From: Neisseria sp.
GTDB taxonomy: Bacteria; Pseudomonadota; Gammaproteobacteria; Burkholderiales; Neisseriaceae
Assembly (NCBI RefSeq): GCF_030530745.1
Contig: NZ_JAUMUI010000012.1
Coordinates: 1-64,000, forward strand
Length of the DNA stretch: 64,000 nucleotides
Reading direction: 5' to 3'
Shown: positions 1 to 64,000 of the stretch, piece after piece
Numbering within the stretch: position 1 is the first letter of the stretch
Layout of the letters: each line of letters starts with the position of its first letter
Notes under the pieces: model-generated
What the model saw: the letters and a program-made list of their open reading frames with translations, nothing else
Told to the model about the DNA's origin: nothing
The model's database searches: none
Position numbers and translations under genes: made by a program

Positions 1-33
1 ATCCGTTAGGGGGAATTTAGAGGAGTTTTGGGA

Positions 34-49
34 TTTTTGCAAAGGTCTC
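34..49. repeat. Terminal inverted repeat of an IS1106-type element (edge, partial)
   Basis: The sequence tttttgcaaaggtctc matches the right end of the inverted-repeat element at 48629-48789, whose ends read gagacctttgcaaaa. As I recall it, meningococcal IS5-family elements of the IS1106/IS1655 kind have such ends. Only this end is inside the window, so it could be an IS, a short derivative or a solitary end. Confidence 0.5.
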
Positions 50-79
50 GGCCTGTTATGTTGCCAAACGTATCAGCCG

Positions 80-1330
80 TTAGGAGCCGTAAACCGGGTT
101 TTTATCGCATAGGGCTTTAGCAGCGGCGGCCACACGGGTGAGGGTGGCTTCGTCTTCCGGGTTTTCCAGCACGTCGGCCACCAGATTGGCCAGCTCGCGC
201 GAATCGGCTTCGCTGAAACCGCGGGTGGTGATGGCGGCAGAGCCGACGCGGATGCCTGAAGTAACAAACGGTTTTTCAGGGTCGTTGGGGATGGCGTTTT
301 TGTTGATGGTGATGTGTGCTTTGCCCAAAGCTTCTTCGGCGGCTTTGCCGGTGATGTTTTTCGCGCGCAGGTCAACCAGGAAAACGTGGCTTTCGGTGCG
401 GCCGGAAATAATGCGCAGGCCGCGTTTCACCAGCTCTTCGGCCATGGCGGCGGCATTGGTTTTCACCTGTTTGGCGTATTCTTTGAATTCAGGCTCGAGC
501 GCTTCTTTGAATGCCACGGCTTTGGCCGCAATCACATGCATCAGCGGGCCGCCTTGCAGGCTGGGGAAAATCGCAGAGTTGAGGGCTTTTTCGTGGGTGT
601 TGTCGCGGCACAGAATCACGCCGCCGCGCGGACCGCGCAGGGTTTTGTGGGTAGTGGTGGTTACGAAGTCGGCAAACGGCACGGGGTTGGGGTATTCGCC
701 GCCAGCCACCAAGCCTGCGTAGTGCGCCATATCGACAAACAGATACGCGCCCACTTTGTCGGCGATTGCGCGGAACTTCGCCCAATCGATTTCCAGTGCG
801 TAGGCAGATGCACCGGCCACGATCATTTTCGGTTTGTGTTCCAGTGCCAAGCGTTCCACTTCGGCGTAGTCCAGCACTTCGTTTTCGTCGAGGCCGTAAG
901 TAACTGCGTTATAGAGCTTGCCGGAAATGTTCACGCTTGCGCCGTGGGTGAGGTGGCCGCCGTGGGCGAGGCTCATGCCCAGAATGGTGTCGCCGGGTTT
1001 CAAAACCGAAGCGTAAACAGCTTGGTTGGCCTGCGAACCTGAGTGGGGCTGCACGTTGGCGTATTCGGCACCGAACAGTTTTTTCACGCGGTCGATGGCC
1101 AACTGCTCGACGATATCGACGTATTCGCAGCCGCCGTAGTAGCGTTTGGCGGGGTAGCCTTCGGCGTATTTGTTGGTCAGCTGGCTGCCTTGGGCTTCCA
1201 TAACGGCGCAGCTTACATAGTTTTCAGAGGCAATCAGTTCGATGTGGTCTTGCTGGCGCCCAACTTCTTTGGCGATGGCTGCGGCCAGTTCGGGATCGTA
1301 TTTTTCAACGGTTACGCTTTTGGAAAACAT
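80..1330 (-). CDS. glyA: Serine hydroxymethyltransferase
   Basis: Pyridoxal-phosphate enzyme that interconverts serine plus tetrahydrofolate with glycine plus 5,10-methylene-THF, the main cytosolic source of one-carbon units. The 416-residue product has the usual full length. The PLP lysine lies near residue 230 in [15 protein letters not shown], and the substrate-binding N-terminal motif [10 protein letters not shown] is present. The start at 1330 is preceded by a GAGGA ribosome-binding site on the minus strand. It stands alone: the next gene, at 1635, points away, leaving about 300 bp for control sequences. No glycine riboswitch was recognised. Identification is secure from motifs across the whole length. 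Confidence 0.97.
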
Positions 1331-1634
1331 TGTTCGGAATCCTCGGATAAGGTTGTGGGAAGGGGAAAAATAGCGGCTATTTTAACTGAATTTTTTCCGG
1401 CGCCGCATGAAAAATCCGATTCTGCAAACAAACGCTGCTCATGGTTCTTTGAAAATATGTATAGTTCTTTTAATTTAAGTAAATAAATTCTTTTAAATTA
1501 GTTTCTTTAGTTACTTGTTGGCTGGTTTGACAACCTTTTAGCTTTAAATTTTACCGTTGGATAAATATTTGATATGCGTATGACGTTTTAGCTTATGCTG
1601 TCGGCACCAAAAGAAGCATGAAAGGAAACGGCTT
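1331..1634. other. AT-rich divergent intergenic region
   Basis: About 300 bp between glyA (leftward) and the small gene at 1635 (rightward). It must carry the promoters of both. A TTGACA hexamer at 1527-1532 could be a -35 box toward 1635, but no good -10 stands at the right spacing. No RNA gene or repeat was recognised. Confidence 0.4.
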
Positions 1635-1835
1635 ATGAATATCAAAGTTTTTGTATTGGCTGCGGCTCTGCTTGGCGGCTTATATTATATTCAGGAAAAT
1701 CCCGAAATTACCCGGCAGGTCAAGCAGACGTTCAGTCGCGAAAACCTGTTTGAAGTTAAATTTAAAGATGCGGAAAGGCAGAAACAATACGAGGGAAACA
1801 AAACTTCGCTGTTTTACCCTGATTCGCAATCTTGA
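1635..1835 (+). CDS. Small single-pass membrane or exported protein, unknown function
   Basis: A 66-residue product starting MNIKVFVLAAALLGGLYYI, which is a hydrophobic N-terminal segment, followed by a charged tail rich in Lys, Glu and Gln. An AAAGGAA ribosome-binding site lies about 8 nt upstream of the ATG, and an inverted DUS terminator follows directly, which supports expression as a monocistronic unit. No family was recognised. The hydrophobic part could be an uncleaved anchor or a signal sequence; no lipobox cysteine is present. Confidence 0.6.
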   Translation: MNIKVFVLAAALLGGLYYIQENPEITRQVKQTFSRENLFEVKFKDAERQKQYEGNKTSLFYPDSQS

Positions 1836-1847
1836 TTTTAATATATG

Positions 1848-1884
1848 AAGGCCGTCTGAAATATTAATATTCAGACGGCCTTTT
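1848..1884. terminator. Inverted DUS pair, rho-independent terminator
   Basis: aaggccgtctgaa and its reverse complement are separated by a short AT loop (tattaata) and followed by T residues. It lies 13 bp after the small gene ending at 1835 and can serve the + strand; the minus-strand gene gloA ends at 1992 and reads toward it. Confidence 0.8.
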
Positions 1885-1991
1885 TCTGTTTCTGCCGACG
1901 GCGCTGCCACCTTGGCGCAGCAGGTTTGGCAGAATCCACCGCGCCAAACGGGACGGAAACCGGGACTGCCGGTTTTCACAAATTACGGTAT

Positions 1992-2402
1992 TCAGCCGTA
2001 TTTCACCGAGTCATTGCCGCTGCCTTTTTGGATAAACTCGATTTTATAGCCGTCGGGATCTTCCACAAACGCAATCACGGTGGTGCCGTGCTTCATCGGG
2101 CCGGCTTCGCGGGTAACCTTGCCGCCTTTGGCGCGAACGGCATCGCAGGCGGCGTAGGCGTCGTCCACTTCGATGGCGATATGGCCGTAGCCCGTACCCA
2201 AATCGTATTTTTCGGTGTCCCAATTGTGGGTGAGTTCCAAAACGGTGTGGTCTGCTTCGTTGCCGTAGCCCACAAACGCCAGTGTGAAGCGGCCTTCGGG
2301 GTAGTCGTGCCTGCGCAGGAGCTTCATGCCCAAAACATCTTGATAAAATGCTAATGATTTTTCGAGGTTGCTGACGCGCAGCATGGTGTGGAGCATTCTC
2401 AT
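1992..2402 (-). CDS. gloA: Lactoylglutathione lyase (glyoxalase I)
   Basis: Converts the hemithioacetal of methylglyoxal and glutathione to S-lactoylglutathione. The product is a 136-residue single vicinal-oxygen-chelate domain. The start at 2402 ([16 protein letters not shown]) is chosen over an in-frame upstream codon because glyoxalase I proteins begin exactly there and an AAAGGAAC ribosome-binding site sits just upstream. Metal-ligand regions typical of the family are visible: the N-terminal H of MRMLHTM, the Glu in [10 protein letters not shown], the His in [10 protein letters not shown], and the late Glu in DPDGYKIEF. Length and motifs fit the nickel-type enzyme. Confidence 0.95.
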
Positions 2403-2529
2403 AGAGGTTCCTTTTAAAGTACGGTGGGGCAGCATATTTTAGCATGGGCTGCCGCCTCTTCGGGGCCGTCTGAAAAAGAAGCCGTGCCGCCGTTTCGGAC
2501 TGTATGGGCAGATTGTTGACATTTTAATG

Positions 2530-2558
2530 TTGTTTTTCTCCTTAAAATTCGCTATAAA
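2530..2558 (+). promoter_or_regulatory. Candidate sigma-70 promoter for pntAB
   Basis: TTGTTT at 2530-2535 and TATAAA at 2553-2558 are separated by 17 bp, and the pntA ATG follows at 2613. An alternative -35 (TTGACA, 2516-2521) has no -10 at proper spacing. Confidence 0.45.
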
Positions 2559-2612
2559 GGAGCGGTTGATTTTGTGTGAACTTGTTTTTCAATCAATAAA
2601 AGGATTAAAGAG

Positions 2613-4154
2613 ATGAGGATAGGTATTCCGAGAGAATCTCTGGCGGGCGAAACCCGCGTGGCGTGCACGCCTGCCACCGTTGCCCAGTTGCAGAAACTGG
2701 GCTTTGAAGTGGTGGTGGAAAGCGGCGCGGGCACGGCTGCCGGGCTGGTGGATGCGGCTTACGAAGCGGCCGGCGCATCGCTGGCGAACGCCGAAAACGT
2801 GTGGGCCAGCCCGTTGATTTATAAAGTGAATGCGCCCAACGATGTGGAAATAGGCCGTCTGAACGCGGGCCAAACGCTGGTGAGCTTTTTGTGGCCGGCG
2901 CAAAATCCTGAACTCGTGCAGAAACTTGCTGATAAAAAAGTGAATGTGCTGGCGATGGATATGGTGCCGCGCATTTCGCGTGCGCAGGCTTTGGATGCGC
3001 TCTCTTCTATGGCCAACATCAGCGGCTACCGCGCCGTGATTGAGGCGGCCAACGCGTTCGGCCGTTTCTTCACCGGCCAGATTACCGCCGCGGGCAAAGT
3101 GCCGCCGGCACAGGTTTTGGTTATCGGCGCGGGCGTGGCGGGTTTGGCGGCCATCGGAACGGCCAACTCGCTGGGTGCGGTGGTGAAAGCGTTCGATACG
3201 CGCCTTGAAGTGGCCGAGCAAATCGAGTCGATGGGCGGCAAATTCCTGAAACTGGATTTCCCGCAGGAAGCAGGCGGCAGCGGCGACGGCTACGCCAAAG
3301 TGATGAGCGAAGAATTCATCGCCGCCGAAATGAAGCTGTTTGCCGAGCAGGCCAAAGAGGTGGACATCATCATCACCACCGCCGCCATTCCAGGCAAACC
3401 CGCGCCGAAGCTGATTACCAAAGAAATGGTGGAAAGCATGAAGGCCGGCAGCGTGATTGTGGATTTGGCCGCGGCCACCGGCGGCAACTGCGAGCTGACC
3501 CGCCCGGGCGAATTGTTCGTTACCGGTAACGGCGTGAAAATCATCGGTTACACCGATATGGCCAACCGTTTGGCGGGGCAGTCTTCCCAACTCTACGCCA
3601 CCAACCTGGTCAACCTCACCAAGCTGTTAAGTCCCAATAAAGACGGCGAAATCGCGCTGGATTTCGAAGACGTGATTATCCGCAACATGACCGTTACCCG
3701 CGAGGGCGAAATCACCTTCCCGCCGCCCGCCATCCAAGTTTCCGCCGCACCGCAGCAAGCGCCGTCTGAAAAAGCCGCTCCCGCTGCCAAACCCGAGCCG
3801 AAACCCGTGCCCGCTTGGAAAAAACTGGCGCCTGCCGTGATCGGCGCGGTGTTGGCTTTATGGGTGGGAGCAGTGGCGCCTGCCGCTTTTCTGAACCACT
3901 TTATCGTGTTCGTGCTCTCTTGCGTGATCGGTTATTACGTGGTGTGGAACGTGAGCCATTCGCTGCACACGCCGCTGATGTCGGTAACCAATGCGATTTC
4001 GGGCATCATCGTGGTCGGCGCGCTTTTGCAAATCGGCCAGGGCAACGGCTTTGTGTCGCTGCTCGCCTTTATCGCGGTGCTGATTGCCAGCGTGAATATT
4101 TTCGGCGGTTTTTATGTTACCCGCCGCATGTTGAATATGTTCAGAAAGGGGTAA
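2613..4154 (+). CDS. pntA: Proton-translocating NAD(P)+ transhydrogenase, alpha subunit
   Basis: Subunit of the inner-membrane transhydrogenase that uses the proton gradient to reduce NADP+ with NADH. The 513 residues match the one-chain enterobacterial-type alpha subunit. The N-terminal NAD(H)-binding domain (about residues 1-380) carries the [18 protein letters not shown] Rossmann motif near residue 173 and the mobile-loop region. A Pro/Ala/Lys linker near 385-405 precedes about four membrane helices at the C-terminus. The linker is partly encoded by a DUS-like gccgtctgaaaaa. The beta subunit follows after 4 bp, forming a two-gene operon. Confidence 0.97.
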
Positions 4155-4158
4155 TGTG

Positions 4159-5544
4159 ATGTCTCAAGGATTGGTAACCGCGGCATACATTGTTGCCGCT
4201 ATTCTGTTTATTTTCTCGTTGGCGGGGCTTTCCAAACAGGAAACCGCCAAAAACGGCTGCTATTACGGCATCGCCGGTATGGCGGTTGCGCTGTTCGCCA
4301 CGATTTTCAGCGAAAACACCGCCGGCTTGGGCTGGATTATCATCGCCATGGCCATCGGCGCGGCAATCGGTATTTATAAAGCGCAAAAAGTCGAAATGAC
4401 CGAGATGCCCGAGCTGATTGCGTTGCTGCACAGTTTTGTCGGCCTGGCCGCCGTGCTGGTGGGCTTCAACAGCTTTATCGAAGCGGGTAGTATCGATCCG
4501 GAAATGCACACCATTCATTTGGTGGAAGTGTTTTTAGGCGTGTTTATCGGCGCGGTAACGTTTACCGGCTCGATTGTGGCCTTCGGCAAACTCAACGGCA
4601 AAATCAGCAGCGCACCGCTGCAACTGCCGCACAAACACAAGCTGAATCTTGCTTCAATTGTGGTGTCGTTTCTGTTGCTGCTGCTGTTTGTCGGCGTCGA
4701 CGGCAGTTGGTTCGCGCTGATTCTGATGACCCTGATCGCGCTGGCGTTCGGCTGGCATCTGGTGGCCTCTATCGGTGGTGCCGATATGCCGGTGGTGGTG
4801 TCTATGCTCAACTCTTATTCGGGTTGGGCGGCTGCGGCGGCAGGTTTCATGCTCGGCAACGATTTGCTGATTGTTACCGGCGCGCTGGTAGGCTCGAGCG
4901 GCGCGATTCTGTCGTATATCATGTGTAAGGCCATGAACCGCTCGTTTATTTCGGTGATTGCCGGCGGCTTCGGCACCGACGGCACCTCTGCCGCCGCAGG
5001 CAGTGAAGAGGTAGGCGAATACCGCGAAGTCAAGCCCGCCGAAGTGGCAGAAATGCTGAAAAACGCCGCGAGCGTTATCATCACTCCGGGCTACGGCATG
5101 GCGGTGGCGCAGGCGCAATATCCGGTGGCCGAAATCACCGAGCTTCTGCGTAAAAACGGCACCGAGGTGCGCTTCGGCATCCACCCCGTTGCAGGCCGCC
5201 TGCCCGGCCATATGAACGTGTTGCTGGCCGAGGCCAAAGTGCCTTACGACATCGTGTTGGAAATGGACGAAATCAACGACGATTTCCCCGAAACCGATGT
5301 GGTGCTGGTAATCGGCGCCAACGATACGGTCAACCCCGCCGCGCAAACCGACCCCAACTCGCCGATTGCCGGCATGCCGGTGTTGGAAGTGTGGAAGGCC
5401 AAAGAAGTGGTGGTGTTCAAACGCTCGATGAACACCGGCTACGCAGGCGTGCAAAACCCGCTCTTTTTCAACGAAAACAGCGTGATGTGCTTCGGCGATG
5501 CCAAAACCACGGTAGATGAGATTCTGGCCGGGTTGAAGAAATAA
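4159..5544 (+). CDS. pntB: Proton-translocating NAD(P)+ transhydrogenase, beta subunit
   Basis: Partner of PntA. It supplies most of the proton-conducting membrane helices and the NADP(H)-binding domain. The ATG at 4159 is preferred to the GTG at 4156, because the family begins [14 protein letters not shown]. The product is 461 residues: about eight hydrophobic segments up to residue 265, then the soluble NADP domain with [33 protein letters not shown] and [13 protein letters not shown]. It ends just before a nested terminator. Confidence 0.97.
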
Positions 5545-5625
5545 AGGCCGTCTGAAAAGCAGCAATGCCTGTTTGAAACATATTTCAAACAGGCATTTTT
5601 GATGAACACTGTTTTCAGACGGCCT
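5545..5625. terminator. Nested hairpin terminator with outer DUS pair
   Basis: An inner perfect stem (aatgcctgtttgaaa...tttcaaacaggcatt, 5564-5598, followed by T residues) lies inside an outer pair of inverted DUS at about 5545-5558 and 5612-5625. It follows the pntB stop codon immediately. Confidence 0.75.
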
Positions 5626-5703
5626 GAGGCTTTTCTAGAAAGCGGGGGCGAATTGAATTACAATCGTCGGTGTTTTTATTTCAAACCCGAATAGGTTTTT
5701 GTT

Positions 5704-6069
5704 ATGAACATTGCCGCCCGTTATGCCGCCGTATTGCTGTGTGCTGGCTTGTTTGCTGCTTGCAGCGAACAGCAGCAGGAAGCCGTTAAACAAACGGCAG
5801 CCGATTCTTTCCGCAATGAATTTACCGCCGCGTTTACCCAAGCCTGTTTGGAGCGTATTCCCCAAGAAGCGGGCCTCTCCGCCGAGCTGGCGCAGAAAGT
5901 CTGCTCTTGCAGTGCGGAGAAAGCGGTGGAAACGGTTTCGGTTGCCGATATGCCCAAGCTGATTCAGGGCGATGCCGAATTAACCCGCAAGGCGGTGGAG
6001 GCTGCCAAAGTGTGCAAAGACGAAGTGTTCGGCACCAAGGCCGCTTCTGCGGCTTCTGGTGCGAATTAA
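5704..6069 (+). CDS. Putative small lipoprotein, unknown function
   Basis: A 121-residue product with a signal peptide and lipobox LFAAC (Cys near residue 20), predicting export and lipidation. The mature part is Ala/Gln/Glu-rich and contains four further cysteines, including a CSC pair, which could form disulfides. An AGG-containing leader precedes the ATG. It lies 35 bp upstream of fbp in the same direction with no terminator between, so the two may be co-transcribed. No known family was recognised; small cysteine-containing lipoproteins of this kind are common in Neisseria. Confidence 0.75.
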   Translation: MNIAARYAAVLLCAGLFAACSEQQQEAVKQTAADSFRNEFTAAFTQACLERIPQEAGLSAELAQKVCSCSAEKAVETVSVADMPKLIQGDAELTRKAVEAAKVCKDEVFGTKAASAASGAN

Positions 6070-6104
6070 GCCGTCTGAAAATACCAACTCGAGTGAGAAC
6101 AACA

Positions 6105-7079
6105 ATGACTACCTTATCCCAATTTATCACGCAGCACCTGAAAAGCCACAACCTGCCCGAAGGTTTAGGCAGTGTGCTCGAAGCGATAGTGGCCGCCTGC
6201 GTACAGATTAACGGCCAAGTGCGGCAGGGCGCGCTGGCGGGTGTTCTCGGCGAAGCCGGTACGGGCAACGTGCAGGGCGAAGACCAGAAAAAGCTTGATG
6301 TGATTGCCAACCAACTGTTGATCGATACGCTCAAAAAAAATCCGAATGTGGCGGGTTTGGCCAGCGAAGAAGAAGACACTTTCGTGGCCTGCAACGAAAA
6401 CGGCGGTTATTTGGTGCTGTTCGACCCGCTCGACGGTTCGTCTAACATTGACGTGAACATTTCGGTGGGCACGATTTTTTCGATTCTGGCCAAGCCCGAA
6501 GGCGGTTTGACAACCGCGTCGTTTCTGCAAAAAGGCCGCGATCAGGCCGGCAGCGGCTATGTGCTCTACGGCCCGCAAACCCAGCTGGTGTTTACCCTGA
6601 AGCACGGGGTGTTTGTGTTTACGCTTGATGAAGCGGGCAATTTCGTGCAAACCCTGGCCAACCCGCAGGTGCCGGCGCAAACCAAAGAGTTTGCGATTAA
6701 TATGTCGAACCAGCGCCATTGGTCTGCGCCCATGCAGCGATATATCGCCGAACTGCTGGCGGGCGATACCGGCGTGCGCGGCAAAAACTACAATATGCGC
6801 TGGGTGGCTTCGATGGTGGCCGAAATCCACCGTATTCTGATGCGCGGCGGCGTGTTTATGTATCCGCAAGACGCGCGCGATCCGTCCAAGCCCGGCAAGC
6901 TGCGCCTGATGTATGAAGCCAACCCCTTAAGCTTGGTGTTGGAGCAGGCGGGCGGCGCGGCCGGCAATACCGAGCAGGCCATGCTCGATATTCAGCCGGA
7001 AGGTTTGCACCAGCGTGTTGCGGTGGTGATGGGCAGCCGCGAAGAAGTGGAATATGTGGGCAGGCTGCATCGGTCTTAA
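6105..7079 (+). CDS. fbp: Class 1 fructose-1,6-bisphosphatase
   Basis: Gluconeogenic enzyme that hydrolyses fructose-1,6-bisphosphate to fructose-6-phosphate. The class I metal-binding signature FDPLDGSSNIDVNISVG is near residues 105-121, preceded by GLASEEED. The ATG at 6105 (MTTLSQFITQHL) gives 324 residues, the usual length; the longer open frame starting at 5907 overlaps the lipoprotein gene and is not credible. A DUS-like gccgtctgaa lies in the short gap upstream. A strong inverted DUS terminator follows. Confidence 0.96.
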   Translation: MTTLSQFITQHLKSHNLPEGLGSVLEAIVAACVQINGQVRQGALAGVLGEAGTGNVQGEDQKKLDVIANQLLIDTLKKNPNVAGLASEEEDTFVACNENGGYLVLFDPLDGSSNIDVNISVGTIFSILAKPEGGLTTASFLQKGRDQAGSGYVLYGPQTQLVFTLKHGVFVFTLDEAGNFVQTLANPQVPAQTKEFAINMSNQRHWSAPMQRYIAELLAGDTGVRGKNYNMRWVASMVAEIHRILMRGGVFMYPQDARDPSKPGKLRLMYEANPLSLVLEQAGGAAGNTEQAMLDIQPEGLHQRVAVVMGSREEVEYVGRLHRS

Positions 7080-7106
7080 ACCTGCGTGAGCGGTAAAGCA
7101 GTAAAA

Positions 7107-7148
7107 CAACAGGCCGTCTGAAAGGAACAATCTTTCAGACGGCCTGTT
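7107..7148. terminator. Inverted DUS terminator after fbp
   Basis: The arms aacaggccgtctgaaag and ctttcagacggcctgtt form a 17-bp stem with a 5-nt loop, followed by T-rich sequence. It is 30 bp after the fbp stop. Confidence 0.8.
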
Positions 7149-7289
7149 TTGTTGTTTGACAGATTCTTTTGAGCGGTGGAGAAGAGCAAAATATCGGATT
7201 TGAGAATCCGACCTGCCGCTCTGAAAACGTTGGTATCCCGACGTTCCCGTCTGCGCGGACAGCGCAGCGGACTTGCGAATCAATGACGA

Positions 7290-7315
7290 TATATATAATA
7301 GTGAATCCACTTAAG
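7290..7315. repeat. Fragment of a Correia-type repeat end
   Basis: atagtgaatccactta resembles the inverted-repeat terminus of the complete Correia-like element at 60724-60826 (atagtgaatcca). Only one end is recognisable here, directly beside another palindromic repeat. Confidence 0.45.
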
Positions 7316-7327
7316 AAAAAGTATACA

Positions 7328-7414
7328 CGTCATACTCGGGCTTGACCCGAGTATCTCCTTTCCTAAAAATTTCCGAAACCCAAGAAGATATTCGGATCAA
7401 GCCCGAGTATGACG
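7328..7414. repeat. Intergenic palindromic repeat with catactcgggcttgaccc ends
   Basis: An 87-bp element whose ends are near-perfect inverted repeats (cgtcatactcgggcttga at the left, tcaagcccgagtatgacg at the right). Single or diverged arms of the same family occur at 23932-23960, 30891-30911 and 41143-41173, and a GC-shifted cousin lies at 33970-34046. It fills most of the 413-bp gap between fbp and apaH; I see no gene in that gap. Confidence 0.7.
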
Positions 7415-7492
7415 AAACTGTTACTAAACAAGTGGTTTGACTGTAATCGGATGTTTCAGACGGCCTGAGCGGGTTTTACAAAATTTTCGGGC

Positions 7493-8323
7493 TTATAAAG
7501 CCGTTTCCCAATGCAGCCCGCTTTTTGAAAATACTTGGGCGACTTCGTTGGTGGCGAGGTTGACCGAGGTGAGCTGGCCGCCCCACAGTGCGCCGGTGTC
7601 GAGTGCGATTACGTGGTGATCGTTAACGTAGCCGAGTGCCGACCAGTGGCCGAACACGATCGTGTGGCTCAGGTGGCGGCGGTCGGCGGCCTCAAACCAG
7701 GGAATCAGGTTTTCGGGCATTTCGTCGGGGTGGCCTTTGAATTCATAGTCGAGTTTGTTTTTTTTGCGGGTAACGGCGCGCATTCTGGTGAACACGTTGG
7801 TAATCATGCGCAGGCGCTCACAGCCTTCGAGTTTGTTTTTCCAGCGGCGCGGCTTATCGCCGTACATATTGGCGAAATAGCCGCGTGCATCGCCGCTTTG
7901 CAGCTCGGTTTCCACTTCGCGGGCGAGTCCGGCGGCTTGTTCCACGCTCCATTCGGGCAGCAGGCCGGCATGCACTAAAACATGGGTGTCGTTTTGCACC
8001 AGCAGAGGCCGGGCCTGCAGCCAGCCGAGCATTTTTTTGCTGTCGGGGTGTTCGAGCACGGAGGCGATGGTGTCGCCGCGTTTGATTCTGCCGAAACCGT
8101 AGGATACGGCCAGAAGGTGCAGATCGTGGTTGCCGAGCACGGTTTGGATACTGCTTTCGTGCTTCATGGCAAATTGCAGGGCCTCAACCGATTTGGGCCC
8201 GCGGTTGACGATGTCGCCGGTGAGCCAGAGGGTGTCGGTGCCGTGGTTGAAGCCGATGGTGGCGAGCAGGGCGGTGAATTCGTCGTAACAGCCTTGGATA
8301 TCGCCGATTGCGTAGTGTGCCAT
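7493..8323 (-). CDS. apaH: Symmetrical bis(5'-nucleosyl)-tetraphosphatase
   Basis: Hydrolyses diadenosine tetraphosphate (Ap4A) to two ADP. ApaH also removes Np4 caps from RNA in other bacteria. The metallophosphoesterase motifs are intact at the N-terminus: GDIQGCYDEF near residue 7, GDIVNRGPKS near 36 and GNHDLHLL near 64. The product is 276 residues, the normal length. The start at 8323 (MAHYAIGDIQG) agrees with the family. An inverted DUS pair lies upstream at 8357-8383. Confidence 0.96.
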   Translation of the reverse strand: MAHYAIGDIQGCYDEFTALLATIGFNHGTDTLWLTGDIVNRGPKSVEALQFAMKHESSIQTVLGNHDLHLLAVSYGFGRIKRGDTIASVLEHPDSKKMLGWLQARPLLVQNDTHVLVHAGLLPEWSVEQAAGLAREVETELQSGDARGYFANMYGDKPRRWKNKLEGCERLRMITNVFTRMRAVTRKKNKLDYEFKGHPDEMPENLIPWFEAADRRHLSHTIVFGHWSALGYVNDHHVIALDTGALWGGQLTSVNLATNEVAQVFSKSGLHWETAL

Positions 8324-8356
8324 TGTGTGTGAATCCGTTTTGTTTTTATGGCGGGG

Positions 8357-8383
8357 AGGCCGTCTGAAACATTCAGACGGCCT
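8357..8383. terminator. Inverted DUS hairpin
   Basis: aggccgtctgaa and ttcagacggcct are separated by 3 nt. It lies downstream of ridA on the minus strand, with the short repeat at 8421-8497 between, and could end ridA transcription before apaH. Confidence 0.6.
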
Positions 8384-8420
8384 TTATGCTGCGTGATAAT
8401 TTTTTTATTCGTTAATCAGG

Positions 8421-8497
8421 AGGGAGTGCCGTTAGAAAGCGTTGTGGTAGTATTTTTGGTTAAAGCCCGCTGCACAAGCTTTCTGACTACATGCCCT
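8421..8497. repeat. Internally deleted copy of a MITE-like palindromic repeat
   Basis: Begins agggagtgccgttagaaagc and ends gctttctgactacatgccct. It matches both ends of the full element at 47518-47682 (read in reverse) but lacks its central part. It ends two bases from the ridA stop codon. The gtatttttggttaaa stretch is shared by the copies. Confidence 0.7.
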
Positions 8498-8499
8498 AA

Positions 8500-8889
8500 T
8501 CAGTAATCGTTCAATACCAGCACGGCCTCTGCCTCAACCTGTACGCCTTTGGGCAGGGCGGCAACGCCGACGGCGGCGCGGGCAGGGTAGGGTTGGCTGA
8601 AATATTCCGCCATCACTTCGTTGAAAACGGCAAAATTGTTTAAGTCGGTGAGGTAGGCGTTGACTTTGACGATGTCGTCGAGCGTGCCGCCTGCGGCCTG
8701 CGCTACGGCTTGCAGGTTTTTGAATACTTGGTGCGCTTCGGCGCGGAAGTCGCCGTTGCCGGCCACGGTCATGGTGGCGGGATCGAGCGGAATCTGGCCG
8801 CTCATGTAAACGGTGTCGCCCGCGCGCACGGCCTGGCTGTATGCTCCGATGGCGGCGGGGGCGTTGTCGGTGTGGATGATGGCTTTCAT
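8500..8889 (-). CDS. ridA: Reactive intermediate/imine deaminase RidA
   Basis: Member of the YjgF/YER057c/UK114 family that hydrolyses reactive enamine and imine intermediates such as 2-aminoacrylate released by PLP enzymes. The 129 residues contain the family core: [20 protein letters not shown] near residue 17, the catalytic-site region [13 protein letters not shown], and the arginine-containing [13 protein letters not shown] with the C-terminal VEAEAVLV. Full length; cytosolic trimer in the family. It is 132 bp downstream of the phoH-type gene, from which a terminator-like hairpin separates it. Confidence 0.95.
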
Positions 8890-8953
8890 GCGTATGCCTT
8901 TGTGATGGAAATAAAATATGAATTATCTGACAAACCGGCCTGTTTTTCCAGTT

Positions 8954-8989
8954 GTGTTTTCAGACGGCTTGCAAGTTGCCTGAAAACAC
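8954..8989 (-). terminator. Hairpin downstream of the phoH-type gene
   Basis: The 10-bp perfect arms gtgttttcag and ctgaaaacac enclose a 16-nt loop. The loop includes a DUS-like tcagacgg. It lies about 30 bp after the PhoH-type stop codon on the minus strand. Confidence 0.5.
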
Positions 8990-9021
8990 GGGCAGGCTGA
9001 CACGGCATGGATCGGGCGGTA

Positions 9022-10002
9022 TCAGTGCCCGGCTTCTGCTGCTTTTTCTTCCTGTCCGTCCGCCGCATCGTAGGCTTCCACGATTTTCTGAACCAGTGGG
9101 TGGCGCACCACGTCTTCGCTGGTAAAGGTATGGAAATACAGGCCATCGATACCCGCGAGTTTTTCTTTGGCGTCTTTCAGGCCCGATTTGATGTTACGCG
9201 GCAGGTCGATCTGGCTCAAGTCGCCGGTGATAACGGCTTTGGCGCCGAAGCCGATGCGGGTTAAAAACATCTTCATCTGCTCGGGCGTGGTGTTTTGCGC
9301 TTCGTCGAGAATCACATAGGCGCCGTTGAGCGTGCGCCCGCGCATATAGGCCAGCGGGGCGATTTCGATTAGGCCTTTTTCCAAGAGTTTGGTTACGCGG
9401 TCAAACCCCATCAAATCGTAAAGCGCGTCGTAGAGCGGGCGCAGGTAGGGATCGACTTTCTGCGCCAAATCGCCGGGCAGAAAGCCGAGTTTTTCGCCCG
9501 CCTCCACCGCCGGGCGAACCAAAACGATGCGCTCGATTTGGTGTTTTTCCATCGCATCGGCGGCGGCGGCCACGGCCAGATAGGTTTTGCCGGTGCCGGC
9601 GGGGCCTAAACCGAACACCACGTCGTGATTGAGCAGGGCGCGGATGTAGCCGTTTTGGCGCGGCGTGCGCCCGCCTATGCTGCCGCGCTTGGTGCGCAGG
9701 TAGTATTGCTGGCCGTGATGTTTTTCTTGGTGGGCTGCATCGGCGGTTTTGGCTTCGACGGCTGCAAGCTGGATATCGCTGTCTTCCAAATCGCGGTTTT
9801 CGGCGGTGTCTGCCAGCGAAAGCAGCGCGCGGCGGCCTGCGTGGGCCAGTTCGCCCAAAAAGGTGAAGTCGGAAAAGCGGCGGCTGATCTGGATATCGAG
9901 TGCGCGGGCAAGGGTGTTCAGGTTGGCATCGAATGCGCCGCATAGGCGTTGCAGCACGGCGTTGTCGATGTTTTCGAATTGCAGGTGAACGGTGTGGCTC
10001 AT
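9022..10002 (-). CDS. PhoH-family ATPase (PhoH/YbeZ-like)
   Basis: Cytosolic P-loop ATPase of the PhoH/YbeZ family, which in other bacteria works with the RNase YbeY in rRNA and RNA quality control. The 326-residue product has the Walker A motif [12 protein letters not shown] near residue 130, the Walker B region [12 protein letters not shown] and the downstream [12 protein letters not shown] motif. An N-terminal extension of about 100 residues is typical of the long form. The usual partner ybeY is not adjacent; the next gene downstream is ridA. A divergent region with a long inverted repeat separates it from cysI. Confidence 0.9.
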
Positions 10003-10040
10003 GTGGGGGCGGCTTTCGCGAAGGGGTTTGAAGATGATGG

Positions 10041-10087
10041 GGTTATAAGGTTTAAACGGTAAAAAATCAAGGCTGGAACCTTATAAC
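10041..10087. promoter_or_regulatory. Inverted repeat in the phoH/cysI divergent region
   Basis: gttataaggtt (10042-10052) and aaccttataac (10077-10087) are perfect 11-bp arms with a 24-bp spacer, placed in the 197-bp divergent gap. This arrangement could be an operator or a transcript hairpin. No regulator can be assigned from sequence alone. Confidence 0.4.
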
Positions 10088-10199
10088 GGAAAACACTTAT
10101 ATTAAAACCAACCATTCTTTCCTTTTTTCAGACGGCACCGATAAAGTAATGCCGTCAAAGTGCGGCCGAGGCCGTCTGAAAAAACAACGAGGAACACTT

Positions 10200-11969
10200 A
10201 TGAGCACTAACGACCCGCGCGCCAAACTACCCGATGCGCCGCTTGCCGACAACGAGCGCTTAAAAGACCAAAGCCGTTATCTCGAAGGCACCATCAAAAG
10301 CGACCTTTCAGACGGCCTCTCCGGCGGCTTTAACGGCGACAATTTCCAATTAATCCGTTTCCACGGCATGTACGAGCAGGACGACCGAGACATCCGCGCC
10401 GAGCGCGTCGGGCAGAAACTGGAGCCGCTGAAAAACGTGATGCTGCGCTGCCGTCTGCCCGGCGGCATCATCCAACCCAAACAATGGCTGGGCATCGACC
10501 AATTCGCCAGCGAGCGCACCCTGTATGGCTCGATCCGCTTAACCAACCGCCAAACCTTCCAGTTTCACGGCGTGTTGAAAGACGACATCAAGCCCATGCA
10601 CCAATGGCTCAACGAACTGGGGCTGGACTCCATCGCCACCGCGGGCGACGTGAACCGCAACGTGCTGTGTACCAGCAATCCCGTGGAAAGCAGCCTGCAC
10701 GCCGAAGCCTATGAATGGGCGAAAAAAATCAGCGAACACCTGCTGCCCAAAACCCGCGCCTACGCCGAAATCTGGCTCGACGGCGAAAAACTGCATTCCA
10801 CCGAAAATTTCGCCGAAGCCGCGCCGCTGGCCGAGGCCGTGAAAAGCGGCGACGCCACCGAGCCGGTGTTGGGCAAAAACTATCTGCCGCGCAAGTTCAA
10901 AACCACGGTGGTGATTCCGCCGCACAACGATGTGGACTTGCACGCCAACGATTTGAATTTCGTGGCCATCGGCGAAAACGGCAAACTCGCCGGCTTTAAC
11001 GTGCTGGTGGGCGGCGGCCTTTCTATGGAGCACGGCAACACAAAAACCTATCCCAACACTGCCGTGGAATTCGGTTTCGTGCCACTGGAAAAAACGCTGG
11101 ATGCCGCCGCCGCCGTGGTTTCCGTCCAGCGCGATTGGGGCAACCGCAGCGACCGCAAAAACGCCAAAACCCGCTACACCATCGAGCGCGTGGGCAAAGA
11201 CGTGTTCATTGAAGAAGTGGAAAACCGCATGGGTGCGAAATTCGGGCCGATCCGCCCCTATGAATTCACCTCGCGCGGCGACCGTATCGGCTGGGTGCAG
11301 GGCGAAGACAAAAAATGGCACCTCACCCTCTTCATCGAAAACGGCCGCCTGCTCGACTACCCCGGCCGGCCGCTGAAAACGGGGATGCGCGAAATAGCCA
11401 AAATCCACAAAGGCGACTTCCGCCTCACTGCCAACCAAAACCTGATTGTGGCGGGCGTATCATCGCGCGACAAAGCCAAAATCGAGAAAACCGCCCGCGA
11501 ACACGGCCTGATCAGCGACGCCGTTACCCCGCAGCGTGAACACAGCATGGCCTGCGTGTCGCTGCCGACCTGCCCCTTGGCGATGGCCGAAGCCGAACGC
11601 TTCCTGCCCGCGTTCACCGACCAAATCGACACCCTGTTTGCCAAACACGGCCTCACGGGCGAGCATATCGTTTTGCGCATCACCGGCTGTCCCAACGGCT
11701 GCGGCCGAGCCATGCTGGCCGAAATCGGCTTGGTGGGCAAAGCAGTGGGCCGCTACAACCTCTACACCGGCGGCAACCGCGAAGGCACCCGCATCCCGCG
11801 CCTGTTTAAAGAAAACATCACCGAAGACGAAATTCTCGCCATCATCGACGGCTGGCTGGCTGATTGGGCTTCAGGCCGTCTGAAAGACGAAGGCTTCGGC
11901 GATTTCGCCGTGCGCACCGGCATTGTGAAGCCGGTATCGGATGCGCCGCGCGATTTTTGGGCAGCATAA
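10200..11969 (+). CDS. cysI: Sulfite reductase hemoprotein beta-component
   Basis: Siroheme/[4Fe-4S] enzyme that reduces sulfite to sulfide in assimilatory sulfur metabolism. The 589-residue product has the four cluster ligands in the family pattern: ACVSLPTC near residue 448 and [11 protein letters not shown] near 492. The ATG at 10200 has GAGGAA upstream; the longer open frame runs back through a DUS. A DUS inside the gene encodes LSDGL near residue 40. The flavoprotein partner cysJ is not adjacent, so the electron donor must be encoded elsewhere or differ. Confidence 0.95.
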
Positions 11970-11980
11970 AGCCTGAAAGC

Positions 11981-12012
11981 AAGGCCGTCTGAAATATTTT
12001 CAGACGGCCTGA
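11981..12012. terminator. Inverted DUS terminator after cysI
   Basis: aaggccgtctgaa, a short loop and ttcagacggcct lie between the cysI stop and trmB, followed by a T-rich run. Confidence 0.75.
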
Positions 12013-12055
12013 TATTTTTGTAAAATCGCGGTTTTCCAATTTTCCGTAATCCGCC

Positions 12056-12769
12056 ATGACCAACCAGCAACCGCCCCGCGACGCCGAAACGGCAGAGCAA
12101 CACAAACGCAGCATCCGCAGCTTCGTGCTGCGCCAAGGCCATATGACCGCCGCGCAGCAGCGCGCCATCGACACCTTGTGGCCGCAGTTCGGCCTAGACT
12201 ACCGCGCCGAACCGGCCGATTTGAACGCCGTGTTCGGCCGCGCCAACCCGAAAGTGCTGGAAATCGGCTTCGGCATGGGCGCGGCAACCGTGGAAATCGC
12301 CAAGCGGCTGCCGCAAACCGATTTTCTGGCCATCGACGTGCACGGCCCGGGCGTCGGCAATATTTTGAAGCTGATAGAAGAAGAAAACGTGGGCAATATC
12401 CGCGTGATGCGCCACGATGCGGTGGAAGTGGTGGAAAACATGCTCGCCGACGGCTCGCTTAACGGCATCCATATTTTCTTTCCCGACCCGTGGCACAAAA
12501 AACGCCACCACAAACGCCGCCTGATCCAAACCCCGTTTGTAGCCAAGCTGCTGCCCAAACTCAAAAGCGGCGGCTACATCCATCTGGCAACAGACTGGGA
12601 AGAATACGCCGTGCAGATGCTGGAGGTGTTAAACGGTTTCGAGAGCCTGCAAAACACCGCCGCCGGTTACGCGCCTACGCCCGATTACCGCCCCGAAACC
12701 AAATTCGAGGCGCGCGGTAAACGGCTGGGGCACGGCGTTTGGGACTTGGTGTTCGTGCGCAAAGACTGA
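12056..12769 (+). CDS. trmB: tRNA (guanine-N7-)-methyltransferase
   Basis: SAM-dependent methyltransferase that makes m7G46 in tRNA. The 237-residue protein has the SAM-binding motif [17 protein letters not shown] near residue 64, the [18 protein letters not shown] catalytic segment near 140 and the late motif THLATDW-like [10 protein letters not shown]. An N-terminal [11 protein letters not shown] motif is also typical. Full length, and no co-oriented neighbour close by. Confidence 0.97.
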
Positions 12770-12815
12770 AGTTTGGCAGGCATTGCGGTTGGTTGAAACG
12801 GCCGCAGGGAAAGAG

Positions 12816-12845
12816 ACAGGCCGCCTGAATGTTTTCAGGCGGCTT
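12816..12845. terminator. Hairpin built from DUS-like arms
   Basis: aggccgcctgaa and ttcaggcggct (a C-for-T DUS variant) form a short stem 50 bp after trmB and 30 bp from the end of the leftward immunity-like gene, so it may serve both strands. Confidence 0.55.
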
Positions 12846-12874
12846 TGGTTTTGATAAGACAAATGTTTTCCGTA

Positions 12875-13330
12875 TTACGGTTGCCGGCTCTCAGGGCAGG
12901 AAATTTCTCTGTTATAGGCATGTTTATAAGGGTCGATAACATTGTTGCCGCTCATAAAGTTGCGTTTTCCTTCATTGATTTTACGCTTGTTTAAGAACTC
13001 GTCGAACTCTAAAACATAGGGCGTAACGTAAAGTTCATTATCGCAAATGTCAATATAAAAATAATACAGTTCATATATTGAATTGCTGTTACTGCTCAGA
13101 GAACCGTAAACTTGGCTTCCCTGCACATACCAACTGTCTACCGCCGTGATATAACCTATTTTTTGATTTTTGTAATACAAGTAATGATTGATTCCAAAAT
13201 AGCCCCCTATGGCATGGCGGTACACGGTAACATCTTTCAAGATATGAACCGGACGGAAGCAGGCATAAAAAACCAAACCGGCGATTGACAGCATAATAAA
13301 AAAAACAATAAAAATCAGTGTTTTTTTCAT
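12875..13330 (-). CDS. Membrane-anchored candidate immunity protein (copy A)
   Basis: A 151-residue protein with one N-terminal transmembrane segment (MKKTLIFIVFFIMLSIAGLV) and a polar, tyrosine-rich remainder predicted to face the periplasm. Cysteines in DIC and ISCPE are conserved with copy B and could form a disulfide. That layout (N-terminal anchor plus small disulfide-bonded periplasmic domain) is also that of the colicin M immunity protein Cmi, though I see no direct sequence match. The ATG at 13330 is chosen because it begins a signal-anchor and sits 1 bp from the preceding toxin-like frame. AT-rich compared with its surroundings. The immunity role is inferred from position and topology. 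Confidence 0.6.
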   Translation of the reverse strand: MKKTLIFIVFFIMLSIAGLVFYACFRPVHILKDVTVYRHAIGGYFGINHYLYYKNQKIGYITAVDSWYVQGSQVYGSLSSNSNSIYELYYFYIDICDNELYVTPYVLEFDEFLNKRKINEGKRNFMSGNNVIDPYKHAYNREISCPESRQP

Positions 13331-13331
13331 T

Positions 13332-13790
13332 TTATCTGCCTTGAAGCTGTTGTTTAACTTCTGCTGCAGTAACAACCGCATTTACTTTATGGATAATTGT
13401 ATCGGTAATTCTATATGGGGTACCGTTCGGATCCCAAGAGCCCTCGATAAGGTTGAATGTATCGTAAGGATCTTCGAAAACATCGGAAAATTTATAAATT
13501 ATTTCGCCGATAAGGCTGAAATTGCCTGTTTTGAGTTTGGTGATATTTCCGATAAACTCCCCCGAAAGCGTACCGCTGCCAAATGCCCAAATACCGATTT
13601 CCGATCCGAAAGCATAGCTGTTGATAAAAGTATGCTTTTTAATACCTTTAGTAAAGTTAACTGCCGTCGATACTAAAAACCTTCTTTGTATATTACCCCG
13701 TCTGTTAAATGCATTTTCCCGCAAAATGGAATCCGAAACCAATTTCTTCACCCCAAGATTATCTAAATTCAAAGCCTCACCCCTGCCTTG
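13332..13790 (-). pseudogene. 5'-truncated colicin M-like toxin gene (copy A)
   Basis: The open frame begins directly after the stop codon of immunity copy B, in the same reading frame, and reads QGRGEALNLDNLG onward. It lacks the N-terminal 42 or so residues present in copy B. It keeps the segment missing in copy B, including FLVSTAVNFTKGI, which resembles FPVSTKFTHATGD of colicin M as I recall it, and ends with IYKFSDVFEDPYDTFN. No ATG start exists; a TTG at 13772 is the first possible start. Colicin M uses DxYD plus a following His-Arg; here DPYD is present but the His-Arg is not. Probably an unexpressed or silent cassette. Confidence 0.55.
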
Positions 13791-14246
13791 TTACGGTTGC
13801 CGGTTCTCGGGGCAGGAAATTTTTCTGTTATAGGCATGTTTATAAGGGTTGATAACATTGTTGCCGCTCATAAAGTTGCGTTTGTCCTCATTGATATTTC
13901 TTTTATCCAAAAAGTCATAAAACTCAAAGCGGGAAGGTGTTATATAAACTTCCTTAGAGCAAATATCGATATAAAACCAATAGGTAATGTCATCGATACC
14001 GTTATCTTCAGAAAGAGAGCCGTAAACTTGTGAACCTTTTACATACCAAGTATCTACAAAACTTAAATAACCTATTTTTTGGCCTTTATAATATAAATAA
14101 TAATTTCCTCCCAGGGAGTTGCTGATAATGTGACGGTAAACAGCTACATCTTTTAAAATCAGAATTGGCCGGAAATAGCCGTATAGAATGAAACCGGCAA
14201 TCAGTATAATTAAGAAAAGAACAATCGAAAGCAGTTGTTTTTTCAT
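13791..14246 (-). CDS. Membrane-anchored candidate immunity protein (copy B)
   Basis: 151 residues, clearly paralogous to the protein at 12875-13330 over its whole length. N-terminal anchor MKKQLLSIVLFLIILIAGFI, then YFRPILILKDVAVYRH and a shared C-terminus MSGNNVINPYKHAYNR. Cysteines in DIC and ISCPE are conserved. The start is 1 bp after the stop of toxin-like copy B, with a purine-rich GGGGCGG leader inside the toxin gene, as in bacteriocin/immunity pairs. The N-terminal and middle regions differ more between copies than the C-terminus, so specificity may have diverged. Function is inferred. Confidence 0.6.
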   Translation of the reverse strand: MKKQLLSIVLFLIILIAGFILYGYFRPILILKDVAVYRHIISNSLGGNYYLYYKGQKIGYLSFVDTWYVKGSQVYGSLSEDNGIDDITYWFYIDICSKEVYITPSRFEFYDFLDKRNINEDKRNFMSGNNVINPYKHAYNRKISCPENRQP

Positions 14247-14247
14247 T

Positions 14248-14700
14248 TTAACCGCCCCGTAATTTTCTATTGACAGCTTCGGCAGTAACAACCGCATTTA
14301 CTTTATGGATAATTGTATCGGTAATTCTATATGGGGTACCGTTCGGATCCCAAGAGCCCTCGATAAGGTTGAATGTATCGTAAGGATCTTCGAAAACATC
14401 GGAAAATTTATAAATTATTTCGCCGATAAGGCTGAAATTACCTGTTTTGAGTTTGGTGATTTTTCCGATAAATTCCCCCGAAAGCGTACCGCTGCCAACA
14501 AATGCATTCTCTTTCAAGATGCTGGCAGCAATCAATTTCTTCGCTCCAAGATTATCTAAATTCAGAGCCTCACCCCTGCCTTTCAGGTAATGAACAAACA
14601 TTTGCATACTGGTAGCGGGTTTGGCCAACACTTTCTTGGAAGAAAGCGGGGAGGAAGTGTATTGGGCAACATTACTTTGGGAAACATTTATCTTGGGCAT
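14248..14700 (-). CDS. Colicin M-like toxin gene, internally deleted (copy B)
   Basis: A 150-residue product with a good AGGAG ribosome-binding site before its ATG. The first 35 or so residues are polar, without a signal peptide. Then FVHYLKGRGEALNLDNLG resembles AHYLWGNGAERSVNIANIG at the start of the colicin M catalytic domain as I remember it. The later part shares SGEFIGKITKLKTGNF and DPYDTFN with copy A. It lacks 41 residues relative to copy A, an in-frame deletion within the predicted catalytic domain, so it is probably inactive. The undeleted ancestor would be about 191 residues, without colicin M's central receptor-binding domain. Family assignment is remote and moderate in confidence. 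Confidence 0.5.
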   Translation of the reverse strand: MPKINVSQSNVAQYTSSPLSSKKVLAKPATSMQMFVHYLKGRGEALNLDNLGAKKLIAASILKENAFVGSGTLSGEFIGKITKLKTGNFSLIGEIIYKFSDVFEDPYDTFNLIEGSWDPNGTPYRITDTIIHKVNAVVTAEAVNRKLRGG

Positions 14701-14982
14701 ATCAGACTCCTGAAAATTGGTTTAAACATACCCGGCATACCGTTAAAGCGGATCCAGCGGCCGGAAACTGTTTTGTTTAGCAGTTCAGGGCATCCGTTAA
14801 GGTTTGTATCCGTATGGCAAATTGTTCCTATTTTCAAGCCGGGCTGCTTTACAGGCAGGAATGCTTTAAAGCTTGAAATATTAAAGGCCGTCTGAAAAAC
14901 AGGTTTCGACCGGAAATATGGTTTTTGAGAATACAAGATGAGATTTTCAGACGGCTTGAAAATATTTTGAAAAGGTTTCGGA

Positions 14983-15516
14983 TTATGAATGCAAAAGCCA
15001 ATACTGCAGGCCCGCCAGCGTTTTGCCGTCTTTTATTTCGTTGTTTTTCAGTGCGGCTTTAACGGCTTCGCGGCTCATCAGCACGGTTTCGGTGAATTCG
15101 TCTTCATCGTTTTTCAGAGTGCTGCCCTCGCGCACGCCTTCGGCCTGGTAGAGATACATCACTTCGTCGCAAAAGCCCGGGGCGGTGTAGAAAGAGTGCA
15201 GCAGTTTCACACCCTCTGCGGTGTAGGGCGTTTCTTCGGCCAGCTCGCGCAGGGCGCAGGCGGCGGGATCTTCGCCCGCGTCGAGTTTGCCGGCGGGCAG
15301 CTCAAGCAGGGCTTGGCCGCAGGCGTAGCGCCACTGGCGAACCAAAACCACTTCATCATTGCCGGTTACGGCCAGTACGCAGGCGGCGCCGGGGTGGCGG
15401 ATAACCACGCGGGCGCTTTCGTTGCCGTTGGGCAGGCACACGGTGTCGCGGGCGATGTTGATGAACGATCCTTCGAAAATCGGTTGGGAGCTGATGCGGG
15501 TTTCTTTTAAGTCCAT
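14983..15516 (-). CDS. Nudix hydrolase, ADP-ribose pyrophosphatase type
   Basis: A 177-residue hydrolase with the Nudix box GKLDAGEDPAACALRELAEE near residue 84, which carries the RELxEE catalytic core. The N-terminal half (SQPIFEGSFINIARDTVCLP) and the VLVRQWRYACGQALLELPAG segment resemble the NudF/ADP-ribose pyrophosphatase group, which cleaves ADP-ribose and other NDP-sugars. The start at 15516 is chosen because the family begins near there; the longer frame has no ribosome-binding site. It lies between the toxin module and an AT-rich gap, with no operon partner. Confidence 0.85.
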   Translation of the reverse strand: MDLKETRISSQPIFEGSFINIARDTVCLPNGNESARVVIRHPGAACVLAVTGNDEVVLVRQWRYACGQALLELPAGKLDAGEDPAACALRELAEETPYTAEGVKLLHSFYTAPGFCDEVMYLYQAEGVREGSTLKNDEDEFTETVLMSREAVKAALKNNEIKDGKTLAGLQYWLLHS

Positions 15517-15576
15517 TGTGTTTCCTTTTACCGGTTGCAAAGTGCGGGATACGGGGTAGAGCCCTGTCGGCTGCAT

Positions 15577-15953
15577 TGTACCGGGTGGGCGTTTTGTAAT
15601 TTTTATGTAGTTTTATTATTTTTAAAATCAGTATGTTGTATTTTAATATCAGATTTCTTTTTGGTTTTGATAAATTTTTCTTATGGATTTTTATATATTT
15701 TTAATAAATTAATGAATTTTATGAATGTTTTTAATATAAAAATCAAATAGTTGGGGTAGTATGATGGAAAATTTCCCAAGATGATATTGCAATAGGTTTA
15801 ATCTATGATATTCTGCAATTGAACTACATGGTGCAACAGCCTGAAGTTTATTTCAAATAGCTGATGTTGACGGAAAATTTAAGTATTTAACGCCATCTCG
15901 GCCCTTTATTTAAAAATTTAAAAGAAATCTAACAAAACAAGGAGGAAACAGTT
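15577..15953. other. AT-rich intergenic region before the symporter operon
   Basis: About 430 bp between the Nudix gene (leftward) and the DUF4212 gene (rightward). It is markedly AT-rich and holds no open frame that I support. It should contain divergent promoters, but none stands out as a confident -35/-10 pair. An aaggaggaaac ribosome-binding site closes it before 15954. Confidence 0.5.
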
Positions 15954-16217
15954 ATGTCTGCCGATAAATATGATGCAGTCGGTTATTGGAAAGCAAACGT
16001 CCGCATTATTACAGCCTGCCTGATTGTTTGGGCCGTATGTTCTTACGGGTTTGCCATTATATTGCGCCCCGCATTGGCAGGTATCCGAATAGGCGGTTCG
16101 GATTTGGGTTTCTGGTTCGGCCAGCAGGGCTCTATTCTGACCTTCATCGCCATTATTTTCTTTTATTCGTGGAGAATGAACAAGCTCGACGAAGAATACG
16201 GCGTACACGAGGAGTGA
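15954..16217 (+). CDS. DUF4212 protein, small subunit of a sodium:solute symporter
   Basis: An 87-residue membrane protein with two hydrophobic helices (about residues 21-42 and 60-76) and the family features YWKANVRI, GFWFGQQGSI and FFYSWRMNKLDEEYGV. DUF4212 proteins accompany large sodium:solute symporters of the acetate/organic acid group, as here: the symporter starts 4 bp after the stop. A very strong AAGGAGGAA ribosome-binding site precedes the ATG. Confidence 0.92.
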   Translation: MSADKYDAVGYWKANVRIITACLIVWAVCSYGFAIILRPALAGIRIGGSDLGFWFGQQGSILTFIAIIFFYSWRMNKLDEEYGVHEE

Positions 16218-16221
16218 GACC

Positions 16222-17991
16222 ATGAGCCAGTTTGTGATTAACCTGATTTTCGTGGGCGCGTCTTTTGCGCTGTATTTCGGTATTGCGGTTTGGGCGCGCG
16301 CCGGTTCGACCAAAGAGTTTTATGTGGCCGGCGGCGGTGTGCATCCTGTGTTGAACGGTATGGCAACCGCCGCCGACTGGATGAGCGCGGCTTCGTTTAT
16401 TTCGATGGCGGGTCTGCTGGCGATGACCGGTTACGGCGCTTCGGCCTATCTGATGGGCTGGACGGGCGGTTATGTGCTGCTCGCCCTGCTGCTGGCTCCG
16501 TATTTGCGCAAATTCGGCAAATTTACCGTGCCGGATTTTATCGGCGACCGCTTCTACAGCCGCACCGCCCGTTTGGTGGCCGTTGCGTGCCTGCTGATTG
16601 CTTCGACCACTTACGTTATCGGCCAGATGACTGGTGCCGGCGTAGCGTTTTCCCGCTTTTTGGAAGTAAGCAACACGACCGGCCTTTTGATTGCCGCCGT
16701 GGTGGTGCTGTTTTACGCGGTGTTGGGCGGTATGAAAGGGATCACTTATACGCAGGTGGCGCAATATGCGGTATTGATTGCTGCCTATACCATTCCTGCG
16801 GTATTCATCTCTTTTAATTTAACCGGTAATCCGATTCCTCCCTTGGGTCTGTTCGGCACGGATACCGCTTCAGGTATGCCGCTACTGCAAAAGCTTGATT
16901 TGCTGGTAACCGATTTGGGCTTTGAGGCCTATACCGCAGATGTGCCAAATAAACTGAATATGCTCCTGTTCACTTTGTCGCTGATGATCGGTACCGCCGG
17001 TTTGCCGCACGTGATTATCCGTTTCTTTACCGTGCCTAAAGTGTCCGATGCGCGTTCGTCTGCCGGTTGGGCACTGGTGTTTATCGCCCTGCTTTACACA
17101 ACTGCTCCGGCAGTCGGCTCTATGGCACGTTTCAACTTGGTCAATACTGTTTATCCCAACGGTGTACAGGGGCAGCCCTTAAGTTACGAAGCCCGCCCCG
17201 AATGGATGAAAAACTGGGAGACCACCGGTTTGCTGAAGTTTGAGGATAAAAACAGCGACGGCCATATCCAATACTACAACGACAAATCCGAAATTTTTGA
17301 AACAGCTGCTTCAGAACGCGGCTGGCAGGGTAACGAGCTGACCGTAAACAACGACATTTTGGTATTGGCCAACCCTGAAATCGCCAACCTGCCGAGTTGG
17401 GTTGTCGGCCTGATTGCAGCGGGCGGTTTGGCGGCCGCACTTTCCACTGCAGCAGGCTTGCTGTTGGCAATTTCTTCAGCCGTGTCGCACGACTTGATTA
17501 AGAAAACCCTGAAACCCGATATTTCGGAAAAAGGCGAACTGACGGCAGCCCGCGTATCCATGACGCTGGCGATTGTGGTGGCCACTTGGCTGGGCATCAA
17601 CCCGCCCGGATTTGCCGCACAAGTGGTAGCGCTGGCATTCGGTATTGCAGCCGCTTCCATCTTCCCCGCCTTGATGATGGGTATTTTCTCGAAACGCATC
17701 AACAGCGCGGGCGCAACCGCCGGTATGCTGGTAGGCTTGATTTCCACCTGCGTATATATCTTCCTGTATATGGGCTGGTTCTTTATCCCCAGCACCAACA
17801 ACTTTGAAAACGTGGAAGCCAACTGGTTGTTCGGTATTTCACCCTTGTCGTTCGGTGCGGTAGGTGCGGTTTTAAACTTTGCCGTGGCATTTGCGGTTTC
17901 TTTTGCAGGTAAAGCACCGCCTCAAAATGTGCAGGATTTGGTGGAAAGCGTCCGTTATCCGCGCGGTGCGGGGCAGGCTGCCGATCACTGA
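16222..17991 (+). CDS. Sodium:solute symporter (ActP-like)
   Basis: Inner-membrane sodium-coupled transporter of the SSS family, 589 residues, with about 13 hydrophobic segments. N-terminal AVWARAGSTKEFYVAGGGVHPVLNGMATAADWMSAA (quoted in part) has the SSS-type FYVAGG and NGMATAADWMSAASF motifs. The partner DUF4212 gene lies immediately upstream. The family suggests a small monocarboxylate such as acetate, but the substrate is not set by sequence. A hydrophilic insert at about residues 320-380 lies between membrane segments. No catabolic gene is adjacent. Confidence 0.9.
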   Translation: MSQFVINLIFVGASFALYFGIAVWARAGSTKEFYVAGGGVHPVLNGMATAADWMSAASFISMAGLLAMTGYGASAYLMGWTGGYVLLALLLAPYLRKFGKFTVPDFIGDRFYSRTARLVAVACLLIASTTYVIGQMTGAGVAFSRFLEVSNTTGLLIAAVVVLFYAVLGGMKGITYTQVAQYAVLIAAYTIPAVFISFNLTGNPIPPLGLFGTDTASGMPLLQKLDLLVTDLGFEAYTADVPNKLNMLLFTLSLMIGTAGLPHVIIRFFTVPKVSDARSSAGWALVFIALLYTTAPAVGSMARFNLVNTVYPNGVQGQPLSYEARPEWMKNWETTGLLKFEDKNSDGHIQYYNDKSEIFETAASERGWQGNELTVNNDILVLANPEIANLPSWVVGLIAAGGLAAALSTAAGLLLAISSAVSHDLIKKTLKPDISEKGELTAARVSMTLAIVVATWLGINPPGFAAQVVALAFGIAAASIFPALMMGIFSKRINSAGATAGMLVGLISTCVYIFLYMGWFFIPSTNNFENVEANWLFGISPLSFGAVGAVLNFAVAFAVSFAGKAPPQNVQDLVESVRYPRGAGQAADH

Positions 17992-18173
17992 ACCCCGCTT
18001 TATCGGGCTTCTTCCGGGAAGCCCGGATTTTCTGTAATTTATTGTTTTAAGCCGCTTTGTTCCGACGGAAATGTAATCGGCTATAATACGCAACCTTATC
18101 GTGCCGGGCTGTCGCACAAGCCCAAAAGTTAAAAATACCGGGCGGGATATTCTGCCGGCTTAGAGGGGGCATC

Positions 18174-18722
18174 ATGATTTGGGAGCTGACCGCCACGGTT
18201 TTCGCAGGCTTGGGCGCCGCCGGCATCGTATTGGGTCTGCGTGCCCTGTTTAAAAAGCTACCGAAATGGCTGGTGCCTGCCGGCGCAGGCTTGGGTATGC
18301 TGCTGTTTCAGATATACAGCGAATACACATGGTACGGCCACACCCGCTCGCTTTTGCCGCAGGGTACGGTCGTGGTGGCCGAAATAGGCGAAACCGCCCC
18401 CTATAAACCTTGGAGCTACTACAAGCCGCAAATACTGCGGTTTGTTGCGGTAGATACTGATAAGCTGTCGGCAGTAAACGGCGATAAAAATACCGTGCAG
18501 GCCAACCTGTATTTTTTCGAACGGCGTATGAGCGCCCATACCTGGCCCGTGCTGGTCGACTGCCAAAAGCGCCTGCAGGCCGATATCCGCACAACCCGCA
18601 ACGGCATACTCGAGCCGGGGGAATGGGGCAAAACGGAATATACTGAAAAAATTGCCCGGGCCGTATGCGGTAAAACAGTTTCGGCAGGGGTGGCGCGGGG
18701 TTTTAAGATGCAGATTATTTAG
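18174..18722 (+). CDS. Membrane-anchored protein of unknown function upstream of lpxK
   Basis: A 182-residue protein with two hydrophobic stretches near the N-terminus (about residues 4-24 and 34-48), then a soluble part of about 130 residues with two cysteines. GAGGGGG-like purines precede the ATG. It is 73 bp upstream of lpxK in the same direction, so a link to envelope assembly is possible but unproven. No family recognised. Confidence 0.65.
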   Translation: MIWELTATVFAGLGAAGIVLGLRALFKKLPKWLVPAGAGLGMLLFQIYSEYTWYGHTRSLLPQGTVVVAEIGETAPYKPWSYYKPQILRFVAVDTDKLSAVNGDKNTVQANLYFFERRMSAHTWPVLVDCQKRLQADIRTTRNGILEPGEWGKTEYTEKIARAVCGKTVSAGVARGFKMQII

Positions 18723-18795
18723 AGAAACCGGCAAAATCATTTACCGCAGTAAGCGGCATATCTGTCTTTCAAATATGTTCAACAAGGCCGTCTGA

Positions 18796-19827
18796 ATGCC
18801 CAAACTCCATCAAATCATCGAACGCCACTGGCAGCAGCCCAATCCGGTTTTGAGCGTGCTGCTGTGGCCTTTGTCGCGCCTGTTTCAGACGGCCTCGGCC
18901 ATACGCAGGCGGTTATATTCGGCGGGCCGTCTGAAAAGCGAAAAACTGCCTGTGCCTGTGGCGGTGGTGGGTAACATTCACGCAGGAGGGGCGGGTAAAA
19001 CGCCGGTGGTGTCGGCGCTGGTAAAAGGTTTGCAGGCACGCGGCATCCGGGCGGGTATTATCAGCCGCGGCTACGGGCGCAAGGGCAGCGGCGTTTATGT
19101 GCTTCAGCCCGGCAGCACGGCGGCAGAGGCGGGCGACGAACCTTTGCTGCTCTACCGCCAAACCGGTGCACCCGTTGCGGTGTGCAGCAGCCGGGCGCAC
19201 GCGGGTAGGGCGCTGCTGGCGGCGCACCCCGATATTCAGCTGATTATTACCGACGACGGCCTGCAACATTATGCTTTGCGGCGCGATTTGGAAATCGTGG
19301 TGTTTCCCGCCGCCGATGTAAGCCGGCGCAGTTTGGATTTATTGCCCAACGGCGGCTTGCGCGAACCTTTGGCCCGCCTGCAAGCGGCGGATGCGGTGGT
19401 GTTGGGTGGTGGCACGGGCGGGGAAGAGGCGGCGCACCTGCATGAAAACATATTCCACAGCCGCCTGCAGGCCGGAAAAATCTACCGCTTCAACCAACCT
19501 GACGAATATTTGGATACAGGCCGTCTGAAACATCTGCGCGTGGCGGCGGTGGCAGGCATTGCCAGGCCCGAGCGTTTTTTCGACACCCTGCGCGGCTTGG
19601 GTATCGTATTGGCCGAAACGCGCGCGCTGCCCGATCATGCCGCTTTGTCTGCCGCAGATCTGCCGCAGGCGGATGTGGTGCTGGTTACCGAAAAAGATGC
19701 GGTAAAACTTTCAGACGGCCTGTGGGAAAACGTGTGGGTGCTGCCTGTTTGTGCGATAATCAAGCCGGATTTGGCGGCTTTTGTTGCAGGCCGTCTGAAT
19801 ATTGAACCGAAGGTTCAAGAACAGTAA
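18796..19827 (+). CDS. lpxK: Tetraacyldisaccharide 4'-kinase
   Basis: Inner-membrane-associated kinase that phosphorylates the 4' position of the lipid A disaccharide precursor, yielding lipid IVA. 343 residues. The N-terminal helix precedes the P-loop [14 protein letters not shown] near residue 61, and the [17 protein letters not shown] motif with catalytic Asp is near residue 155. Two DUS copies in the sense direction and others inverted lie inside the gene (encoding GRLK and KLSDGL). Followed by the Trm112-type gene and kdsB, both also in LPS-related context. Confidence 0.96.
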
Positions 19828-19933
19828 TATGAAAACCCGGTAACAGGTGTGATACAGGTGCCCGGGCAGGAAAACAGCACAGGATCCCACGGCTGTTTGC
19901 AGCGGCACCTGTAATTAACAGAAAGCCAACCCT

Positions 19934-20116
19934 ATGGAAAAGAAATTTTTAGACATTCTCGTATGCCCCGTATGCAAAGGCAGTTTGGAATACAAACAAG
20001 ACAGGCAGGAATTATGGTGCCGCCAAAGCAAACTTGCTTATCCGATTAAAGACGGCATCCCCTTTATGCTCGAAAACGAAGCCCGCGAACTGACCGAAGA
20101 AGAGCTGCACGCATGA
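19934..20116 (+). CDS. Trm112 family protein
   Basis: A 60-residue member of the Trm112/YcaR family, starting [20 protein letters not shown], with the CPVC zinc-ribbon-like motif and the terminal [12 protein letters not shown] block. In many bacteria it sits between lpxK and kdsB, as here. It overlaps kdsB by 4 bp (ATGA), so translation is coupled. Biochemical role in bacteria is uncertain; Trm112 activates methyltransferases in eukaryotes. Confidence 0.93.
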
Positions 20117-20877
20117 GTGCGTTTACCGTTTTGATTCCCGCGCGGCTGTCGTCGTCGCGCCTGCCTGAAAAAGCGCTGGCCGACATCTGCGGCAAGCCCA
20201 TGGTGGTGCGTGTGGCGGAGCAGGCTGCCAAAAGCGCCGCCGAACGCGTGGTTGTGGCTACCGACCATGCCGACATTGAAGCCGCCTGCCAAGCGCACGG
20301 CATCGCCAGCGTGATGACCGCCGCCACCCACGAAAGCGGCACCACCCGTTTGGCAGAAGCCGCCGCCAAGCTCGGCCTGCCGCCGGATACCGTGGTGGTC
20401 AACGTGCAGGGCGACGAGCCGCTGATTAACCCGCAATTAATCGACCGCACCGCTGCACTGTTGGTGAAAAACCAAGTGCCGATGGCCACCGCCGCGCATC
20501 CTGTTCGCGATTTGGCCGAATTTCTCAACCCGAACTGCGTGAAAGTGGTGTTGAACGCCGCAGGAAACGCGTTATATTTCAGCCGAGCGCCGGTTCCCTA
20601 TCCGCGCGATGCGATGGCCGCTTCCCCGCAAGCCCTGCCCGCGGGTTTTTCCCCTTTGCGCCATATCGGCATTTATTCCTACCGCGCCGGCTTTTTGCAG
20701 CAATACGCCGGCTTGGCCGTGTCGCCGCACGAAACCGACGAATCGTTGGAGCAGCTGCGCGTGTTGTGGCACGGCTGTCCGATTGCGGTGGAAATCACCG
20801 AAACCGCGCCCGCCGCAGGGGTGGACACCGCCGAAGACTTGGCGCGCGTGCGCTCGGTGTTTCAAGAATATGCCTGA
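20113..20877 (+). CDS. kdsB: 3-deoxy-manno-octulosonate cytidylyltransferase
   Basis: Activates KDO as CMP-KDO for lipopolysaccharide inner-core synthesis in the cytosol. 254 residues with the nucleotide-binding N-terminus [37 protein letters not shown] near residue 96 and the C-terminal [15 protein letters not shown]. It starts inside the stop codon of the Trm112-type gene. Confidence 0.97.
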
Positions 20878-21026
20878 TGCGCCCGGGGCTTGAAACCAAA
20901 CGGCAATAAACCGGAGCCGTTATAGAAAACGGTTTTAATTTTTACGCCGGGCTCGAGGGGCGTGCAAATGGTTCAAAAAACGATAAAGGTTTGAACGGTA
21001 TCAGGCCGTCTGAAAAGTTTTTAAAC

Positions 21027-21785
21027 ATGGAATTGACCCTTTGGCACTATCTGGCTGTTGCTGTTTTAGGTATTGCCGCAGGCATCATCAATATTTTGGC
21101 GGGCGGCGGTTCCAACCTGATCCTGCCTTTGCTGATGGCATTCGGTTTGCCGCCCGACATCGCCAACGGCAGCAACCGCGTCGGCGTATTTTTCCAATCT
21201 CTGGCCGGTATCCGCGGCTTCAGAAAAGCGGGCGCGCTGCCCACCCATGATTTGCGCGGGATTCTGCTGCCGACGGCAGCGGGCGGGCTGGCCGGCTCGG
21301 TGTCGGCTTCGGTGCTGCCCAATGAAATTTTGAAGCCGGCGCTGCTGGCCTGCATTCTCGGCGTGGCCACCTTAACCTTTCTCAAACCGCAATTGCTGCT
21401 GCCGCCCCAAGGCGCGCAAGAGAAGAAAGTGGCCGAAACGCGGGGAGCATCGGCTTTGCTGTTTGCCGCTGGTGTCTACGGCGGGTTTGCCCAAGCCAGC
21501 GTTGCGTTTTTGCTGCTGCCTGTTTTGGCCGGAGTACTGCACTACAACCTGCTGCGTGCCAATGCATTGAAGTTGGTGTGTACATTGGCGTTTACCGTGG
21601 TGGCGCTGGCGGTGTTTGTTGCCGGAGGGCAGGTTTGGTGGGATGTCGGCCTGGTGCTGGCGGCAGGCAGTGCCGCCGGTTCGGTGATAGGCGTAAAGGT
21701 TGCGCTGAAGCTCCCGCAAGAAACCTTGCGCAATATCCTGTTTGCGATGACGGTGGTGGCCGTGGCGGCGGCTTTTTTGAAATAG
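21027..21785 (+). CDS. TSUP-family permease (TauE/SafE type)
   Basis: A 252-residue membrane protein with about eight hydrophobic segments, including GIAAGIINILAGGGSNLILP in the first half and a repeat-like second half. This is the sulfite exporter TauE/SafE (TSUP, formerly DUF81) fold, whose members move sulfur- or carbon-containing anions. The start at 21027 (MELTLWHYLAV) follows a DUS; the longer frame would translate the DUS. The substrate is unknown, though cysI for sulfite reduction is 9 kb away. Confidence 0.85.
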   Translation: MELTLWHYLAVAVLGIAAGIINILAGGGSNLILPLLMAFGLPPDIANGSNRVGVFFQSLAGIRGFRKAGALPTHDLRGILLPTAAGGLAGSVSASVLPNEILKPALLACILGVATLTFLKPQLLLPPQGAQEKKVAETRGASALLFAAGVYGGFAQASVAFLLLPVLAGVLHYNLLRANALKLVCTLAFTVVALAVFVAGGQVWWDVGLVLAAGSAAGSVIGVKVALKLPQETLRNILFAMTVVAVAAAFLK

Positions 21786-21847
21786 TTTTTCAAAACCCGA
21801 CCTGATTTTTCGGCAAATATCCGGCACAAACGGCCATCTGAAAAATA

Positions 21848-23398
21848 ATGCTTATGAACCCAATTCTCGAAATCGACAACCTGAATGCGTTTTTCCCCGG
21901 CCGCCAAGTGCTGCACAACATCAATCTGGCGGTTCGCGAGGGGCGCAAGCTGGCGCTGGTGGGGGAAAGCGGCAGCGGCAAAACCGTGCTGGCGCAGGGC
22001 ATTATGCGGCTGAATCCTGCCGTGTCGTTAACAGGTCGTCTGAACTTCAACGGCGAAAACCTGCTTGATAGAAGCCCGCGCCAATTGCAGAAATTGCGCG
22101 GCAAAGAAATCGGCATGGTATTCCAAGAACCGATGACGGCGCTCAATCCGGTGATGCGCGTGGGCAGACAGATTGCCGAAGTGCTGTCGCTGCATCTGGG
22201 TTTGAACGCCAAACAGGCATGGGCGCGGGCGGTGGAGCTGCTGGCCGAAACGGGCATACAGCAGCCCGAAGAAAAAGCCTCTGCCTACCCGTTTCAGCTT
22301 TCGGGCGGGCAGCGCCAGCGGGCGATGATTGCCATGGCGGTGGCGGCCGGGCCGAAACTCTTGATTGCCGACGAGCCGACCACCGCGCTCGATGTGGCAG
22401 TGCAGGCGCAGATTCTTGATTTGCTCTCGCGCTTGCAGGCCGCCCATAACATGACTTTGGTTTACATCAGCCACGATTTGAACCTGGTGCGCCGCTTTGC
22501 CGACGATGTGGCGGTGATGCGCCACGGGCGGATTGTCGAACAGGGGGCGGCGGCGGAAGTGTTCGCCGACCCGCAGCACGAATACACCAAAATGCTGCTT
22601 AACGCAGGCGCGGTGCGGCAGGTTCAAACGCTGCCGGCCGGCGCGCCGACGGTGTTGGAAGCCGAAAACATCAGCGTGGCCGTTCCCGAGCGCGCGGGCT
22701 GGTTTAAAAAGCGGCAGAAAACCCTGCTCTCGCCGGTGTCGTTCGATTTGAAAGCGGGCGAAACGCTGGGCGTGATCGGCGAGAGCGGCAGCGGCAAAAC
22801 CACGCTGGCCAAAGCCGTGATGCACTTAATGGAAAGTACGGGCCGTCTGAAAATCAACGGCGAAATATGGAACAAGCAATCGCGCAAAGCCGTGCAGATG
22901 GTGTTTCAAGACCCGTTCGGTGCGTTCAACCCGCGCATGAACGTGTTTGAAATCGTTTCGGAAGCCTTAAGCGTGCATGCGCCCGATACGGACAACGCCG
23001 AAATGCGCCGCCGTGTGGTGGAAGTGTTGCAGCAGGTGGGCCTGCCCGACGATATTCTCGAACGCTACCCGCACGCGTTTTCCGGCGGGCAGCGGCAGCG
23101 GCTGGCGATTGCGCGCGCCATCATCGTGCGGCCGCAGGTGCTGGTGCTCGACGAGCCGACCAGCGCGCTTGATGTGCAGTGGCAGCAGCAGATTCTTGAA
23201 TTATTGGCCGGTTTGCAGCAGCGGCATGGTTTGAGCCTGATAATCATCAGCCATGATCTGGCTGTGATACGCGCCCTGTCGCACCGCGTGATGGTGCTCA
23301 AAGACGGGCAGGTGGTGGAGCAGGGTGTGCTGGAAGAAGTGTTTGCCAAACCCGATGCCGACTATACACAAAAACTATTGATACATGCAGGCTCTTGA
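21848..23398 (+). CDS. ABC transporter, two fused ATP-binding domains (peptide/nickel, YejF-like)
   Basis: 516 residues with two complete ATPase domains. Walker A motifs are [12 protein letters not shown] near residue 38 and [12 protein letters not shown] near 313. Signatures are [14 protein letters not shown] and [14 protein letters not shown], with Walker [13 protein letters not shown] and [12 protein letters not shown]. This is the layout of YejF and other tandem ATPases of oligopeptide or microcin C importers. No permease or binding-protein gene is adjacent, so its partners are encoded elsewhere. The start could be 21848 or 21854 (ATG CTT ATG); the Shine-Dalgarno is weak because a DUS lies just upstream. 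Confidence 0.9.
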
Positions 23399-23477
23399 AA
23401 TTTTGCCGTTCAGGCCATATGCTACGCCACATTAACCAACCGTATGAACCTTCATTCACCGCAAAGAGGAACACATT

Positions 23478-23807
23478 ATGAGCAGCAACTTAATCGTACA
23501 CGCTACCGACGCGAGCTTTGAGCAAGACGTATTGAAATCCGACGTGCCCGTATTGCTGGACTTTTGGGCACCGTGGTGCGGCCCCTGCAAAATGATTGCA
23601 CCGATTCTCGACGAAGTGGCCGCCGAATTTGAAGGCCGTCTGAAAGTGGTGAAAATCAACATTGATGAAAACGAGCAAACCCCGTCGCAATTCGGCGTGC
23701 GCGGCATTCCCACGCTGATGGTGTTTAAAAACGGCCAAAACGTCGCCACCAAAGTGGGTGCGCTGGCCAAAGGCCAATTGGTTGCGTTTGTGAACGCCTC
23801 GATTTAA
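23478..23807 (+). CDS. trxA: Thioredoxin
   Basis: A 109-residue cytosolic thioredoxin with the active site [15 protein letters not shown] near residue 30 and the cis-proline motif [11 protein letters not shown] near 75. Standard length and a clear AAAGAGGAA ribosome-binding site. It reduces protein disulfides and supports ribonucleotide reductase and other reductases. Followed by a hairpin terminator. Confidence 0.97.
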
Positions 23808-23841
23808 AGCGGTTTAAACGTTTTTAAATTTGTTTTTGATA

Positions 23842-23873
23842 AAGGGCCGTCTGAAATATTTCAGGCGGCCTTT
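23842..23873. terminator. DUS-like hairpin after trxA
   Basis: aaagggccgtctgaaat and atttcaggcggccttt form a nearly perfect stem 35 bp after the trxA stop, with T residues after it. One arm has a C for the usual A of the DUS. Confidence 0.7.
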
Positions 23874-23931
23874 GTCTTATGGCCAATCAGCTTAAGAAAG
23901 GCTGCATGTCATGAGGCCTTTGCAAAGATCC

Positions 23932-23960
23932 CGTCATACTCGGGCTTGACCCGAGTATCT
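23932..23960. repeat. Single arm of the catactcgggcttgaccc repeat
   Basis: cgtcatactcgggcttgacc followed by cgagtatct matches the left arm of the element at 7328. It lies between trxA and comA and is directly preceded by a fragment resembling the IS1106-type end (ctttgcaaag). Confidence 0.55.
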
Positions 23961-24035
23961 TTTTCAGACGGCCGGTTGCCGATAACCCATACGGTCCATA
24001 TAATACCTTTATTTATTATCTTATATGAAATAATT

Positions 24036-26264
24036 ATGCCGAAACCGTGGCTGCCGTTGTGGGCGGCGGGCGTTGCCGCTTCGTTCGCCCTGCCTGCCGT
24101 ACCGTCGTGGACGGTATTGGCAGCGGCATGGTTGTGCCTGCTGGCGCTGGCTTGGCGGTTTCGGGCGGCGGCGTGGCTGCTGCTGTGCTTGAGCGGTGCT
24201 TTATACGGCATCTGGCGCACACAGTCTGCGCTTGATAAGCAATGGCCGCTGGTTCAGACGGCACCGGTACCCTTAACAATCGAAGTGGCGGATTTGCCGC
24301 AGCGCGACGAGAAACGGGTGCGTTTTACGGCAAAAGCGGTGGACGGCGGCGGACGGCATTACCGCCTGCAGCTGTCCGACTACCGGTTGCGCGACTGGCC
24401 GGCAGGCAGCCGCTGGCAGGTTCAGGCGCGGGTGCGGCCGCCGGTAGGCGAGGTAAACCGAACCGGCTTCAACCGCGAGGCGTGGGCGTTGGGCAGCGGC
24501 ATCGGCGGCGTGGGCACGATCGGCAAAGAGCGGCAGGCATTAACGGGCGGTGGGCCACCGTTGCTGCTGCGGTGGCGGGAACATGTCAGCCGCCGCTGGC
24601 AGAACACAAATACGCACGGGCATGATTTTTCAGACGGCCTCGGCCTGATGCGGGCTTTGAGCATAGGCGAGCAGTCGGCTTTGAGCGGACAAGCGTGGCA
24701 GTCGTTCCGGCCGTTGGGTTTGAACCATTTGGTGAGCATTTCAGGCCTGCATGTGGGCATGGTGGCGGTGTTGGCGGGCTGGCTGATGAAATACGGGTTG
24801 CGCGTGTTGCCGTTTGTGCCGAAAACGCCGCGCCTCTGGGTACTGGTTGCGGGGTTGTCGGCTGCTGTGTTTTATGCGGGTTTGGCGGGGTTCTCGGTGC
24901 CGACCCGGCGCAGCGTGCTGATGCTGCTGGCGCTGGCGTGGGCGTGGTGGCGGGGCAGCGGCGCGTCGGTTTGGGCAGGCTGGTGGCAGGCGTTGGCGTT
25001 GGTGTTGCTGTTCGACCCGGCTGCGGTTTTGAGTGCGGGGTTTTGGCTGTCGTTCGGTTTGGTGGGGGCATTGTTGTGGGTTTCGGCAGGCCGTCTGAAC
25101 GAACGCGGCCTGCGGGTGGCGGTGCGCGCGCAATGGGCGGTAACGGTGGTGTCGGTGGTGGCATTGGGCAGTCTGTTCGCTTCGCTGCCGCTGTTGAGCC
25201 CGTTGGTAAACGCGGCGGCGGTTCCGTGGTTTTCGTGGGTGCTGGTGCCGCTGGCGCTGGCCGCTTCGCTGCTGCCGTTTGCCCCTTTGCAGTGGCTGGC
25301 GGCTGCGGCGGGCGAATATACGCTGCGGCTGGTGCAATGGGTGGCACAAAACGCTCCCGAATATGCCGTGGCGGCCTCCCCGCCGCTGTTGCTGCCGCTG
25401 GCGGCGGTGGCGGCGCTAATCGTGCTGCTGCCGCGCGGTTCGGGCTGGAAGCCGCTGGCGTGGCTGGTGTTGGCGGGTTTTGTGTTTTACCGCCCGAATG
25501 TGCCGCAGCAAGGGCGCCTGAACGTTACCGTGTGGGATGCGGGGCAGGGTTTGTCGGTTTGGATGCAAACCCGCAACCACAATCTGCTGTTTGACACCGG
25601 CACCGAAACGGCGGCGGCCGCGCAGATTCTGCCCAACTTGAATGCCGCGGGAGTCCGCCGTTTGGACATGCTGGTGCTGTCGCACCACGATGCCGATCAC
25701 GACGGCGGTTTTACGGTATTGGCACGCGCTGAAAAACCGCGTGAAATTTTGGCGGGTCAGCCGCAGTTCTACCCGCAGGCTGTGCTTTGCCGGGAAAAGC
25801 AATGGCAGTGGGACGGTGTGCACTTTGAGTTTTTGAGGCCGTCTGAAAATGAAACGGCGCAGGATAACGACCAAAGCTGTGTTTTGCGTGTGGTGGCGGG
25901 CGGACAGGCTCTTCTGATAACGGGCGATTTGGGGCGGCGCGGCGAATTGGAGCTGGTGGAAAAATACGGATCCGGCCTATACAGCCAAGTGCTGGTGCTG
26001 GGGCATCACGGCAGCAATTCTTCATCGGCGGGCGCGTTTCTCAATGCCGTCTCGCCGCAATATGCCGTTGCTTCAAGCGGTTTTGCCAATGCCTACAGGC
26101 ATCCCGCCGCCGCCGTGCAAAACCGTGTGAGGGCACACGGTGCAGAATTGCTGCGGACGGATTTGTCGGGGGCGCTGGTATTTGAATTGGGCGGCGGGGG
26201 TGGTGTGTTTAAAGGCCGTCTGAAAGAGGGAGGGCCTTATTGGCAGAAAAAGCCTTTTGAATGA
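24036..26264 (+). CDS. comA: Competence DNA-translocation protein ComA (ComEC/Rec2 family)
   Basis: Inner-membrane channel that carries single-stranded DNA into the cytosol during natural transformation. 742 residues. The N-terminus has several membrane helices and a soluble DUF4131-type domain, then the competence core with LGLNHLVSISGLHVGMVAVLAG (quoted in part) and more helices. The C-terminus is a metallo-beta-lactamase fold with LSHHDADHDGGF near residue 552 and VLGHHGSNSSS near 656. The ATG at 24036 (MPKPWLPLW) is chosen over an upstream in-frame codon lying inside a repeat. It fits the organism's abundant uptake sequences. Confidence 0.95.
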   Translation: MPKPWLPLWAAGVAASFALPAVPSWTVLAAAWLCLLALAWRFRAAAWLLLCLSGALYGIWRTQSALDKQWPLVQTAPVPLTIEVADLPQRDEKRVRFTAKAVDGGGRHYRLQLSDYRLRDWPAGSRWQVQARVRPPVGEVNRTGFNREAWALGSGIGGVGTIGKERQALTGGGPPLLLRWREHVSRRWQNTNTHGHDFSDGLGLMRALSIGEQSALSGQAWQSFRPLGLNHLVSISGLHVGMVAVLAGWLMKYGLRVLPFVPKTPRLWVLVAGLSAAVFYAGLAGFSVPTRRSVLMLLALAWAWWRGSGASVWAGWWQALALVLLFDPAAVLSAGFWLSFGLVGALLWVSAGRLNERGLRVAVRAQWAVTVVSVVALGSLFASLPLLSPLVNAAAVPWFSWVLVPLALAASLLPFAPLQWLAAAAGEYTLRLVQWVAQNAPEYAVAASPPLLLPLAAVAALIVLLPRGSGWKPLAWLVLAGFVFYRPNVPQQGRLNVTVWDAGQGLSVWMQTRNHNLLFDTGTETAAAAQILPNLNAAGVRRLDMLVLSHHDADHDGGFTVLARAEKPREILAGQPQFYPQAVLCREKQWQWDGVHFEFLRPSENETAQDNDQSCVLRVVAGGQALLITGDLGRRGELELVEKYGSGLYSQVLVLGHHGSNSSSAGAFLNAVSPQYAVASSGFANAYRHPAAAVQNRVRAHGAELLRTDLSGALVFELGGGGGVFKGRLKEGGPYWQKKPFE

Positions 26265-26291
26265 GGCGGCCCGGCTGTGTTTTTTACGGCC

Positions 26292-28061
26292 TCAGCCGCA
26301 GGCCGCTTCACCCACAAACATATGGCGGTTGTGGAACACGGCCAGCGTGCTGCGGTGGCCGATGCTGATAATCATGCTTTCAGGCAGGCGTTTGCGGATA
26401 AGGGTGTAAAGTGCCGCTTCGGTCGGTTCGTCGAGCGCGGCAGTGGCTTCATCGAGCAGTATCAGTTTCGGGCATGCCAGCAGAATGCGCACGAAAGCCA
26501 CGCGTTGCAGTTCCCCCGGTGAAAGTTTGTGCTGCCAGTCGTCTTCCTGATCAAGTTTTTCAAGCAGATGTTCCAAACGGCATTCCCGCATGGCGGTTTC
26601 CAGCCCGGGGTGGTGCGGATCAATATCGGGGTAGCACACGGCTTGGCGCAGGCTGCCCTGCGGGGTGTAGGGGCGTTGCGGCACAAACATGGTCTGCCCG
26701 TGGGGAGGGCTTTGGATGCGGCCGCTGCTGCCAAACGGCCACAAACCCGCCAAAGTGCGCAGCAGCGAGGTTTTGCCGCAGCCGCTGGGGCCTTGTATCA
26801 AAAGCGCGTCTCCGCTTCTGATGCTTACGTTTAAATTGCCCAGCAGCACGCTGCCGTTGTGGCGGAAGAGCGTTACATTTTCGAGCGAGAGGCCGTCTGA
26901 AACCTCGTTAATCTGCGGCGTGCCGGTTTGTTTGATTTGGTTGGCGCTGGTGAGAAAATCGCTCAAACGCTCCAAACGGGCGCGGTAGGCGGTAAATTTT
27001 TCGTAGAAGTTGCGGAAAAACGATAAAGCGCGTTGCAGGCGGTTAAACGCCTGCACGGTTTGGTGCATATCGCCGATTTTAATCTGCCCGGCGAAAAAGC
27101 GCGGAGCCTGCAGCATCAGCGGCAAAAGCTGCACGCCTTGTGTAAGCAGGTCGTTGAAACCGTTCAAGGTAACGCTTTGGCGGGCGATTTTCCAGCGGTT
27201 GCGGATAATGGCGGCAAAACGTTCGCCAAGCTGCTGCCGTTCGCGCCATTCGCCGTTGTAAAACGCCACGCTCTCGGCGTGGTCGCGCACGCGGACCAGC
27301 GAATAGCGGTAGTCGCCGTTGAGTTTTTCGTTGTCGTAGTTGTGGCGGATAAGCGGTTTGCCTATCCACATTGCCGCCACGGTGGAAAGCAGCACGAACA
27401 CAAACACGAAAAACACCATGCCGCGCGGGATTTCAAAACCGAACAGGCTCAAAATGCCCGACAGCCCCCACAAAACGATGGTAAATTCAATCGCCGAAAT
27501 CACCGAATTGAGCATGCCGCGGATAAATTCGATGGTGGAAGCGATAAATTCCTGCGCATCCTGCTGGATACGCTGGTCGATATTGTCGGGCGCGTGGCGG
27601 CGCATTTGCAGGCGGTAATAGTTTTTATCGGCCAGCCAGCGTTCTGTGAGCACGGCGTTTAATTTTTCCGACCACTTAATCGCCAGTGCCTGATCGAGAA
27701 AATCGTTCACGATGCCGTTGAACGTGCGCATCAGCACCACGCCCGCGTTAATCAGCGCAAAAAACCAAAACGCCTGTGCTTTCGCATCTTGCAGGGCGCT
27801 GTATAGGCCGTTGTAGAAAAAGGTGTTTAAAACGTTCAGGCGGATTTCGGTGAGCAGCAGCAATACCATCAGCGTAACCGTCAGTGCAGTTTTGGCGCCG
27901 CTTTTTTTATCGATGCAGGGGCGCAGGATATACCAAAACTGTTTGCCGAAACGGGTTTTGCCCGTCAGAAAAACAATCAGCACCAAAGAGGCCATCACGC
28001 CGCCGAAGGTTTGCAGCAGCCACATCGGGCTGCCGTTGAGTTCGATCTGCCATTTTTCCAT
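26292..28061 (-). CDS. SbmA/BacA-like ABC transporter with fused ATPase
   Basis: 589 residues: an N-terminal membrane domain of about six helices in the SbmA/BacA (ABC_membrane_2) style, with NVLNTFFYNGLYSALQ and NIDQRIQQDAQEF, fused to an ATPase with IQGPSGCGKTSLLRTLAGLW near residue 405, LSPGELQRVAFVRILL and a LILLDEATAALD Walker B. This matches the YddA/BacA-related full-length group. Substrates of relatives include peptides, vitamin B12 and very long fatty acids; the substrate here is unknown. The start at 28061 (MEKWQIELNG) is preferred, because the longer frame begins inside a DUS. Confidence 0.88.
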   Translation of the reverse strand: MEKWQIELNGSPMWLLQTFGGVMASLVLIVFLTGKTRFGKQFWYILRPCIDKKSGAKTALTVTLMVLLLLTEIRLNVLNTFFYNGLYSALQDAKAQAFWFFALINAGVVLMRTFNGIVNDFLDQALAIKWSEKLNAVLTERWLADKNYYRLQMRRHAPDNIDQRIQQDAQEFIASTIEFIRGMLNSVISAIEFTIVLWGLSGILSLFGFEIPRGMVFFVFVFVLLSTVAAMWIGKPLIRHNYDNEKLNGDYRYSLVRVRDHAESVAFYNGEWRERQQLGERFAAIIRNRWKIARQSVTLNGFNDLLTQGVQLLPLMLQAPRFFAGQIKIGDMHQTVQAFNRLQRALSFFRNFYEKFTAYRARLERLSDFLTSANQIKQTGTPQINEVSDGLSLENVTLFRHNGSVLLGNLNVSIRSGDALLIQGPSGCGKTSLLRTLAGLWPFGSSGRIQSPPHGQTMFVPQRPYTPQGSLRQAVCYPDIDPHHPGLETAMRECRLEHLLEKLDQEDDWQHKLSPGELQRVAFVRILLACPKLILLDEATAALDEPTEAALYTLIRKRLPESMIISIGHRSTLAVFHNRHMFVGEAACG

Positions 28062-28079
28062 GTTTTGAATTGCACCGTG

Positions 28080-28114
28080 AAAGGCCGTCTGAAACATTTT
28101 TCAGACGGCCTTTT
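28080..28114. terminator. Inverted DUS pair
   Basis: aaaggccgtctgaaa and tttcagacggcctttt are separated by a short AT loop. It lies just upstream of the leftward ABC gene and upstream of the rightward receptor gene, so it is not at the end of a nearby gene on either strand and may act mainly as an uptake site. Confidence 0.5.
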
Positions 28115-28254
28115 ACAGCCGGTAAACATTTTCCGCAATATAACGGTAGTTCAGGGCGGAAGTTATCGGCCATATGGGTTAAAAAGTAAGCAACGTTAAT
28201 ATAAATACGGATATTTGTTAAGTAAAAACAACAAATTGAAAGTTTTTACAAAAC

Positions 28255-28330
28255 CGTTTTCCAGTATTACGAAAGATTTCGAATTATAATACGCCAAATC
28301 AATACGAGTGAAGATAATTCTCAAAATTGG
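28255..28330 (+). promoter_or_regulatory. Candidate promoter and Fur-like site for the TonB receptor
   Basis: TATAAT at 28285-28290 is a consensus -10. About 20 bp downstream, gaagataattctcaaaatt (28311-28329) partly resembles a Fur box (GATAATGATTATC type). Iron-repressed expression would fit a siderophore receptor, but the match is incomplete and no confident -35 is visible. Confidence 0.4.
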
Positions 28331-28375
28331 TTTTTTCCCCTATTTCACTTTATCTAATTTAAGCAGAATACATTT

Positions 28376-30655
28376 ATGAAAAAACAGACACATAAAATCG
28401 CTTTGCTGCCTTTGCTGGTTTTGCAGGCGTGGGCTTATGCCGATACACCCGCCGTGCCCGCTGCAGCCGAAAATGCTGAAATCGAAACCGTAACGGTGAA
28501 GGGCAGGGCGGTAAAATCTTATTCCGTCGCCAGCGACGGCGATCTGCGCGACCGCGTGAATCTGGGCCTGCTCGGCAAGGCCAATGCCTTTACCGCGCCG
28601 GTTACCGTGGTGAATTACGATGAAAAAAACCTTAACAATACCGAAGCGCGCACTTTGGTGGATGCCGTCGCCAAAAAAGATGCTTCCGTTTGGCAGTTCG
28701 GCGGCGAAAGCAACACGCTCACCGGGCTGTATTTCCGCGGTTATCAATTGGATGCCCGCCAGTTCAGCGTGAACGGCCTGGCCGGCATGTACGGCACGCA
28801 GGGCACGTCCGGCGTGCAGGTAGCTTCGGCGCAGCTGATTAAAGGCGCCTCCACCGCCGTTACCGGTATGGATCCCGAAGGCGCGGTATCCGGTGCGGTG
28901 AATATCGAAACCAAAAAAGCCGCCGACGAAGGCAACCGTAAAATCGGCGTAGGTTATTTCAGCGACAGCCGCGCGCAAGGCACGTTTGATTTGGGACAAC
29001 GCTTCGGCGGAGACAAACAGTTCGGCGTGCGTGTAAACGGCAAGCTGCGCCACGGCGACACCCCGCGCGACGGTTACAGTGAAGACGCCAAAGAATTTGC
29101 ATTCAACACCGACTATCGCGGCGAAAAACTGCGTGTCGCCTTCGATTCGGTTTACGCGAAGCGCAAGACCAACGGCGGACGCGCGCGTATGCAGGATATC
29201 CAAAACCTGCAAGCGCGCCTGTTTGACGCACCTGACGGCAAAACCAACCTGCTGCCTGCGTGGAACTGGCAGAACACCGTCGGTCAGACCAATATGCTGA
29301 CCTTCGAATGGGACGCGTTTGACAATGCCCAAATTACCGGCGGCATCGGCTACAACAAAGCGCGCTACTACGGCACGCTGATTTCACCGACCGTATGTCT
29401 GAATGCCGCCAGCACCTGTACCGAAACGCAAAATACCAATGCCGATGGCAGAACTACGGCGCGGGCCTACGACTACAATACCGGTACGGCACGCTTGACC
29501 GACCAATATTTCCGCACTTTGAGCATGAATCTGTCTGCACGCGGTGAATTTGAAACCGGTCCGGTAACACACAATTGGAGTACCGCTTTCGACCGTATCG
29601 TCCGCCAGCGTGCGACAGTGCGCGGCTCGGCGGCAGGACGCAGTAGCGCGAGGGTTGATGCGAACGGTGATATTGCCGCACAACTGGCGTCTTTCCTTCC
29701 CGACTATCCGACCACCTCTGAAAGCACAGCGAACCTCGATGCCAATATTGTAGTAAACAGCCTGGCTTTGTCCGACACCTTGGGCTTTGTTGACAACAAA
29801 TACCGCCTGACTCTGGGGGGGCGCTTCCAAGCCGTCGAACACACCGACAAAAAAGAAGCTCAAAGCGGCGATTCCAAACGCTTCAGCCCGATGTTTATGG
29901 CGACATGGGTTCCCTCGCCCGATTTGGTCGTTTACGGCAACTATATGGAAGACCTCGAACCTGCCGACATCAAAACCGATGACGACGGCAATACCACTAT
30001 GGCGAAACCGCGCGTAAGCCGCCAGTTTGAAGTCGGCGTACGCAAAAACTGGGGCGATGTCGTAACCACGCTGAATGCCTTCCAAATCAAACGTCCGGGT
30101 TACTGGCGGGGTAATACCACCAGCGGCACCGCTTTTGCAGCCTACAGGGCAGCAGGCGGTGCGGCAGGCGACCAACAAGGTATGGAACGCAACCGCGGCA
30201 TCGAGTTCAACACTTACGCCAATCTGCTGGACAAAACCCTGCGTCCGAGCTTGGGCATTATGTATCTGCAATCCAAAGTCAAAAACTATCCGAACTCCCG
30301 CGATATGTTGGTTGACGGCGTACAAGTCGCCAACCCCAAAGTTATCGCGAAAGCCGGCGTCGAATGGGATACACCGTTTGTTAAGGGATTGACCTTAAAC
30401 AGCAATATCCAGCATTTCGGCAAATCCTACCAACGCACCGATAAGGCTTACTCGTTCCCGTCGTACACCCTGGTAGACGTGGGTGCACGCTACAAAACCA
30501 AACTCAAAGGCAATAACGCCTTAACGGTGGGCGGATCGGTGGAAAACCTGTTCAACAAAAACTACTGGCAGGTTCAGCGCGGCCAATTCGACCGCAGCTT
30601 TGCCGTGGTAGGCATGCCGCGCACCTATTGGCTGAAAGCCGAGCTGGAATTTTAA
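28376..30655 (+). CDS. TonB-dependent siderophore receptor
   Basis: Outer-membrane ligand-gated channel of 759 residues with a signal peptide (cleavage likely after AWAYA near residue 22). A TonB-box-like ETVTVKG is near residue 39. The plug domain includes LTGLYFRGYQLD and ASTAVTGMDPEGAVSGAVNI near 150-175, and a C-terminal beta-barrel ends in the aromatic WLKAELEF typical for BAM recognition. The plug pattern fits ferric-siderophore receptors of the FhuE/FpvA type. No siderophore synthesis genes are near, so it probably takes up a xenosiderophore. A DUS terminator follows. Confidence 0.92.
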   Translation: MKKQTHKIALLPLLVLQAWAYADTPAVPAAAENAEIETVTVKGRAVKSYSVASDGDLRDRVNLGLLGKANAFTAPVTVVNYDEKNLNNTEARTLVDAVAKKDASVWQFGGESNTLTGLYFRGYQLDARQFSVNGLAGMYGTQGTSGVQVASAQLIKGASTAVTGMDPEGAVSGAVNIETKKAADEGNRKIGVGYFSDSRAQGTFDLGQRFGGDKQFGVRVNGKLRHGDTPRDGYSEDAKEFAFNTDYRGEKLRVAFDSVYAKRKTNGGRARMQDIQNLQARLFDAPDGKTNLLPAWNWQNTVGQTNMLTFEWDAFDNAQITGGIGYNKARYYGTLISPTVCLNAASTCTETQNTNADGRTTARAYDYNTGTARLTDQYFRTLSMNLSARGEFETGPVTHNWSTAFDRIVRQRATVRGSAAGRSSARVDANGDIAAQLASFLPDYPTTSESTANLDANIVVNSLALSDTLGFVDNKYRLTLGGRFQAVEHTDKKEAQSGDSKRFSPMFMATWVPSPDLVVYGNYMEDLEPADIKTDDDGNTTMAKPRVSRQFEVGVRKNWGDVVTTLNAFQIKRPGYWRGNTTSGTAFAAYRAAGGAAGDQQGMERNRGIEFNTYANLLDKTLRPSLGIMYLQSKVKNYPNSRDMLVDGVQVANPKVIAKAGVEWDTPFVKGLTLNSNIQHFGKSYQRTDKAYSFPSYTLVDVGARYKTKLKGNNALTVGGSVENLFNKNYWQVQRGQFDRSFAVVGMPRTYWLKAELEF

Positions 30656-30673
30656 TTTAACCGGCATTAACCG

Positions 30674-30704
30674 ACAGGCCGTCTGAAAGTTCAGACGGCC
30701 TGTA
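30674..30704. terminator. Inverted DUS terminator after the siderophore receptor
   Basis: acaggccgtctgaa and ttcagacggcctgt are separated by 2-3 nt, 20 bp after the stop codon. Confidence 0.8.
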
Positions 30705-30722
30705 ACCTTTGCAAAGTTATCT

Positions 30723-30890
30723 TAGGGGCTGTCGACATTCAACGCAACGGCGGTATTTTTGGCCAAAACACCCCGTCTGCTGCGTTAAAAATGCTCGCAA
30801 GGTGTCCAACCTTGCTGCGCTTTTTGCCTTGCATACGCGGATTTTTGCCTCAAAAAAACCGCTTCGCCGGCCAATTGTCAACAGCCCCTA
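30723..30890. repeat. MITE-like palindromic repeat (full-length)
   Basis: About 168 bp with taggggctgt / acagccccta ends. The centre reads gttaaaaatgctcgcaagg and holds a stem gcaaggt-tcc-accttgc (30797-30815). It is a diverged copy of the element at 47518-47682 in reverse orientation. It occupies most of the gap before the antiporter gene and is followed by one arm of the cgggcttgaccc repeat (30891-30911). Confidence 0.75.
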
Positions 30891-31015
30891 GGGTCAAGCC
30901 CGAGTATGACGGTGCCGATATTTCAGACGGCCTGAGGTTTTGCAAAAGCTTCGGCCGATTCGTGCTGAGTCGGGTAAAATGTGGCTTTTTTTCTTTAATT
31001 TTCCGGAGTATTTTT

Positions 31016-32920
31016 ATGGCGGCAGAAGGTGCGGGCGAACTGGTTAAAATGGTTGTCCTGCTCGGCTCGGCGGTGGTTGCCGTGCCTTTGTTCAAACGCT
31101 TGGGGCTGGGCTCGGTGCTCGGTTATCTGGCGGCAGGTTTGGTTATCGGCCCGTTCGGCCTGAAACTGTTCGACGACCCGCAGGCGGTTATTCATGTTGC
31201 CGAATTGGGCGTGGTGATGTTCCTGTTCATCATCGGCCTCGAAATGAACCCCTCGCATCTGTGGGCTTTGCGCCGCCAGATTTTCGGCTTGGGCAGCCTG
31301 CAGGTGGTGCTGGCCGCCTTGATTTTGACTTTGGTGGGCATGGCGTTCGGTTTTTCGTGGCAGGTTGCGTTTGTGAGCGCTTCGGGCTTTGTGCTCACGT
31401 CCACGGCGATTGTGATGCAGGTATTGGGCGAGCGCAACGAGCTGGCCGGCCGCAGCGGGCAACGTATGGTGTCTATTCTGCTGTTTGAAGATTTGCTGAT
31501 TGTGCCGCTGCTGGCGGTTGTGTCTTTTCTTGCGCCGCATGATCCGGCGCAGGCCGCCGAAACCGGCTCGGTGTGGCTGAAACTGGGCACGGCGGCATTA
31601 TCGGTGGCGGTGCTGGTGGCGGCCGGTTTGTGGCTGCTGAACCCGCTGTTCCGCGTGCTGGCCAAATCGAAAGCGCGCGAAGTGATGACGGCGGCGGCGC
31701 TGTTGGTGGTGTTGGGCGCGGCCTTGCTGATGGAAGAGGGCGACCTGTCGATGGCGATGGGGGCGTTTGTGGCGGGCGTGCTGCTGTCGGAATCCAGCTT
31801 CCGCCACCAGCTCGAAGCGGATATCGAACCTTTCCGCGGCCTGTTGCTCGGCCTGTTTTTCCTCGGCGTGGGCATGGCGCTGGATTTGAACGTGGTGGCG
31901 CAAAACTGGCAGATTATCGTGTCGGGTGTGTTGGCCCTGATGGCGGCCAAGGCGGCGGTGATTTACTTGGTGGCACGGGCGGCGAAAAGCAGCCGCGCCG
32001 AAGCGGCGGAGCGTGCGGTGATGATGGCGCAGGGCGGTGAATTTGCCTTCGTGCTGTTTTCGGCCGCTTTTTCGCAGAAAGTGATTGATGCCACCGTGAA
32101 TGCCAATATGACGGCGATTGTGGTGCTGTCGATGGCGCTGACGCCGCTGTTTCTGATTCTGCACGGCAAATACCTCGCCCCGCGCCTGAAGCAGCAGGGT
32201 GCGGATCGCGAAGATGATGAAATTCACGAACAAAAAGCGGTGATTGTGATCGGCATGGGGCGTTTCGGCCAGATTACCACCGACATCCTGCGTATGTGCG
32301 GCTACCCGTTAACCATTATCGACAAAGACCCGGTGATGGTGGACGGCATGAACAAATACGGTGTCAAAACCTATTTCGGCGACGCCTCGCGGCCGGAACT
32401 GCTGTTTACCGCCGGCATCGAAACGGCGCAGCTGCTGGTGGTGGCGATAGACAATAAAGAACAGGCGCTGCATATCGTCGAATTTGCCCGCAAGATCAAC
32501 CCCGACCTCAAAATCATCGCCCGCGCCTACGACCGCATCCACACCTTCAAACTCCACCGGACGGGTGCGGATGCCGCCGTGCGCGAAACCTTTGATTCCG
32601 CCGTGCGCACCGGCCGCACAGCGCTCGAAGTGTTGGGCATGGAAAAAAGCAAGGCCGACGAAATCAGCCGTTTCTATTTCCACCGCGACCGCGCCCGCGT
32701 GGCCAGAATGGCGCCGCTCTACAATCCCGAAGACGCAATCTTCCAAAACGAGGAAATGCTCAACGTGGCCAAGCAGGAAGACGCCGAAACCGCCGCCATG
32801 ATGCAGGCGCTGATGCGCGGCGAAGTGGTGGAGTGGCCTGATGAAAGCGAAGCGGCATGGCCGTCTGAAAAAGCGGCGGGTGAAAAGCCACGCATTTCAG
32901 ACGGCCTAAGCGGCTTATAA
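31016..32920 (+). CDS. CPA2 cation:proton antiporter with TrkA-N domain (KefB/YbaL-like)
   Basis: 634 residues. The first 380 or so form about 12 membrane helices of the monovalent cation:proton antiporter-2 fold, with FLFIIGLEMNPSHLWALRR and LFFLGVGMALDLNV. Then a Rossmann TrkA-N domain follows, with VIVIGMGRFGQITTDIL near residue 412. Kef-type proteins export potassium under electrophile stress; the exact subtype is unclear. The ATG at 31016 has a CCGGAG ribosome-binding site; the longer frame translates the upstream repeat. The last residues ISDGLSGL are encoded by a DUS. Confidence 0.9.
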   Translation: MAAEGAGELVKMVVLLGSAVVAVPLFKRLGLGSVLGYLAAGLVIGPFGLKLFDDPQAVIHVAELGVVMFLFIIGLEMNPSHLWALRRQIFGLGSLQVVLAALILTLVGMAFGFSWQVAFVSASGFVLTSTAIVMQVLGERNELAGRSGQRMVSILLFEDLLIVPLLAVVSFLAPHDPAQAAETGSVWLKLGTAALSVAVLVAAGLWLLNPLFRVLAKSKAREVMTAAALLVVLGAALLMEEGDLSMAMGAFVAGVLLSESSFRHQLEADIEPFRGLLLGLFFLGVGMALDLNVVAQNWQIIVSGVLALMAAKAAVIYLVARAAKSSRAEAAERAVMMAQGGEFAFVLFSAAFSQKVIDATVNANMTAIVVLSMALTPLFLILHGKYLAPRLKQQGADREDDEIHEQKAVIVIGMGRFGQITTDILRMCGYPLTIIDKDPVMVDGMNKYGVKTYFGDASRPELLFTAGIETAQLLVVAIDNKEQALHIVEFARKINPDLKIIARAYDRIHTFKLHRTGADAAVRETFDSAVRTGRTALEVLGMEKSKADEISRFYFHRDRARVARMAPLYNPEDAIFQNEEMLNVAKQEDAETAAMMQALMRGEVVEWPDESEAAWPSEKAAGEKPRISDGLSGL

Positions 32921-32979
32921 AGACTATCCGGCTTGTTTTAACGGGCTGCCAGGTATTTAACCCAATCAAAGGAATATCG

Positions 32980-33879
32980 ATGAACACCGAAAAACTCACC
33001 GCCAAAACCAAAGACGTCGGCGGCATCCCCGTCGCCCGCCTGTTGCCGCAAGGCAGCCGCCGCACCATCGGCGCGTGGTGTTTTCTCGACCACGCAGGCC
33101 CCGCCGAATTTGCGGCGGATTCAGACGGCCTTCAGGTCGGCGCCCACCCCCATACCAATCTGCAAACTTTCACTTGGATGCTGGCTGGCGAAGTGTGGCA
33201 TCAGGACAGTTTGGGTTTCCGCCAGCTGATCCGCCCCAAGCAGGTCAACCTGATGACCGCCGGTACCGGCAGTGCGCGCGGTATCGCCCACACCGAGCAA
33301 ACGCCCGACGGCATCAAGGAACTACACGCCGTGCAGCTGTGGATTGCACTGCCGATGAACCAAGAAATAGAACCCGGTTTCCAACACTATCCCGAGCTGC
33401 CCGAATGGCAGGAAAACGGTGTGCGCCATGTGCTGACTACAGGCAGCTTCGGCGGCCATACCGCACCCACTGCCCAACACAGCCCGCTGGTGGGTGTGGA
33501 CATGCAGTTCGACCAATCCGCACGCATCAGCATTCCCGCACAAGCGGGTTGGGAATACGGCGTATTGGTGATTGCCGGCAGCATCAGCGTGGGCGGGCAG
33601 ACCTTTGCCGCCGACGAGCTGGCCTTTATCGAAACCGGCGGTGCCGAACCGTTTACGCTCGAAGGCGAAGCCGGCAGCCACATCATGCTCTTGGGCGGCG
33701 AGCCGCTGCCGCACCCCACCGTGATTTGGTGGAACTTCGTTGCCGACAGCCGCGAAGCCCTGCAACAGGCCGTGGCTGACTGGAACGGCGGCAGCAGCCG
33801 TTTCGGTGCGGAAATCGATTTGGACGGCACCAAGCTGAAACGCCTGAGCGCCCCCGAGGTGCCGCAAGGTTTGCGTTAA
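32980..33879 (+). CDS. Pirin family protein
   Basis: A 299-residue bicupin protein. The N-terminal cupin contains the metal-ligand histidines HPHTNLQTFTWML near residue 56 and GIAHTEQT near 105. The C-terminal cupin is more degenerate. Pirins act variously as quercetin dioxygenase-like enzymes or regulators; the substrate here cannot be assigned. A DUS in the coding sequence gives DSDGLQVG. It is 59 bp downstream of the antiporter and could share its transcript. Confidence 0.9.
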   Translation: MNTEKLTAKTKDVGGIPVARLLPQGSRRTIGAWCFLDHAGPAEFAADSDGLQVGAHPHTNLQTFTWMLAGEVWHQDSLGFRQLIRPKQVNLMTAGTGSARGIAHTEQTPDGIKELHAVQLWIALPMNQEIEPGFQHYPELPEWQENGVRHVLTTGSFGGHTAPTAQHSPLVGVDMQFDQSARISIPAQAGWEYGVLVIAGSISVGGQTFAADELAFIETGGAEPFTLEGEAGSHIMLLGGEPLPHPTVIWWNFVADSREALQQAVADWNGGSSRFGAEIDLDGTKLKRLSAPEVPQGLR

Positions 33880-34296
33880 AACACAGCGGCCGGAATTTCT
33901 GCAAGTTGTTCAGGCCGTCTGAAAAAAATTATAGTGGATTGAATTTAATCCTGAATTTATTTATGTTTCGCCATGCCCGGGCTGCCCGGGTATCTGTTAT
34001 TTCCGTTGAAACAAAAAGATGCCCGGGTCAATCCCGGGCATGACGCATTTTATAAGCTACGAACTTGCAACGCTTTCTCTTTGTTTTCGGGTGTAACGTT
34101 ATCCGGATATTTTTCAGACGGCCTCGGGAAAACTTTGCAAAGGCTTCACTTTTGAGCGGCATTGGCCAGGTTTTACAATCCCCCGCTTTAGCGCAATCGT
34201 GCGTTTATTGGCAAAGCGCCTACCCTTCTTAAAGAAGTTTAGCGGTAAATAAGGTACAATGCGCGCATTTTAATTGGATAGAGGGTGCTTCTGCAC
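33880..34296. other. Repeat-rich intergenic region before lolC/E
   Basis: A 417-bp gap with no gene. It holds a DUS (about 33913), a Correia-type end tatagtggattgaattta at 33930-33950, an inverted repeat of the cgggcttgaccc family in a GC-shifted form at 33970-34046 (catgcccgggctgcccgg ... gggtcaatcccgggcatg), a further DUS at about 34116-34126 and a ctttgcaaagg motif. The lol promoter should be near 34200-34290. Confidence 0.6.
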
Positions 34297-35547
34297 ATGG
34301 CTTCTTTAGAAACTTGGATCGGTTTGCGTTACCTCAGAGCCAAAAAGCGCAATGGTTTTATGTCGTTTATTACCATGATTTCGATTGCGGGCATTGCATT
34401 GGGCGTAACCGCGCTGATCGTTGTGCTGTCGGTGATGAACGGTTTTCAGAAAGAAATCCGCGGCCAGCTTCTGAATGTGGCGCCGCACGCCGAAGTGGGC
34501 TACTACGACATGGGTAACGGCGAGAGCTGGCAAAGCCTGCGCAAATATGTAGAAGGGCGCAAAGAAGTTTTGGCCACCGCCCCCTATGTTGCCGATCAGG
34601 CGTTGCTGGCCAACTCCGGCGATGTGCGCGGCGTGCAGCTTCGCGGCGTGTTGCCCGAGGAAGAAAAAAACGTGGTGGATTACGGCAAAGATATGCCGGT
34701 GGGCAGTTTCAACGATTTGAAGCCGGGTGGGTTCGACATTATTCTCGGTGAAGGTTTGGCCGAGGCACTCGGCGCGGAAAAAGGCGGAAAAGTTACCGTG
34801 ATTACGCCGGAAGGCAACGTTACCCCCGCCGGCGTGGTGCCGCGCCTGAAACAGTTCAACGTGGTGGGTATTGTGAAAACGGGCGTGTACGAAGTGGACA
34901 ACTCGCTGGCTATGACGCACATCAAAGACGCCCAAGTGCTCTACCGTTTGGGCGACGGCGTGGGCGGTTTGCGTATCAAACTTGCCGATCCGCAGAATGC
35001 GCCCGCGTTTACCCGCAATCTGATTCCGCAGGCGCAGAAAGATAAGGTGTGGGCGCGCGACTGGACGTTTTCCAACCGCAGCTATTTTGAAGCGGTGGAA
35101 TTGGAAAAACGCATGATGTTCATCATCTTAACGCTGATTATCGCTGTGGCGGCGTTTAATTTGGTGTCGTCTCTGGTGATGGCCGTTACCGAGAAGCAGG
35201 CCGATATCGCCATTTTGCGCACACTGGGCCTGCCGCCTGCGGGTGTGATGAAAATTTTTATGGTGCAGGGTGCGTTTGCCGGCTTTTTCGGCACCCTGAT
35301 CGGCGTGGTTTGCGGTGTGCTGCTGGGTGTGAACGTTGGGCGCATCGTGGCGTTTTTTGAAAATTTGTTCGGCATGCAGCTGATTAATTCGCAGATTTAC
35401 TTTATCGACTACCTGCCCAGCGACGTCAACCCCGACGATGTGCTGGTGATTGCCGCTATCTCGCTGTTATTGGCCTTTATCGCCACGCTGTATCCGAGCT
35501 GGCGGGCGGCAAAAACCCAACCTGCGGAGGCTTTGCGTTATGAATAA
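34297..35547 (+). CDS. Lipoprotein-releasing ABC permease (LolC/LolE family)
   Basis: Inner-membrane component that extracts outer-membrane lipoproteins and passes them to LolA. 416 residues with one N-terminal helix (about 20-45), a periplasmic domain of about 220 residues, and three C-terminal helices of the FtsX/MacB type. The N-terminus [21 protein letters not shown] is family-typical. The ATG at 34297 has GAGGG upstream. Only one permease gene precedes lolD, which suggests a homodimeric LolDF-type complex rather than LolCDE. It overlaps lolD by 8 bp. Confidence 0.94.
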
Positions 35548-36223
35548 TATTGTGTTGGGCTGCAACGGGGTAGCTAAAAGCTATAACGACGGCGCATTAA
35601 ACGTGCAGGTGCTCAACGGCCTCAGCCTGCAAGTGGGCGAAGGGCAGAGCGTGAGTATTATCGGCGCTTCCGGCAGCGGCAAATCGACGCTGCTGCACAT
35701 ACTCGGCGGTTTGGATATGCCCACCTCGGGCAGCGTGAACCTGATGGGCAACGATTTGGGCAGGCTGAACCAGAAACAGTTGGGCGATTTGCGCAACCGT
35801 TATTTGGGTTTCGTGTATCAGTTCCATCATCTGCTGCCCGAATTTTCGGCGTTGGAAAACGTGATGATGCCGCTTTTAATCGGCAAAAAACCGAAAGCCG
35901 AAGCCGAAGCGCAGGCCGCGGAAATGTTGGAAAAAGTCGGCTTGAAAGCGCGTATGCTGCACCGCCCGAGCGAACTTTCCGGCGGCGAGCGCCAGCGCGC
36001 CGCCATCGCCCGCGCGCTGGTTACCCGCCCCAAGTGCCTGCTGGCCGACGAGCCTACCGGAAACCTCGACCGCAAAAACGCACAAAATGTGCTGGATATG
36101 ATGCTGGCGCTGAAAAGCGAGCTGGGCACCAGTTTGGTGGTGGTTACCCACGACGACGAATTGGCCGGCCGCTTCGACAGGGTGATGACCATGGCCGACG
36201 GCCGTTTGGCGGATAAACTGTAA
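35540..36223 (+). CDS. lolD: Lipoprotein-releasing ABC transporter ATPase
   Basis: Energises lipoprotein release. 227 residues with Walker [19 protein letters not shown] near residue 41, the LolD-type Q-loop region [18 protein letters not shown], signature [15 protein letters not shown] and Walker [13 protein letters not shown]. The start at 35540 lies within the last codons of the permease gene, implying translational coupling. Confidence 0.96.
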
Positions 36224-36365
36224 CGGCGCGGCAAAACGGCCAAAGATTCCGCCCTGCTTGAAACGGCTTCAGGCGGGGCGGATTTTTGAATTCTGCAATT
36301 TCAGATTGAAGTCCGGTTCGGCCGGCTTTACCGATGTTTCAATACACAGGACGACACATAATGAA

Positions 36366-36403
36366 AACAGGCCGTCTGAAAAATTATTTTCAGACGGCCT
36401 GCA
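36366..36403. terminator. Inverted DUS terminator between lolD and the pigment locus
   Basis: acaggccgtctgaaaa and ttttcagacggcctg flank a short loop. The rightward lolD and leftward ketosynthase genes converge here, so it can end both. Confidence 0.75.
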
Positions 36404-36418
36404 ATCTTTTTAAAGCAA

Positions 36419-37651
36419 TCAGCCGCGCCAGCGTTTGAACACCAGCGAAGTATTCACGCCGCCGAAGGCGAAGTTGTTGTTGACCACATAATCGGTGAGG
36501 ATTTCGCGCCCTTCGCCGCGTATATGGTCCACGCCGCCGCACAGCGGGTCGATATTGTCGAGGTTGAGGGTGGGGGCGAACCAGCCGCTGTTCATCATTT
36601 CGATGGAAAACCACGATTCCAGCGCGCCGCAGGCACCGAGGGTGTGGCCGAAGTAGCTTTTCTGCGAGCTCATGGGCACACGGCCGAACAAGGCGGCGGT
36701 GGCTTGGGTTTCGGCGATGTCGCCTTTTTCGGTGGCCGTGCCGTGGCCGTTGACATAACCCACTTGTTCGGGGCAGATGCCTGCGTCGCGCAAGGCCAGT
36801 TCCATGCAGCGCTGCATGGTGGCTTTCTGCGGCTGGGTAACGTGGCTGCCGTCGCTGTTGGCGCCGTAGCCCACGATTTCGGCATAAATTTTCGCGCCGC
36901 GCGCTTGGGCGTGTTCGAGCGATTCGAGCACGAAAATGCCTGCGCCCTCTCCAATCACCAAACCGTCGCGGCCGCTGTCGTAGGGGCGCGGGGTTAATTC
37001 AGGTTCGGCGTTGCGGCGGCTGGCGGCATAAAGGCTGTCGAACACATACACTTGCGAAGCGCAAAATTCTTCGCCGCCGCCTGCGAGCATGGTGTCGGTC
37101 ATGCCGTATTTGATGGCTTCGTAGGCATAGCCGACGGCTTGGCTGCCTGAAGAACACGCGCTCGATGTGGGGATAATGCGGCCGGTCAGCTCGAAAAAAA
37201 TGCCGATATTGGCGGCGGTGGTGTGCGGCATCATGCGCACATAAGTGTTGGCGTTGAAATTGCGCGAGCTGCCGGTAAGCAGCAATTCACCGATGTCGCC
37301 GATGTCTTTGGGGCTGCCCGACGACGAGCCGCAGGCCACGCCCATGCGACCATCTTTGATGCGCTCGTCGCCAAGTAAACCGGCATCGTGCAGCGCCTGC
37401 TCGGCCGCATCGACACACAGCTGCGACACGCGCCCCATGCTGCGTAACTGTTTGCGTGTCCAATGTTTGGGCGGTTCGTAATGCGCAATCGGCGCGCCCA
37501 GTTGCGCTTCCAATTCGGGGAAGCGTTCCGACCAATCAATATGCTGTACGGCATTTTTACCGGCGGCAAAGGCCGCTTGAATGCTTGCCCAATCACGGCC
37601 AAAGGCGGTGATGCCGCCGATGCCTGTAACCACCACTCTGCGTGTATTCAT
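36419..37651 (-). CDS. Beta-ketoacyl-ACP synthase, FabF-like (ApeR-like), APE locus
   Basis: 410-residue condensing enzyme with the Cys-His-His triad in SSACSSGSQAV near residue 166, NGHGTATEKGD near 305 and YFGHTLGACGA near 341. FabF-like enzymes elongate acyl-ACP with malonyl-ACP; in APE loci such a gene follows the ketoreductase, as here. The ATG at 37651 overlaps the reductase stop by one base (TGATG), so the genes are coupled. It is the last of three leftward genes and ends at a bidirectional terminator. The letter assignment rests on gene order only. Confidence 0.9.
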   Translation of the reverse strand: MNTRRVVVTGIGGITAFGRDWASIQAAFAAGKNAVQHIDWSERFPELEAQLGAPIAHYEPPKHWTRKQLRSMGRVSQLCVDAAEQALHDAGLLGDERIKDGRMGVACGSSSGSPKDIGDIGELLLTGSSRNFNANTYVRMMPHTTAANIGIFFELTGRIIPTSSACSSGSQAVGYAYEAIKYGMTDTMLAGGGEEFCASQVYVFDSLYAASRRNAEPELTPRPYDSGRDGLVIGEGAGIFVLESLEHAQARGAKIYAEIVGYGANSDGSHVTQPQKATMQRCMELALRDAGICPEQVGYVNGHGTATEKGDIAETQATAALFGRVPMSSQKSYFGHTLGACGALESWFSIEMMNSGWFAPTLNLDNIDPLCGGVDHIRGEGREILTDYVVNNNFAFGGVNTSLVFKRWRG

Positions 37652-38379
37652 CAGCACAAACCTCCGTTAACCGCAATCACCTGCCGCGTAATGTAGGCGG
37701 CTTTTTCGTCCATCAGAAACCGTACTGCGTGTGCCACTTCTTCGGGCGTGCCCATGCGGGCGGCGGGGGTGGCTTTTAAAATTTCTTCTACCGGCACGTT
37801 GTCATCCACAATCTCGGTATCAATTAGGCCGGGCGCCACGCAGTTGACGGTGATTTTGCGTTTGGCAAGCTCCACAGCCAGCGCTTTGGCCGCGCCGATA
37901 ACGCCGGCTTTCGAGGCACTGTAGTTCACTTGGCCGCGGTTGCCGTTGAGACCGGAAACGGAGGCCATGCACACGATTCGGCCGGCTTTGCGGCGGCGTA
38001 TCATCGGCATCACCAACGGGTGCAGCACGTTGTAGAAGCCGTCGAGATTAGTGCGCAGCACGGTGTCCCAATCGTCGTCTTCAAAGGCGGGAAAGGCGTT
38101 GTCGCGGGTGAGGCCGGCGTTGAGCACCACGCCGTAATAGGTGCCGTGTTGTTCGATGTCGGCACTGAGCGCTTCGCGGCAGGCGGCGCGGTCGGCAATG
38201 TCGAACTGCAATACGCGCGCTTGACGGCCCTGTGCGCGGACGGCTTCAGCCACGGCTTCGGCTTCGCTGCGGCGGCTGCGGCAGTGCACCACGATGTCGT
38301 AGCCGTCGGCCGCCAGCGCCAGCGCGACGGCTTTGCCTATGCCGCGGTTGGAGCCGGTAATCAGAATGGTTTCGTTCAT
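37651..38379 (-). CDS. 3-oxoacyl-ACP reductase (ApeQ-like), APE locus
   Basis: Short-chain dehydrogenase/reductase of 242 residues that reduces beta-keto groups during polyene chain growth. NAD(P)-binding ITGSNRGIGKAVALAL is near residue 7, and the catalytic Ser/Tyr/Lys set includes YSASKAGVIGAAKALAVEL near residue 152. AAAGGAAAA precedes the ATG. It lies between the dehydratase and the ketosynthase, an order shared with other APE loci. Confidence 0.92.
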   Translation of the reverse strand: MNETILITGSNRGIGKAVALALAADGYDIVVHCRSRRSEAEAVAEAVRAQGRQARVLQFDIADRAACREALSADIEQHGTYYGVVLNAGLTRDNAFPAFEDDDWDTVLRTNLDGFYNVLHPLVMPMIRRRKAGRIVCMASVSGLNGNRGQVNYSASKAGVIGAAKALAVELAKRKITVNCVAPGLIDTEIVDDNVPVEEILKATPAARMGTPEEVAHAVRFLMDEKAAYITRQVIAVNGGLC

Positions 38380-38400
38380 GCGTTTTCCTTTGGTTTTGTT

Positions 38401-38439
38401 GAGGCCGTCTGAAAAAATATAAACGTTTCAGACGGCCTG
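38401..38439. terminator. Inverted DUS pair overlapping the dehydratase stop codon
   Basis: gaggccgtctgaaa and tttcagacggcctga flank a 12-nt loop. The rightmost arm provides the last codons and the TGA of the dehydratase (38428-38430). As a terminator on the minus strand it would weaken expression of the downstream reductase and ketosynthase. Confidence 0.5.
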
Positions 38440-38919
38440 ATTGTTTTGATGCGGGCTGTAAACGTTTAGCGACGCCTGCACCAGCAGGCCGTCGGCCGGC
38501 AGCGTGTGCTTTTCGTGTTCGGGCGCGTCGGTCCAGTAGAGCGCGCAGTCGAACACGCCGAAGCCGGCGGCATCCATCACCGACTCCTGCACTTTGACCA
38601 GCAGCTCGGTATGCACGGGAATGCTGTCGGCAAACAGGTTCAGTTTGCGCGTACCCAGCAGAAAGCCCAGCCGTATCGGTTGGCCGGTGTTGTGTGCGTG
38701 GCAGCCGGCAAGCGCGCCTATGCCCTGCGCCATGATTTCCATGCCCGAAAAGCAGGGCAGGCGGTTGTTTTGCAACAGGATATGGTCTGCCCCCACCGTG
38801 GCGGTGGCGGTGAGGTGGCTCTCGCCGTAGTCGGTGATGCAGTCGAGCAGCACCATGCGGCCGCTGTGCGGCAGCAGCGGGGCAACGGCGGTAATGGGGC
38901 AGGTGAGGGGAGTGTTCAT
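38428..38919 (-). CDS. 3-hydroxyacyl-ACP dehydratase, hotdog fold (ApeP-like), APE locus
   Basis: A 163-residue hotdog-fold protein. The N-terminal segment LLPHSGRMVLLD and the central CFSGMEIMAQGIGALAG helix are typical of ApeP-type dehydratases, which pair with ApeI to remove water and form the conjugated double bonds. In this locus the ApeI domain is at the end of the fused ligase (42698-44416). The C-terminal QAV and TGA codon come from a DUS. First gene of the leftward unit. Confidence 0.85.
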   Translation of the reverse strand: MNTPLTCPITAVAPLLPHSGRMVLLDCITDYGESHLTATATVGADHILLQNNRLPCFSGMEIMAQGIGALAGCHAHNTGQPIRLGFLLGTRKLNLFADSIPVHTELLVKVQESVMDAAGFGVFDCALYWTDAPEHEKHTLPADGLLVQASLNVYSPHQNNQAV

Positions 38920-39011
38920 AAGTGCTTCGCGTGATAAGACAACATCATTTTAAAAGCAGGATAAAGCCGATTATATTGCATTGCTGTTTTTTGGTAATCC
39001 CTTAGGTTAAA
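38920..39011. promoter_or_regulatory. Divergent promoter region of the APE locus
   Basis: The 92-bp AT-rich gap separates the leftward dehydratase-reductase-synthase unit from the rightward unit starting with the chain-length factor. Both promoters must lie here, including AT-rich stretches such as gattatattgc. No specific regulator gene is seen next to it. Confidence 0.5.
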
Positions 39012-39788
39012 ATGAGCAGATTTCATTTGCCGGAAATAGTGATGGATTCCACCGAACACTGCCGTTTTTCTTTCGATATTGCCGCATGGCAGGCTTCGTC
39101 GGATCGTGTGGCGGGCTTGGACGCCTGGAGGCAATGGGCGGCAGACGCTGCTTTTTCAGACGGCCTGCCCGATTATAAACCCGGGCTGGCTTTTTTGCCT
39201 GCCATGCAGCGCCGGCGTTTGGGCAAAGCCGCCCGCCTGATGTGCGACGCGGCATGGAATCTGGCCGAACAATATCCCGCCGCCCCACTGGTGTTTGCCT
39301 CGCACGACGGCGAGTTGAACCGCAGTTTCGAGCTGTGGTTGGAACTGATGAAAACCCAATCCGTATCGCCTACTTCGTTCGGCCTGTCGGTGCACAACGC
39401 CCAGGCAGGGCAGTGGTCTGTGCTGCGCAAGGATATGGCCGAAAGCACCGCGCTGGCGGTGGGCTGCGACGGCTTGGAAACCGCGCTGGCCGAAGCTTAT
39501 GCCCTGCTGCAAGAAGGCGCGGAGCATGTTTTAGTGGTGGTGGCCGACGACCCGTTGCTCGAGAAATACGCCGTAGCGTCAGACCGCGCGCCCATGCCTT
39601 ATGCGCTGGCCATGGTGGTGAAGCCCGGCCGGCAATACACGCTGTCGCTTTTTTCCGATAATGCGCCAGAAACCGGCGGCGAACCGTATTGGGGCGCATT
39701 AGACTGGATACGTTTTATGCTTTCAAACAGCCGTGAAGAAACCAGACGTTTCGGAACACGCCGCTGGTTGTGGCAGAAAACCTTATGA
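39012..39788 (+). CDS. Beta-ketoacyl synthase chain-length factor (ApeC-like), APE locus
   Basis: 258 residues, about half the size of a ketosynthase, in the family called chain-length factors of aryl polyene loci. The segment FVFASHDGELNRSF-like (seen as VFASHDGELNRSFELW) and SVHNAQAGQW fit. The catalytic Cys position is replaced (STALAVGCDGLETAL), so it is expected to be inactive and to pair with a true ketosynthase. Start may be 39012 or 39042; both have a weak leader. It overlaps the next gene by 4 bp. Confidence 0.85.
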   Translation: MSRFHLPEIVMDSTEHCRFSFDIAAWQASSDRVAGLDAWRQWAADAAFSDGLPDYKPGLAFLPAMQRRRLGKAARLMCDAAWNLAEQYPAAPLVFASHDGELNRSFELWLELMKTQSVSPTSFGLSVHNAQAGQWSVLRKDMAESTALAVGCDGLETALAEAYALLQEGAEHVLVVVADDPLLEKYAVASDRAPMPYALAMVVKPGRQYTLSLFSDNAPETGGEPYWGALDWIRFMLSNSREETRRFGTRRWLWQKTL

Positions 39789-40543
39789 AAACATTGGATT
39801 ATTACCGCCGTTTTTTCGCCACGCTGTTCGGGTTTGTGTTGTTCGGCGTGTTCGGCGTGCTGTTCAAAATCGTGCTGCTGCCCTACACCCTGAAAAGCAC
39901 CCGCAACGATACTGCCCGCCAGATGAAGGCGCGGCGGCTGATCGGCGGCGTATGGAGGCGGTTTGTCGGATATCTGGTGTGGTCGCGCGTGTTGAGCGTG
40001 AACTTCAACGGCTTGGAAAAACTCGGCAGGCCGGGCCAACTGGTGCTGGCCAACCACCCCTCGCTGCTCGATGTGGTGCTGCTGGTCGGCCATGTGCCCG
40101 AAATCAACTGCATCGTGAAAAAAGATTTGCTGGGCAACCCCTCGATGAAAAGCCAGATTCTCGCCTCCGGTTACATTCCCAACGACGAATCGCTGGAAAT
40201 GATGGAAGAGGTGGATGCCGTTTTCAAAAGCGGGCAGAGCCTGCTGATTTTTCCAGAGGGCTCGCGCACGGGCTGGGACGGGCAGATTAAGCTGCACCGC
40301 GGCGCCGTATCCATCGGGTTGCGCAGCGCCGCCGTCATTACGCCTGTGGTCATTAAAATGAACCCGCCGAATTTTAAAAAAGGCCAGCCGTGGTATAAAA
40401 TCCCACCCCGTACCATTCATTACGAAATTACCGTCGGCAGCGACATCAACCCGCAGGACTGGCTGGCCGAAAAGCCGCTGCCCATCGCCGCACGGCGGTT
40501 GAACGCTTATTTGCAAGACTATTTCACGCGAGAAACGACATGA
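39785..40543 (+). CDS. Lysophospholipid acyltransferase family protein (ApeD-like)
   Basis: 252-residue PlsC-type acyltransferase with an N-terminal membrane helix. The catalytic motif ANHPSLLDVV (a variant of HX4D) is near residue 96, and FPEGSRTGWDG is near 160. In APE loci it may attach acyl groups to the lipid anchor. ATGA overlaps join it to the genes on both sides (39785 and 40540). Confidence 0.88.
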   Translation: MKTLDYYRRFFATLFGFVLFGVFGVLFKIVLLPYTLKSTRNDTARQMKARRLIGGVWRRFVGYLVWSRVLSVNFNGLEKLGRPGQLVLANHPSLLDVVLLVGHVPEINCIVKKDLLGNPSMKSQILASGYIPNDESLEMMEEVDAVFKSGQSLLIFPEGSRTGWDGQIKLHRGAVSIGLRSAAVITPVVIKMNPPNFKKGQPWYKIPPRTIHYEITVGSDINPQDWLAEKPLPIAARRLNAYLQDYFTRETT

Positions 40544-40797
40544 CTTTAGAAACCCAAATCAAACAAATGATTATCGACAGCCTGGGCTTGGAAGACATCA
40601 CAGCCGAAGATATCGAAACCGATGCCCCCCTGTTCGGCGACGACGGCCTGGGGCTGGATTCGGTAGATGCCCTGGAACTCGGCTTGGCCGTGCAGAAAAC
40701 CTTCGGCTTCCAGCTCGACGGTGAAAAAGACAACCTGCGCGAGCATTTCGCCAGCGTTCAAACCCTGGCCGACTTTATCCGCAGCCGCCAAGTGTGA
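40540..40797 (+). CDS. Acyl carrier protein 1 (ApeE-like)
   Basis: An 85-residue acyl carrier protein. The phosphopantetheine serine lies in GLGLDSVDALELGL near residue 43. It carries growing acyl chains of the polyene synthase. It overlaps the preceding gene by 4 bp and is separated from the next carrier by 11 bp. Confidence 0.93.
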   Translation: MTLETQIKQMIIDSLGLEDITAEDIETDAPLFGDDGLGLDSVDALELGLAVQKTFGFQLDGEKDNLREHFASVQTLADFIRSRQV

Positions 40798-40808
40798 AGG
40801 AGCGAACG

Positions 40809-41060
40809 ATGACCGAACAAGAAATCCGCACCATCCTTACCGATGCCTTGGTGAGCCTGTTTGAAATCGAACCCGAACGCATCACGCCCGAAACCAATCT
40901 TTATGAAGATTTGGAAATCGACAGCATCGACGCCATCGACTTAATCGACCACATCAAACGCGAAACCGGCCGCAAACTGCAAGCCGACGATTTCCGCAGC
41001 GTACGCACCGTGGAAGATGTGGTGCAGGCCGTGTTGCGCAAAGACGCAGGTTCGGCATAA
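40809..41060 (+). CDS. Acyl carrier protein 2 (ApeF-like)
   Basis: An 83-residue carrier with phosphopantetheine serine in EDLEIDSIDAIDLIDH near residue 38. The two carriers differ strongly, so they may serve starter and elongation or two different condensing systems. GGAG before the ATG at 40809. Confidence 0.93.
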   Translation: MTEQEIRTILTDALVSLFEIEPERITPETNLYEDLEIDSIDAIDLIDHIKRETGRKLQADDFRSVRTVEDVVQAVLRKDAGSA

Positions 41061-41226
41061 CGGCAATACCGGCGGCCGTTTGAACCCGCCCGCTTTCAGA
41101 CGGCCTGATTTTTACAGCCAACCGGCTTAAGAAAAATTACATACCTTATACTCGGGCTTGGCCTGAGTATGACGAAACGGGTACTAAATACAAGTAGTTT
41201 AACGATACATTATGAGGCCGTCTGAA
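41061..41226. repeat. Intergenic region with a diverged cgggcttgaccc-family arm
   Basis: Contains one DUS (about 41097-41107) and a degenerate copy of the cgggcttgaccc family (tatactcgggcttggcctga at 41146-41165). It splits the rightward APE genes after the second carrier; the membrane-protein start at 41227 follows directly after a DUS. Confidence 0.55.
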
Positions 41227-41766
41227 ATGAAAGCCTTCGGTCGGATTTTTTTGGCGCTTGTCAGCATTTTCTACCCGTTGTTGTGGTATTACGGCCGCGA
41301 CAACGGTATCTTTTTATGGCTGGCCGCCGCCATGTGCGGCCTGTGGCTGGTGCGCGCCGTTTGGCAGAAAACCCGCGCCCAGCGCGCCGTGTCGCTGCTG
41401 TTGGCCGCTTTTTTCGCCGCCGTTATTATTTTCAGACGGCCTGATTCCATGTATTGGTATCCCGTGGCGGTTTCCCTGCTGATGCTTGCCGTGTTCGGTG
41501 CCAGCCTGTTTGCCGAGCAAACCCTGATCGAGCGCCTCGCCCGCCTGCAACATCCCGACCTGCCGCCCGAAGGCGTGCGCCACACCCGCCGCGTTACCCG
41601 AATCTGGTGCGGCTTTTTTATCTTCAACGCCGCCGCCGCCGCGCTGCTGGCATGGTCGGGCAGGCACGACTGGTGGGCGCTTTATACCGGCATCGTTTCG
41701 TATGTTTTGATGGGCGTGCTGTTTGCGGGAGAGTGGATTTACCGCAAAACCGTGCTGAAGGTTTGA
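41227..41766 (+). CDS. Integral membrane protein of the APE locus (COG4648-like, ApeG-like)
   Basis: 179 residues with about six hydrophobic segments and few charged loops. Proteins of this kind lie between the carriers and the AMP-ligase in APE loci; the role is unknown. The ATG at 41227 is chosen because an AGG lies upstream in the DUS; the alternative start at 41212 would translate the DUS itself. Confidence 0.75.
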   Translation: MKAFGRIFLALVSIFYPLLWYYGRDNGIFLWLAAAMCGLWLVRAVWQKTRAQRAVSLLLAAFFAAVIIFRRPDSMYWYPVAVSLLMLAVFGASLFAEQTLIERLARLQHPDLPPEGVRHTRRVTRIWCGFFIFNAAAAALLAWSGRHDWWALYTGIVSYVLMGVLFAGEWIYRKTVLKV

Positions 41767-41890
41767 GGCCGTCTGATAATAAAGGAGCCCGGGAAGTTTG
41801 AAAACTTCCTGACAAAACCGGTACGGGTGAGAATGGCTGTTGCCTGCAGGGCAGAACGGCTTTGCAGCCGCCCTACGCCCGGGCCGTACA

Positions 41891-42451
41891 TTACAGGTTC
41901 TGTATCTGGGTAAAACGGATATTGACTGCCATGCTGATGCAAAGTGCGGCGGCAAGCACCAAGCCGTAATGGCCGAGCACTTCTTCAAAAGGCATGTTTT
42001 TATTCCATGCGCGGGCTATGCCCAGCCAGCAGGCAAAAATCCAGTTGGCCGAGCTGAGGGCGCCCACAATGGAAACCTGTACCGACAACCTGTAGGGGAA
42101 ATCGGCCAATACCGTATTTTCTTTGACATGACGGTCTAAGCGGTGGACTAAAAAACCGTTCAGCGTCAAAACGGCAACACAGATAAACTTGACCCAGAGT
42201 TTGGGATTGTCGAAATAACCCGGCATGGTCAATATGCCGTATACCACCAGCGCGATGCCTGTAGCAATCAGACCCGCCAGCCCCCATACCGCCGTTTTTT
42301 TGGTTTTGCCGATCTGTTCGATTACGGGCTTTCCCAACGGAACCGTATAATTTTTCAGCAGCAGGAAATCGGTGTGCAGCACTTTGGCAAGTACGATGCC
42401 TGCCAAAATGAAGTGTGCGAACACCAAAGCGGTTTTGAAATAAAGTTCCAT
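41891..42451 (-). CDS. Integral membrane protein of unknown function, reversed within the APE locus
   Basis: 186 residues with about five hydrophobic helices, for example FKTALVFAHFILAGIVLA and VWGLAGLIATGIALVVYG. It is transcribed against the surrounding pigment genes. I do not recognise the family. Its position suggests an insertion or an independent gene rather than a pathway step. Confidence 0.7.
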   Translation of the reverse strand: MELYFKTALVFAHFILAGIVLAKVLHTDFLLLKNYTVPLGKPVIEQIGKTKKTAVWGLAGLIATGIALVVYGILTMPGYFDNPKLWVKFICVAVLTLNGFLVHRLDRHVKENTVLADFPYRLSVQVSIVGALSSANWIFACWLGIARAWNKNMPFEEVLGHYGLVLAAALCISMAVNIRFTQIQNL

Positions 42452-42697
42452 AATTACCTCCCTAATAAAAATGAAATTTACAGTTTATAAAAATATATTT
42501 GTTAAATTAAAAAATCACTGTGTTTTAAATGTTGACATAAAATTTCAATATTCGGATATTATAATGACAAACGAAAAAACAGGCCGTTTTTTTGAAAAGC
42601 GGTTGTTAAGGCAAATTAAAGGTATTTTTCTGCGCGGAAACGGTTCGGTATTCGGAACTTTTTAAAGGCATTATTCCAATTTTTATAAAAAAATATA
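42452..42697. other. AT-rich intergenic region before the AMP-ligase gene
   Basis: A 246-bp AT-rich gap between the reversed membrane gene and the ligase/dehydratase gene. It probably contains a promoter for the downstream APE unit. A 64-codon open frame within it has no support. Confidence 0.4.
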
Positions 42698-44416
42698 ATG
42701 GTTATTCAAAAACTTACTAAAATTCTTTCGCCGTTTTTGCCTCAAGGCGATCTAACCGCCGCCAATCCCGCTTGGACGCGTGCCGATTTCAACCGTGCGG
42801 TGTTTTATATTTCAGGCCGTCTGAAAGCGCAGCGCGTGCAAACCGCCGCCTTGTGGTTTGAAGACGCCGCGCTGTTTGCTTGCGCGGTGCTGGCTGCGTG
42901 GCACGCGGGCGCGCGGGTGTTGCTGCCGCCGAATCTGGCGCGGGAAAACGCGGCTTGGGGCGGCACGGCGGATGTCTGGCTGACCGATGCGCCGCATGAA
43001 AAAGCGTTTTCAGACGGCCTCGAAAATCAAGTTTGGGACATCCGCACCTTGTTGGAAGCCGTGCCGCCCGAAACAGAAACCCCGGCCGATTGGCAGATTG
43101 CCGCAGATTCGGAAGCCTGTCTGAAAACATCCGGATCCAGCGGTGAAGCACAGATTATGGTGAAAACCGCCGCGCAGATGGAGGCCGAAGCGGCGGCGCT
43201 GGCCGAAGCCGTGCCGTTTGCGCGCGAAAACCCCGTTGTTATCGGCAGCGTCAGCCCGCAGCATATGTACGGTTTCACTTTCCGTTTCGCGCTGCCGCTC
43301 ACGATGGGCTGGACGCTCGACCGGCCGCAGAATGTGTATCCCGAAACCCTGCTGGCCGCGGCCGCCGCTTATGAAAAAACACTGTGGATCGCCAGCCCGG
43401 CGGTGCTGAACCGTTTGGGCGAAGCGCGCAACTGGCAGGCCTTGCAGGGCAGGGTGGCGGGCATCGTGTCGGCCGGCGGCGTGCTGCCCGAAGCCACTGC
43501 CGATTTATTGGAACAACACGCCGTGCGGCCTTTTGAAATCTACGGCAGCACCGAAACCGGCGTGATCGCCTCGCGCCGGTTTGGGCGGGAATGGCGGCCG
43601 TTTGCCGCCGTTGCCGTCGGCCAAAACAAAGACGGAGCCTTGTGGGCCGAATCGCCGTGGACGGCGGGCCGCTTCCAAACCGCCGATTTAATCGAGCCGC
43701 AGGCGGAGGGCTTTTTATTGCTCGGCCGCCGCGACCGCATCATCAAATTCGAAGACAAACGCGTGTCGCTCAACCAAATCGAACACGACCTGCTCGCCCA
43801 CGAATGGGTGGCCGACGCTTTCTGCGCCCCGCACCCGCAGCACAAGCGGGTGGCCGTGTGGGCGGCGCTGAATGCCGCAGGCATCGAAGCCTTGCGGGAG
43901 AAAGGCAGGGGGCAGGTGGCCGCTGCGCTGAAAACGCACTTGGCTGCCACGCAGGATACCGTCGCCTTGCCGCGCTACTGGCGGTTTGCCGCCGGGCTGC
44001 CGCGCAATGCGCAATCGAAAATCACCGCCGCCGATTTTCAGACGGCCTTCACGCAGGCGCAAACCGCGCCCGAATGGCGGGAATGCCTGTCTGAAACCCC
44101 CAGTGTTTACCGCTTTGAGGGCCGCGTGCCGCTGGACTTGGCGTATTTCGGCGGCCACTTCGCCAATTTTCCGCTGGTGCCCGGCGTAATCGAATTGCAG
44201 TGGGTGCGTGATTTGGCCGCGCGCTTCGACTGGGGCTGCCGCAGCATCGTGCGCGTGGAAAACCTGAAATACCAGCAGTTCGTGCGCCCGAACGACACCG
44301 TGTCTGCCGAGCTGAAATACGATGCCGAAAAAGGCAAATTAACGTTTAAGCTGGAAAACGGCGAAGCGGCATGCGCTTCGGGGCGGATTGTGTTTGGGGC
44401 GTTTGAGGCCGTCTGA
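42698..44416 (+). CDS. Fused aryl/acyl-ACP ligase and dehydratase (ApeH-ApeI-like)
   Basis: 572 residues. The first 445 or so form an AMP-binding adenylation domain: SGSSGEAQIMVK near residue 146, YGSTETGVIASRR near 283 and LLGRRDRIIKFEDKRVSLNQ near 347. It is expected to load the aromatic starter acid onto a carrier protein. The last 110 or so form a hotdog dehydratase domain with GGHFANFPLVPGVIELQW near 488, in the FabA/FabZ style. APE loci generally have both functions, sometimes fused. The stop codon is provided by a DUS (EAV, then TGA). Confidence 0.88.
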   Translation: MVIQKLTKILSPFLPQGDLTAANPAWTRADFNRAVFYISGRLKAQRVQTAALWFEDAALFACAVLAAWHAGARVLLPPNLARENAAWGGTADVWLTDAPHEKAFSDGLENQVWDIRTLLEAVPPETETPADWQIAADSEACLKTSGSSGEAQIMVKTAAQMEAEAAALAEAVPFARENPVVIGSVSPQHMYGFTFRFALPLTMGWTLDRPQNVYPETLLAAAAAYEKTLWIASPAVLNRLGEARNWQALQGRVAGIVSAGGVLPEATADLLEQHAVRPFEIYGSTETGVIASRRFGREWRPFAAVAVGQNKDGALWAESPWTAGRFQTADLIEPQAEGFLLLGRRDRIIKFEDKRVSLNQIEHDLLAHEWVADAFCAPHPQHKRVAVWAALNAAGIEALREKGRGQVAAALKTHLAATQDTVALPRYWRFAAGLPRNAQSKITAADFQTAFTQAQTAPEWRECLSETPSVYRFEGRVPLDLAYFGGHFANFPLVPGVIELQWVRDLAARFDWGCRSIVRVENLKYQQFVRPNDTVSAELKYDAEKGKLTFKLENGEAACASGRIVFGAFEAV

Positions 44417-44579
44417 ACAATATAATGTTCTGCAAATCTACTATCCCCTTGTGGGGAGGGTTGGGAAGAGGGCAAAACGATTGTTGTTTTGATCATGCCG
44501 TTTCCGACTGTCGGTAAGCCTTTCCCATAACCCTATAAATAATGTATTTTTCAGACAGGCATTGTCGGTATAACAAATA

Positions 44580-45326
44580 ATGGATATGAAAACCCTAGCC
44601 CTCATCCCCCACTACAACCACCCCGCCACCGTCGCCCGGGTGGCCGAAGCGGTGCGCGCTTTCGGTTTGGACGTATTGATCGTTGACGACGGTTCGCGGG
44701 CGGACTGCAAGCCGGTGTTGGAAGAAACGGCGCGGCGGCAAGGCGTGGCGGTGCTGTACCGCACAGCCAACGGAGGCAAGGGGGCGGCGGTGAAAGACGG
44801 TTTGGCTTATGCCGAACAACACGGCTACACCCATGTGTTGCAGGTGGATGCCGATGCGCAGCATTGTTTGGACGACACCGCCAAGCTGCTGGCCGCCGCC
44901 GCGCAAAACCCCGAAGCGGTGGTGTGCGGCTGGCCGCAATACGGCGCCGATGCGCCCAAAGCGCGGCTTTACGGCCGCAAAATCACCGATTTTTGGAATA
45001 TGGTGCATACTTGGTCAACCGACATCAAAGACGGCATGTGCGGTTTCCGCCTCTATCCGCTCGCCGCCGCGCTGGCCGTGGTGCGCGAAGAGCATGTGGG
45101 CGAGCGCATGGATTTCGACACCGAAATCTTAATCCGCCTCTATTGGCGCGGGGTTAGGCCGGTGTGGGTGAAAACGCCGGTGCAATACGCCGAGGGCGGC
45201 ATGTCGCATTTCCGCGCTTTTGAAGACAATGTGTTAATCAGCAAAATGCACGCCCGCCTGTTTTGCGGTATGGTGTGGCGGCGTTTGCGGGGGAAGTTGT
45301 GGAGGCCGTCTGAAAGCTATAAATAA
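44580..45326 (+). CDS. Glycosyltransferase family 2 protein, APE locus
   Basis: A 248-residue GT-A fold transferase: LIPHYNHPATVARV near the N-terminus, VLIVDDGSR near residue 35, and the metal-binding DxD in LQVDADAQH near residue 84. The C-terminus lacks membrane helices. Such genes recur in APE loci, where they may glycosylate the lipid anchor of the pigment. Start may be 44580 or 44586. Confidence 0.85.
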   Translation: MDMKTLALIPHYNHPATVARVAEAVRAFGLDVLIVDDGSRADCKPVLEETARRQGVAVLYRTANGGKGAAVKDGLAYAEQHGYTHVLQVDADAQHCLDDTAKLLAAAAQNPEAVVCGWPQYGADAPKARLYGRKITDFWNMVHTWSTDIKDGMCGFRLYPLAAALAVVREEHVGERMDFDTEILIRLYWRGVRPVWVKTPVQYAEGGMSHFRAFEDNVLISKMHARLFCGMVWRRLRGKLWRPSESYK

Positions 45327-45372
45327 AAAAACTTCCGAGCACTGGGCGGCGCAAAACGAACGCGGCAACCGT

Positions 45373-46257
45373 TTGTTTTTGGGCATCACCACGCTGATGG
45401 TGAAATACCTGCCCGCGTGGCTGATGAATCCGTGCATCTGGTTTGTGGTGCTGTATTTTTACGCCACCGCGCCCAAGCCGCGGCGCAATATCGCGCGTTA
45501 CCAGGCAAGGCTTCAGACGGCCTTTCCCGATGCTGTGCTGCCGCAGCGGCTGCCCGTGTTCAAACAGTTTGTGGCGTTCGGCGTGGCGGTGTGCGACCGC
45601 TTCGCCGTGTGGCAGCGCAAAATCCGCTACGAAGATTTGGTGGTGGAGGATCCGGACGGCGTATATGCCCTTATGCACGACCGCAGCCTGCGCGGGCAGA
45701 TTTTCGTGTGCTCGCACGTGGGCAATGTGGAAGTGTGCCGCGCGCTGGTGTCGCAGCACCGGGGCTTCAAGCTCAACGTGCTGGTGCACAGCCGCCATGC
45801 CGAAATCTTTAACGAAGCGCTGCAAAAAGCCGGCGCCGACCGCATCCGGATGATACAGGTAACCGATTTGGATGCGGTGCTGATGATGGAACTGCACCGC
45901 CGCATCGATGCGGGCGAATGGCTGGCGGTGGCCGCCGACCGCGTGCCGGTGCGCGGCGAAAAAACCGTGCCGGTATCTTTTCTCGGCAGCAGAGCCGATA
46001 TGCCGCAGGGCGCCTGGCTGTTGGCTGGGCTGCTGAAAACCCGCGTGCACACGCTGTTCTGCATCAGGCAAAACGGCCGCTATCATCTGAAACTGCGCCG
46101 TTTTTCAGACGGCATCGTATGGCAGCGCGGCAGGCGCGGGGAAGCAGTGGCCGCTGCGGCACAGCGCTTTGCCGATATTCTGGCGCAGGAGTGCGCGCAA
46201 AACCCGCTGCAATGGTTTAACTTTTACGATTTTTGGAACGACGCAAACAATGGCTAA
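45373..46257 (+). CDS. LpxL/HtrB-like acyltransferase, APE locus
   Basis: 294 residues from a TTG start, in the lipid A lauroyl/myristoyl acyltransferase family, with IFVCSHVGNVEVCRAL (HX4D/E-type motif) near residue 112 and an early hydrophobic segment. The conserved upstream residues EHWAAQNERGNRLF are in frame before the TTG but have no ATG, GTG or TTG; only CTG (45310) or ATA (45319) could start there. So the true start is probably non-canonical, or a start codon has mutated. It overlaps the thioesterase gene by 8 bp. Confidence 0.75.
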   Translation: MFLGITTLMVKYLPAWLMNPCIWFVVLYFYATAPKPRRNIARYQARLQTAFPDAVLPQRLPVFKQFVAFGVAVCDRFAVWQRKIRYEDLVVEDPDGVYALMHDRSLRGQIFVCSHVGNVEVCRALVSQHRGFKLNVLVHSRHAEIFNEALQKAGADRIRMIQVTDLDAVLMMELHRRIDAGEWLAVAADRVPVRGEKTVPVSFLGSRADMPQGAWLLAGLLKTRVHTLFCIRQNGRYHLKLRRFSDGIVWQRGRRGEAVAAAAQRFADILAQECAQNPLQWFNFYDFWNDANNG

Positions 46258-46687
46258 ACATATTTATTGCCGCCACAGTATAGAATTGGAAGTGCCTTTT
46301 TTCGACGTTGACGCGATGCACATCGTGTGGCACGGCCATTATGTGAAATACCTCGAAGTGGCGCGCTGTGCCTTTTTGAGCGCCATCGGCTACGACTACA
46401 ACGAAATGGGCAGGCAGGGCTACAGCTGGCCGGTGGTGCAGATGAACCTGAAATATGTGAAGCCCGCCCGCTTCGGCCGGCACATCCGCGTGGAAGCGGC
46501 GGTGGTGGAAATCGAAAGCTGCCTGCGTATCGACTACACCATTTCCGACAGCGAAAGCGGCGCAAAGCTCACCAAAGCCTCCACTACCCAAGTGGCGGTG
46601 TCGCTCGAAAACGGCGAAATGCAGTTTCAAACGCCGGAAAGCTGGCTCTCCGCCGTACAACGCCATCCCACGTTTGAGGCCGTCTGA
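46250..46687 (+). CDS. Acyl-CoA/acyl-ACP thioesterase, 4HBT family (ApeK-like)
   Basis: A 145-residue hotdog thioesterase of the 4-hydroxybenzoyl-CoA type, with the catalytic-Asp region EVPFFDVDAMHIVWHGHYV (quoted in part) near residue 12. It may release polyene chains or hydrolyse misloaded carriers. It starts within the last codons of the acyltransferase gene, and a DUS supplies its stop (EAV-TGA). Confidence 0.9.
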   Translation: MAKHIYCRHSIELEVPFFDVDAMHIVWHGHYVKYLEVARCAFLSAIGYDYNEMGRQGYSWPVVQMNLKYVKPARFGRHIRVEAAVVEIESCLRIDYTISDSESGAKLTKASTTQVAVSLENGEMQFQTPESWLSAVQRHPTFEAV

Positions 46688-46782
46688 AAAAGCATTAGGG
46701 CGGTGGAATTATTTGAAGAATGTTTCCTGTCGTTTGAAGAAATCTACCGCGAAATTTAACCGTTTTAGTGAAAAGGCAACCG

Positions 46783-47376
46783 ATGAAAAAACTGCTGTTT
46801 ACCGCTGCTTTAACCTTATCCAGCCCGCTTTTGTGGGCTTTTTCCACCGACGAGTTGTCGCAAACCCTGCAAAAACCCGCCAACGTGCAGGGTGCGTTTA
46901 CTCAGGAGCGCCATCTGAAATCGCTTACCAAGCCGATGACCGCCACCGGCCAATTCGTGCTGGTGCCCAAAAAAGGGCTGTTGTGGCACATGCAGAAACC
47001 GTTCGACAACCGCCTGCGCGTGCGTGCCGACGGCATTATGCAGTGGAACGGTAAAAGCTGGGTTCAGCCCAACCAGAGCAAAATGAGCGGCCAAAACCGC
47101 CAAATCAGCCTGTTTCTCGACCTGCTCGGCGGCAACACGCAGGGCTTGGAAAAGCAGTTTGATTTGCAGCTTTCCGGCAGCCCGCAAAAATGGACGCTGC
47201 GCCTGAACCCTAAAACCGCGCTGATGAAGCAGATTTTCAACCACATCGACATCAGCGGCGACAGCGTGGTGCGCCGCATCGAGTTGAGCGAAAAACAGGG
47301 CGACCGCACCGTGATGCGTTTCAATCAGGTGCAAACAGGCCAAGAATTGGATGCGTTTGCCAAGCAGGCGCTGTGA
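46783..47376 (+). CDS. LolA-like periplasmic carrier, APE locus
   Basis: 197 residues with a signal peptide (MKKLLFTAALTLSSPLLWAF) and the LolA-type fold pattern: GAFTQERHLKSLTKPM near residue 36 and GLLWHMQKPF near 65. In APE loci such a protein is thought to carry the lipidated pigment across the periplasm. It is distinct from the housekeeping LolA that would serve lolC/E-lolD. Confidence 0.88.
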   Translation: MKKLLFTAALTLSSPLLWAFSTDELSQTLQKPANVQGAFTQERHLKSLTKPMTATGQFVLVPKKGLLWHMQKPFDNRLRVRADGIMQWNGKSWVQPNQSKMSGQNRQISLFLDLLGGNTQGLEKQFDLQLSGSPQKWTLRLNPKTALMKQIFNHIDISGDSVVRRIELSEKQGDRTVMRFNQVQTGQELDAFAKQAL

Positions 47377-47444
47377 AGCGGGCGGCAACACCGCGCTTTT
47401 GGTTTTCGGATTGTTGCAATGTAAAAATGTTTGCCGTCATTATC

Positions 47445-47482
47445 GGATGCCGTCTGAAAAAATAGCTTTTCAGACGGCATGA
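47445..47482. terminator. Inverted AT-DUS pair after the LolA-like gene
   Basis: atgccgtctgaaaa and ttttcagacggcat are separated by aatagc. Unlike the other inverted pairs in the window, this one has the AT form of the 12-mer found mainly in meningococcus and gonococcus. Confidence 0.7.
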
Positions 47483-47517
47483 TTGCGTTAATTCGGTTAA
47501 AATAAGTTTCCAAATTT

Positions 47518-47682
47518 TAGGGAGTGTAGTCAGAAGGCTTACGAAGCGGTTTTTTGAGGAAAAATCCGCAGGTGCAAGGCAAAAAGCACAGCAAGATTGG
47601 ACATCTTGCGAGCATTTTTAACGCCGCAGATGCGGATTTTAACCAAAAATACCGCCGCAACGCTTTCTGACTACACTCCCTA
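47518..47682. repeat. MITE-like palindromic repeat (full-length)
   Basis: 165 bp with near-perfect long ends tagggagtgtagtcagaa / ttctgactacactccctaa. A central stem gcaagat-tggac-atcttgc (47591-47609) differs from the copy at 30797-30815 by a compensating base pair. The element lies at the junction between the LolA-like gene and the DAR block. Confidence 0.75.
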
Positions 47683-47706
47683 AGACAATGCCTGAAAAAA
47701 GTTGAG

Positions 47707-48630
47707 ATGGAAGCCGACGTGAAAAAAGTTTTGCTGGTGTATTATTCGCAAACCGGCCAACTGGGCCGCTTGGCGCAATCTTTTGCCGAACCGTTGCGGC
47801 AAAGCGCGGGCATCCGTTTGGACTGCGTTAATCTCCGGCCGCAGCGGCCTTATCCGTTTCCGTGGCCGTTTTGGCGGTTTTTCAACACCTTTCCCGAAAC
47901 CGTGCACTTGCAGCCCGAGCCGATCGAAGCGCCGGACATTCCCGGTGAAGATTACGATGTGGTGGTGGTGGCCTATACCGTGTGGTTTCTGTCGCCCGCG
48001 CAGCCGGTTACCGCCTTTTTGCAGCGTGCCGAAACGAAAAAGCTGTTGAACGGCAAACCCGTGGTCACCTTAATCGGCTGCCGCAATATGTGGCTGACGG
48101 CGCAGGAAAAAATGAAAACCCTGCTGGCGCAAAACGGCGCCAAACTAATCGGCAATATTGTGAAAATCGACGCCTGTAACAGCGCGGCCAGCTTTATCAC
48201 CACGCCCGCGTGGCTGTTAACGGGCAACAAACAATATTTCCGCGCGCTGCCGGCGGCGGGCATTGCCCCCGAAGAATTGGCCGATGGCGCGCGTTTCGGA
48301 GCCAAGCTGCGCGATGCGCTGGTTTCGGGCCGGGCCTTAGACGAAACCGTGTTTCAGAATATGGGTGCCGCCAGAGTAAACGAAAAACTGATTTTCAGCG
48401 AAAAAGCGGCCGGCCGCAGTTTTTATCTGTGGGGCAAACTGCTGATGGCGGCCGGGCGGGTGTCGCCGCTGCTGCGCCGCGCACTGCTGGCGTTTTATAT
48501 CGTTTTTCTGATTACGCTGATTTTAACCGTGATACCCGTGAGCGCCGTTGTCAAACAATTGCTCAAACCGTGGCTGCGCGGCTGGTTGGGCAGGCAGAAA
48601 CGGTATTACAGCCTGCCTTCGGGAGAATGA
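47707..48630 (+). CDS. darA: Dialkylresorcinol condensing enzyme DarA
   Basis: 307 residues. The flavodoxin-like N-terminus KVLLVYYSQTGQLGRLAQSF is typical of DarA, and a C-terminal hydrophobic helix (about residues 258-285) suggests membrane association. DarA with DarB forms 1,3-cyclohexanedione and then resorcinol rings from two fatty acid-derived chains. The stop codon abuts an IS-derived repeat that separates it from darB. Confidence 0.88.
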   Translation: MEADVKKVLLVYYSQTGQLGRLAQSFAEPLRQSAGIRLDCVNLRPQRPYPFPWPFWRFFNTFPETVHLQPEPIEAPDIPGEDYDVVVVAYTVWFLSPAQPVTAFLQRAETKKLLNGKPVVTLIGCRNMWLTAQEKMKTLLAQNGAKLIGNIVKIDACNSAASFITTPAWLLTGNKQYFRALPAAGIAPEELADGARFGAKLRDALVSGRALDETVFQNMGAARVNEKLIFSEKAAGRSFYLWGKLLMAAGRVSPLLRRALLAFYIVFLITLILTVIPVSAVVKQLLKPWLRGWLGRQKRYYSLPSGE

Positions 48631-48789
48631 GACCTTTGCAAAAAAGCCATCTGCGGTGCATTTCTGCGTTGTGTGTTTATGCCCTTTAGGGTACTGCCCG
48701 CTCGCTTGCCTAACTTCAAGTTATGTCTGCGCTCGCTGCGCTGCTACGCCTTGAACTGCATCCACATCTGACTCTTTTGCAAAGGTCTC
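48629..48789. mobile_element. IS1106-type derived non-autonomous element
   Basis: 161 bp bounded by perfect inverted ends gagacctttgcaaaa / ttttgcaaaggtctc, the same as the end at 34-49 of the window. The interior has no transposase; it is a non-autonomous derivative of an IS5-family IS1106/IS1655-type element as I recall those ends. It starts within the darA stop codon and lies just before darB. Confidence 0.7.
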
Positions 48790-48826
48790 TGGCCGTCTGA
48801 AACCCTATTGATTTTAAAGATAAAAT

Positions 48827-49996
48827 ATGAATCCAAACCACACACTGCGAAACGTTTATATCAACCGTGCCGCTGCCTTTCTGCCCAATGCGGCGGTGGG
48901 CAACGACGAGATGGAAGCCGTGCTCGGTATGGCCGGCGGGCTGCCTTCGCGCGTGCGCAAAATGATTTTGCGTTCCAACGCCATCGAAACGCGCCATTAC
49001 GCCATCGACCCGGTTACACGCGAAGCCACGCACAGTTGCGCCAAGCTGGCGTCGGAGGCGGTGAAACAACTCTTTGCACAAGGCACCGATCCCGCCCGGG
49101 TGGGCAGTTTGGCCTGCGCCACCTCTTACCCCGACCAAACCATGCCCGGCCACGGCGTGATGGTGCACGGCCTGCTGCCCGAAACGGGTGCCTGCGAGGT
49201 GGTGAGTGCGGCTGGCGTGTGCGTGGCGGGCATGGCGGCGATGAAACACGCCTACCATGCCGTGCGCACCGGCGAACACGCCCATGCCGTGGCCGCCGCT
49301 TCCGAAGCCGCTTCGGCCATTATGCGCGGCGAAGTATTCCAAAGCGAAACCGACCATCAAAAGCTGGCCGATGCCAAACCCGAAATCGGTTTTGAAAAAG
49401 ACTTTTTGCGCTGGATGCTTTCCGACGGCGCCGGCGCGGTGCATTTGAGCAGCCGCCCCAACGAAACCGGCATAAGTTTGAAAATCCATTGGATCGAGCT
49501 GCTTTCCTACGCCCACGAAATGCCTGCCTGCATGTATGCCGGCGCCGAAATTTCAGACGGCCTCTTCAAGGGCTGGAAAACGTTTGATAGCGACTATTGC
49601 CGCCGGCACAGCCTGATGGCGGTGAAGCAGGACGTGAAGCTGCTCAACGAAAACATTATCCGCTACACGGTGGAAAAACCGCTTGCGCAAATCGCCGCCA
49701 AACACGGCTTGAAAGCGGAGGATATCGACTGGTTTCTGCCGCATTATTCGTCGGGCTTTTTCCGCGACAAAGTGGCTGCCGGGCTGGAAAACATCGGTTT
49801 CGGCATCGGGCAGGAAAAATGGTTTACCAACCTGGCCAGCAAAGGCAACACCGGTTCGGCATCGATTTATATTATTTTAGAAGAGTTTATGCGCACGTTT
49901 AAGTTGGAAAACGGCCAGAAAATCTTATGCTACATTCCCGAGAGCGGGCGCTTTTCCACCTGTTTTATGCTTTTGGAAGCAGTAGAGGCCGTCTGA
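48827..49996 (+). CDS. darB: Dialkylresorcinol ketosynthase DarB (StlD/DarB family)
   Basis: 389-residue ketosynthase III-like enzyme. The family start NDEMEAVLGMAGGLPSRVRK is near residue 26. The Cys-His-Asn set is visible in SAAGVCVAGM near 133, WFLPHYSSGFF near 306 and ASKGNTGSASIY near 342. With DarA it condenses a beta-keto acyl thioester with a second acyl chain. The gene ends in EAVEAV-TGA, the last codons and stop from a DUS. Confidence 0.9.
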   Translation: MNPNHTLRNVYINRAAAFLPNAAVGNDEMEAVLGMAGGLPSRVRKMILRSNAIETRHYAIDPVTREATHSCAKLASEAVKQLFAQGTDPARVGSLACATSYPDQTMPGHGVMVHGLLPETGACEVVSAAGVCVAGMAAMKHAYHAVRTGEHAHAVAAASEAASAIMRGEVFQSETDHQKLADAKPEIGFEKDFLRWMLSDGAGAVHLSSRPNETGISLKIHWIELLSYAHEMPACMYAGAEISDGLFKGWKTFDSDYCRRHSLMAVKQDVKLLNENIIRYTVEKPLAQIAAKHGLKAEDIDWFLPHYSSGFFRDKVAAGLENIGFGIGQEKWFTNLASKGNTGSASIYIILEEFMRTFKLENGQKILCYIPESGRFSTCFMLLEAVEAV

Positions 49997-49998
49997 AA

Positions 49999-50412
49999 AT
50001 GGACGTAAAAGACATTCCGCAAGACAACAGCAAGTCTTACCACGGGCAGCGAAAAATCATCTACGGCACGCGCGACGGGCATTACGAAGCCGCCACCAGC
50101 ACCGGCTGGCAAGACGAATCCTACGCCACCGAAATGGCTGTGGCCGAGCTGGACGGGCAAACCCGCGCCGCCCGCGAAGCCGTGGCAGCCGGCGCTTATT
50201 CGCCGCTGTATTACCATATGTTCCGCTTCCGCCACGACGAAACCAGCCTGGCAATGGCCGCCGGCGTGTGGAAATGGCAGCTACGCCGCCACCTGCGCCC
50301 CGAAATATTCGCCAAGCTGCCCGAAAAAACCTTGCAGAAATACGCCGGTGCGCTGCGCATCAGCATAAGCGAACTCAAGCGCACCGATGCCGGCTCGCCG
50401 ATTGAAGAATAA
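49999..50412 (+). CDS. Conserved protein of the DAR block, unknown function
   Basis: 137 residues, mostly alpha-helical and charged (for example ETSLAMAAGVWKWQLRRHLR), without signal or membrane segment. The DUS before it supplies the darB stop and ends 1 bp before this ATG. Its placement between darB and the BtrH-type gene suggests a pathway-linked role. No family assignment is made. Confidence 0.7.
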   Translation: MDVKDIPQDNSKSYHGQRKIIYGTRDGHYEAATSTGWQDESYATEMAVAELDGQTRAAREAVAAGAYSPLYYHMFRFRHDETSLAMAAGVWKWQLRRHLRPEIFAKLPEKTLQKYAGALRISISELKRTDAGSPIEE

Positions 50413-50483
50413 CAAACAGGCCGTCTGAAAACCGGTAAGCAATATTCCGCTTTCAGACAGGCCTCAAGGCTTTAACCAATATT

Positions 50484-51479
50484 ATGAACGACTTCCCCCA
50501 CCAACACACCGCCCATTGCGAAAGCGGCGTGATGTCCGCCCTGTTGAACTACCACGGGCATGCGCTCAACGAAGCCTTGATTTTCGGGTTGGCCCGCGGG
50601 CTGACTTTTGTGTATATGCCGCTGATCAAGCTCGCCGGTATGCCGTTGGTGTCTTACCGCATTGCGCCGCGCGGCATCATCAAAAACACCTGCAAAACGC
50701 TCGGCCTGAAACTCGATATCCGCAAATTCGCCGACGAGCATTCGGGGCAGGCGGCGCTGGACGAAGCGATTGCGGCGGGGCAGCCCGCAGGCTTGCAGGC
50801 TTCGGTGTTTTGGCTGCCTTATTTTCCGCCGCATATGCGCTTTCATTTCAATGCCCACAATCTGGTGGTGTACGGCAAAGAAGGCGGCGACTACCTGCTC
50901 AGCGACCCCGTGTTTGAAACCGTGCAGCGCTGCGCCGCCGAAGATTTGCAGCGGGCGCGCTTTGCCAAAGGCGCGCTGGCGGCCAAAGGCATGATGTACA
51001 CGCTCTCGGGCAACAGGCCGTCTGAAAGCATTGCCGCCGAACTGCCCGCCCTCATCCGCACCGCCGTGCGCAAAAACGCCAAGCATATGCTCGCACCGGT
51101 GTTTTTCGTGGGCGTGAAAGGCATACGCACGGTGGCGGCGAAAATCGAATCGCTGCCCGAAAAGCAATCCGCCAAATATCAGAAACTGTTTCTCGGCCAT
51201 CTGGTGCGCATGCAGGAAGAAATCGGCACCGGCGGCGCGGGCTTCCGCTATATCTACGCCTACTTTCTCGAACAGGCCGCCGAAATCTGCCGCGAACCGC
51301 GCTTTCAGACGGCCTCCGAACAAATGACCGCCATCGGCGACGAATGGCGCACCTTCGCCAGCCTGTGCGTGAAACAGTGCAAACAGCCGTCTGAAAACGG
51401 CTGCCGCGAAACCGCGGCCTTTTTGCGCACGATTGCCGATAAAGAAGAAGCGCTGTGGAAAAGTTTGAAGGCCGTCTGA
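50484..51479 (+). CDS. BtrH N-terminal domain protein with DUF4872-like C-terminus
   Basis: 331 residues starting HTAHCESGVMSALLNYHGHA, with Cys and His typical of the BtrH N-terminal domain (a papain-like acyltransferase fold). BtrH transfers an acyl group from a carrier protein in butirosin synthesis; here it may catalyse ester formation between polyene acid and resorcinol. That step is a hypothesis. A DUS provides the last codons and stop (KAV-TGA). Confidence 0.8.
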   Translation: MNDFPHQHTAHCESGVMSALLNYHGHALNEALIFGLARGLTFVYMPLIKLAGMPLVSYRIAPRGIIKNTCKTLGLKLDIRKFADEHSGQAALDEAIAAGQPAGLQASVFWLPYFPPHMRFHFNAHNLVVYGKEGGDYLLSDPVFETVQRCAAEDLQRARFAKGALAAKGMMYTLSGNRPSESIAAELPALIRTAVRKNAKHMLAPVFFVGVKGIRTVAAKIESLPEKQSAKYQKLFLGHLVRMQEEIGTGGAGFRYIYAYFLEQAAEICREPRFQTASEQMTAIGDEWRTFASLCVKQCKQPSENGCRETAAFLRTIADKEEALWKSLKAV

Positions 51480-51483
51480 AACC

Positions 51484-52374
51484 ATGATTCAAATCCAATC
51501 ACTCTCCCACCGCTATCCCGGAGCAGATGCCGATGCGTTAAGCGGCGTGTCGCTCGATATCGGAAAAGGCGAATGCTGGGGGCTGCTCGGCCACAACGGC
51601 GCGGGCAAAACCACGCTGATGTCGCTGTTGGCCGGTTTGCAGGAAGTGCAGTGCGGCAATATTCTGTTTAACGGCAAACCCATGCGGCGCATGAGCCGCG
51701 CCGAGCGGCAGAAAATCGGCCTCGTGCCGCAGGATTTTGCGTTTTACCCGCAGTTGAGCGTGTGGGACAACCTGCTGTTTTTCGCCTCGCTCTACAAAAT
51801 GCGCGACAAAGGCCGCCTGAACGCCTTGCTGGCGCAAACCGATTTAACCGCGCACAAACACAAAGCCGCCAAACACCTTTCCGGCGGCCTGAAGCGCCGC
51901 CTGAATTTCGCCATCGGCCTGATTAACGCGCCTGAATTGGTGTTTCTCGACGAAATCACCGTGGGCATCGACCCGCAGTCGCGCCGCTTTATTCTCGACA
52001 GCGTGGAAACGCTCACCCGCAGCGGCGTTACCGTGGTTTACACCTCGCACTATCTGCCCGAAATCGAGCAGCTTTGCAGCAAAATCGCCCTGTTGCAGCA
52101 GGGGCGGTTGGTTTATCAGGGCGGTTTGGGCGAACTCTTGGCCTCGCAAACGCAGCGCGTGCGCTTTATCACCGACCCCGTGCTGCCGCCCGGGCAGCTG
52201 GCCGCGTTGCAGGCACAACCGGCCGACGGCCGCGGCATGATGGAAACCGCACTCGATGCGGCCGAGGTGTATGCCGAGTTGCAGCGAAGCGGCGTGCAGA
52301 TACGTTATTTCCAACAGGGGCACGGCACGCTCGAAGCCTTTTATCTCGACTTTTTGCGTCGGGAGGCCGCATGA
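51484..52374 (+). CDS. ABC transporter ATP-binding protein, DAR block
   Basis: 296 residues with Walker A GHNGAGKTTLMSLLAGL near residue 37, signature LSGGLKRRLNFAIGL and Walker B LVFLDEITVGIDPQ; the usual Pro of DEP is Ile. It pairs with the permease that starts in its stop codon (ATGA overlap). Likely exports the resorcinol or the whole pigment. Confidence 0.92.
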   Translation: MIQIQSLSHRYPGADADALSGVSLDIGKGECWGLLGHNGAGKTTLMSLLAGLQEVQCGNILFNGKPMRRMSRAERQKIGLVPQDFAFYPQLSVWDNLLFFASLYKMRDKGRLNALLAQTDLTAHKHKAAKHLSGGLKRRLNFAIGLINAPELVFLDEITVGIDPQSRRFILDSVETLTRSGVTVVYTSHYLPEIEQLCSKIALLQQGRLVYQGGLGELLASQTQRVRFITDPVLPPGQLAALQAQPADGRGMMETALDAAEVYAELQRSGVQIRYFQQGHGTLEAFYLDFLRREAA

Positions 52375-53624
52375 TCGCCGCCTCGCTGTTGAAAGAAATC
52401 AAGCTGTTAAGCCGCGATCTGCACGGGCTGGCGGTGTTGTTTGTGATGCCCATCGCCTTTATGCTGATTATGTCGCTGGCGTTGAGCCGCGACGAAGACC
52501 CGCAAAGCGGCAGCCGCATCGCGCTGGTGGGCAAAGCGGGCGACAGCGTCAACACCGCTTTTGCCGCCGCCCTGCAAAAAGAGCAGATGGCAGTGAGCCT
52601 GATGCCGTCTGAAAAACTCAAAGAAGCGCAGCAGGGGCTGCACGAAAAGCGTTTCCAGCTGGTGCTGCACAACCCCAACCGGGCAGACGGAAAACTGGCC
52701 GAGAGCCTGCCGCTGGAGATTTATGTGCCGCCCGATACCGAGCCTTCCTGGCTGGCGGCGGTAAAAGGCGTGCTGCGGCAGCACTACACCGAAACGCGCC
52801 TGAACGCCTACTTCGACGGCAACAGCGGCATCAGCATCGACAATAAGCAGCTGCCTAAACGGGTGCGCGACGATATTCAGAAAAAAGTCGATGAAAAAAA
52901 CGCCGGGCAGTTCGATGCCGTGTCGGCCTTTTTGAAGCAGACCATGCTGCGGGAGCATTATCTGAGCGCGGCGGGCGCGGCGGTGGCCAAACCGAACGCC
53001 GTGCAGCACAGTGTGCCGGCCTGGCTGATTTTCGGTATGTTTTTCATTATGATACCCTTATCGAACGTGATGGCGCTGGAGCGGCAGACCAACACCATCA
53101 CCCGCCTGCGCCTTGCCCGTGCCGGTGCGGCGGGCTTGGTGGCCGCCAAATTGCTACCCTATTTTTTGATTAACCAGTTGCAGTTTGCCGGCATGCTGCT
53201 GCTCGGCCGCTACCTGTTGCCCGAAATCGGCGTGCCGGCGCTGCTGTTAAACGGCAGCTGGCCGCTTTACGCGCTGCTTTCCGCCGCCGTGAGCGCCGCT
53301 GCTTTGGGCTATGCGCTGTTGGTGAGCGTGGCGGCGAAATCTACCGAACACGCCGTGGTGCTGGGCGGCGGCGGCGTGATTCTGATGGCGGCCGTCGGCG
53401 GCATTATGGTGCCCGCCCATGTGATGCCCGAGGTTATGCAGCAGGCTACCTGGTTTTCGCCGATGTCGTGGGGGCTGAAAGCCTTTCAGGAACTACTGCT
53501 CAACCGCAGCGGTTTAAACGGCATCGCGCTTTATCTGCAATTATTGGCGGGGTTTGCCGCCGCAACGCTGCTGTTGGCGGTGTGGCTGTATCGGCGGCAG
53601 TTGCAGACGCAGGTGCGGTTTTAA
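52371..53624 (+). CDS. ABC-2 type transporter permease, DAR block
   Basis: 417 residues: an N-terminal helix (about 14-38), a periplasmic loop of about 170 residues and five or six C-terminal helices, the ABC-2 export pattern. The central GLVAAKLLPYFLINQLQFAG and PMSWGLKAFQEL regions fit this fold. An AT-form DUS (atgccgtctgaa) lies inside the gene. Confidence 0.9.
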   Translation: MIAASLLKEIKLLSRDLHGLAVLFVMPIAFMLIMSLALSRDEDPQSGSRIALVGKAGDSVNTAFAAALQKEQMAVSLMPSEKLKEAQQGLHEKRFQLVLHNPNRADGKLAESLPLEIYVPPDTEPSWLAAVKGVLRQHYTETRLNAYFDGNSGISIDNKQLPKRVRDDIQKKVDEKNAGQFDAVSAFLKQTMLREHYLSAAGAAVAKPNAVQHSVPAWLIFGMFFIMIPLSNVMALERQTNTITRLRLARAGAAGLVAAKLLPYFLINQLQFAGMLLLGRYLLPEIGVPALLLNGSWPLYALLSAAVSAAALGYALLVSVAAKSTEHAVVLGGGGVILMAAVGGIMVPAHVMPEVMQQATWFSPMSWGLKAFQELLLNRSGLNGIALYLQLLAGFAAATLLLAVWLYRRQLQTQVRF

Positions 53625-53691
53625 ACTAAAAAGGCCGTCTGAAAACAGGCGCAGTATGTTTTCAGACAGGCTCTAAAAAACGGAAAACATT

Positions 53692-53982
53692 ATGTCGTAC
53701 ACCTTTACGCTGGCGCCCGAAGCGCTGGAAACCGAATTGAAAAAGCTGATTTTGGAAACCTCGGGCAAAGCCGACGAAATCGACTTGGCCGATTTTGCCG
53801 ACGATGCGGTTTTGTTCGGCGACGGCAGCCCAGTCGGCTTGGATTCGCTCGATGCGCTGCAAATCGCCGTGGCCTTGCAGCAGTATTTCCAAGTGCGGCT
53901 TCAGGGCGACCGCATGGTGCGCAAACACATGACGACGGTGCGTGATTTGGCCGCCTTCGTGCGTTCGGAGCACGGCGCATGA
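53692..53982 (+). CDS. Acyl carrier protein 3, DAR block
   Basis: 96 residues with phosphopantetheine serine in VGLDSLDALQIAVAL near residue 45. Third carrier of the locus; likely serves the DAR branch. It overlaps the next ketosynthase gene by 4 bp (ATGA). Confidence 0.9.
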   Translation: MSYTFTLAPEALETELKKLILETSGKADEIDLADFADDAVLFGDGSPVGLDSLDALQIAVALQQYFQVRLQGDRMVRKHMTTVRDLAAFVRSEHGA

Positions 53983-55013
53983 CTTATCTTTGCGGGCAGG
54001 CGGTTACGTGCGCGCTCAACCCGCAAAGCGGCTGCGCGCGGCAACAGCCCGAAACGCTTGGCTTCACCTTTCTGCATCAGGCGCAGCAGGCGAAATATTA
54101 CCGCGCCTTTGCCGAAACCAGCCTGAGCCGCGCCGCCGTTGCCGATCTGGCCGAAGCACATTTGCGCCGCGCCGCAGAGAGCGCCGGCTGGCCGTCTGAA
54201 AGCTGGTACCATGCGCCGGTGTTTATCGGCTCGAGTTCGTATTTGATGTCGGAGTGCGAAAACCTTTATTCCGACCAAAGCGCATCCGACCATAATCTGC
54301 TTTATCTTGCCCGCGATTTGCAGGCGCGCAGCGGCAACACCGATATTTTCAGCATCGCCACCGCCTGCACATCGTCGGCGCACGCCCTGATTCAGGCACA
54401 TAACCAACTCTCGGCGCCCGGCTCTCGGCGCGCGTTCGTGCTCGGCTTGGAAAGCCTCAACCGCCTCACCCTGCTGCATTTTCACAGCCTGGACCTGTTT
54501 GCCGAACACTACCGGCCCTTCGGCGGCAACGGCCTGATTTTGGGCGAAGGCATGGCCGCGCTGGCGTTGTGTGCCGACAAGCCCGCCGGTTCCAACCTGC
54601 GCCTGCGCTCCTGCGCCGCCAACACCGGCAGCGGCAGTTTGGTGCAGAGCGACGGCGGGGCGCAGGAAGCGCTGATCCGGCGGGTGTTGGCTGCCGCGCA
54701 AACCGATGCCGCCGCCGTGCGCGCCGTCAAAACCCACGGCATCGGCACCGCCGACAGCGACGCGGCCGAATGGCAAGCCCTGCATAATGTGTTCGGCACC
54801 CCGCCGCCCCTGTTGGCGTTCAAACCCCAAACCGGCCACACCCTCGGCGCCGCCGCCGCAATCGAAACCGCCTTGCTGGCCGAAGCCCTGCATAAGGGTG
54901 AAGGCGCAGACAGCAACGGGCGGCGCATTGGGTTTTCAGACGGCCTTTATTTAAGCAACCACTTCGGCTTCGGCGGCAGCAACACCGCCATGGTATGGCA
55001 ATGGACACGGTAA
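53979..55013 (+). CDS. Beta-ketoacyl synthase, DAR block
   Basis: A compact 344-residue ketosynthase with the Cys-His-His triad in IATACTSSAHAL near residue 131, VKTHGIGTADS near 251 and PQTGHTLGAAAA near 285. It is shorter than FabF (about 410). It overlaps the next KS-like gene by 19 bp, and the two probably form a heterodimer. Confidence 0.85.
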   Translation: MTYLCGQAVTCALNPQSGCARQQPETLGFTFLHQAQQAKYYRAFAETSLSRAAVADLAEAHLRRAAESAGWPSESWYHAPVFIGSSSYLMSECENLYSDQSASDHNLLYLARDLQARSGNTDIFSIATACTSSAHALIQAHNQLSAPGSRRAFVLGLESLNRLTLLHFHSLDLFAEHYRPFGGNGLILGEGMAALALCADKPAGSNLRLRSCAANTGSGSLVQSDGGAQEALIRRVLAAAQTDAAAVRAVKTHGIGTADSDAAEWQALHNVFGTPPPLLAFKPQTGHTLGAAAAIETALLAEALHKGEGADSNGRRIGFSDGLYLSNHFGFGGSNTAMVWQWTR

Positions 55014-55642
55014 CCCGCAATATAAACATCACCGCCGCCGCCCGTTTCGACAGCGATCCGTCGGTTAGCGGCAAAACGCTCAAACAAGCCTTGCAGCAGC
55101 AAACCGGCATCGATGGCCGCCGTTTCAGCCGCTTAAGCCTGCTCGCCGCGCTCGGTGCCTGCAACCTGCGCAGCCGTGCCGCCGTGTGCGAAGACTGTGC
55201 GGTTTATGTGGCTACGCCGTTTTCGTCGCCTTCGCTGTTTGAAAAAATGACCGATAACGTGCTCAACCACCATGCCGCCATGCCGTTCGATTTTATTGCC
55301 AACCTGCATAACGCTCCCGCTTTCCACGCCGCCCAGGCGCTCGGCAGCCGCGGCGCATCGCTGGTGCTGGCGGCAGATAACCGCCCCGAATCATGGACGC
55401 AGATTCTGCGACTTGCCGCCGCCAGCCTGCACGCGGAGCGCCGGATTGCCGTGGGCTGGTGTTACGAACAGCCCAAAGGGCAGGGCGGCTGGGAGGGCAG
55501 CATATGGGTTTTGTTGGAATATGCCCGCGGGCAGGGGCAACAAGGGTTTGCCGACCCGTTAAACATCACGCAAACCCCGGGCGCAAACAGCACATACTGG
55601 CAAGGCGTTGCCGATTGGCTGCAACGGCTTGAGGCCGTCTGA
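54995..55642 (+). CDS. Ketosynthase-like protein without catalytic Cys, DAR block
   Basis: 215 residues resembling the N-terminal half of a thiolase fold. The segment NAPAFHAAQAL occupies the position of the active-site Cys motif, so it should be catalytically inactive and act like a chain-length factor to its overlapping partner. Start may be 54995 or 55001. The end EAV-TGA comes from a DUS. Confidence 0.7.
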   Translation: MAMDTVTRNINITAAARFDSDPSVSGKTLKQALQQQTGIDGRRFSRLSLLAALGACNLRSRAAVCEDCAVYVATPFSSPSLFEKMTDNVLNHHAAMPFDFIANLHNAPAFHAAQALGSRGASLVLAADNRPESWTQILRLAAASLHAERRIAVGWCYEQPKGQGGWEGSIWVLLEYARGQGQQGFADPLNITQTPGANSTYWQGVADWLQRLEAV

Positions 55643-55658
55643 AAACAGGAGGAAGCCC

Positions 55659-58004
55659 ATGCACCTTACCATACGCCGTATTTACACCGCATTGATGGTA
55701 TTACTGCTTGGTTTTGCGGTTTACAGCGTGGCCGCCACGCAATGGCTGCAAACCGACCTCGCCGCCCTGCTGCCGCAGGAAGAGCGGCCGGATGTGTTGT
55801 TGCAGGCGGCGGATAAGGCGGTGGAGGCGCAGTTGAATACGCAGGTGGTGTTGCTCGCGGGCAGCACCGATGCAGAAAAAGCGTTTCAGACGGCCTCGGA
55901 AATCGCCGCTTTATGGCGCAAAAGCCAAGTGTTTGCCGCGGTGGACAGCAGCGTTTCGCCCGATTTGGAAGCGGTGCGCGCCGACGTGCGGCGTTTGGGG
56001 CTGGCGGTGCTGCCGCCCGAGCAGCGGCGGCTGTTGTTTGAAGAGCCGAAACGTTATTTTCAGGAGCGCGCCGAAGCGGCGGTCAACCCGTTTGCCGCCC
56101 CTTCGCCTTTGCCGCTGGAGCAGGATTGGCTGGGTTTCGGCCGTTTCGTCACCGAACGCGCCCAACCGCAGAGCCGTTTGCAGTGGAACGCCGACAACGG
56201 CATGCTGTTCACCGAAGACGATAGCGGCAAAACTTGGGTGTGGTTGCGCGGCAAACTGCCCAAAGCCAACAACCTCGCCAACGGCAGCGATAATCTGTTG
56301 CCGCTGTTGCAGCAAAGCCGCGGGCTGGCCGCGAAAAACGGGGTGGAAACGTTAAGCGCGGGTGGGGCGGTGTTTGCCGCCGCCTCGAAAGCGGCAGCCG
56401 AGCGCGAAAGCCGGCTGATGGGTACGGCCGGTTTGCTGCTTACCTTTGCGCTGTTGTTGTGGGTGTTCCGCAGCGTGCGGGTGTTTTGGCTGGTGCTGCC
56501 GCTGGCGGCGGGTATGCTCGCCGGATTGGCGGCGGCTCTGCTGGTGTTCGGCGAAGTGCATATCCTCACCATCGTAATCGGCACCAGTTTGGTGGGGATG
56601 TTGGTGGATTTTCCGCTGCATTGGCTGGCGCCTTCGGTGTTCGGCACGGTGGCACACCGTTATGCGCGTTCAGACGGCCACGATTGGCAGGCCGAACCTG
56701 CCATGCGCCATGTGCTGCCCACGTTTGCCGTGAGCCTGCTGATAACGGTGGCGGGTTATGCGTTTCTGTGGTTCACGCCCTTGCCGGTGTTGCGGCAGAC
56801 GGCGGTGTTTTCCGGTTTTGCGCTGTTGGGCGCGTTCGGCGCCACCGTGTTGTGGCTGCCGCCGCTGTTTGCGCGCTACCAAGCTAAAAGCGTGCCGTTT
56901 ACCGGCCTGGTGGAACGGCTGTATGCCTTGTCGGCGCGCATGAAAATCCGCCTGCACCGCCGCGGCTGGTGGCTGGTGGGCGGCATACTGCTGGCGGTGG
57001 GGCTGTGGCGCAGCAATTGGCACGACGATATCCGCCAATGGGTGAACATGCCGCCGGCGATGCTGGCCGAAGCGCAGAAAATCGGCGGGCTTTCCGGCAC
57101 CGATTTCGGCAGCCGTTATCTGGTGGTGGAAGCCGGCAGCGAAGATGAATTGTTGCGGAAAAACGCCGAAGTCGGCCGTGCTTTGCAGCCGTTGGCGGCG
57201 CAGCAGAAACTGGCCGGCATCCAGTCGCTTGACCAATGGCTGCTGCCGGCGGCCGAGCAGCAGAAACTGCAAAACCGTCTGCGCGAATTGGCGAAGCTGC
57301 CGGAAAACTGGCAGCCGATGCGCGAAATCGGCGTGCCGCGGCAGACCGTGCGCAATGCTTTGAACCAGGCCGCCGCCGCGCCGCCGCTCACGCTTTCAGA
57401 CGGCCTCAAACCCGCGCTGGCCGAAGCCTGGCGGCCGCTTTACTTGGGTGAGGCCGCCCCCGGCCGTTTCGCCTCGATTATCCGCCTGAACGGCTTAAAC
57501 GACGCGGCGGCGGTTCAGGCGGGCATCAAAGGCTTGGCGGGCGTGCACTGGGCAGACAAGCGCAGCCATCTGAACGAATTGTTCCGCCACACCCGCAATC
57601 AGGCGGCTTGGCTGAAACTGGCTTCTTATGCCTTGGCCCTGCTACTGTTGTGGCGAATGTTCGGCATCAGGCGCGGTATCACGGTGCTGGCGGTGCCGCT
57701 GGCCGCCGCCGTGGGCACGGTGGCGGTGCTGGGCTGGGCGGGCATTCCCGTCAGCCTGTTCGCCATGTTCGGCCTGCTGCTGGTTTCCGCCATCGGCGTC
57801 GATTACGCCGTGTATGCCGTTGCCGCCAAACACAGCGCCCCCGCCCGTTTGGGCGGCATGCTGCTGGCGGCGCTCACCACCGGTATTTCGTTTGTATTGC
57901 TGGGCATGAGCAGCACGCCCGCCGTGGCGGCGTTCGGCATCACCGTGGCGGTGGGCACGGTGTTGAACCTGTGGCTGGCGGGTTGGCTGTTGGAGGAGAA
58001 ATAA
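55659..58004 (+). CDS. MMPL/RND-type exporter, APE locus
   Basis: 781 residues with two sets of about six helices and two large periplasmic loops, the RND/MMPL plan. Loop 1 follows the first helix (MHLTIRRIYTALMVLLLGFA), and the C-terminal half includes FGLLLVSAIGVDYAVYAVAA, typical for the fourth helix region. Such proteins are expected to flip or export APE lipids. The AGGAGGAAG leader before 55659 is very strong. Confidence 0.9.
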   Translation: MHLTIRRIYTALMVLLLGFAVYSVAATQWLQTDLAALLPQEERPDVLLQAADKAVEAQLNTQVVLLAGSTDAEKAFQTASEIAALWRKSQVFAAVDSSVSPDLEAVRADVRRLGLAVLPPEQRRLLFEEPKRYFQERAEAAVNPFAAPSPLPLEQDWLGFGRFVTERAQPQSRLQWNADNGMLFTEDDSGKTWVWLRGKLPKANNLANGSDNLLPLLQQSRGLAAKNGVETLSAGGAVFAAASKAAAERESRLMGTAGLLLTFALLLWVFRSVRVFWLVLPLAAGMLAGLAAALLVFGEVHILTIVIGTSLVGMLVDFPLHWLAPSVFGTVAHRYARSDGHDWQAEPAMRHVLPTFAVSLLITVAGYAFLWFTPLPVLRQTAVFSGFALLGAFGATVLWLPPLFARYQAKSVPFTGLVERLYALSARMKIRLHRRGWWLVGGILLAVGLWRSNWHDDIRQWVNMPPAMLAEAQKIGGLSGTDFGSRYLVVEAGSEDELLRKNAEVGRALQPLAAQQKLAGIQSLDQWLLPAAEQQKLQNRLRELAKLPENWQPMREIGVPRQTVRNALNQAAAAPPLTLSDGLKPALAEAWRPLYLGEAAPGRFASIIRLNGLNDAAAVQAGIKGLAGVHWADKRSHLNELFRHTRNQAAWLKLASYALALLLLWRMFGIRRGITVLAVPLAAAVGTVAVLGWAGIPVSLFAMFGLLLVSAIGVDYAVYAVAAKHSAPARLGGMLLAALTTGISFVLLGMSSTPAVAAFGITVAVGTVLNLWLAGWLLEEK

Positions 58005-58010
58005 CGAAAA

Positions 58011-58034
58011 GCCCCGCAGATTGCTCGGCGGGGC
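58011..58034 (+). terminator. GC-rich hairpin after the MMPL gene
   Basis: gccccgc and gcggggc flank a 10-nt loop, without a long T-run. It lies 7 bp after the stop. Confidence 0.4.
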
Positions 58035-58108
58035 GGTAAGCTCGCGTTTGAAAGGGTATAACACTGTTTCCAGTCCATCGATCCAATCAAACTAACGGAG
58101 ATTATTTT

Positions 58109-58201
58109 ATGTGGCTGGCCATACTTTGTCAACGATTGATGAAGTGTTTACAAAATATCAGGAAAATTTGGCTTGATCATTTTAAAATGATAATGGAATA
58201 G
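58109..58201 (+). other. Short possible gene remnant before the Abi-like gene
   Basis: An ATG with a cggag leader opens a 30-codon frame; a GTG at 58111 in another frame would read AGHTLSTIDEVFTKYQENLA and then stop. Both are short, and one may be what is left of a gene brought in with the Abi-like gene. The region is AT-rich. Not supported as a functional gene. Confidence 0.25.
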
Positions 58202-58234
58202 ATAATTAATATTCAGGCCTATAAAGAGGAACAC

Positions 58235-58906
58235 ATGGAATTACAATCAGAAATACGGCAAGCTTTATCTGATGAACGGTTTGGTAGATATTTAACTGCG
58301 TGTAGTAATAATGTCGAGAAAGCATGTACGCTTTATCTTTGGAATATGCAAGTCAGTAGCGCATTTTTTCCGTGGTTGAGTGTGGCGGAAGTGGTGTTGC
58401 GGAATAGAATACATTTATCTTTAAGTCAAGTACATGGATCTGAATGGCCGTGGAGTATGGGTTTTGAGCGGACATTACCACAGCGAAGACAAGGTTTTAA
58501 TCCAGTTGAAGAGTTGCAGCACAGTAGAAGAGGATACGATACAGACCAAACTGGGAAAGTCATTGCCGATTTAAAGTTCGCTTTTTGGCAGCAAATGTTG
58601 AAGGCAAATCAGGAACGGCCTTTATGGAACGGATATCTATTTACTGCTTTTCCCAATTTGGATCGTACTTTAAGTGTTAGAGACAATCGTGAGACTGTAT
58701 ATCAGCGTGTCGATAAAATTAGAGAGTTGAGAAACCGTATTGCACATCACGAACCTATATTCAATCGTGATTTGAAGGATGATTATCAAAATATTATTAA
58801 ACTGATTGGTATATGTCATTCACAGGAGTTTATTGATTGGCTTAAACAGGGTCAACAGGTGGGTCGGCAACCATTGTTAGAATTTTTCTTAAGCAATAAA
58901 CCATAA
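58235..58906 (+). CDS. Abi family protein with HEPN-like motif
   Basis: 223 residues in the Abi-like family: LYLWNMQVSSAFFPWLSVAE near residue 33, EVVLRNRIH and the HEPN-type RNxxxH in LRNRIAHHEPIF near residue 168. HEPN proteins often are RNases in phage defence or toxin-antitoxin systems. Base composition is distinctly more AT-rich than the pigment genes on both sides, a sign of recent acquisition. No antitoxin was recognised. Confidence 0.8.
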   Translation: MELQSEIRQALSDERFGRYLTACSNNVEKACTLYLWNMQVSSAFFPWLSVAEVVLRNRIHLSLSQVHGSEWPWSMGFERTLPQRRQGFNPVEELQHSRRGYDTDQTGKVIADLKFAFWQQMLKANQERPLWNGYLFTAFPNLDRTLSVRDNRETVYQRVDKIRELRNRIAHHEPIFNRDLKDDYQNIIKLIGICHSQEFIDWLKQGQQVGRQPLLEFFLSNKP

Positions 58907-58920
58907 TTGAAAGAAATATC

Positions 58921-60165
58921 ATGTCATTATCTCATCAATTCGATATCGCCGTGATCGGCGCAGGCCCTTCCGGCTCGGTGGCGGCGGCCTTACTCAACAA
59001 AAAAGGCTTCAAGGTGTGCGTGCTCGAGAAGCAGCATTTTCCGCGCTTCGTGATTGGCGAGAGCCTGTTGCCGCACTGTATGGAAATGCTTGAAGAAGCG
59101 GGTTTTTTAGAAGCGGTAGAAGCCGAGCCTTCGTTTCAGTTTAAAAACGGTGCGGCATTCACCTGGGGCAGCCGCTACACTTATTTCGATTTCACCGATA
59201 AGTTTTCAGACGGCCCGGGCACTACGTTTCAGGTACGCCGCGCGTTGTTTGACAAAATTTTGATTGACGAAGCGGCCAAACAGGGTGTGGAAGTGCGTTT
59301 CGGCCACGGCGTAACCGCGTTTGACGACAGCGGCGAGGAGGCGGTGTTGAGCGTGGAAACCGACGGCGGCGAAACCTACCGCCTCAACGCCCGTTTCGTG
59401 CTCGATGCCAGCGGCTACGGCCGCGTGCTGCCTCGCTTGTTGGACTTGGAAACCCCTTCCGACCTGCCGCCGCGCACCGCCCACTTCACCCACATCGAAG
59501 ACAACATCACCAATCCGAAATTCGACCGCAACAAAATCCTGATCACCACCCACCCGCAGCACCGCGACGTGTGGCTGTGGACGATTCCGTTCGGCGACAA
59601 CCGCTGCTCCATCGGCGTGGTCGGCACGCCCGACAAACTGGCCGGCGATTCGGAAACCGTGCTGAAAAAATTCGCGCTCGAATGCCCGATGCTGGCTGAA
59701 GTGCTGGAAAACGCGGTGTGGGAAAACGAATTTCCGTTCCGCAGCATACAAGGCTATTCGGCCAATGTGAAATCTTTATACGGCAAGCGTTTCGCGCTCT
59801 TGGGCAACGCTTCCGAGTTTCTTGATCCGGTGTTTTCGTCGGGCGTAACCATCGCCATGCACTCGGCCAAACTGGCGGCCGACCTGCTGGCCAAACAGCT
59901 GAACGGCGGCGGAGCCGACTGGCAGCGCGAGTTTGCCGAACCGCTGATGCAGGGCGTGGATACGTTCCGCACTTATGTAACGGGCTGGTATGATACCCGC
60001 TTCCAAGACGCCATTTACGCGCCCGACCGCAGCGCCGACATCAGCCGCATGATTTCGTCGATTCTGGCGGGCTATGCGTGGGATACGGCCAACCCGTTCG
60101 TGGAAAAACACGCCCGCCGCTTAGACGCGCTTGCCGCGATGGTGGGCAGGCAGGCGCTGGTTTGA
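58921..60165 (+). CDS. Flavin-dependent halogenase-like oxidoreductase, APE locus
   Basis: 414 residues. The FAD-binding GAGPSGSVAAALLNKKGF is at residue 12, followed by PRFVIGESLLPHC, which is common to halogenases. The WxWxIP motif characteristic of flavin-dependent halogenases is present as VWLWTIPFGDN near residue 220. It may chlorinate or brominate the aryl ring, as in xanthomonadins, or act as a related monooxygenase. Whether a catalytic Lys equivalent exists is uncertain; FKNGAAF near residue 75 has a candidate. Confidence 0.8.
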   Translation: MSLSHQFDIAVIGAGPSGSVAAALLNKKGFKVCVLEKQHFPRFVIGESLLPHCMEMLEEAGFLEAVEAEPSFQFKNGAAFTWGSRYTYFDFTDKFSDGPGTTFQVRRALFDKILIDEAAKQGVEVRFGHGVTAFDDSGEEAVLSVETDGGETYRLNARFVLDASGYGRVLPRLLDLETPSDLPPRTAHFTHIEDNITNPKFDRNKILITTHPQHRDVWLWTIPFGDNRCSIGVVGTPDKLAGDSETVLKKFALECPMLAEVLENAVWENEFPFRSIQGYSANVKSLYGKRFALLGNASEFLDPVFSSGVTIAMHSAKLAADLLAKQLNGGGADWQREFAEPLMQGVDTFRTYVTGWYDTRFQDAIYAPDRSADISRMISSILAGYAWDTANPFVEKHARRLDALAAMVGRQALV

Positions 60166-60230
60166 TGCGTTTTGTTTAACCGGCCTGCGGCCTGAAAACC
60201 GTTTCAGGCCGTCTGAAAGAGGAGTTGTAT

Positions 60231-60812
60231 ATGAACAAACACCTGATTGCCTTAACCGCCGCATTCGTGCTCGCCGCGTGCAGCAGCGGCGTGCCCAAAC
60301 CGCAAACGCTGCCGCAGTTTCAAAGCGGCGGCGGCTGGTTCCAGCTCGAGCAGCGCGATGCCGCAGGCAATGTTGTTCAAAGCAGCCTGCTGGCGGTAGA
60401 GCAGGGGGCAGACGGCGTGCGCTTCGTGCAAACCGATCCGCTGGGCGCGCCGCTGTCGCGGCAGGTGTTAAGCAAAAAAGGCTGGCGCAACGACGGCTTC
60501 GTGATGCCCAACGCCTCCGCCCGCCGCCTGTTTGCCGCCATGCTGCCGCTGTTTGCCGCCGACGGTGCTGCGGTTTACCCGGGCTTGCAGCGCAGTCGTG
60601 CCGAAAACGGCGAATGTTTCAGCCAAAAGGGCCGCACATTGTGGTGTAGCGCACAAACCGGCAACCGCTGGCTGGTAACGTTCCCCGACCAAACGAAATG
60701 GTCGGTGGTGCCGATTCGGGACGATAGTGAATCCAATTACTTCGGTACAAGGCAGCAAGCCGAAGACAGTACAGATAGTACGGCAAGGCGCAGCAACGCC
60801 GTAACGGAGTAA
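60231..60812 (+). CDS. DUF3261-like lipoprotein, APE locus, with Correia-encoded C-terminus
   Basis: 193 residues with signal peptide and lipobox VLAACS (Cys near residue 17). DUF3261-type proteins occur in APE loci and may act at the outer membrane with LolA-like and MMPL components. The ATG at 60231 has a GAGGAG leader. From about 60724 the frame enters a Correia-type repeat, so the last 29 or so residues (starting DSESNYFGTRQQ) are encoded by the repeat rather than by the ancestral gene. Confidence 0.8.
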   Translation: MNKHLIALTAAFVLAACSSGVPKPQTLPQFQSGGGWFQLEQRDAAGNVVQSSLLAVEQGADGVRFVQTDPLGAPLSRQVLSKKGWRNDGFVMPNASARRLFAAMLPLFAADGAAVYPGLQRSRAENGECFSQKGRTLWCSAQTGNRWLVTFPDQTKWSVVPIRDDSESNYFGTRQQAEDSTDSTARRSNAVTE

Positions 60813-60826
60813 GTGGATTCACTATA
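60724..60826. repeat. Complete Correia-type repeat element
   Basis: 103 bp with perfect 12-bp inverted ends atagtgaatcca / tggattcactat and an internal core acagtacagatagtacggc followed by aaggcgcagcaacgccgta, which matches the Correia core as I recall it. It overlaps the end of the DUF3261 gene and ends 71 bp before the ketosynthase start. Confidence 0.85.
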
Positions 60827-60896
60827 ACCCGCCGTTTGTATGGCGGCTGTTATGCGCCGCACCGTGCCGGACGATTATCTGAACAATCAAATATAT

Positions 60897-62102
60897 ATGA
60901 ATACACCCGTTTATCTCTCACCTCCTGCCGTTACCAGCGCATTGGGCGACGGCTTGGCCGCGCATATCGACGCCCTGTTGAACCCCGCCGCCGGTTCGCC
61001 GTTAACGTTTTCCGACCGGTGGGTCAACGGCAAAACCTACGCTTTCGGAGCAGTTAAACACGGGCTGCGGCCGTTTCCGCAAGATTTGCCCGCCTTGTTT
61101 TGCAGCCGCAACAACCAGTTGCTTTGGCACGCGCTGGCGCAAATCGAACCGCAAATCGAGGCAGCCAAAGCACGTTTCGGTGCGGGGCGGGTAGCCGTTG
61201 TGTTGGGCACTTCAACCAGCGGCGTAGATGAAAACATCGAAATGTTCCGGCAGGTGTCGCAGGGTGCGGCGTGGCAGGAAGTAACGTTCAAGCAGGCGCA
61301 GCAACGAATGGATGCGCCTGCGGAATTCGTGGCCGAAGTGTACGGCCTGAAAAACCTGAATTATGTGGTTTCCACAGCCTGCACATCGGGGGTGCGTGCC
61401 CTGATCAGCGCCGCCCGCCTGCTGCGCGCGGGTTTGTGCGATGCCGTGGTGTGCGGCGGGGCGGATACGCTGTCACCGTTAACCATCAACGGCTTCGCTT
61501 CGCTGGAAGTGCTCTCGGACGGGCTGGCCAATCCGTTTTCGGCCAACCGCGACGGTATCAATATCGGCGAAGCCGCCGCCGTATTCGTGATGACGCGCGA
61601 AGCAGGTTTTTCTAACGGCCTGCCGCTGCTCGGTTACGGCGCCAGCAGCGATGCCTATCATATGTCGTCGCCCCGTCCCGACGGTTTGGGCGCGGTGCAG
61701 GCGTTTCAGACGGCCTTAACCCATGCCGGCGTGCGTGCGGCCGACATCGGTTGGATCAACCTGCACGGCACCGGCACGCAGCATAACGACAGCATGGAAA
61801 GCATCGCCGTGAACGAAGTGTTCGGCAGCACCACGCCTTGCACCTCCACCAAACCGCTTACCGGCCACACCCTAGGCGCCGCCGGCGCGATTGAGGCCGC
61901 CTTTCTCTGGGGCATGGTCAGCCGCGAATACAACCCAGAGGGCAGGCTGCCGCCGCAATTGTGGGACGGCACGGCCGACGAAGCCCTGCCGCGCATCGGC
62001 TTAACCGGCCGCGAAAGCCGCTGGCCGCACGGCCGCCGCATAGGCGCCAGCTCGTCGTTTGCTTTCGGCGGCAGCAATGCAGTGCTGGTTATCGGCGAAT
62101 AA
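60897..62102 (+). CDS. Beta-ketoacyl-ACP synthase (ApeO-like), APE locus
   Basis: 401 residues with the Cys-His-His triad in VSTACTSGVRAL near residue 161, NLHGTGTQHND near 290 and PLTGHTLGAAGA near 323. In APE loci this synthase follows the DUF3261 gene and should pair with the chain-length factor (39012-39788). The ATG at 60897 (MNTPVYLSPPAV) is chosen; an upstream ATG at 60840 would give 19 extra residues, mostly of sequence next to the Correia repeat. A palindromic DUS terminator follows. Confidence 0.88.
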   Translation: MNTPVYLSPPAVTSALGDGLAAHIDALLNPAAGSPLTFSDRWVNGKTYAFGAVKHGLRPFPQDLPALFCSRNNQLLWHALAQIEPQIEAAKARFGAGRVAVVLGTSTSGVDENIEMFRQVSQGAAWQEVTFKQAQQRMDAPAEFVAEVYGLKNLNYVVSTACTSGVRALISAARLLRAGLCDAVVCGGADTLSPLTINGFASLEVLSDGLANPFSANRDGINIGEAAAVFVMTREAGFSNGLPLLGYGASSDAYHMSSPRPDGLGAVQAFQTALTHAGVRAADIGWINLHGTGTQHNDSMESIAVNEVFGSTTPCTSTKPLTGHTLGAAGAIEAAFLWGMVSREYNPEGRLPPQLWDGTADEALPRIGLTGRESRWPHGRRIGASSSFAFGGSNAVLVIGE

Positions 62103-62121
62103 TGCCAGAAGGCAGCCATAT

Positions 62122-62160
62122 CAAGCAGGCCGTCTGAAACGTTTCAGACGGCCTGCTTGT
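62122..62160. terminator. Palindromic inverted DUS terminator
   Basis: aagcaggccgtctgaaac and gtttcagacggcctgctt form an 18-bp perfect palindrome, followed by T-rich sequence. It closes the APE/DAR locus on the right. Confidence 0.85.
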
Positions 62161-62338
62161 TTTATCTGCCCCGGCAATTTTCCGTATTCAAGCCGTTTTA
62201 ATTCCTGTTTTAAAATTCCAACAGCCTGTCTACCGAATAAACCGTTTGTCATAATAAAATGATTTTGTCATTAACTTTGGTGTAAAGTCATACGGAAAAT
62301 TCTAACTGCCCGTTTTTAAATCCACCAGGTGATTTCTT
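62161..62338 (+). promoter_or_regulatory. Upstream region of the TpsA-type gene
   Basis: An AT-rich leader. Direct repeats tttgtcat at 62245-62252 and 62264-62271, 19 bp apart, stand in the likely promoter region and could bind a regulator or form part of a promoter. A weak ggtgattt leader precedes the ATG at 62339. Confidence 0.4.
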
Positions 62339-64000
62339 ATGAACAAACGCTTTTATCGTATCATTTTCAATAAAAAGCGCGGCTGTATGATGGCCGTTGC
62401 AGAAAACACCGCCCGCGAAGGCAAAAATACGCAGGACGGCGGGGCAGAGGGGGCGGCGCCCGCTTTAACCGCAAAATGGGCGGAGCTGCCGAAACTGGCG
62501 CTTTTCCTGGTATTGGCAGGCAGTATCGGTTTTGCCCGGGCACAGATTGTTGCAGACAAGGGCGCGCCCGCAGGACAGCGGCCGGTTGTGCTTAAAACCC
62601 GCGACGGTGCGCCGCTGGTCAATATCCAAACGCCCGATGCCAAAGGTTTGAGCCACAACCGCTATACGCAGTTTGATGTCGGCGGCAAAGGCGCGGTGCT
62701 GAACAACAGCCGCAGCGCCAACCCTTATCTGGCCAAAGGCACGGCCCAATTGATTTTAAACGAAGTCCGTTCCAATAATCCGAGCAGGCTCAACGGCATC
62801 ATCAGCGTTGAAGGCACCAAAGCCGATGTGGTGGTTGCCAACCCCGCCGGTATACAGATCAACGGCGGCGGCTTTAAAAACGCCCGCCATGCGGTGGTAA
62901 CGACAGGTATGCCGGTTTTCAAAAACGGCACGTTCAGCGGGCTGGACGTACGCAAGGGCACGGTTACGGTGGAAAGCGGCGGGTTCGACAGCCGCGGTGC
63001 CGACTATACCGAAATCCTTTCCCGTTCGCTTGCCGTGCAGGGTAAAATCCATGCATCCAACCTGATTGCTTCTACGGGGGCATACAGGGCGGATTACCAA
63101 ACGGGGGAAACCGCCGCCGGCACTGCAGAAGGAACAAAACCTGCCGCAGCCATCGACACGGCCGCTTTAGGTGGCATTTATGCAAACAGTATCATGCTGA
63201 TAGCAAACGAAAAAGGAGTGGGTGTGAAAAATGCGGGAACGCTGCAGGCGCAGCGGCAGCTGACGGTAACCTCCGCCGGCCGCATAGAAAACCGCGGCAA
63301 TATCCGCACCACTGCCTTAAGCACCCATTCCCTCCCCACTTATCTTGGCCTGGAAGCAACCGGAAGCGGCAGCGCGGGTGCGGTTGTTTCAGACGGCGGC
63401 AGAATCGAGAGCAGGGGGCTGCTGGTAATAGAAAGCGGTGAAGACATCGGCCTGCGCAACAATGCCGTGGTGCAGAATACGGGCATGGCCCAAACCGGCC
63501 TGATACTGGATGCAGGCCGCAACCTGGTTATAGAAAACTCGGCAGCCGTAAACAACCATAACGGATCCGTCGGCCTGAGCGCCGGTGCGAAAACAATTGT
63601 CAGAAATTCCACTGTCCGTTCCGGCACTGTTATCTACAGCAGCAGCAAAGCCGACACCGCCATACAGGCAGGCGGCAGACTGGATGCAAAAAACAGCGTA
63701 ACCCTGCTTTCCAACCGCAATATCGGCATTGAAGGCGGCATCAGTGCCCAAACGGGCAGCATACATATCGAAGCGGCCAAACCCCCGAGCCTCGCGGCAA
63801 ACTCGAACCCGTCGGATATCACTTTAAACAACGGCAGCCTCAACGCCGCCCGCAATGTGGTGCTGTTGGCAGAAAACAATATCAATGCCCGGACAGGGGC
63901 GGTGAAATCGGCAGGAAATCTTTATATGCACGCCGATAAGAACCTCAACCTCACTGTTGATTCGGCTCTTCCTGCGGGTTTGAAAGACATCAGCCTGAAA
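62339..64000 (+). CDS. Two-partner-secretion hemagglutinin (TpsA/FHA-type), 5' part
   Basis: The frame is open for 554 codons to the window end. It starts MNKRFYRIIFNKKRGCMMAV, the extended signal peptide of TPS exoproteins, then a hydrophobic segment LALFLVLAGSIGFARA. The TPS domain follows, with NPYLAKGTAQLILNEV and VVVANPAGIQINGGGFKNA motifs, and then repeats that predict a right-handed beta-helix. Such proteins are exported through a TpsB (Omp85-type) pore and are adhesins or contact-dependent toxins; the C-terminus is outside the window. The cognate tpsB is not within the window. Confidence 0.92.
   Translation, partial: MNKRFYRIIFNKKRGCMMAVAENTAREGKNTQDGGAEGAAPALTAKWAELPKLALFLVLAGSIGFARAQIVADKGAPAGQRPVVLKTRDGAPLVNIQTPDAKGLSHNRYTQFDVGGKGAVLNNSRSANPYLAKGTAQLILNEVRSNNPSRLNGIISVEGTKADVVVANPAGIQINGGGFKNARHAVVTTGMPVFKNGTFSGLDVRKGTVTVESGGFDSRGADYTEILSRSLAVQGKIHASNLIASTGAYRADYQTGETAAGTAEGTKPAAAIDTAALGGIYANSIMLIANEKGVGVKNAGTLQAQRQLTVTSAGRIENRGNIRTTALSTHSLPTYLGLEATGSGSAGAVVSDGGRIESRGLLVIESGEDIGLRNNAVVQNTGMAQTGLILDAGRNLVIENSAAVNNHNGSVGLSAGAKTIVRNSTVRSGTVIYSSSKADTAIQAGGRLDAKNSVTLLSNRNIGIEGGISAQTGSIHIEAAKPPSLAANSNPSDITLNNGSLNAARNVVLLAENNINARTGAVKSAGNLYMHADKNLNLTVDSALPAGLKDISLK

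What the first reader, a model, noticed from the sequence alone, without database searches (positions are those of the whole stretch)
36419..62102. Hybrid aryl-polyene plus dialkylresorcinol pigment locus in a Neisseria
The locus joins nearly complete APE machinery (ketosynthases, chain-length factor, reductase, two dehydratase domains, ligase, carriers, acyltransferases, LolA-like carrier, MMPL exporter, DUF3261 lipoprotein) with DarA, DarB, a BtrH-type protein and an ABC exporter. That combination is the hallmark of flexirubin loci, known to me mainly from Bacteroidetes, in which an aryl polyene acid is esterified to a dialkylresorcinol. Many commensal neisseriae are yellow, so the locus offers a testable chemical basis. 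Whether it has been described for this genus I cannot say from the sequence.
Basis: partly seen in the sequence, partly recalled or inferred. Interest (0 to 1): 0.85.

Follow-up and report, generated by a model that had tools for sequence, protein, structure and literature searches.

The report
Two-part pigment gene cluster in Neisseria
A Neisseria carries, in one stretch of DNA, the genes for a yellow aryl-polyene chain and for the resorcinol tail that a plant-dwelling relative is thought to join to such a chain; the kind of pigment is known, but its chemistry in Neisseria appears untested.

Summary
Window 36419-62102 carries an aryl-polyene (APE) locus with a dialkylresorcinol (DAR) cassette (47707-55642) between its LolA-like and exporter genes. 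DarB, DarG and DarH pass curated NCBIfam cut-offs; ApeP, an ApeI-like domain, an ApeC-like chain-length factor and the ACPs pass Pfam's. DarA is a flavodoxin-fold protein without a curated model; its name rests on fold, conservation and gene order. The cassette follows the gene order of the Azoarcus sp. BH72 DAR cluster (less two TA-like genes), whose pigment arcuflavin is proposed, from mass spectra, to be an APE-DAR ester. The closest known system is thus betaproteobacterial arcuflavin, not Bacteroidetes flexirubin; no ammonia lyase, flexirubin's starter enzyme, was found in the genome. In 47 genomes of the genus, DarB and DarH occur in the same 25; the APE ligase is in 24 of these and in 13 of the other 22. 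The LolA-exporter junction is empty in 7 of 25 APE stretches fetched. DarK, called hypothetical in Azoarcus, has a truncated ketosynthase fold like the chain-length factor ApeC. Resorcinol and aryl-polyene clusters had been predicted in Neisseria before. A new member of a known kind; the chemistry is an untested prediction.

The parts
36419..37657 (-). ApeO-type ketosynthase (Ape letter recalled), SAC / HG / GHT motifs of the Cys-His-His triad present
   Evidence: NF006587 700 bits; PDB 4ewg, 7f27; motifs
37651..38379 (-). ApeQ-type ketoreductase (SDR)
   Evidence: PF00106, E 1.5e-51
38428..38919 (-). ApeP-like dehydratase
   Evidence: PF22817, E 9.7e-12
39012..39788 (+). ApeC-like chain-length factor, none of the Cys-His-His motifs found
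   Evidence: PF13723, E 1.1e-67; best PDB match 6qsp_B, titled ApeC; motifs
39770..40543 (+). PlsC-type acyltransferase
   Evidence: PF01553
40540..40797 (+). acyl carrier protein 1
   Evidence: PF00550
40794..41060 (+). acyl carrier protein 2 (an ATG lies at 40809)
   Evidence: PF00550; starts
41212..41766 (+). membrane protein of the APE locus, function unknown
   Evidence: weak PF04279 below cut-off; matched in many of the fetched APE stretches of the genus
42698..44416 (+). aryl-acid/ACP ligase fused to an ApeI-like dehydratase domain (ApeH-ApeI fusion)
   Evidence: PF00501 + PF22818; PDB 3esi and 6qsr at residues 475-564 and 480-553; such a fusion is described in a passage of PMC8041823
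44580..45326 (+). glycosyltransferase family 2
   Evidence: PF00535
45373..46257 (+). LpxL-type acyltransferase
   Evidence: PF03279
46250..46687 (+). 4HBT-type thioesterase (ATG at 46250)
   Evidence: PF13279; start codon
46783..47376 (+). LolA-like carrier (ATG at 46783)
   Evidence: PF19574, PF03548
47707..48630 (+). DarA: flavodoxin-fold protein with a C-terminal helical region; proposed resorcinol aromatase
   Evidence: alignment A4, 43 sequences, 54% mean column identity; model pLDDT 94.1; Foldseek WrbA/flavodoxin; gene order
48827..49996 (+). DarB ketosynthase/cyclase, Cys, His and Asn motifs present
   Evidence: NF005293 566 bits; PDB StlD 5gk0, E 3.6e-124; motifs
49999..50412 (+). DarG family protein (by place, darD of Azoarcus), ATG at 49999
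   Evidence: NF053536 169.9 bits
50484..51479 (+). DarH, BtrH-related acyltransferase; proposed ester-forming enzyme
   Evidence: NF053550 479 bits; PF14399 + PF16169; same 25 of 47 genomes as DarB
51484..52374 (+). ABC exporter ATPase (by place, darF of Azoarcus)
   Evidence: PF00005
52371..53624 (+). ABC-2 permease (by place, darI), ATG overlaps the ATPase stop
   Evidence: PF12698; start codon
53692..53982 (+). acyl carrier protein 3 (by place, darC)
   Evidence: PF00550
53979..55013 (+). ketosynthase (by place, darJ), TAC / HG / GHT motifs present; N-terminal profile matched only from position 96
   Evidence: PF02801 + PF00109; motifs
54995..55642 (+). DarK (name by place): ApeC/CLF-like truncated ketosynthase fold, proposed partner of the darJ ketosynthase
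   Evidence: profile comparison with ApeC, probability 95.3%, E 2.4e-8; model pLDDT 84.8; Foldseek 6kxf_B and 6qsp_B
55659..58004 (+). large exporter-like membrane protein (RND/HpnN-like, weak), ATG at 55659
   Evidence: TIGR03480, E 5e-7, below cut-off; no relevant Pfam match
58921..60165 (+). halogenase-type FAD oxidoreductase with WLWTIP
   Evidence: PF04820; PDB 3nix ('flavoprotein/dehydrogenase') E 2e-112, then halogenases 3e1t and 3i3l; motif; NCBIfam CmlS model far below cut-off (142 of 900)
60225..60812 (+). small putative lipoprotein
   Evidence: lipobox-like signal below cut-off only
60840..62102 (+). ApeR-type ketosynthase (Ape letter recalled), TAC / HG / GHT motifs present
   Evidence: NF006618 442.9 bits, cut-off 407; motifs
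47449..47478 (.). pair of inverted DNA-uptake sequences between LolA and DarA; a possible terminator by position only
   Evidence: sequence; not in the terminator scan's list
62122..62159 (+). terminator-like DNA-uptake-sequence hairpin closing the locus
   Evidence: 17-pair stem, the longest of the scan; the scan as a whole is not above shuffles (35 found, 32.1 expected)

Best explanation
An arcuflavin-type hybrid pigment locus. Inferred route: UbiC gives 4-hydroxybenzoate; the ligase loads it on an ACP; ApeO/ApeC, ApeQ and ApeP/ApeI extend and dehydrate it to an aryl polyene. The DAR cassette separately makes a dialkylresorcinol: the darJ ketosynthase with DarK (proposed KS/CLF pair) and ACP3 supply a beta-ketoacyl chain, DarB condenses it with a second acyl thioester and cyclises, DarA aromatises. 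DarH then moves the aryl polyene from its ACP to a phenolic hydroxyl of the resorcinol. The ABC transporter, LolA-like carrier and exporter take the product to the outer membrane. Shown here: the genes, motifs, predicted folds, gene order and co-occurrence. Inferred: every catalytic step, the ester and the location.
For: Profiles; DarB's best PDB match is StlD; the cassette order equals the Azoarcus DAR cluster darA-B-D-E-F-I-C-J-K less its two TA-like genes (PMC3949708 Table 1; darD and darK correspond by place only), whose pigment was proposed from MS and labelling to be an APE-DAR ester. In 47 genomes of the genus DarB (68% identity or more) and DarH are in the same 25; the ligase is in 24 of these 25 (the exception is 68% complete) and in 13 of 22 others (one-sided Fisher p 0.0025). 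LolA lies 124-539 bp upstream of DarA in 14 of 25. DarB distances track ligase distances (Mantel r 0.80, 0 of 2000 permutations, 21 genomes). Outside the first Neisseria block, 48 of 50 DarA-bearing genomes hold PF13723 (ApeC) over cut-off, against 39 of 185 in a class sample that includes the window's own.
Against: No chemistry. DarB stays below the stricter DAR model NF053539 (459 bits, cut-off 550) and DarG below flexirubin_DarG (113, cut-off 170). DarA has no curated model. Of the 24 genomes with both DarB and ligase, only 10 have them within 20 kb; in 6 they lie 0.1-1.4 Mb apart and in 8 on different contigs (places, counted). Co-occurrence is not independent of descent. N. leonii, with both clusters predicted, is described with translucent colonies. 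One oral survey names its site-enriched resorcinol clusters from Capnocytophaga, Porphyromonas and Prevotella, not from Neisseria (PMC8549736 passage). The published flexirubin proposal gives the joining step to a ligase-like FlxW, not to DarH (PMC3992019 passage). A chorismatase (XanB2 type) was not found, but the control did not ring, so the starter is inferred.
Confidence: 0.75

Rival explanations
1. Two separate products: the APE genes make an aryl-polyene lipid (via the glycosyltransferase and the two acyltransferases), and the DAR cassette makes and exports free or otherwise decorated dialkylresorcinol through its own ABC transporter. The two sit together but are not joined.
For: Lipid-type APE genes are kept here; 13 of 22 DarB-lacking genomes carry the ligase alone; the cassette brings its own exporter; in 14 of 24 genomes with both, DarB and ligase are not shown to be near each other.
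Against: Only 1 of 25 DarB-positive genomes lacks the ligase, and that one is 68% complete; glycosyltransferase, acyltransferase, LolA and exporter genes are also kept in arcuflavin-type and flexirubin clusters (PMC3949708); DarK overlaps or nearly abuts the exporter gene; DarH is found in just the DarB-positive genomes.
Confidence: 0.17
2. A true flexirubin (coumarate-started, Bacteroidetes type).
For: Same overall modules: aryl polyene, DarA, DarB, LolA, exporter.
Against: No aromatic ammonia lyase PF00221 in the genome, with five of 14 controls ringing; UbiC present; DarG below the flexirubin_DarG cut-off; gene order as in Azoarcus.
Confidence: 0.05
3. The locus is decayed or silent.
For: Related genomes show rearranged or partly dispersed copies; a repeat element sits upstream of darA.
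Against: The listed genes are uninterrupted frames, and the KS and DarB active-site motifs are present; the nine cassette proteins have matches of 93-100% identity in the three closest genomes G022, G036, G016.
Confidence: 0.03

Closest known systems
Arcuflavin clusters of Azoarcus sp. BH72 (arc and dar; PMC3949708)
   Same: Betaproteobacterial; same DAR gene order darA-B-D-E-F-I-C-J-K (darD and darK matched by place only); APE ketosynthases, reductase, dehydratases, ligase, ACP, LolA, exporter and halogenase-like genes; product proposed to be an APE-DAR ester.
   Different: There the polyene set is split in two loci apart from the DAR set; it has a XanB2-type chorismatase for 3-hydroxybenzoate, a methyltransferase and a TA-like gene pair inside the DAR set. 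Here one locus, no chorismatase or methyltransferase among the matches of the proteins scanned, a UbiC elsewhere. Azoarcus sequences themselves were not aligned here; the comparison uses the paper's Table 1.
Flexirubin clusters of Chitinophaga / Flavobacterium
   Same: DarA and DarB within or near a large aryl-polyene cluster with LolA, acyltransferase and exporter genes (PMC3992019 passages).
   Different: Flexirubin starts from p-coumarate by a tyrosine ammonia lyase; none found here.
APE clusters of E. coli, Xenorhabdus, Acinetobacter baumannii
   Same: ApeC/ApeO pair, ApeQ, ApeP, ApeI; an ApeH-ApeI fusion is described in PMC8041823 (passage).
   Different: No DAR cassette (recalled).
Pasteurellaceae loci (L112, L115, L120, L121 and others)
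   Same: DarA-DarB beside APE genes; DarB groups with that of one Neisseria, G029.
   Different: There the DAR genes follow the ApeR-P-Q-O end rather than the LolA-exporter junction.

Membership tests
APE-DAR hybrid locus (arcuflavin type) | DarB/StlD-family ketosynthase | tested here: met
   NF005293 566 bits over 450; StlD 5gk0 E 3.6e-124. The stricter NF053539 is not reached (459 of 550).
APE-DAR hybrid locus (arcuflavin type) | DarA aromatase beside DarB | tested here: inconclusive
   Flavodoxin fold with C-terminal helices, conserved; 76 of 80 named DarA loci also hold a DarB match in the stretch; no curated DarA model and no comparison with a tested DarA.
APE-DAR hybrid locus (arcuflavin type) | APE elongation set (KS, CLF, KR, DH, ligase, ACPs) | tested here: met
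APE-DAR hybrid locus (arcuflavin type) | DarG and DarH accessory proteins | tested here: met
   NF053536 and NF053550 over cut-off
APE-DAR hybrid locus (arcuflavin type) | Gene order of the Azoarcus DAR cluster | tested here: met
   Window order against Table 1 of PMC3949708, apart from the TA-like pair darG/darH of that paper; darD and darK correspond by place only
APE-DAR hybrid locus (arcuflavin type) | XanB2-type chorismatase for 3-hydroxybenzoate | tested here: inconclusive
   PF21168 no match, but no control rang
APE-DAR hybrid locus (arcuflavin type) | Polyene acid esterified to a resorcinol | not testable with these tools
   Needs MS of extracts
Flexirubin locus (Bacteroidetes type) | Tyrosine ammonia lyase starter enzyme | tested here: not met
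   PF00221 absent from the genome, 5 of 14 controls ring
Flexirubin locus (Bacteroidetes type) | Flexirubin-type DarG (NF053545) | tested here: not met
   113 bits against a cut-off of 170

The most novel reading that the evidence does not exclude
The DAR cassette is an exchangeable tail module with its own second KS/CLF unit (darJ ketosynthase with DarK), moved in or out at one junction of the APE locus, so that closely related neisseriae put the same aryl polyene either on a resorcinol (by DarH) or on a lipid. If the halogenase-type FAD enzyme 58921-60165 is active, the Neisseria pigment could also be a halogenated arcuflavin, a compound I know of no report of.
Probability: 0.3. Interest if true: 0.6.

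Novelty: new member of a known kind. Interest (0 to 1): 0.4.

Why it matters
It gives a concrete chemical hypothesis for pigment in commensal neisseriae and a natural comparison: within one genus, 13 of 47 genomes carry the APE ligase without DarB and 24 carry both, so the effect of the resorcinol tail on colour, membrane location and oxidative protection could be compared between near relatives. The CLF-like reading of DarK, called hypothetical in the Azoarcus table, suggests how DAR clusters might set alkyl chain length. The kind of system itself is already known.

Tried and rejected
Flexirubin as the product was dropped for lack of an ammonia lyase. A search for the chorismatase PF21168 gave nothing, but no control rang, so it is not used. 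PADLOC was asked only about the Abi_2 gene. ApeO (KS_O) distances were compared with ligase distances (r 0.017, 830 of 2000) and with DarB (r 0.378, 9 of 2000); I think they are poor because in stretches without ApeO the best match is another ketosynthase, but I did not test that, and these two rows are not used either way. Other rows: DarB-ABC ATPase r 0.60 (1 of 2000), DarA-ligase 0.75, DarH-ligase 0.76, DarB-LpxL acyltransferase 0.76, DarB-DarA 0.94. The DarB tree (44 rows that I chose, not all loci) does not make Neisseria a single group: Pasteurellaceae fall among them, G029 with the Pasteurellaceae; 12 of 40 inner branches are open, so the direction of transfer is not claimed. Whether the cassette was gained or lost at the LolA-exporter junction is undecided: of 25 APE stretches fetched (L180-L204), 7 show the junction empty (in G067 from a partial exporter match at the stretch's end), 1 (G068) shows DAR genes in it, and in 17 the two genes were not both seen. 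Promoter and terminator scans gave 14 promoter-like sites (7.5 expected) and 35 terminator-like (32.1 expected) and carry no argument here.

Papers: PMC3949708 abstract and sections 3, 17 (part 1 of 2), 22, 23 and 24 read; its Table S7 was not available. PMC11316581, PMC6469967, PMC8549736, PMC10104596, PMC3992019, PMC8041823: passages only. Other papers: search listings only. Searches for Neisseria with dialkylresorcinol, aryl polyene + flexirubin, aryl polyene, yellow pigment + carotenoid, resorcinol + arylpolyene, xanthomonadin listed no paper whose title or abstract start reports an APE-DAR pigment from Neisseria; most listed papers were not opened, and most subscription papers are not in the library.
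Full report
What is there. The window is part of contig C1 of a 2.28-Mb, 53-contig genome. The DNA-uptake sequence GCCGTCTGAA (its meaning is recalled) occurs 89 times in the window against 0.07 expected, and the nearest named DarA in the scan is that of Neisseria dentiae (95%; records very near the window's genome may be left out there), so a Neisseria is well supported. From 36419 to 62102 lie three genes on the minus strand (ketosynthase, ketoreductase, ApeP-like dehydratase) and then a long plus-strand run: ApeC-like CLF, PlsC acyltransferase, two ACPs, membrane protein, ligase fused to an ApeI-like domain, glycosyltransferase, LpxL-type acyltransferase, thioesterase, LolA; then the DAR cassette DarA, DarB, DarG, DarH, ABC ATPase, ABC permease, ACP, a ketosynthase (darJ by place) and DarK; then the exporter-like protein, an Abi_2 gene, a halogenase-type FAD enzyme, a small putative lipoprotein and the last ketosynthase. 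The Cys, His and His motifs of the three ketosynthases (ApeO, darJ, ApeR) and the Cys, His and Asn motifs of DarB are present, and none was found in ApeC. In darJ and ApeR the N-terminal ketosynthase profile is matched only from positions 96 and 115 of 252. The triad rule and the Ape letters of the ketosynthases and reductase are recalled.

Naming. DarB passes NF005293 (566 bits, cut-off 450) and its best solved relative is StlD (E 3.6e-124), but it does not reach the stricter model NF053539 (459 of 550). DarG passes the family model and fails the flexirubin one; DarH passes NF053550. DarA matches no curated model above cut-off. Its model (pLDDT 94) matches WrbA and other flavodoxin-fold proteins, with three long C-terminal helices; some receptor structures in that list align only loosely (rmsd 18-30) and are set aside. 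It carries invariant residues S14, Q15, G17, Q18, L19 in 43 sequences. Its name therefore rests on fold, conservation and place.

DarK. The last cassette protein has no Pfam match even at E up to 10. A profile of 29 relatives aligns with the ApeC profile (probability 95.3%, E 2.4e-8); the best solved sequences are 7f28 (E 0.00025), 9s5h (0.0023) and 6qsp_B (0.013); the model (pLDDT 84.8) matches first the ishigamide KS/CLF chain 6kxf_B and the Xenorhabdus ApeO-ApeC chain 6qsp_B. TM-scores are moderate (0.59 and 0.58 by query length), and general ketosynthases follow closely, so this shows a truncated ketosynthase fold and makes a CLF role beside the darJ ketosynthase likely, not certain.

Closest known system. 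In Azoarcus sp. BH72 the DAR cluster reads darA, darB, darD, darE (BtrH-like), darF (ABC ATPase), two TA-like genes, darI (ABC permease), darC (ACP), darJ (ketosynthase), darK (hypothetical) (PMC3949708 Table 1). The window has the same order without the TA-like pair; darD and darK are matched by place only, as the Azoarcus sequences were not at hand. That strain's pigment arcuflavin was proposed from MS and labelling to be a polyene-DAR ester; NMR was not possible. The paper already says such combinations are widespread: 16 of 39 listed genomes with DAR genes, nine with them within or next to the polyene genes. So the module combination is not new, nor confined to Bacteroidetes.

Starter. No aromatic ammonia lyase was found in the genome while five of 14 controls rang; a UbiC-family chorismate lyase is present (33.2 bits over cut-off 23.6); the XanB2-type search is uninformative. 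4-hydroxybenzoate is therefore the likely starter, by inference.

Distribution in the genus (47 genomes). DarB at 68% identity or better is in 25 (the weaker matches in that call, 35% identity or less, look FabH-like and are left out); DarH is in the same 25; the ligase is in 37, namely 24 of the 25 and 13 of the other 22 (Fisher one-sided p 0.0025, not corrected for descent). The exception, G019, is 68% complete. Of the 24 with both, DarB and ligase lie within 20 kb in 10, 0.1-1.4 Mb apart in 6 and on different contigs in 8. LolA lies 124-539 bp upstream of DarA in 14 of the 25. In 7 of the 25 APE stretches fetched, LolA and exporter genes adjoin directly (-70 to +368 bp): G001, G002, G003, G004, G006, G063, G067; G002 carries its DAR genes on another contig, and the other six have no DarB. 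In G009, G012, G027, G035 and G064 the DAR stretch fetched held darA, darB and darG but not darH; darH lies elsewhere on the same contig. DarB distances follow ligase distances (Mantel r 0.80, 0 of 2000; 21 genomes) and ketoreductase distances (r 0.87, 0 of 2000; 16 genomes).

Beyond the genus. The DarA scan of named genomes confirmed 221 loci and kept the best 80; 76 of the 80 stretches also hold a DarB match and 69 a DarH match. Of 50 loci taken in rank order after the first Neisseria block (L111-L160), 48 genomes hold the ApeC family PF13723 over cut-off; in a class sample it is in 39 of 185, the window's own genome included. The DAR set is not random, some matches in it are weak (five at E 5.8e-15 to 6.6e-14), at least one genome seems to be in both samples, and kinship is not corrected, so this is an association only.

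Mechanism. The most likely product is an aryl polyene esterified to a 2,5-dialkylresorcinol. DarH as the joining enzyme is inferred from its BtrH-like acyltransferase family and from its co-occurrence with DarB; the flexirubin authors proposed a ligase-like FlxW instead. The FAD enzyme carries WLWTIP and resembles halogenases, but its best solved match is titled flavoprotein/dehydrogenase and the NCBIfam halogenase model is not reached; that this motif marks halogenases is recalled, and arcuflavin is reported as non-brominated although its cluster has a halogenase-like gene, so halogenation is only possible.

What was in print. Resorcinol and aryl-polyene clusters predicted in Neisseria leonii; Neisseria resorcinol and aryl-polyene clusters in oral microbiome data; aryl polyenes in Neisseria, with no Neisseria compound in the databases those authors consulted, and site-enriched resorcinol clusters named there only from Capnocytophaga, Porphyromonas and Prevotella. 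N. leonii colonies are described as translucent, which speaks against a simple rule that both clusters give yellow colonies. I found no report of the joined product in Neisseria in the searches named under Tried and rejected.

Verdict. A sound observation, correctly read in outline; a new member of a known kind, with its closest described kin in a betaproteobacterium. What is added here: the cassette boundary, the genus-wide pattern, the pairing of DarB and DarH, and the CLF-like reading of DarK.

Noticed in passing
58235-58906 (+): An Abi_2-family gene (PF07751; PADLOC PD-T4-5 E 6.4e-19, AbiD E 3.2e-6) sits between the exporter and the FAD enzyme in a low-GC dip; it is matched in N. dentiae L100 and in G036 and not in the fetched stretches of G022 and G016. 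Possibly a phage-defence cargo gene.
   Followed up: partly
47515-47685: A repeat element of about 165 bp with inverted ends between LolA and DarA; 55 matches in the whole genome (opposite-strand matches of the same places included), 12 of them nearly full length, this copy counted; the LolA-DarA gap is 162 bp shorter in G036.
   Followed up: partly
60724-60825: Inverted repeat with 25-bp arms resembling a Correia-type element (the likeness is recalled) overlapping the end of the lipoprotein gene.
   Followed up: no
41767-42697: A gap of about 0.9 kb between the membrane protein and the ligase that is shorter in G022 and G036; of its frames one minus-strand frame was scanned and gave only DUF2214 below cut-off, and one plus-strand frame gave nothing.
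   Followed up: no
G001:C1:2342841-2343089: Two short extra matches to the ligase N-terminus (33 residues each) just upstream of the full ligase gene.
   Followed up: no
L111 (Mannheimia haemolytica DSM 10531 record): DarA and DarB beside ApeR-P-Q-O genes, but no PF13723 match in that genome.
   Followed up: no
L122 (Pasteurellaceae MAG): DarA directly followed by APE genes (LpxL-type acyltransferase, thioesterase, LolA, exporter, FAD enzyme) with no DarB match in the stretch.
   Followed up: no
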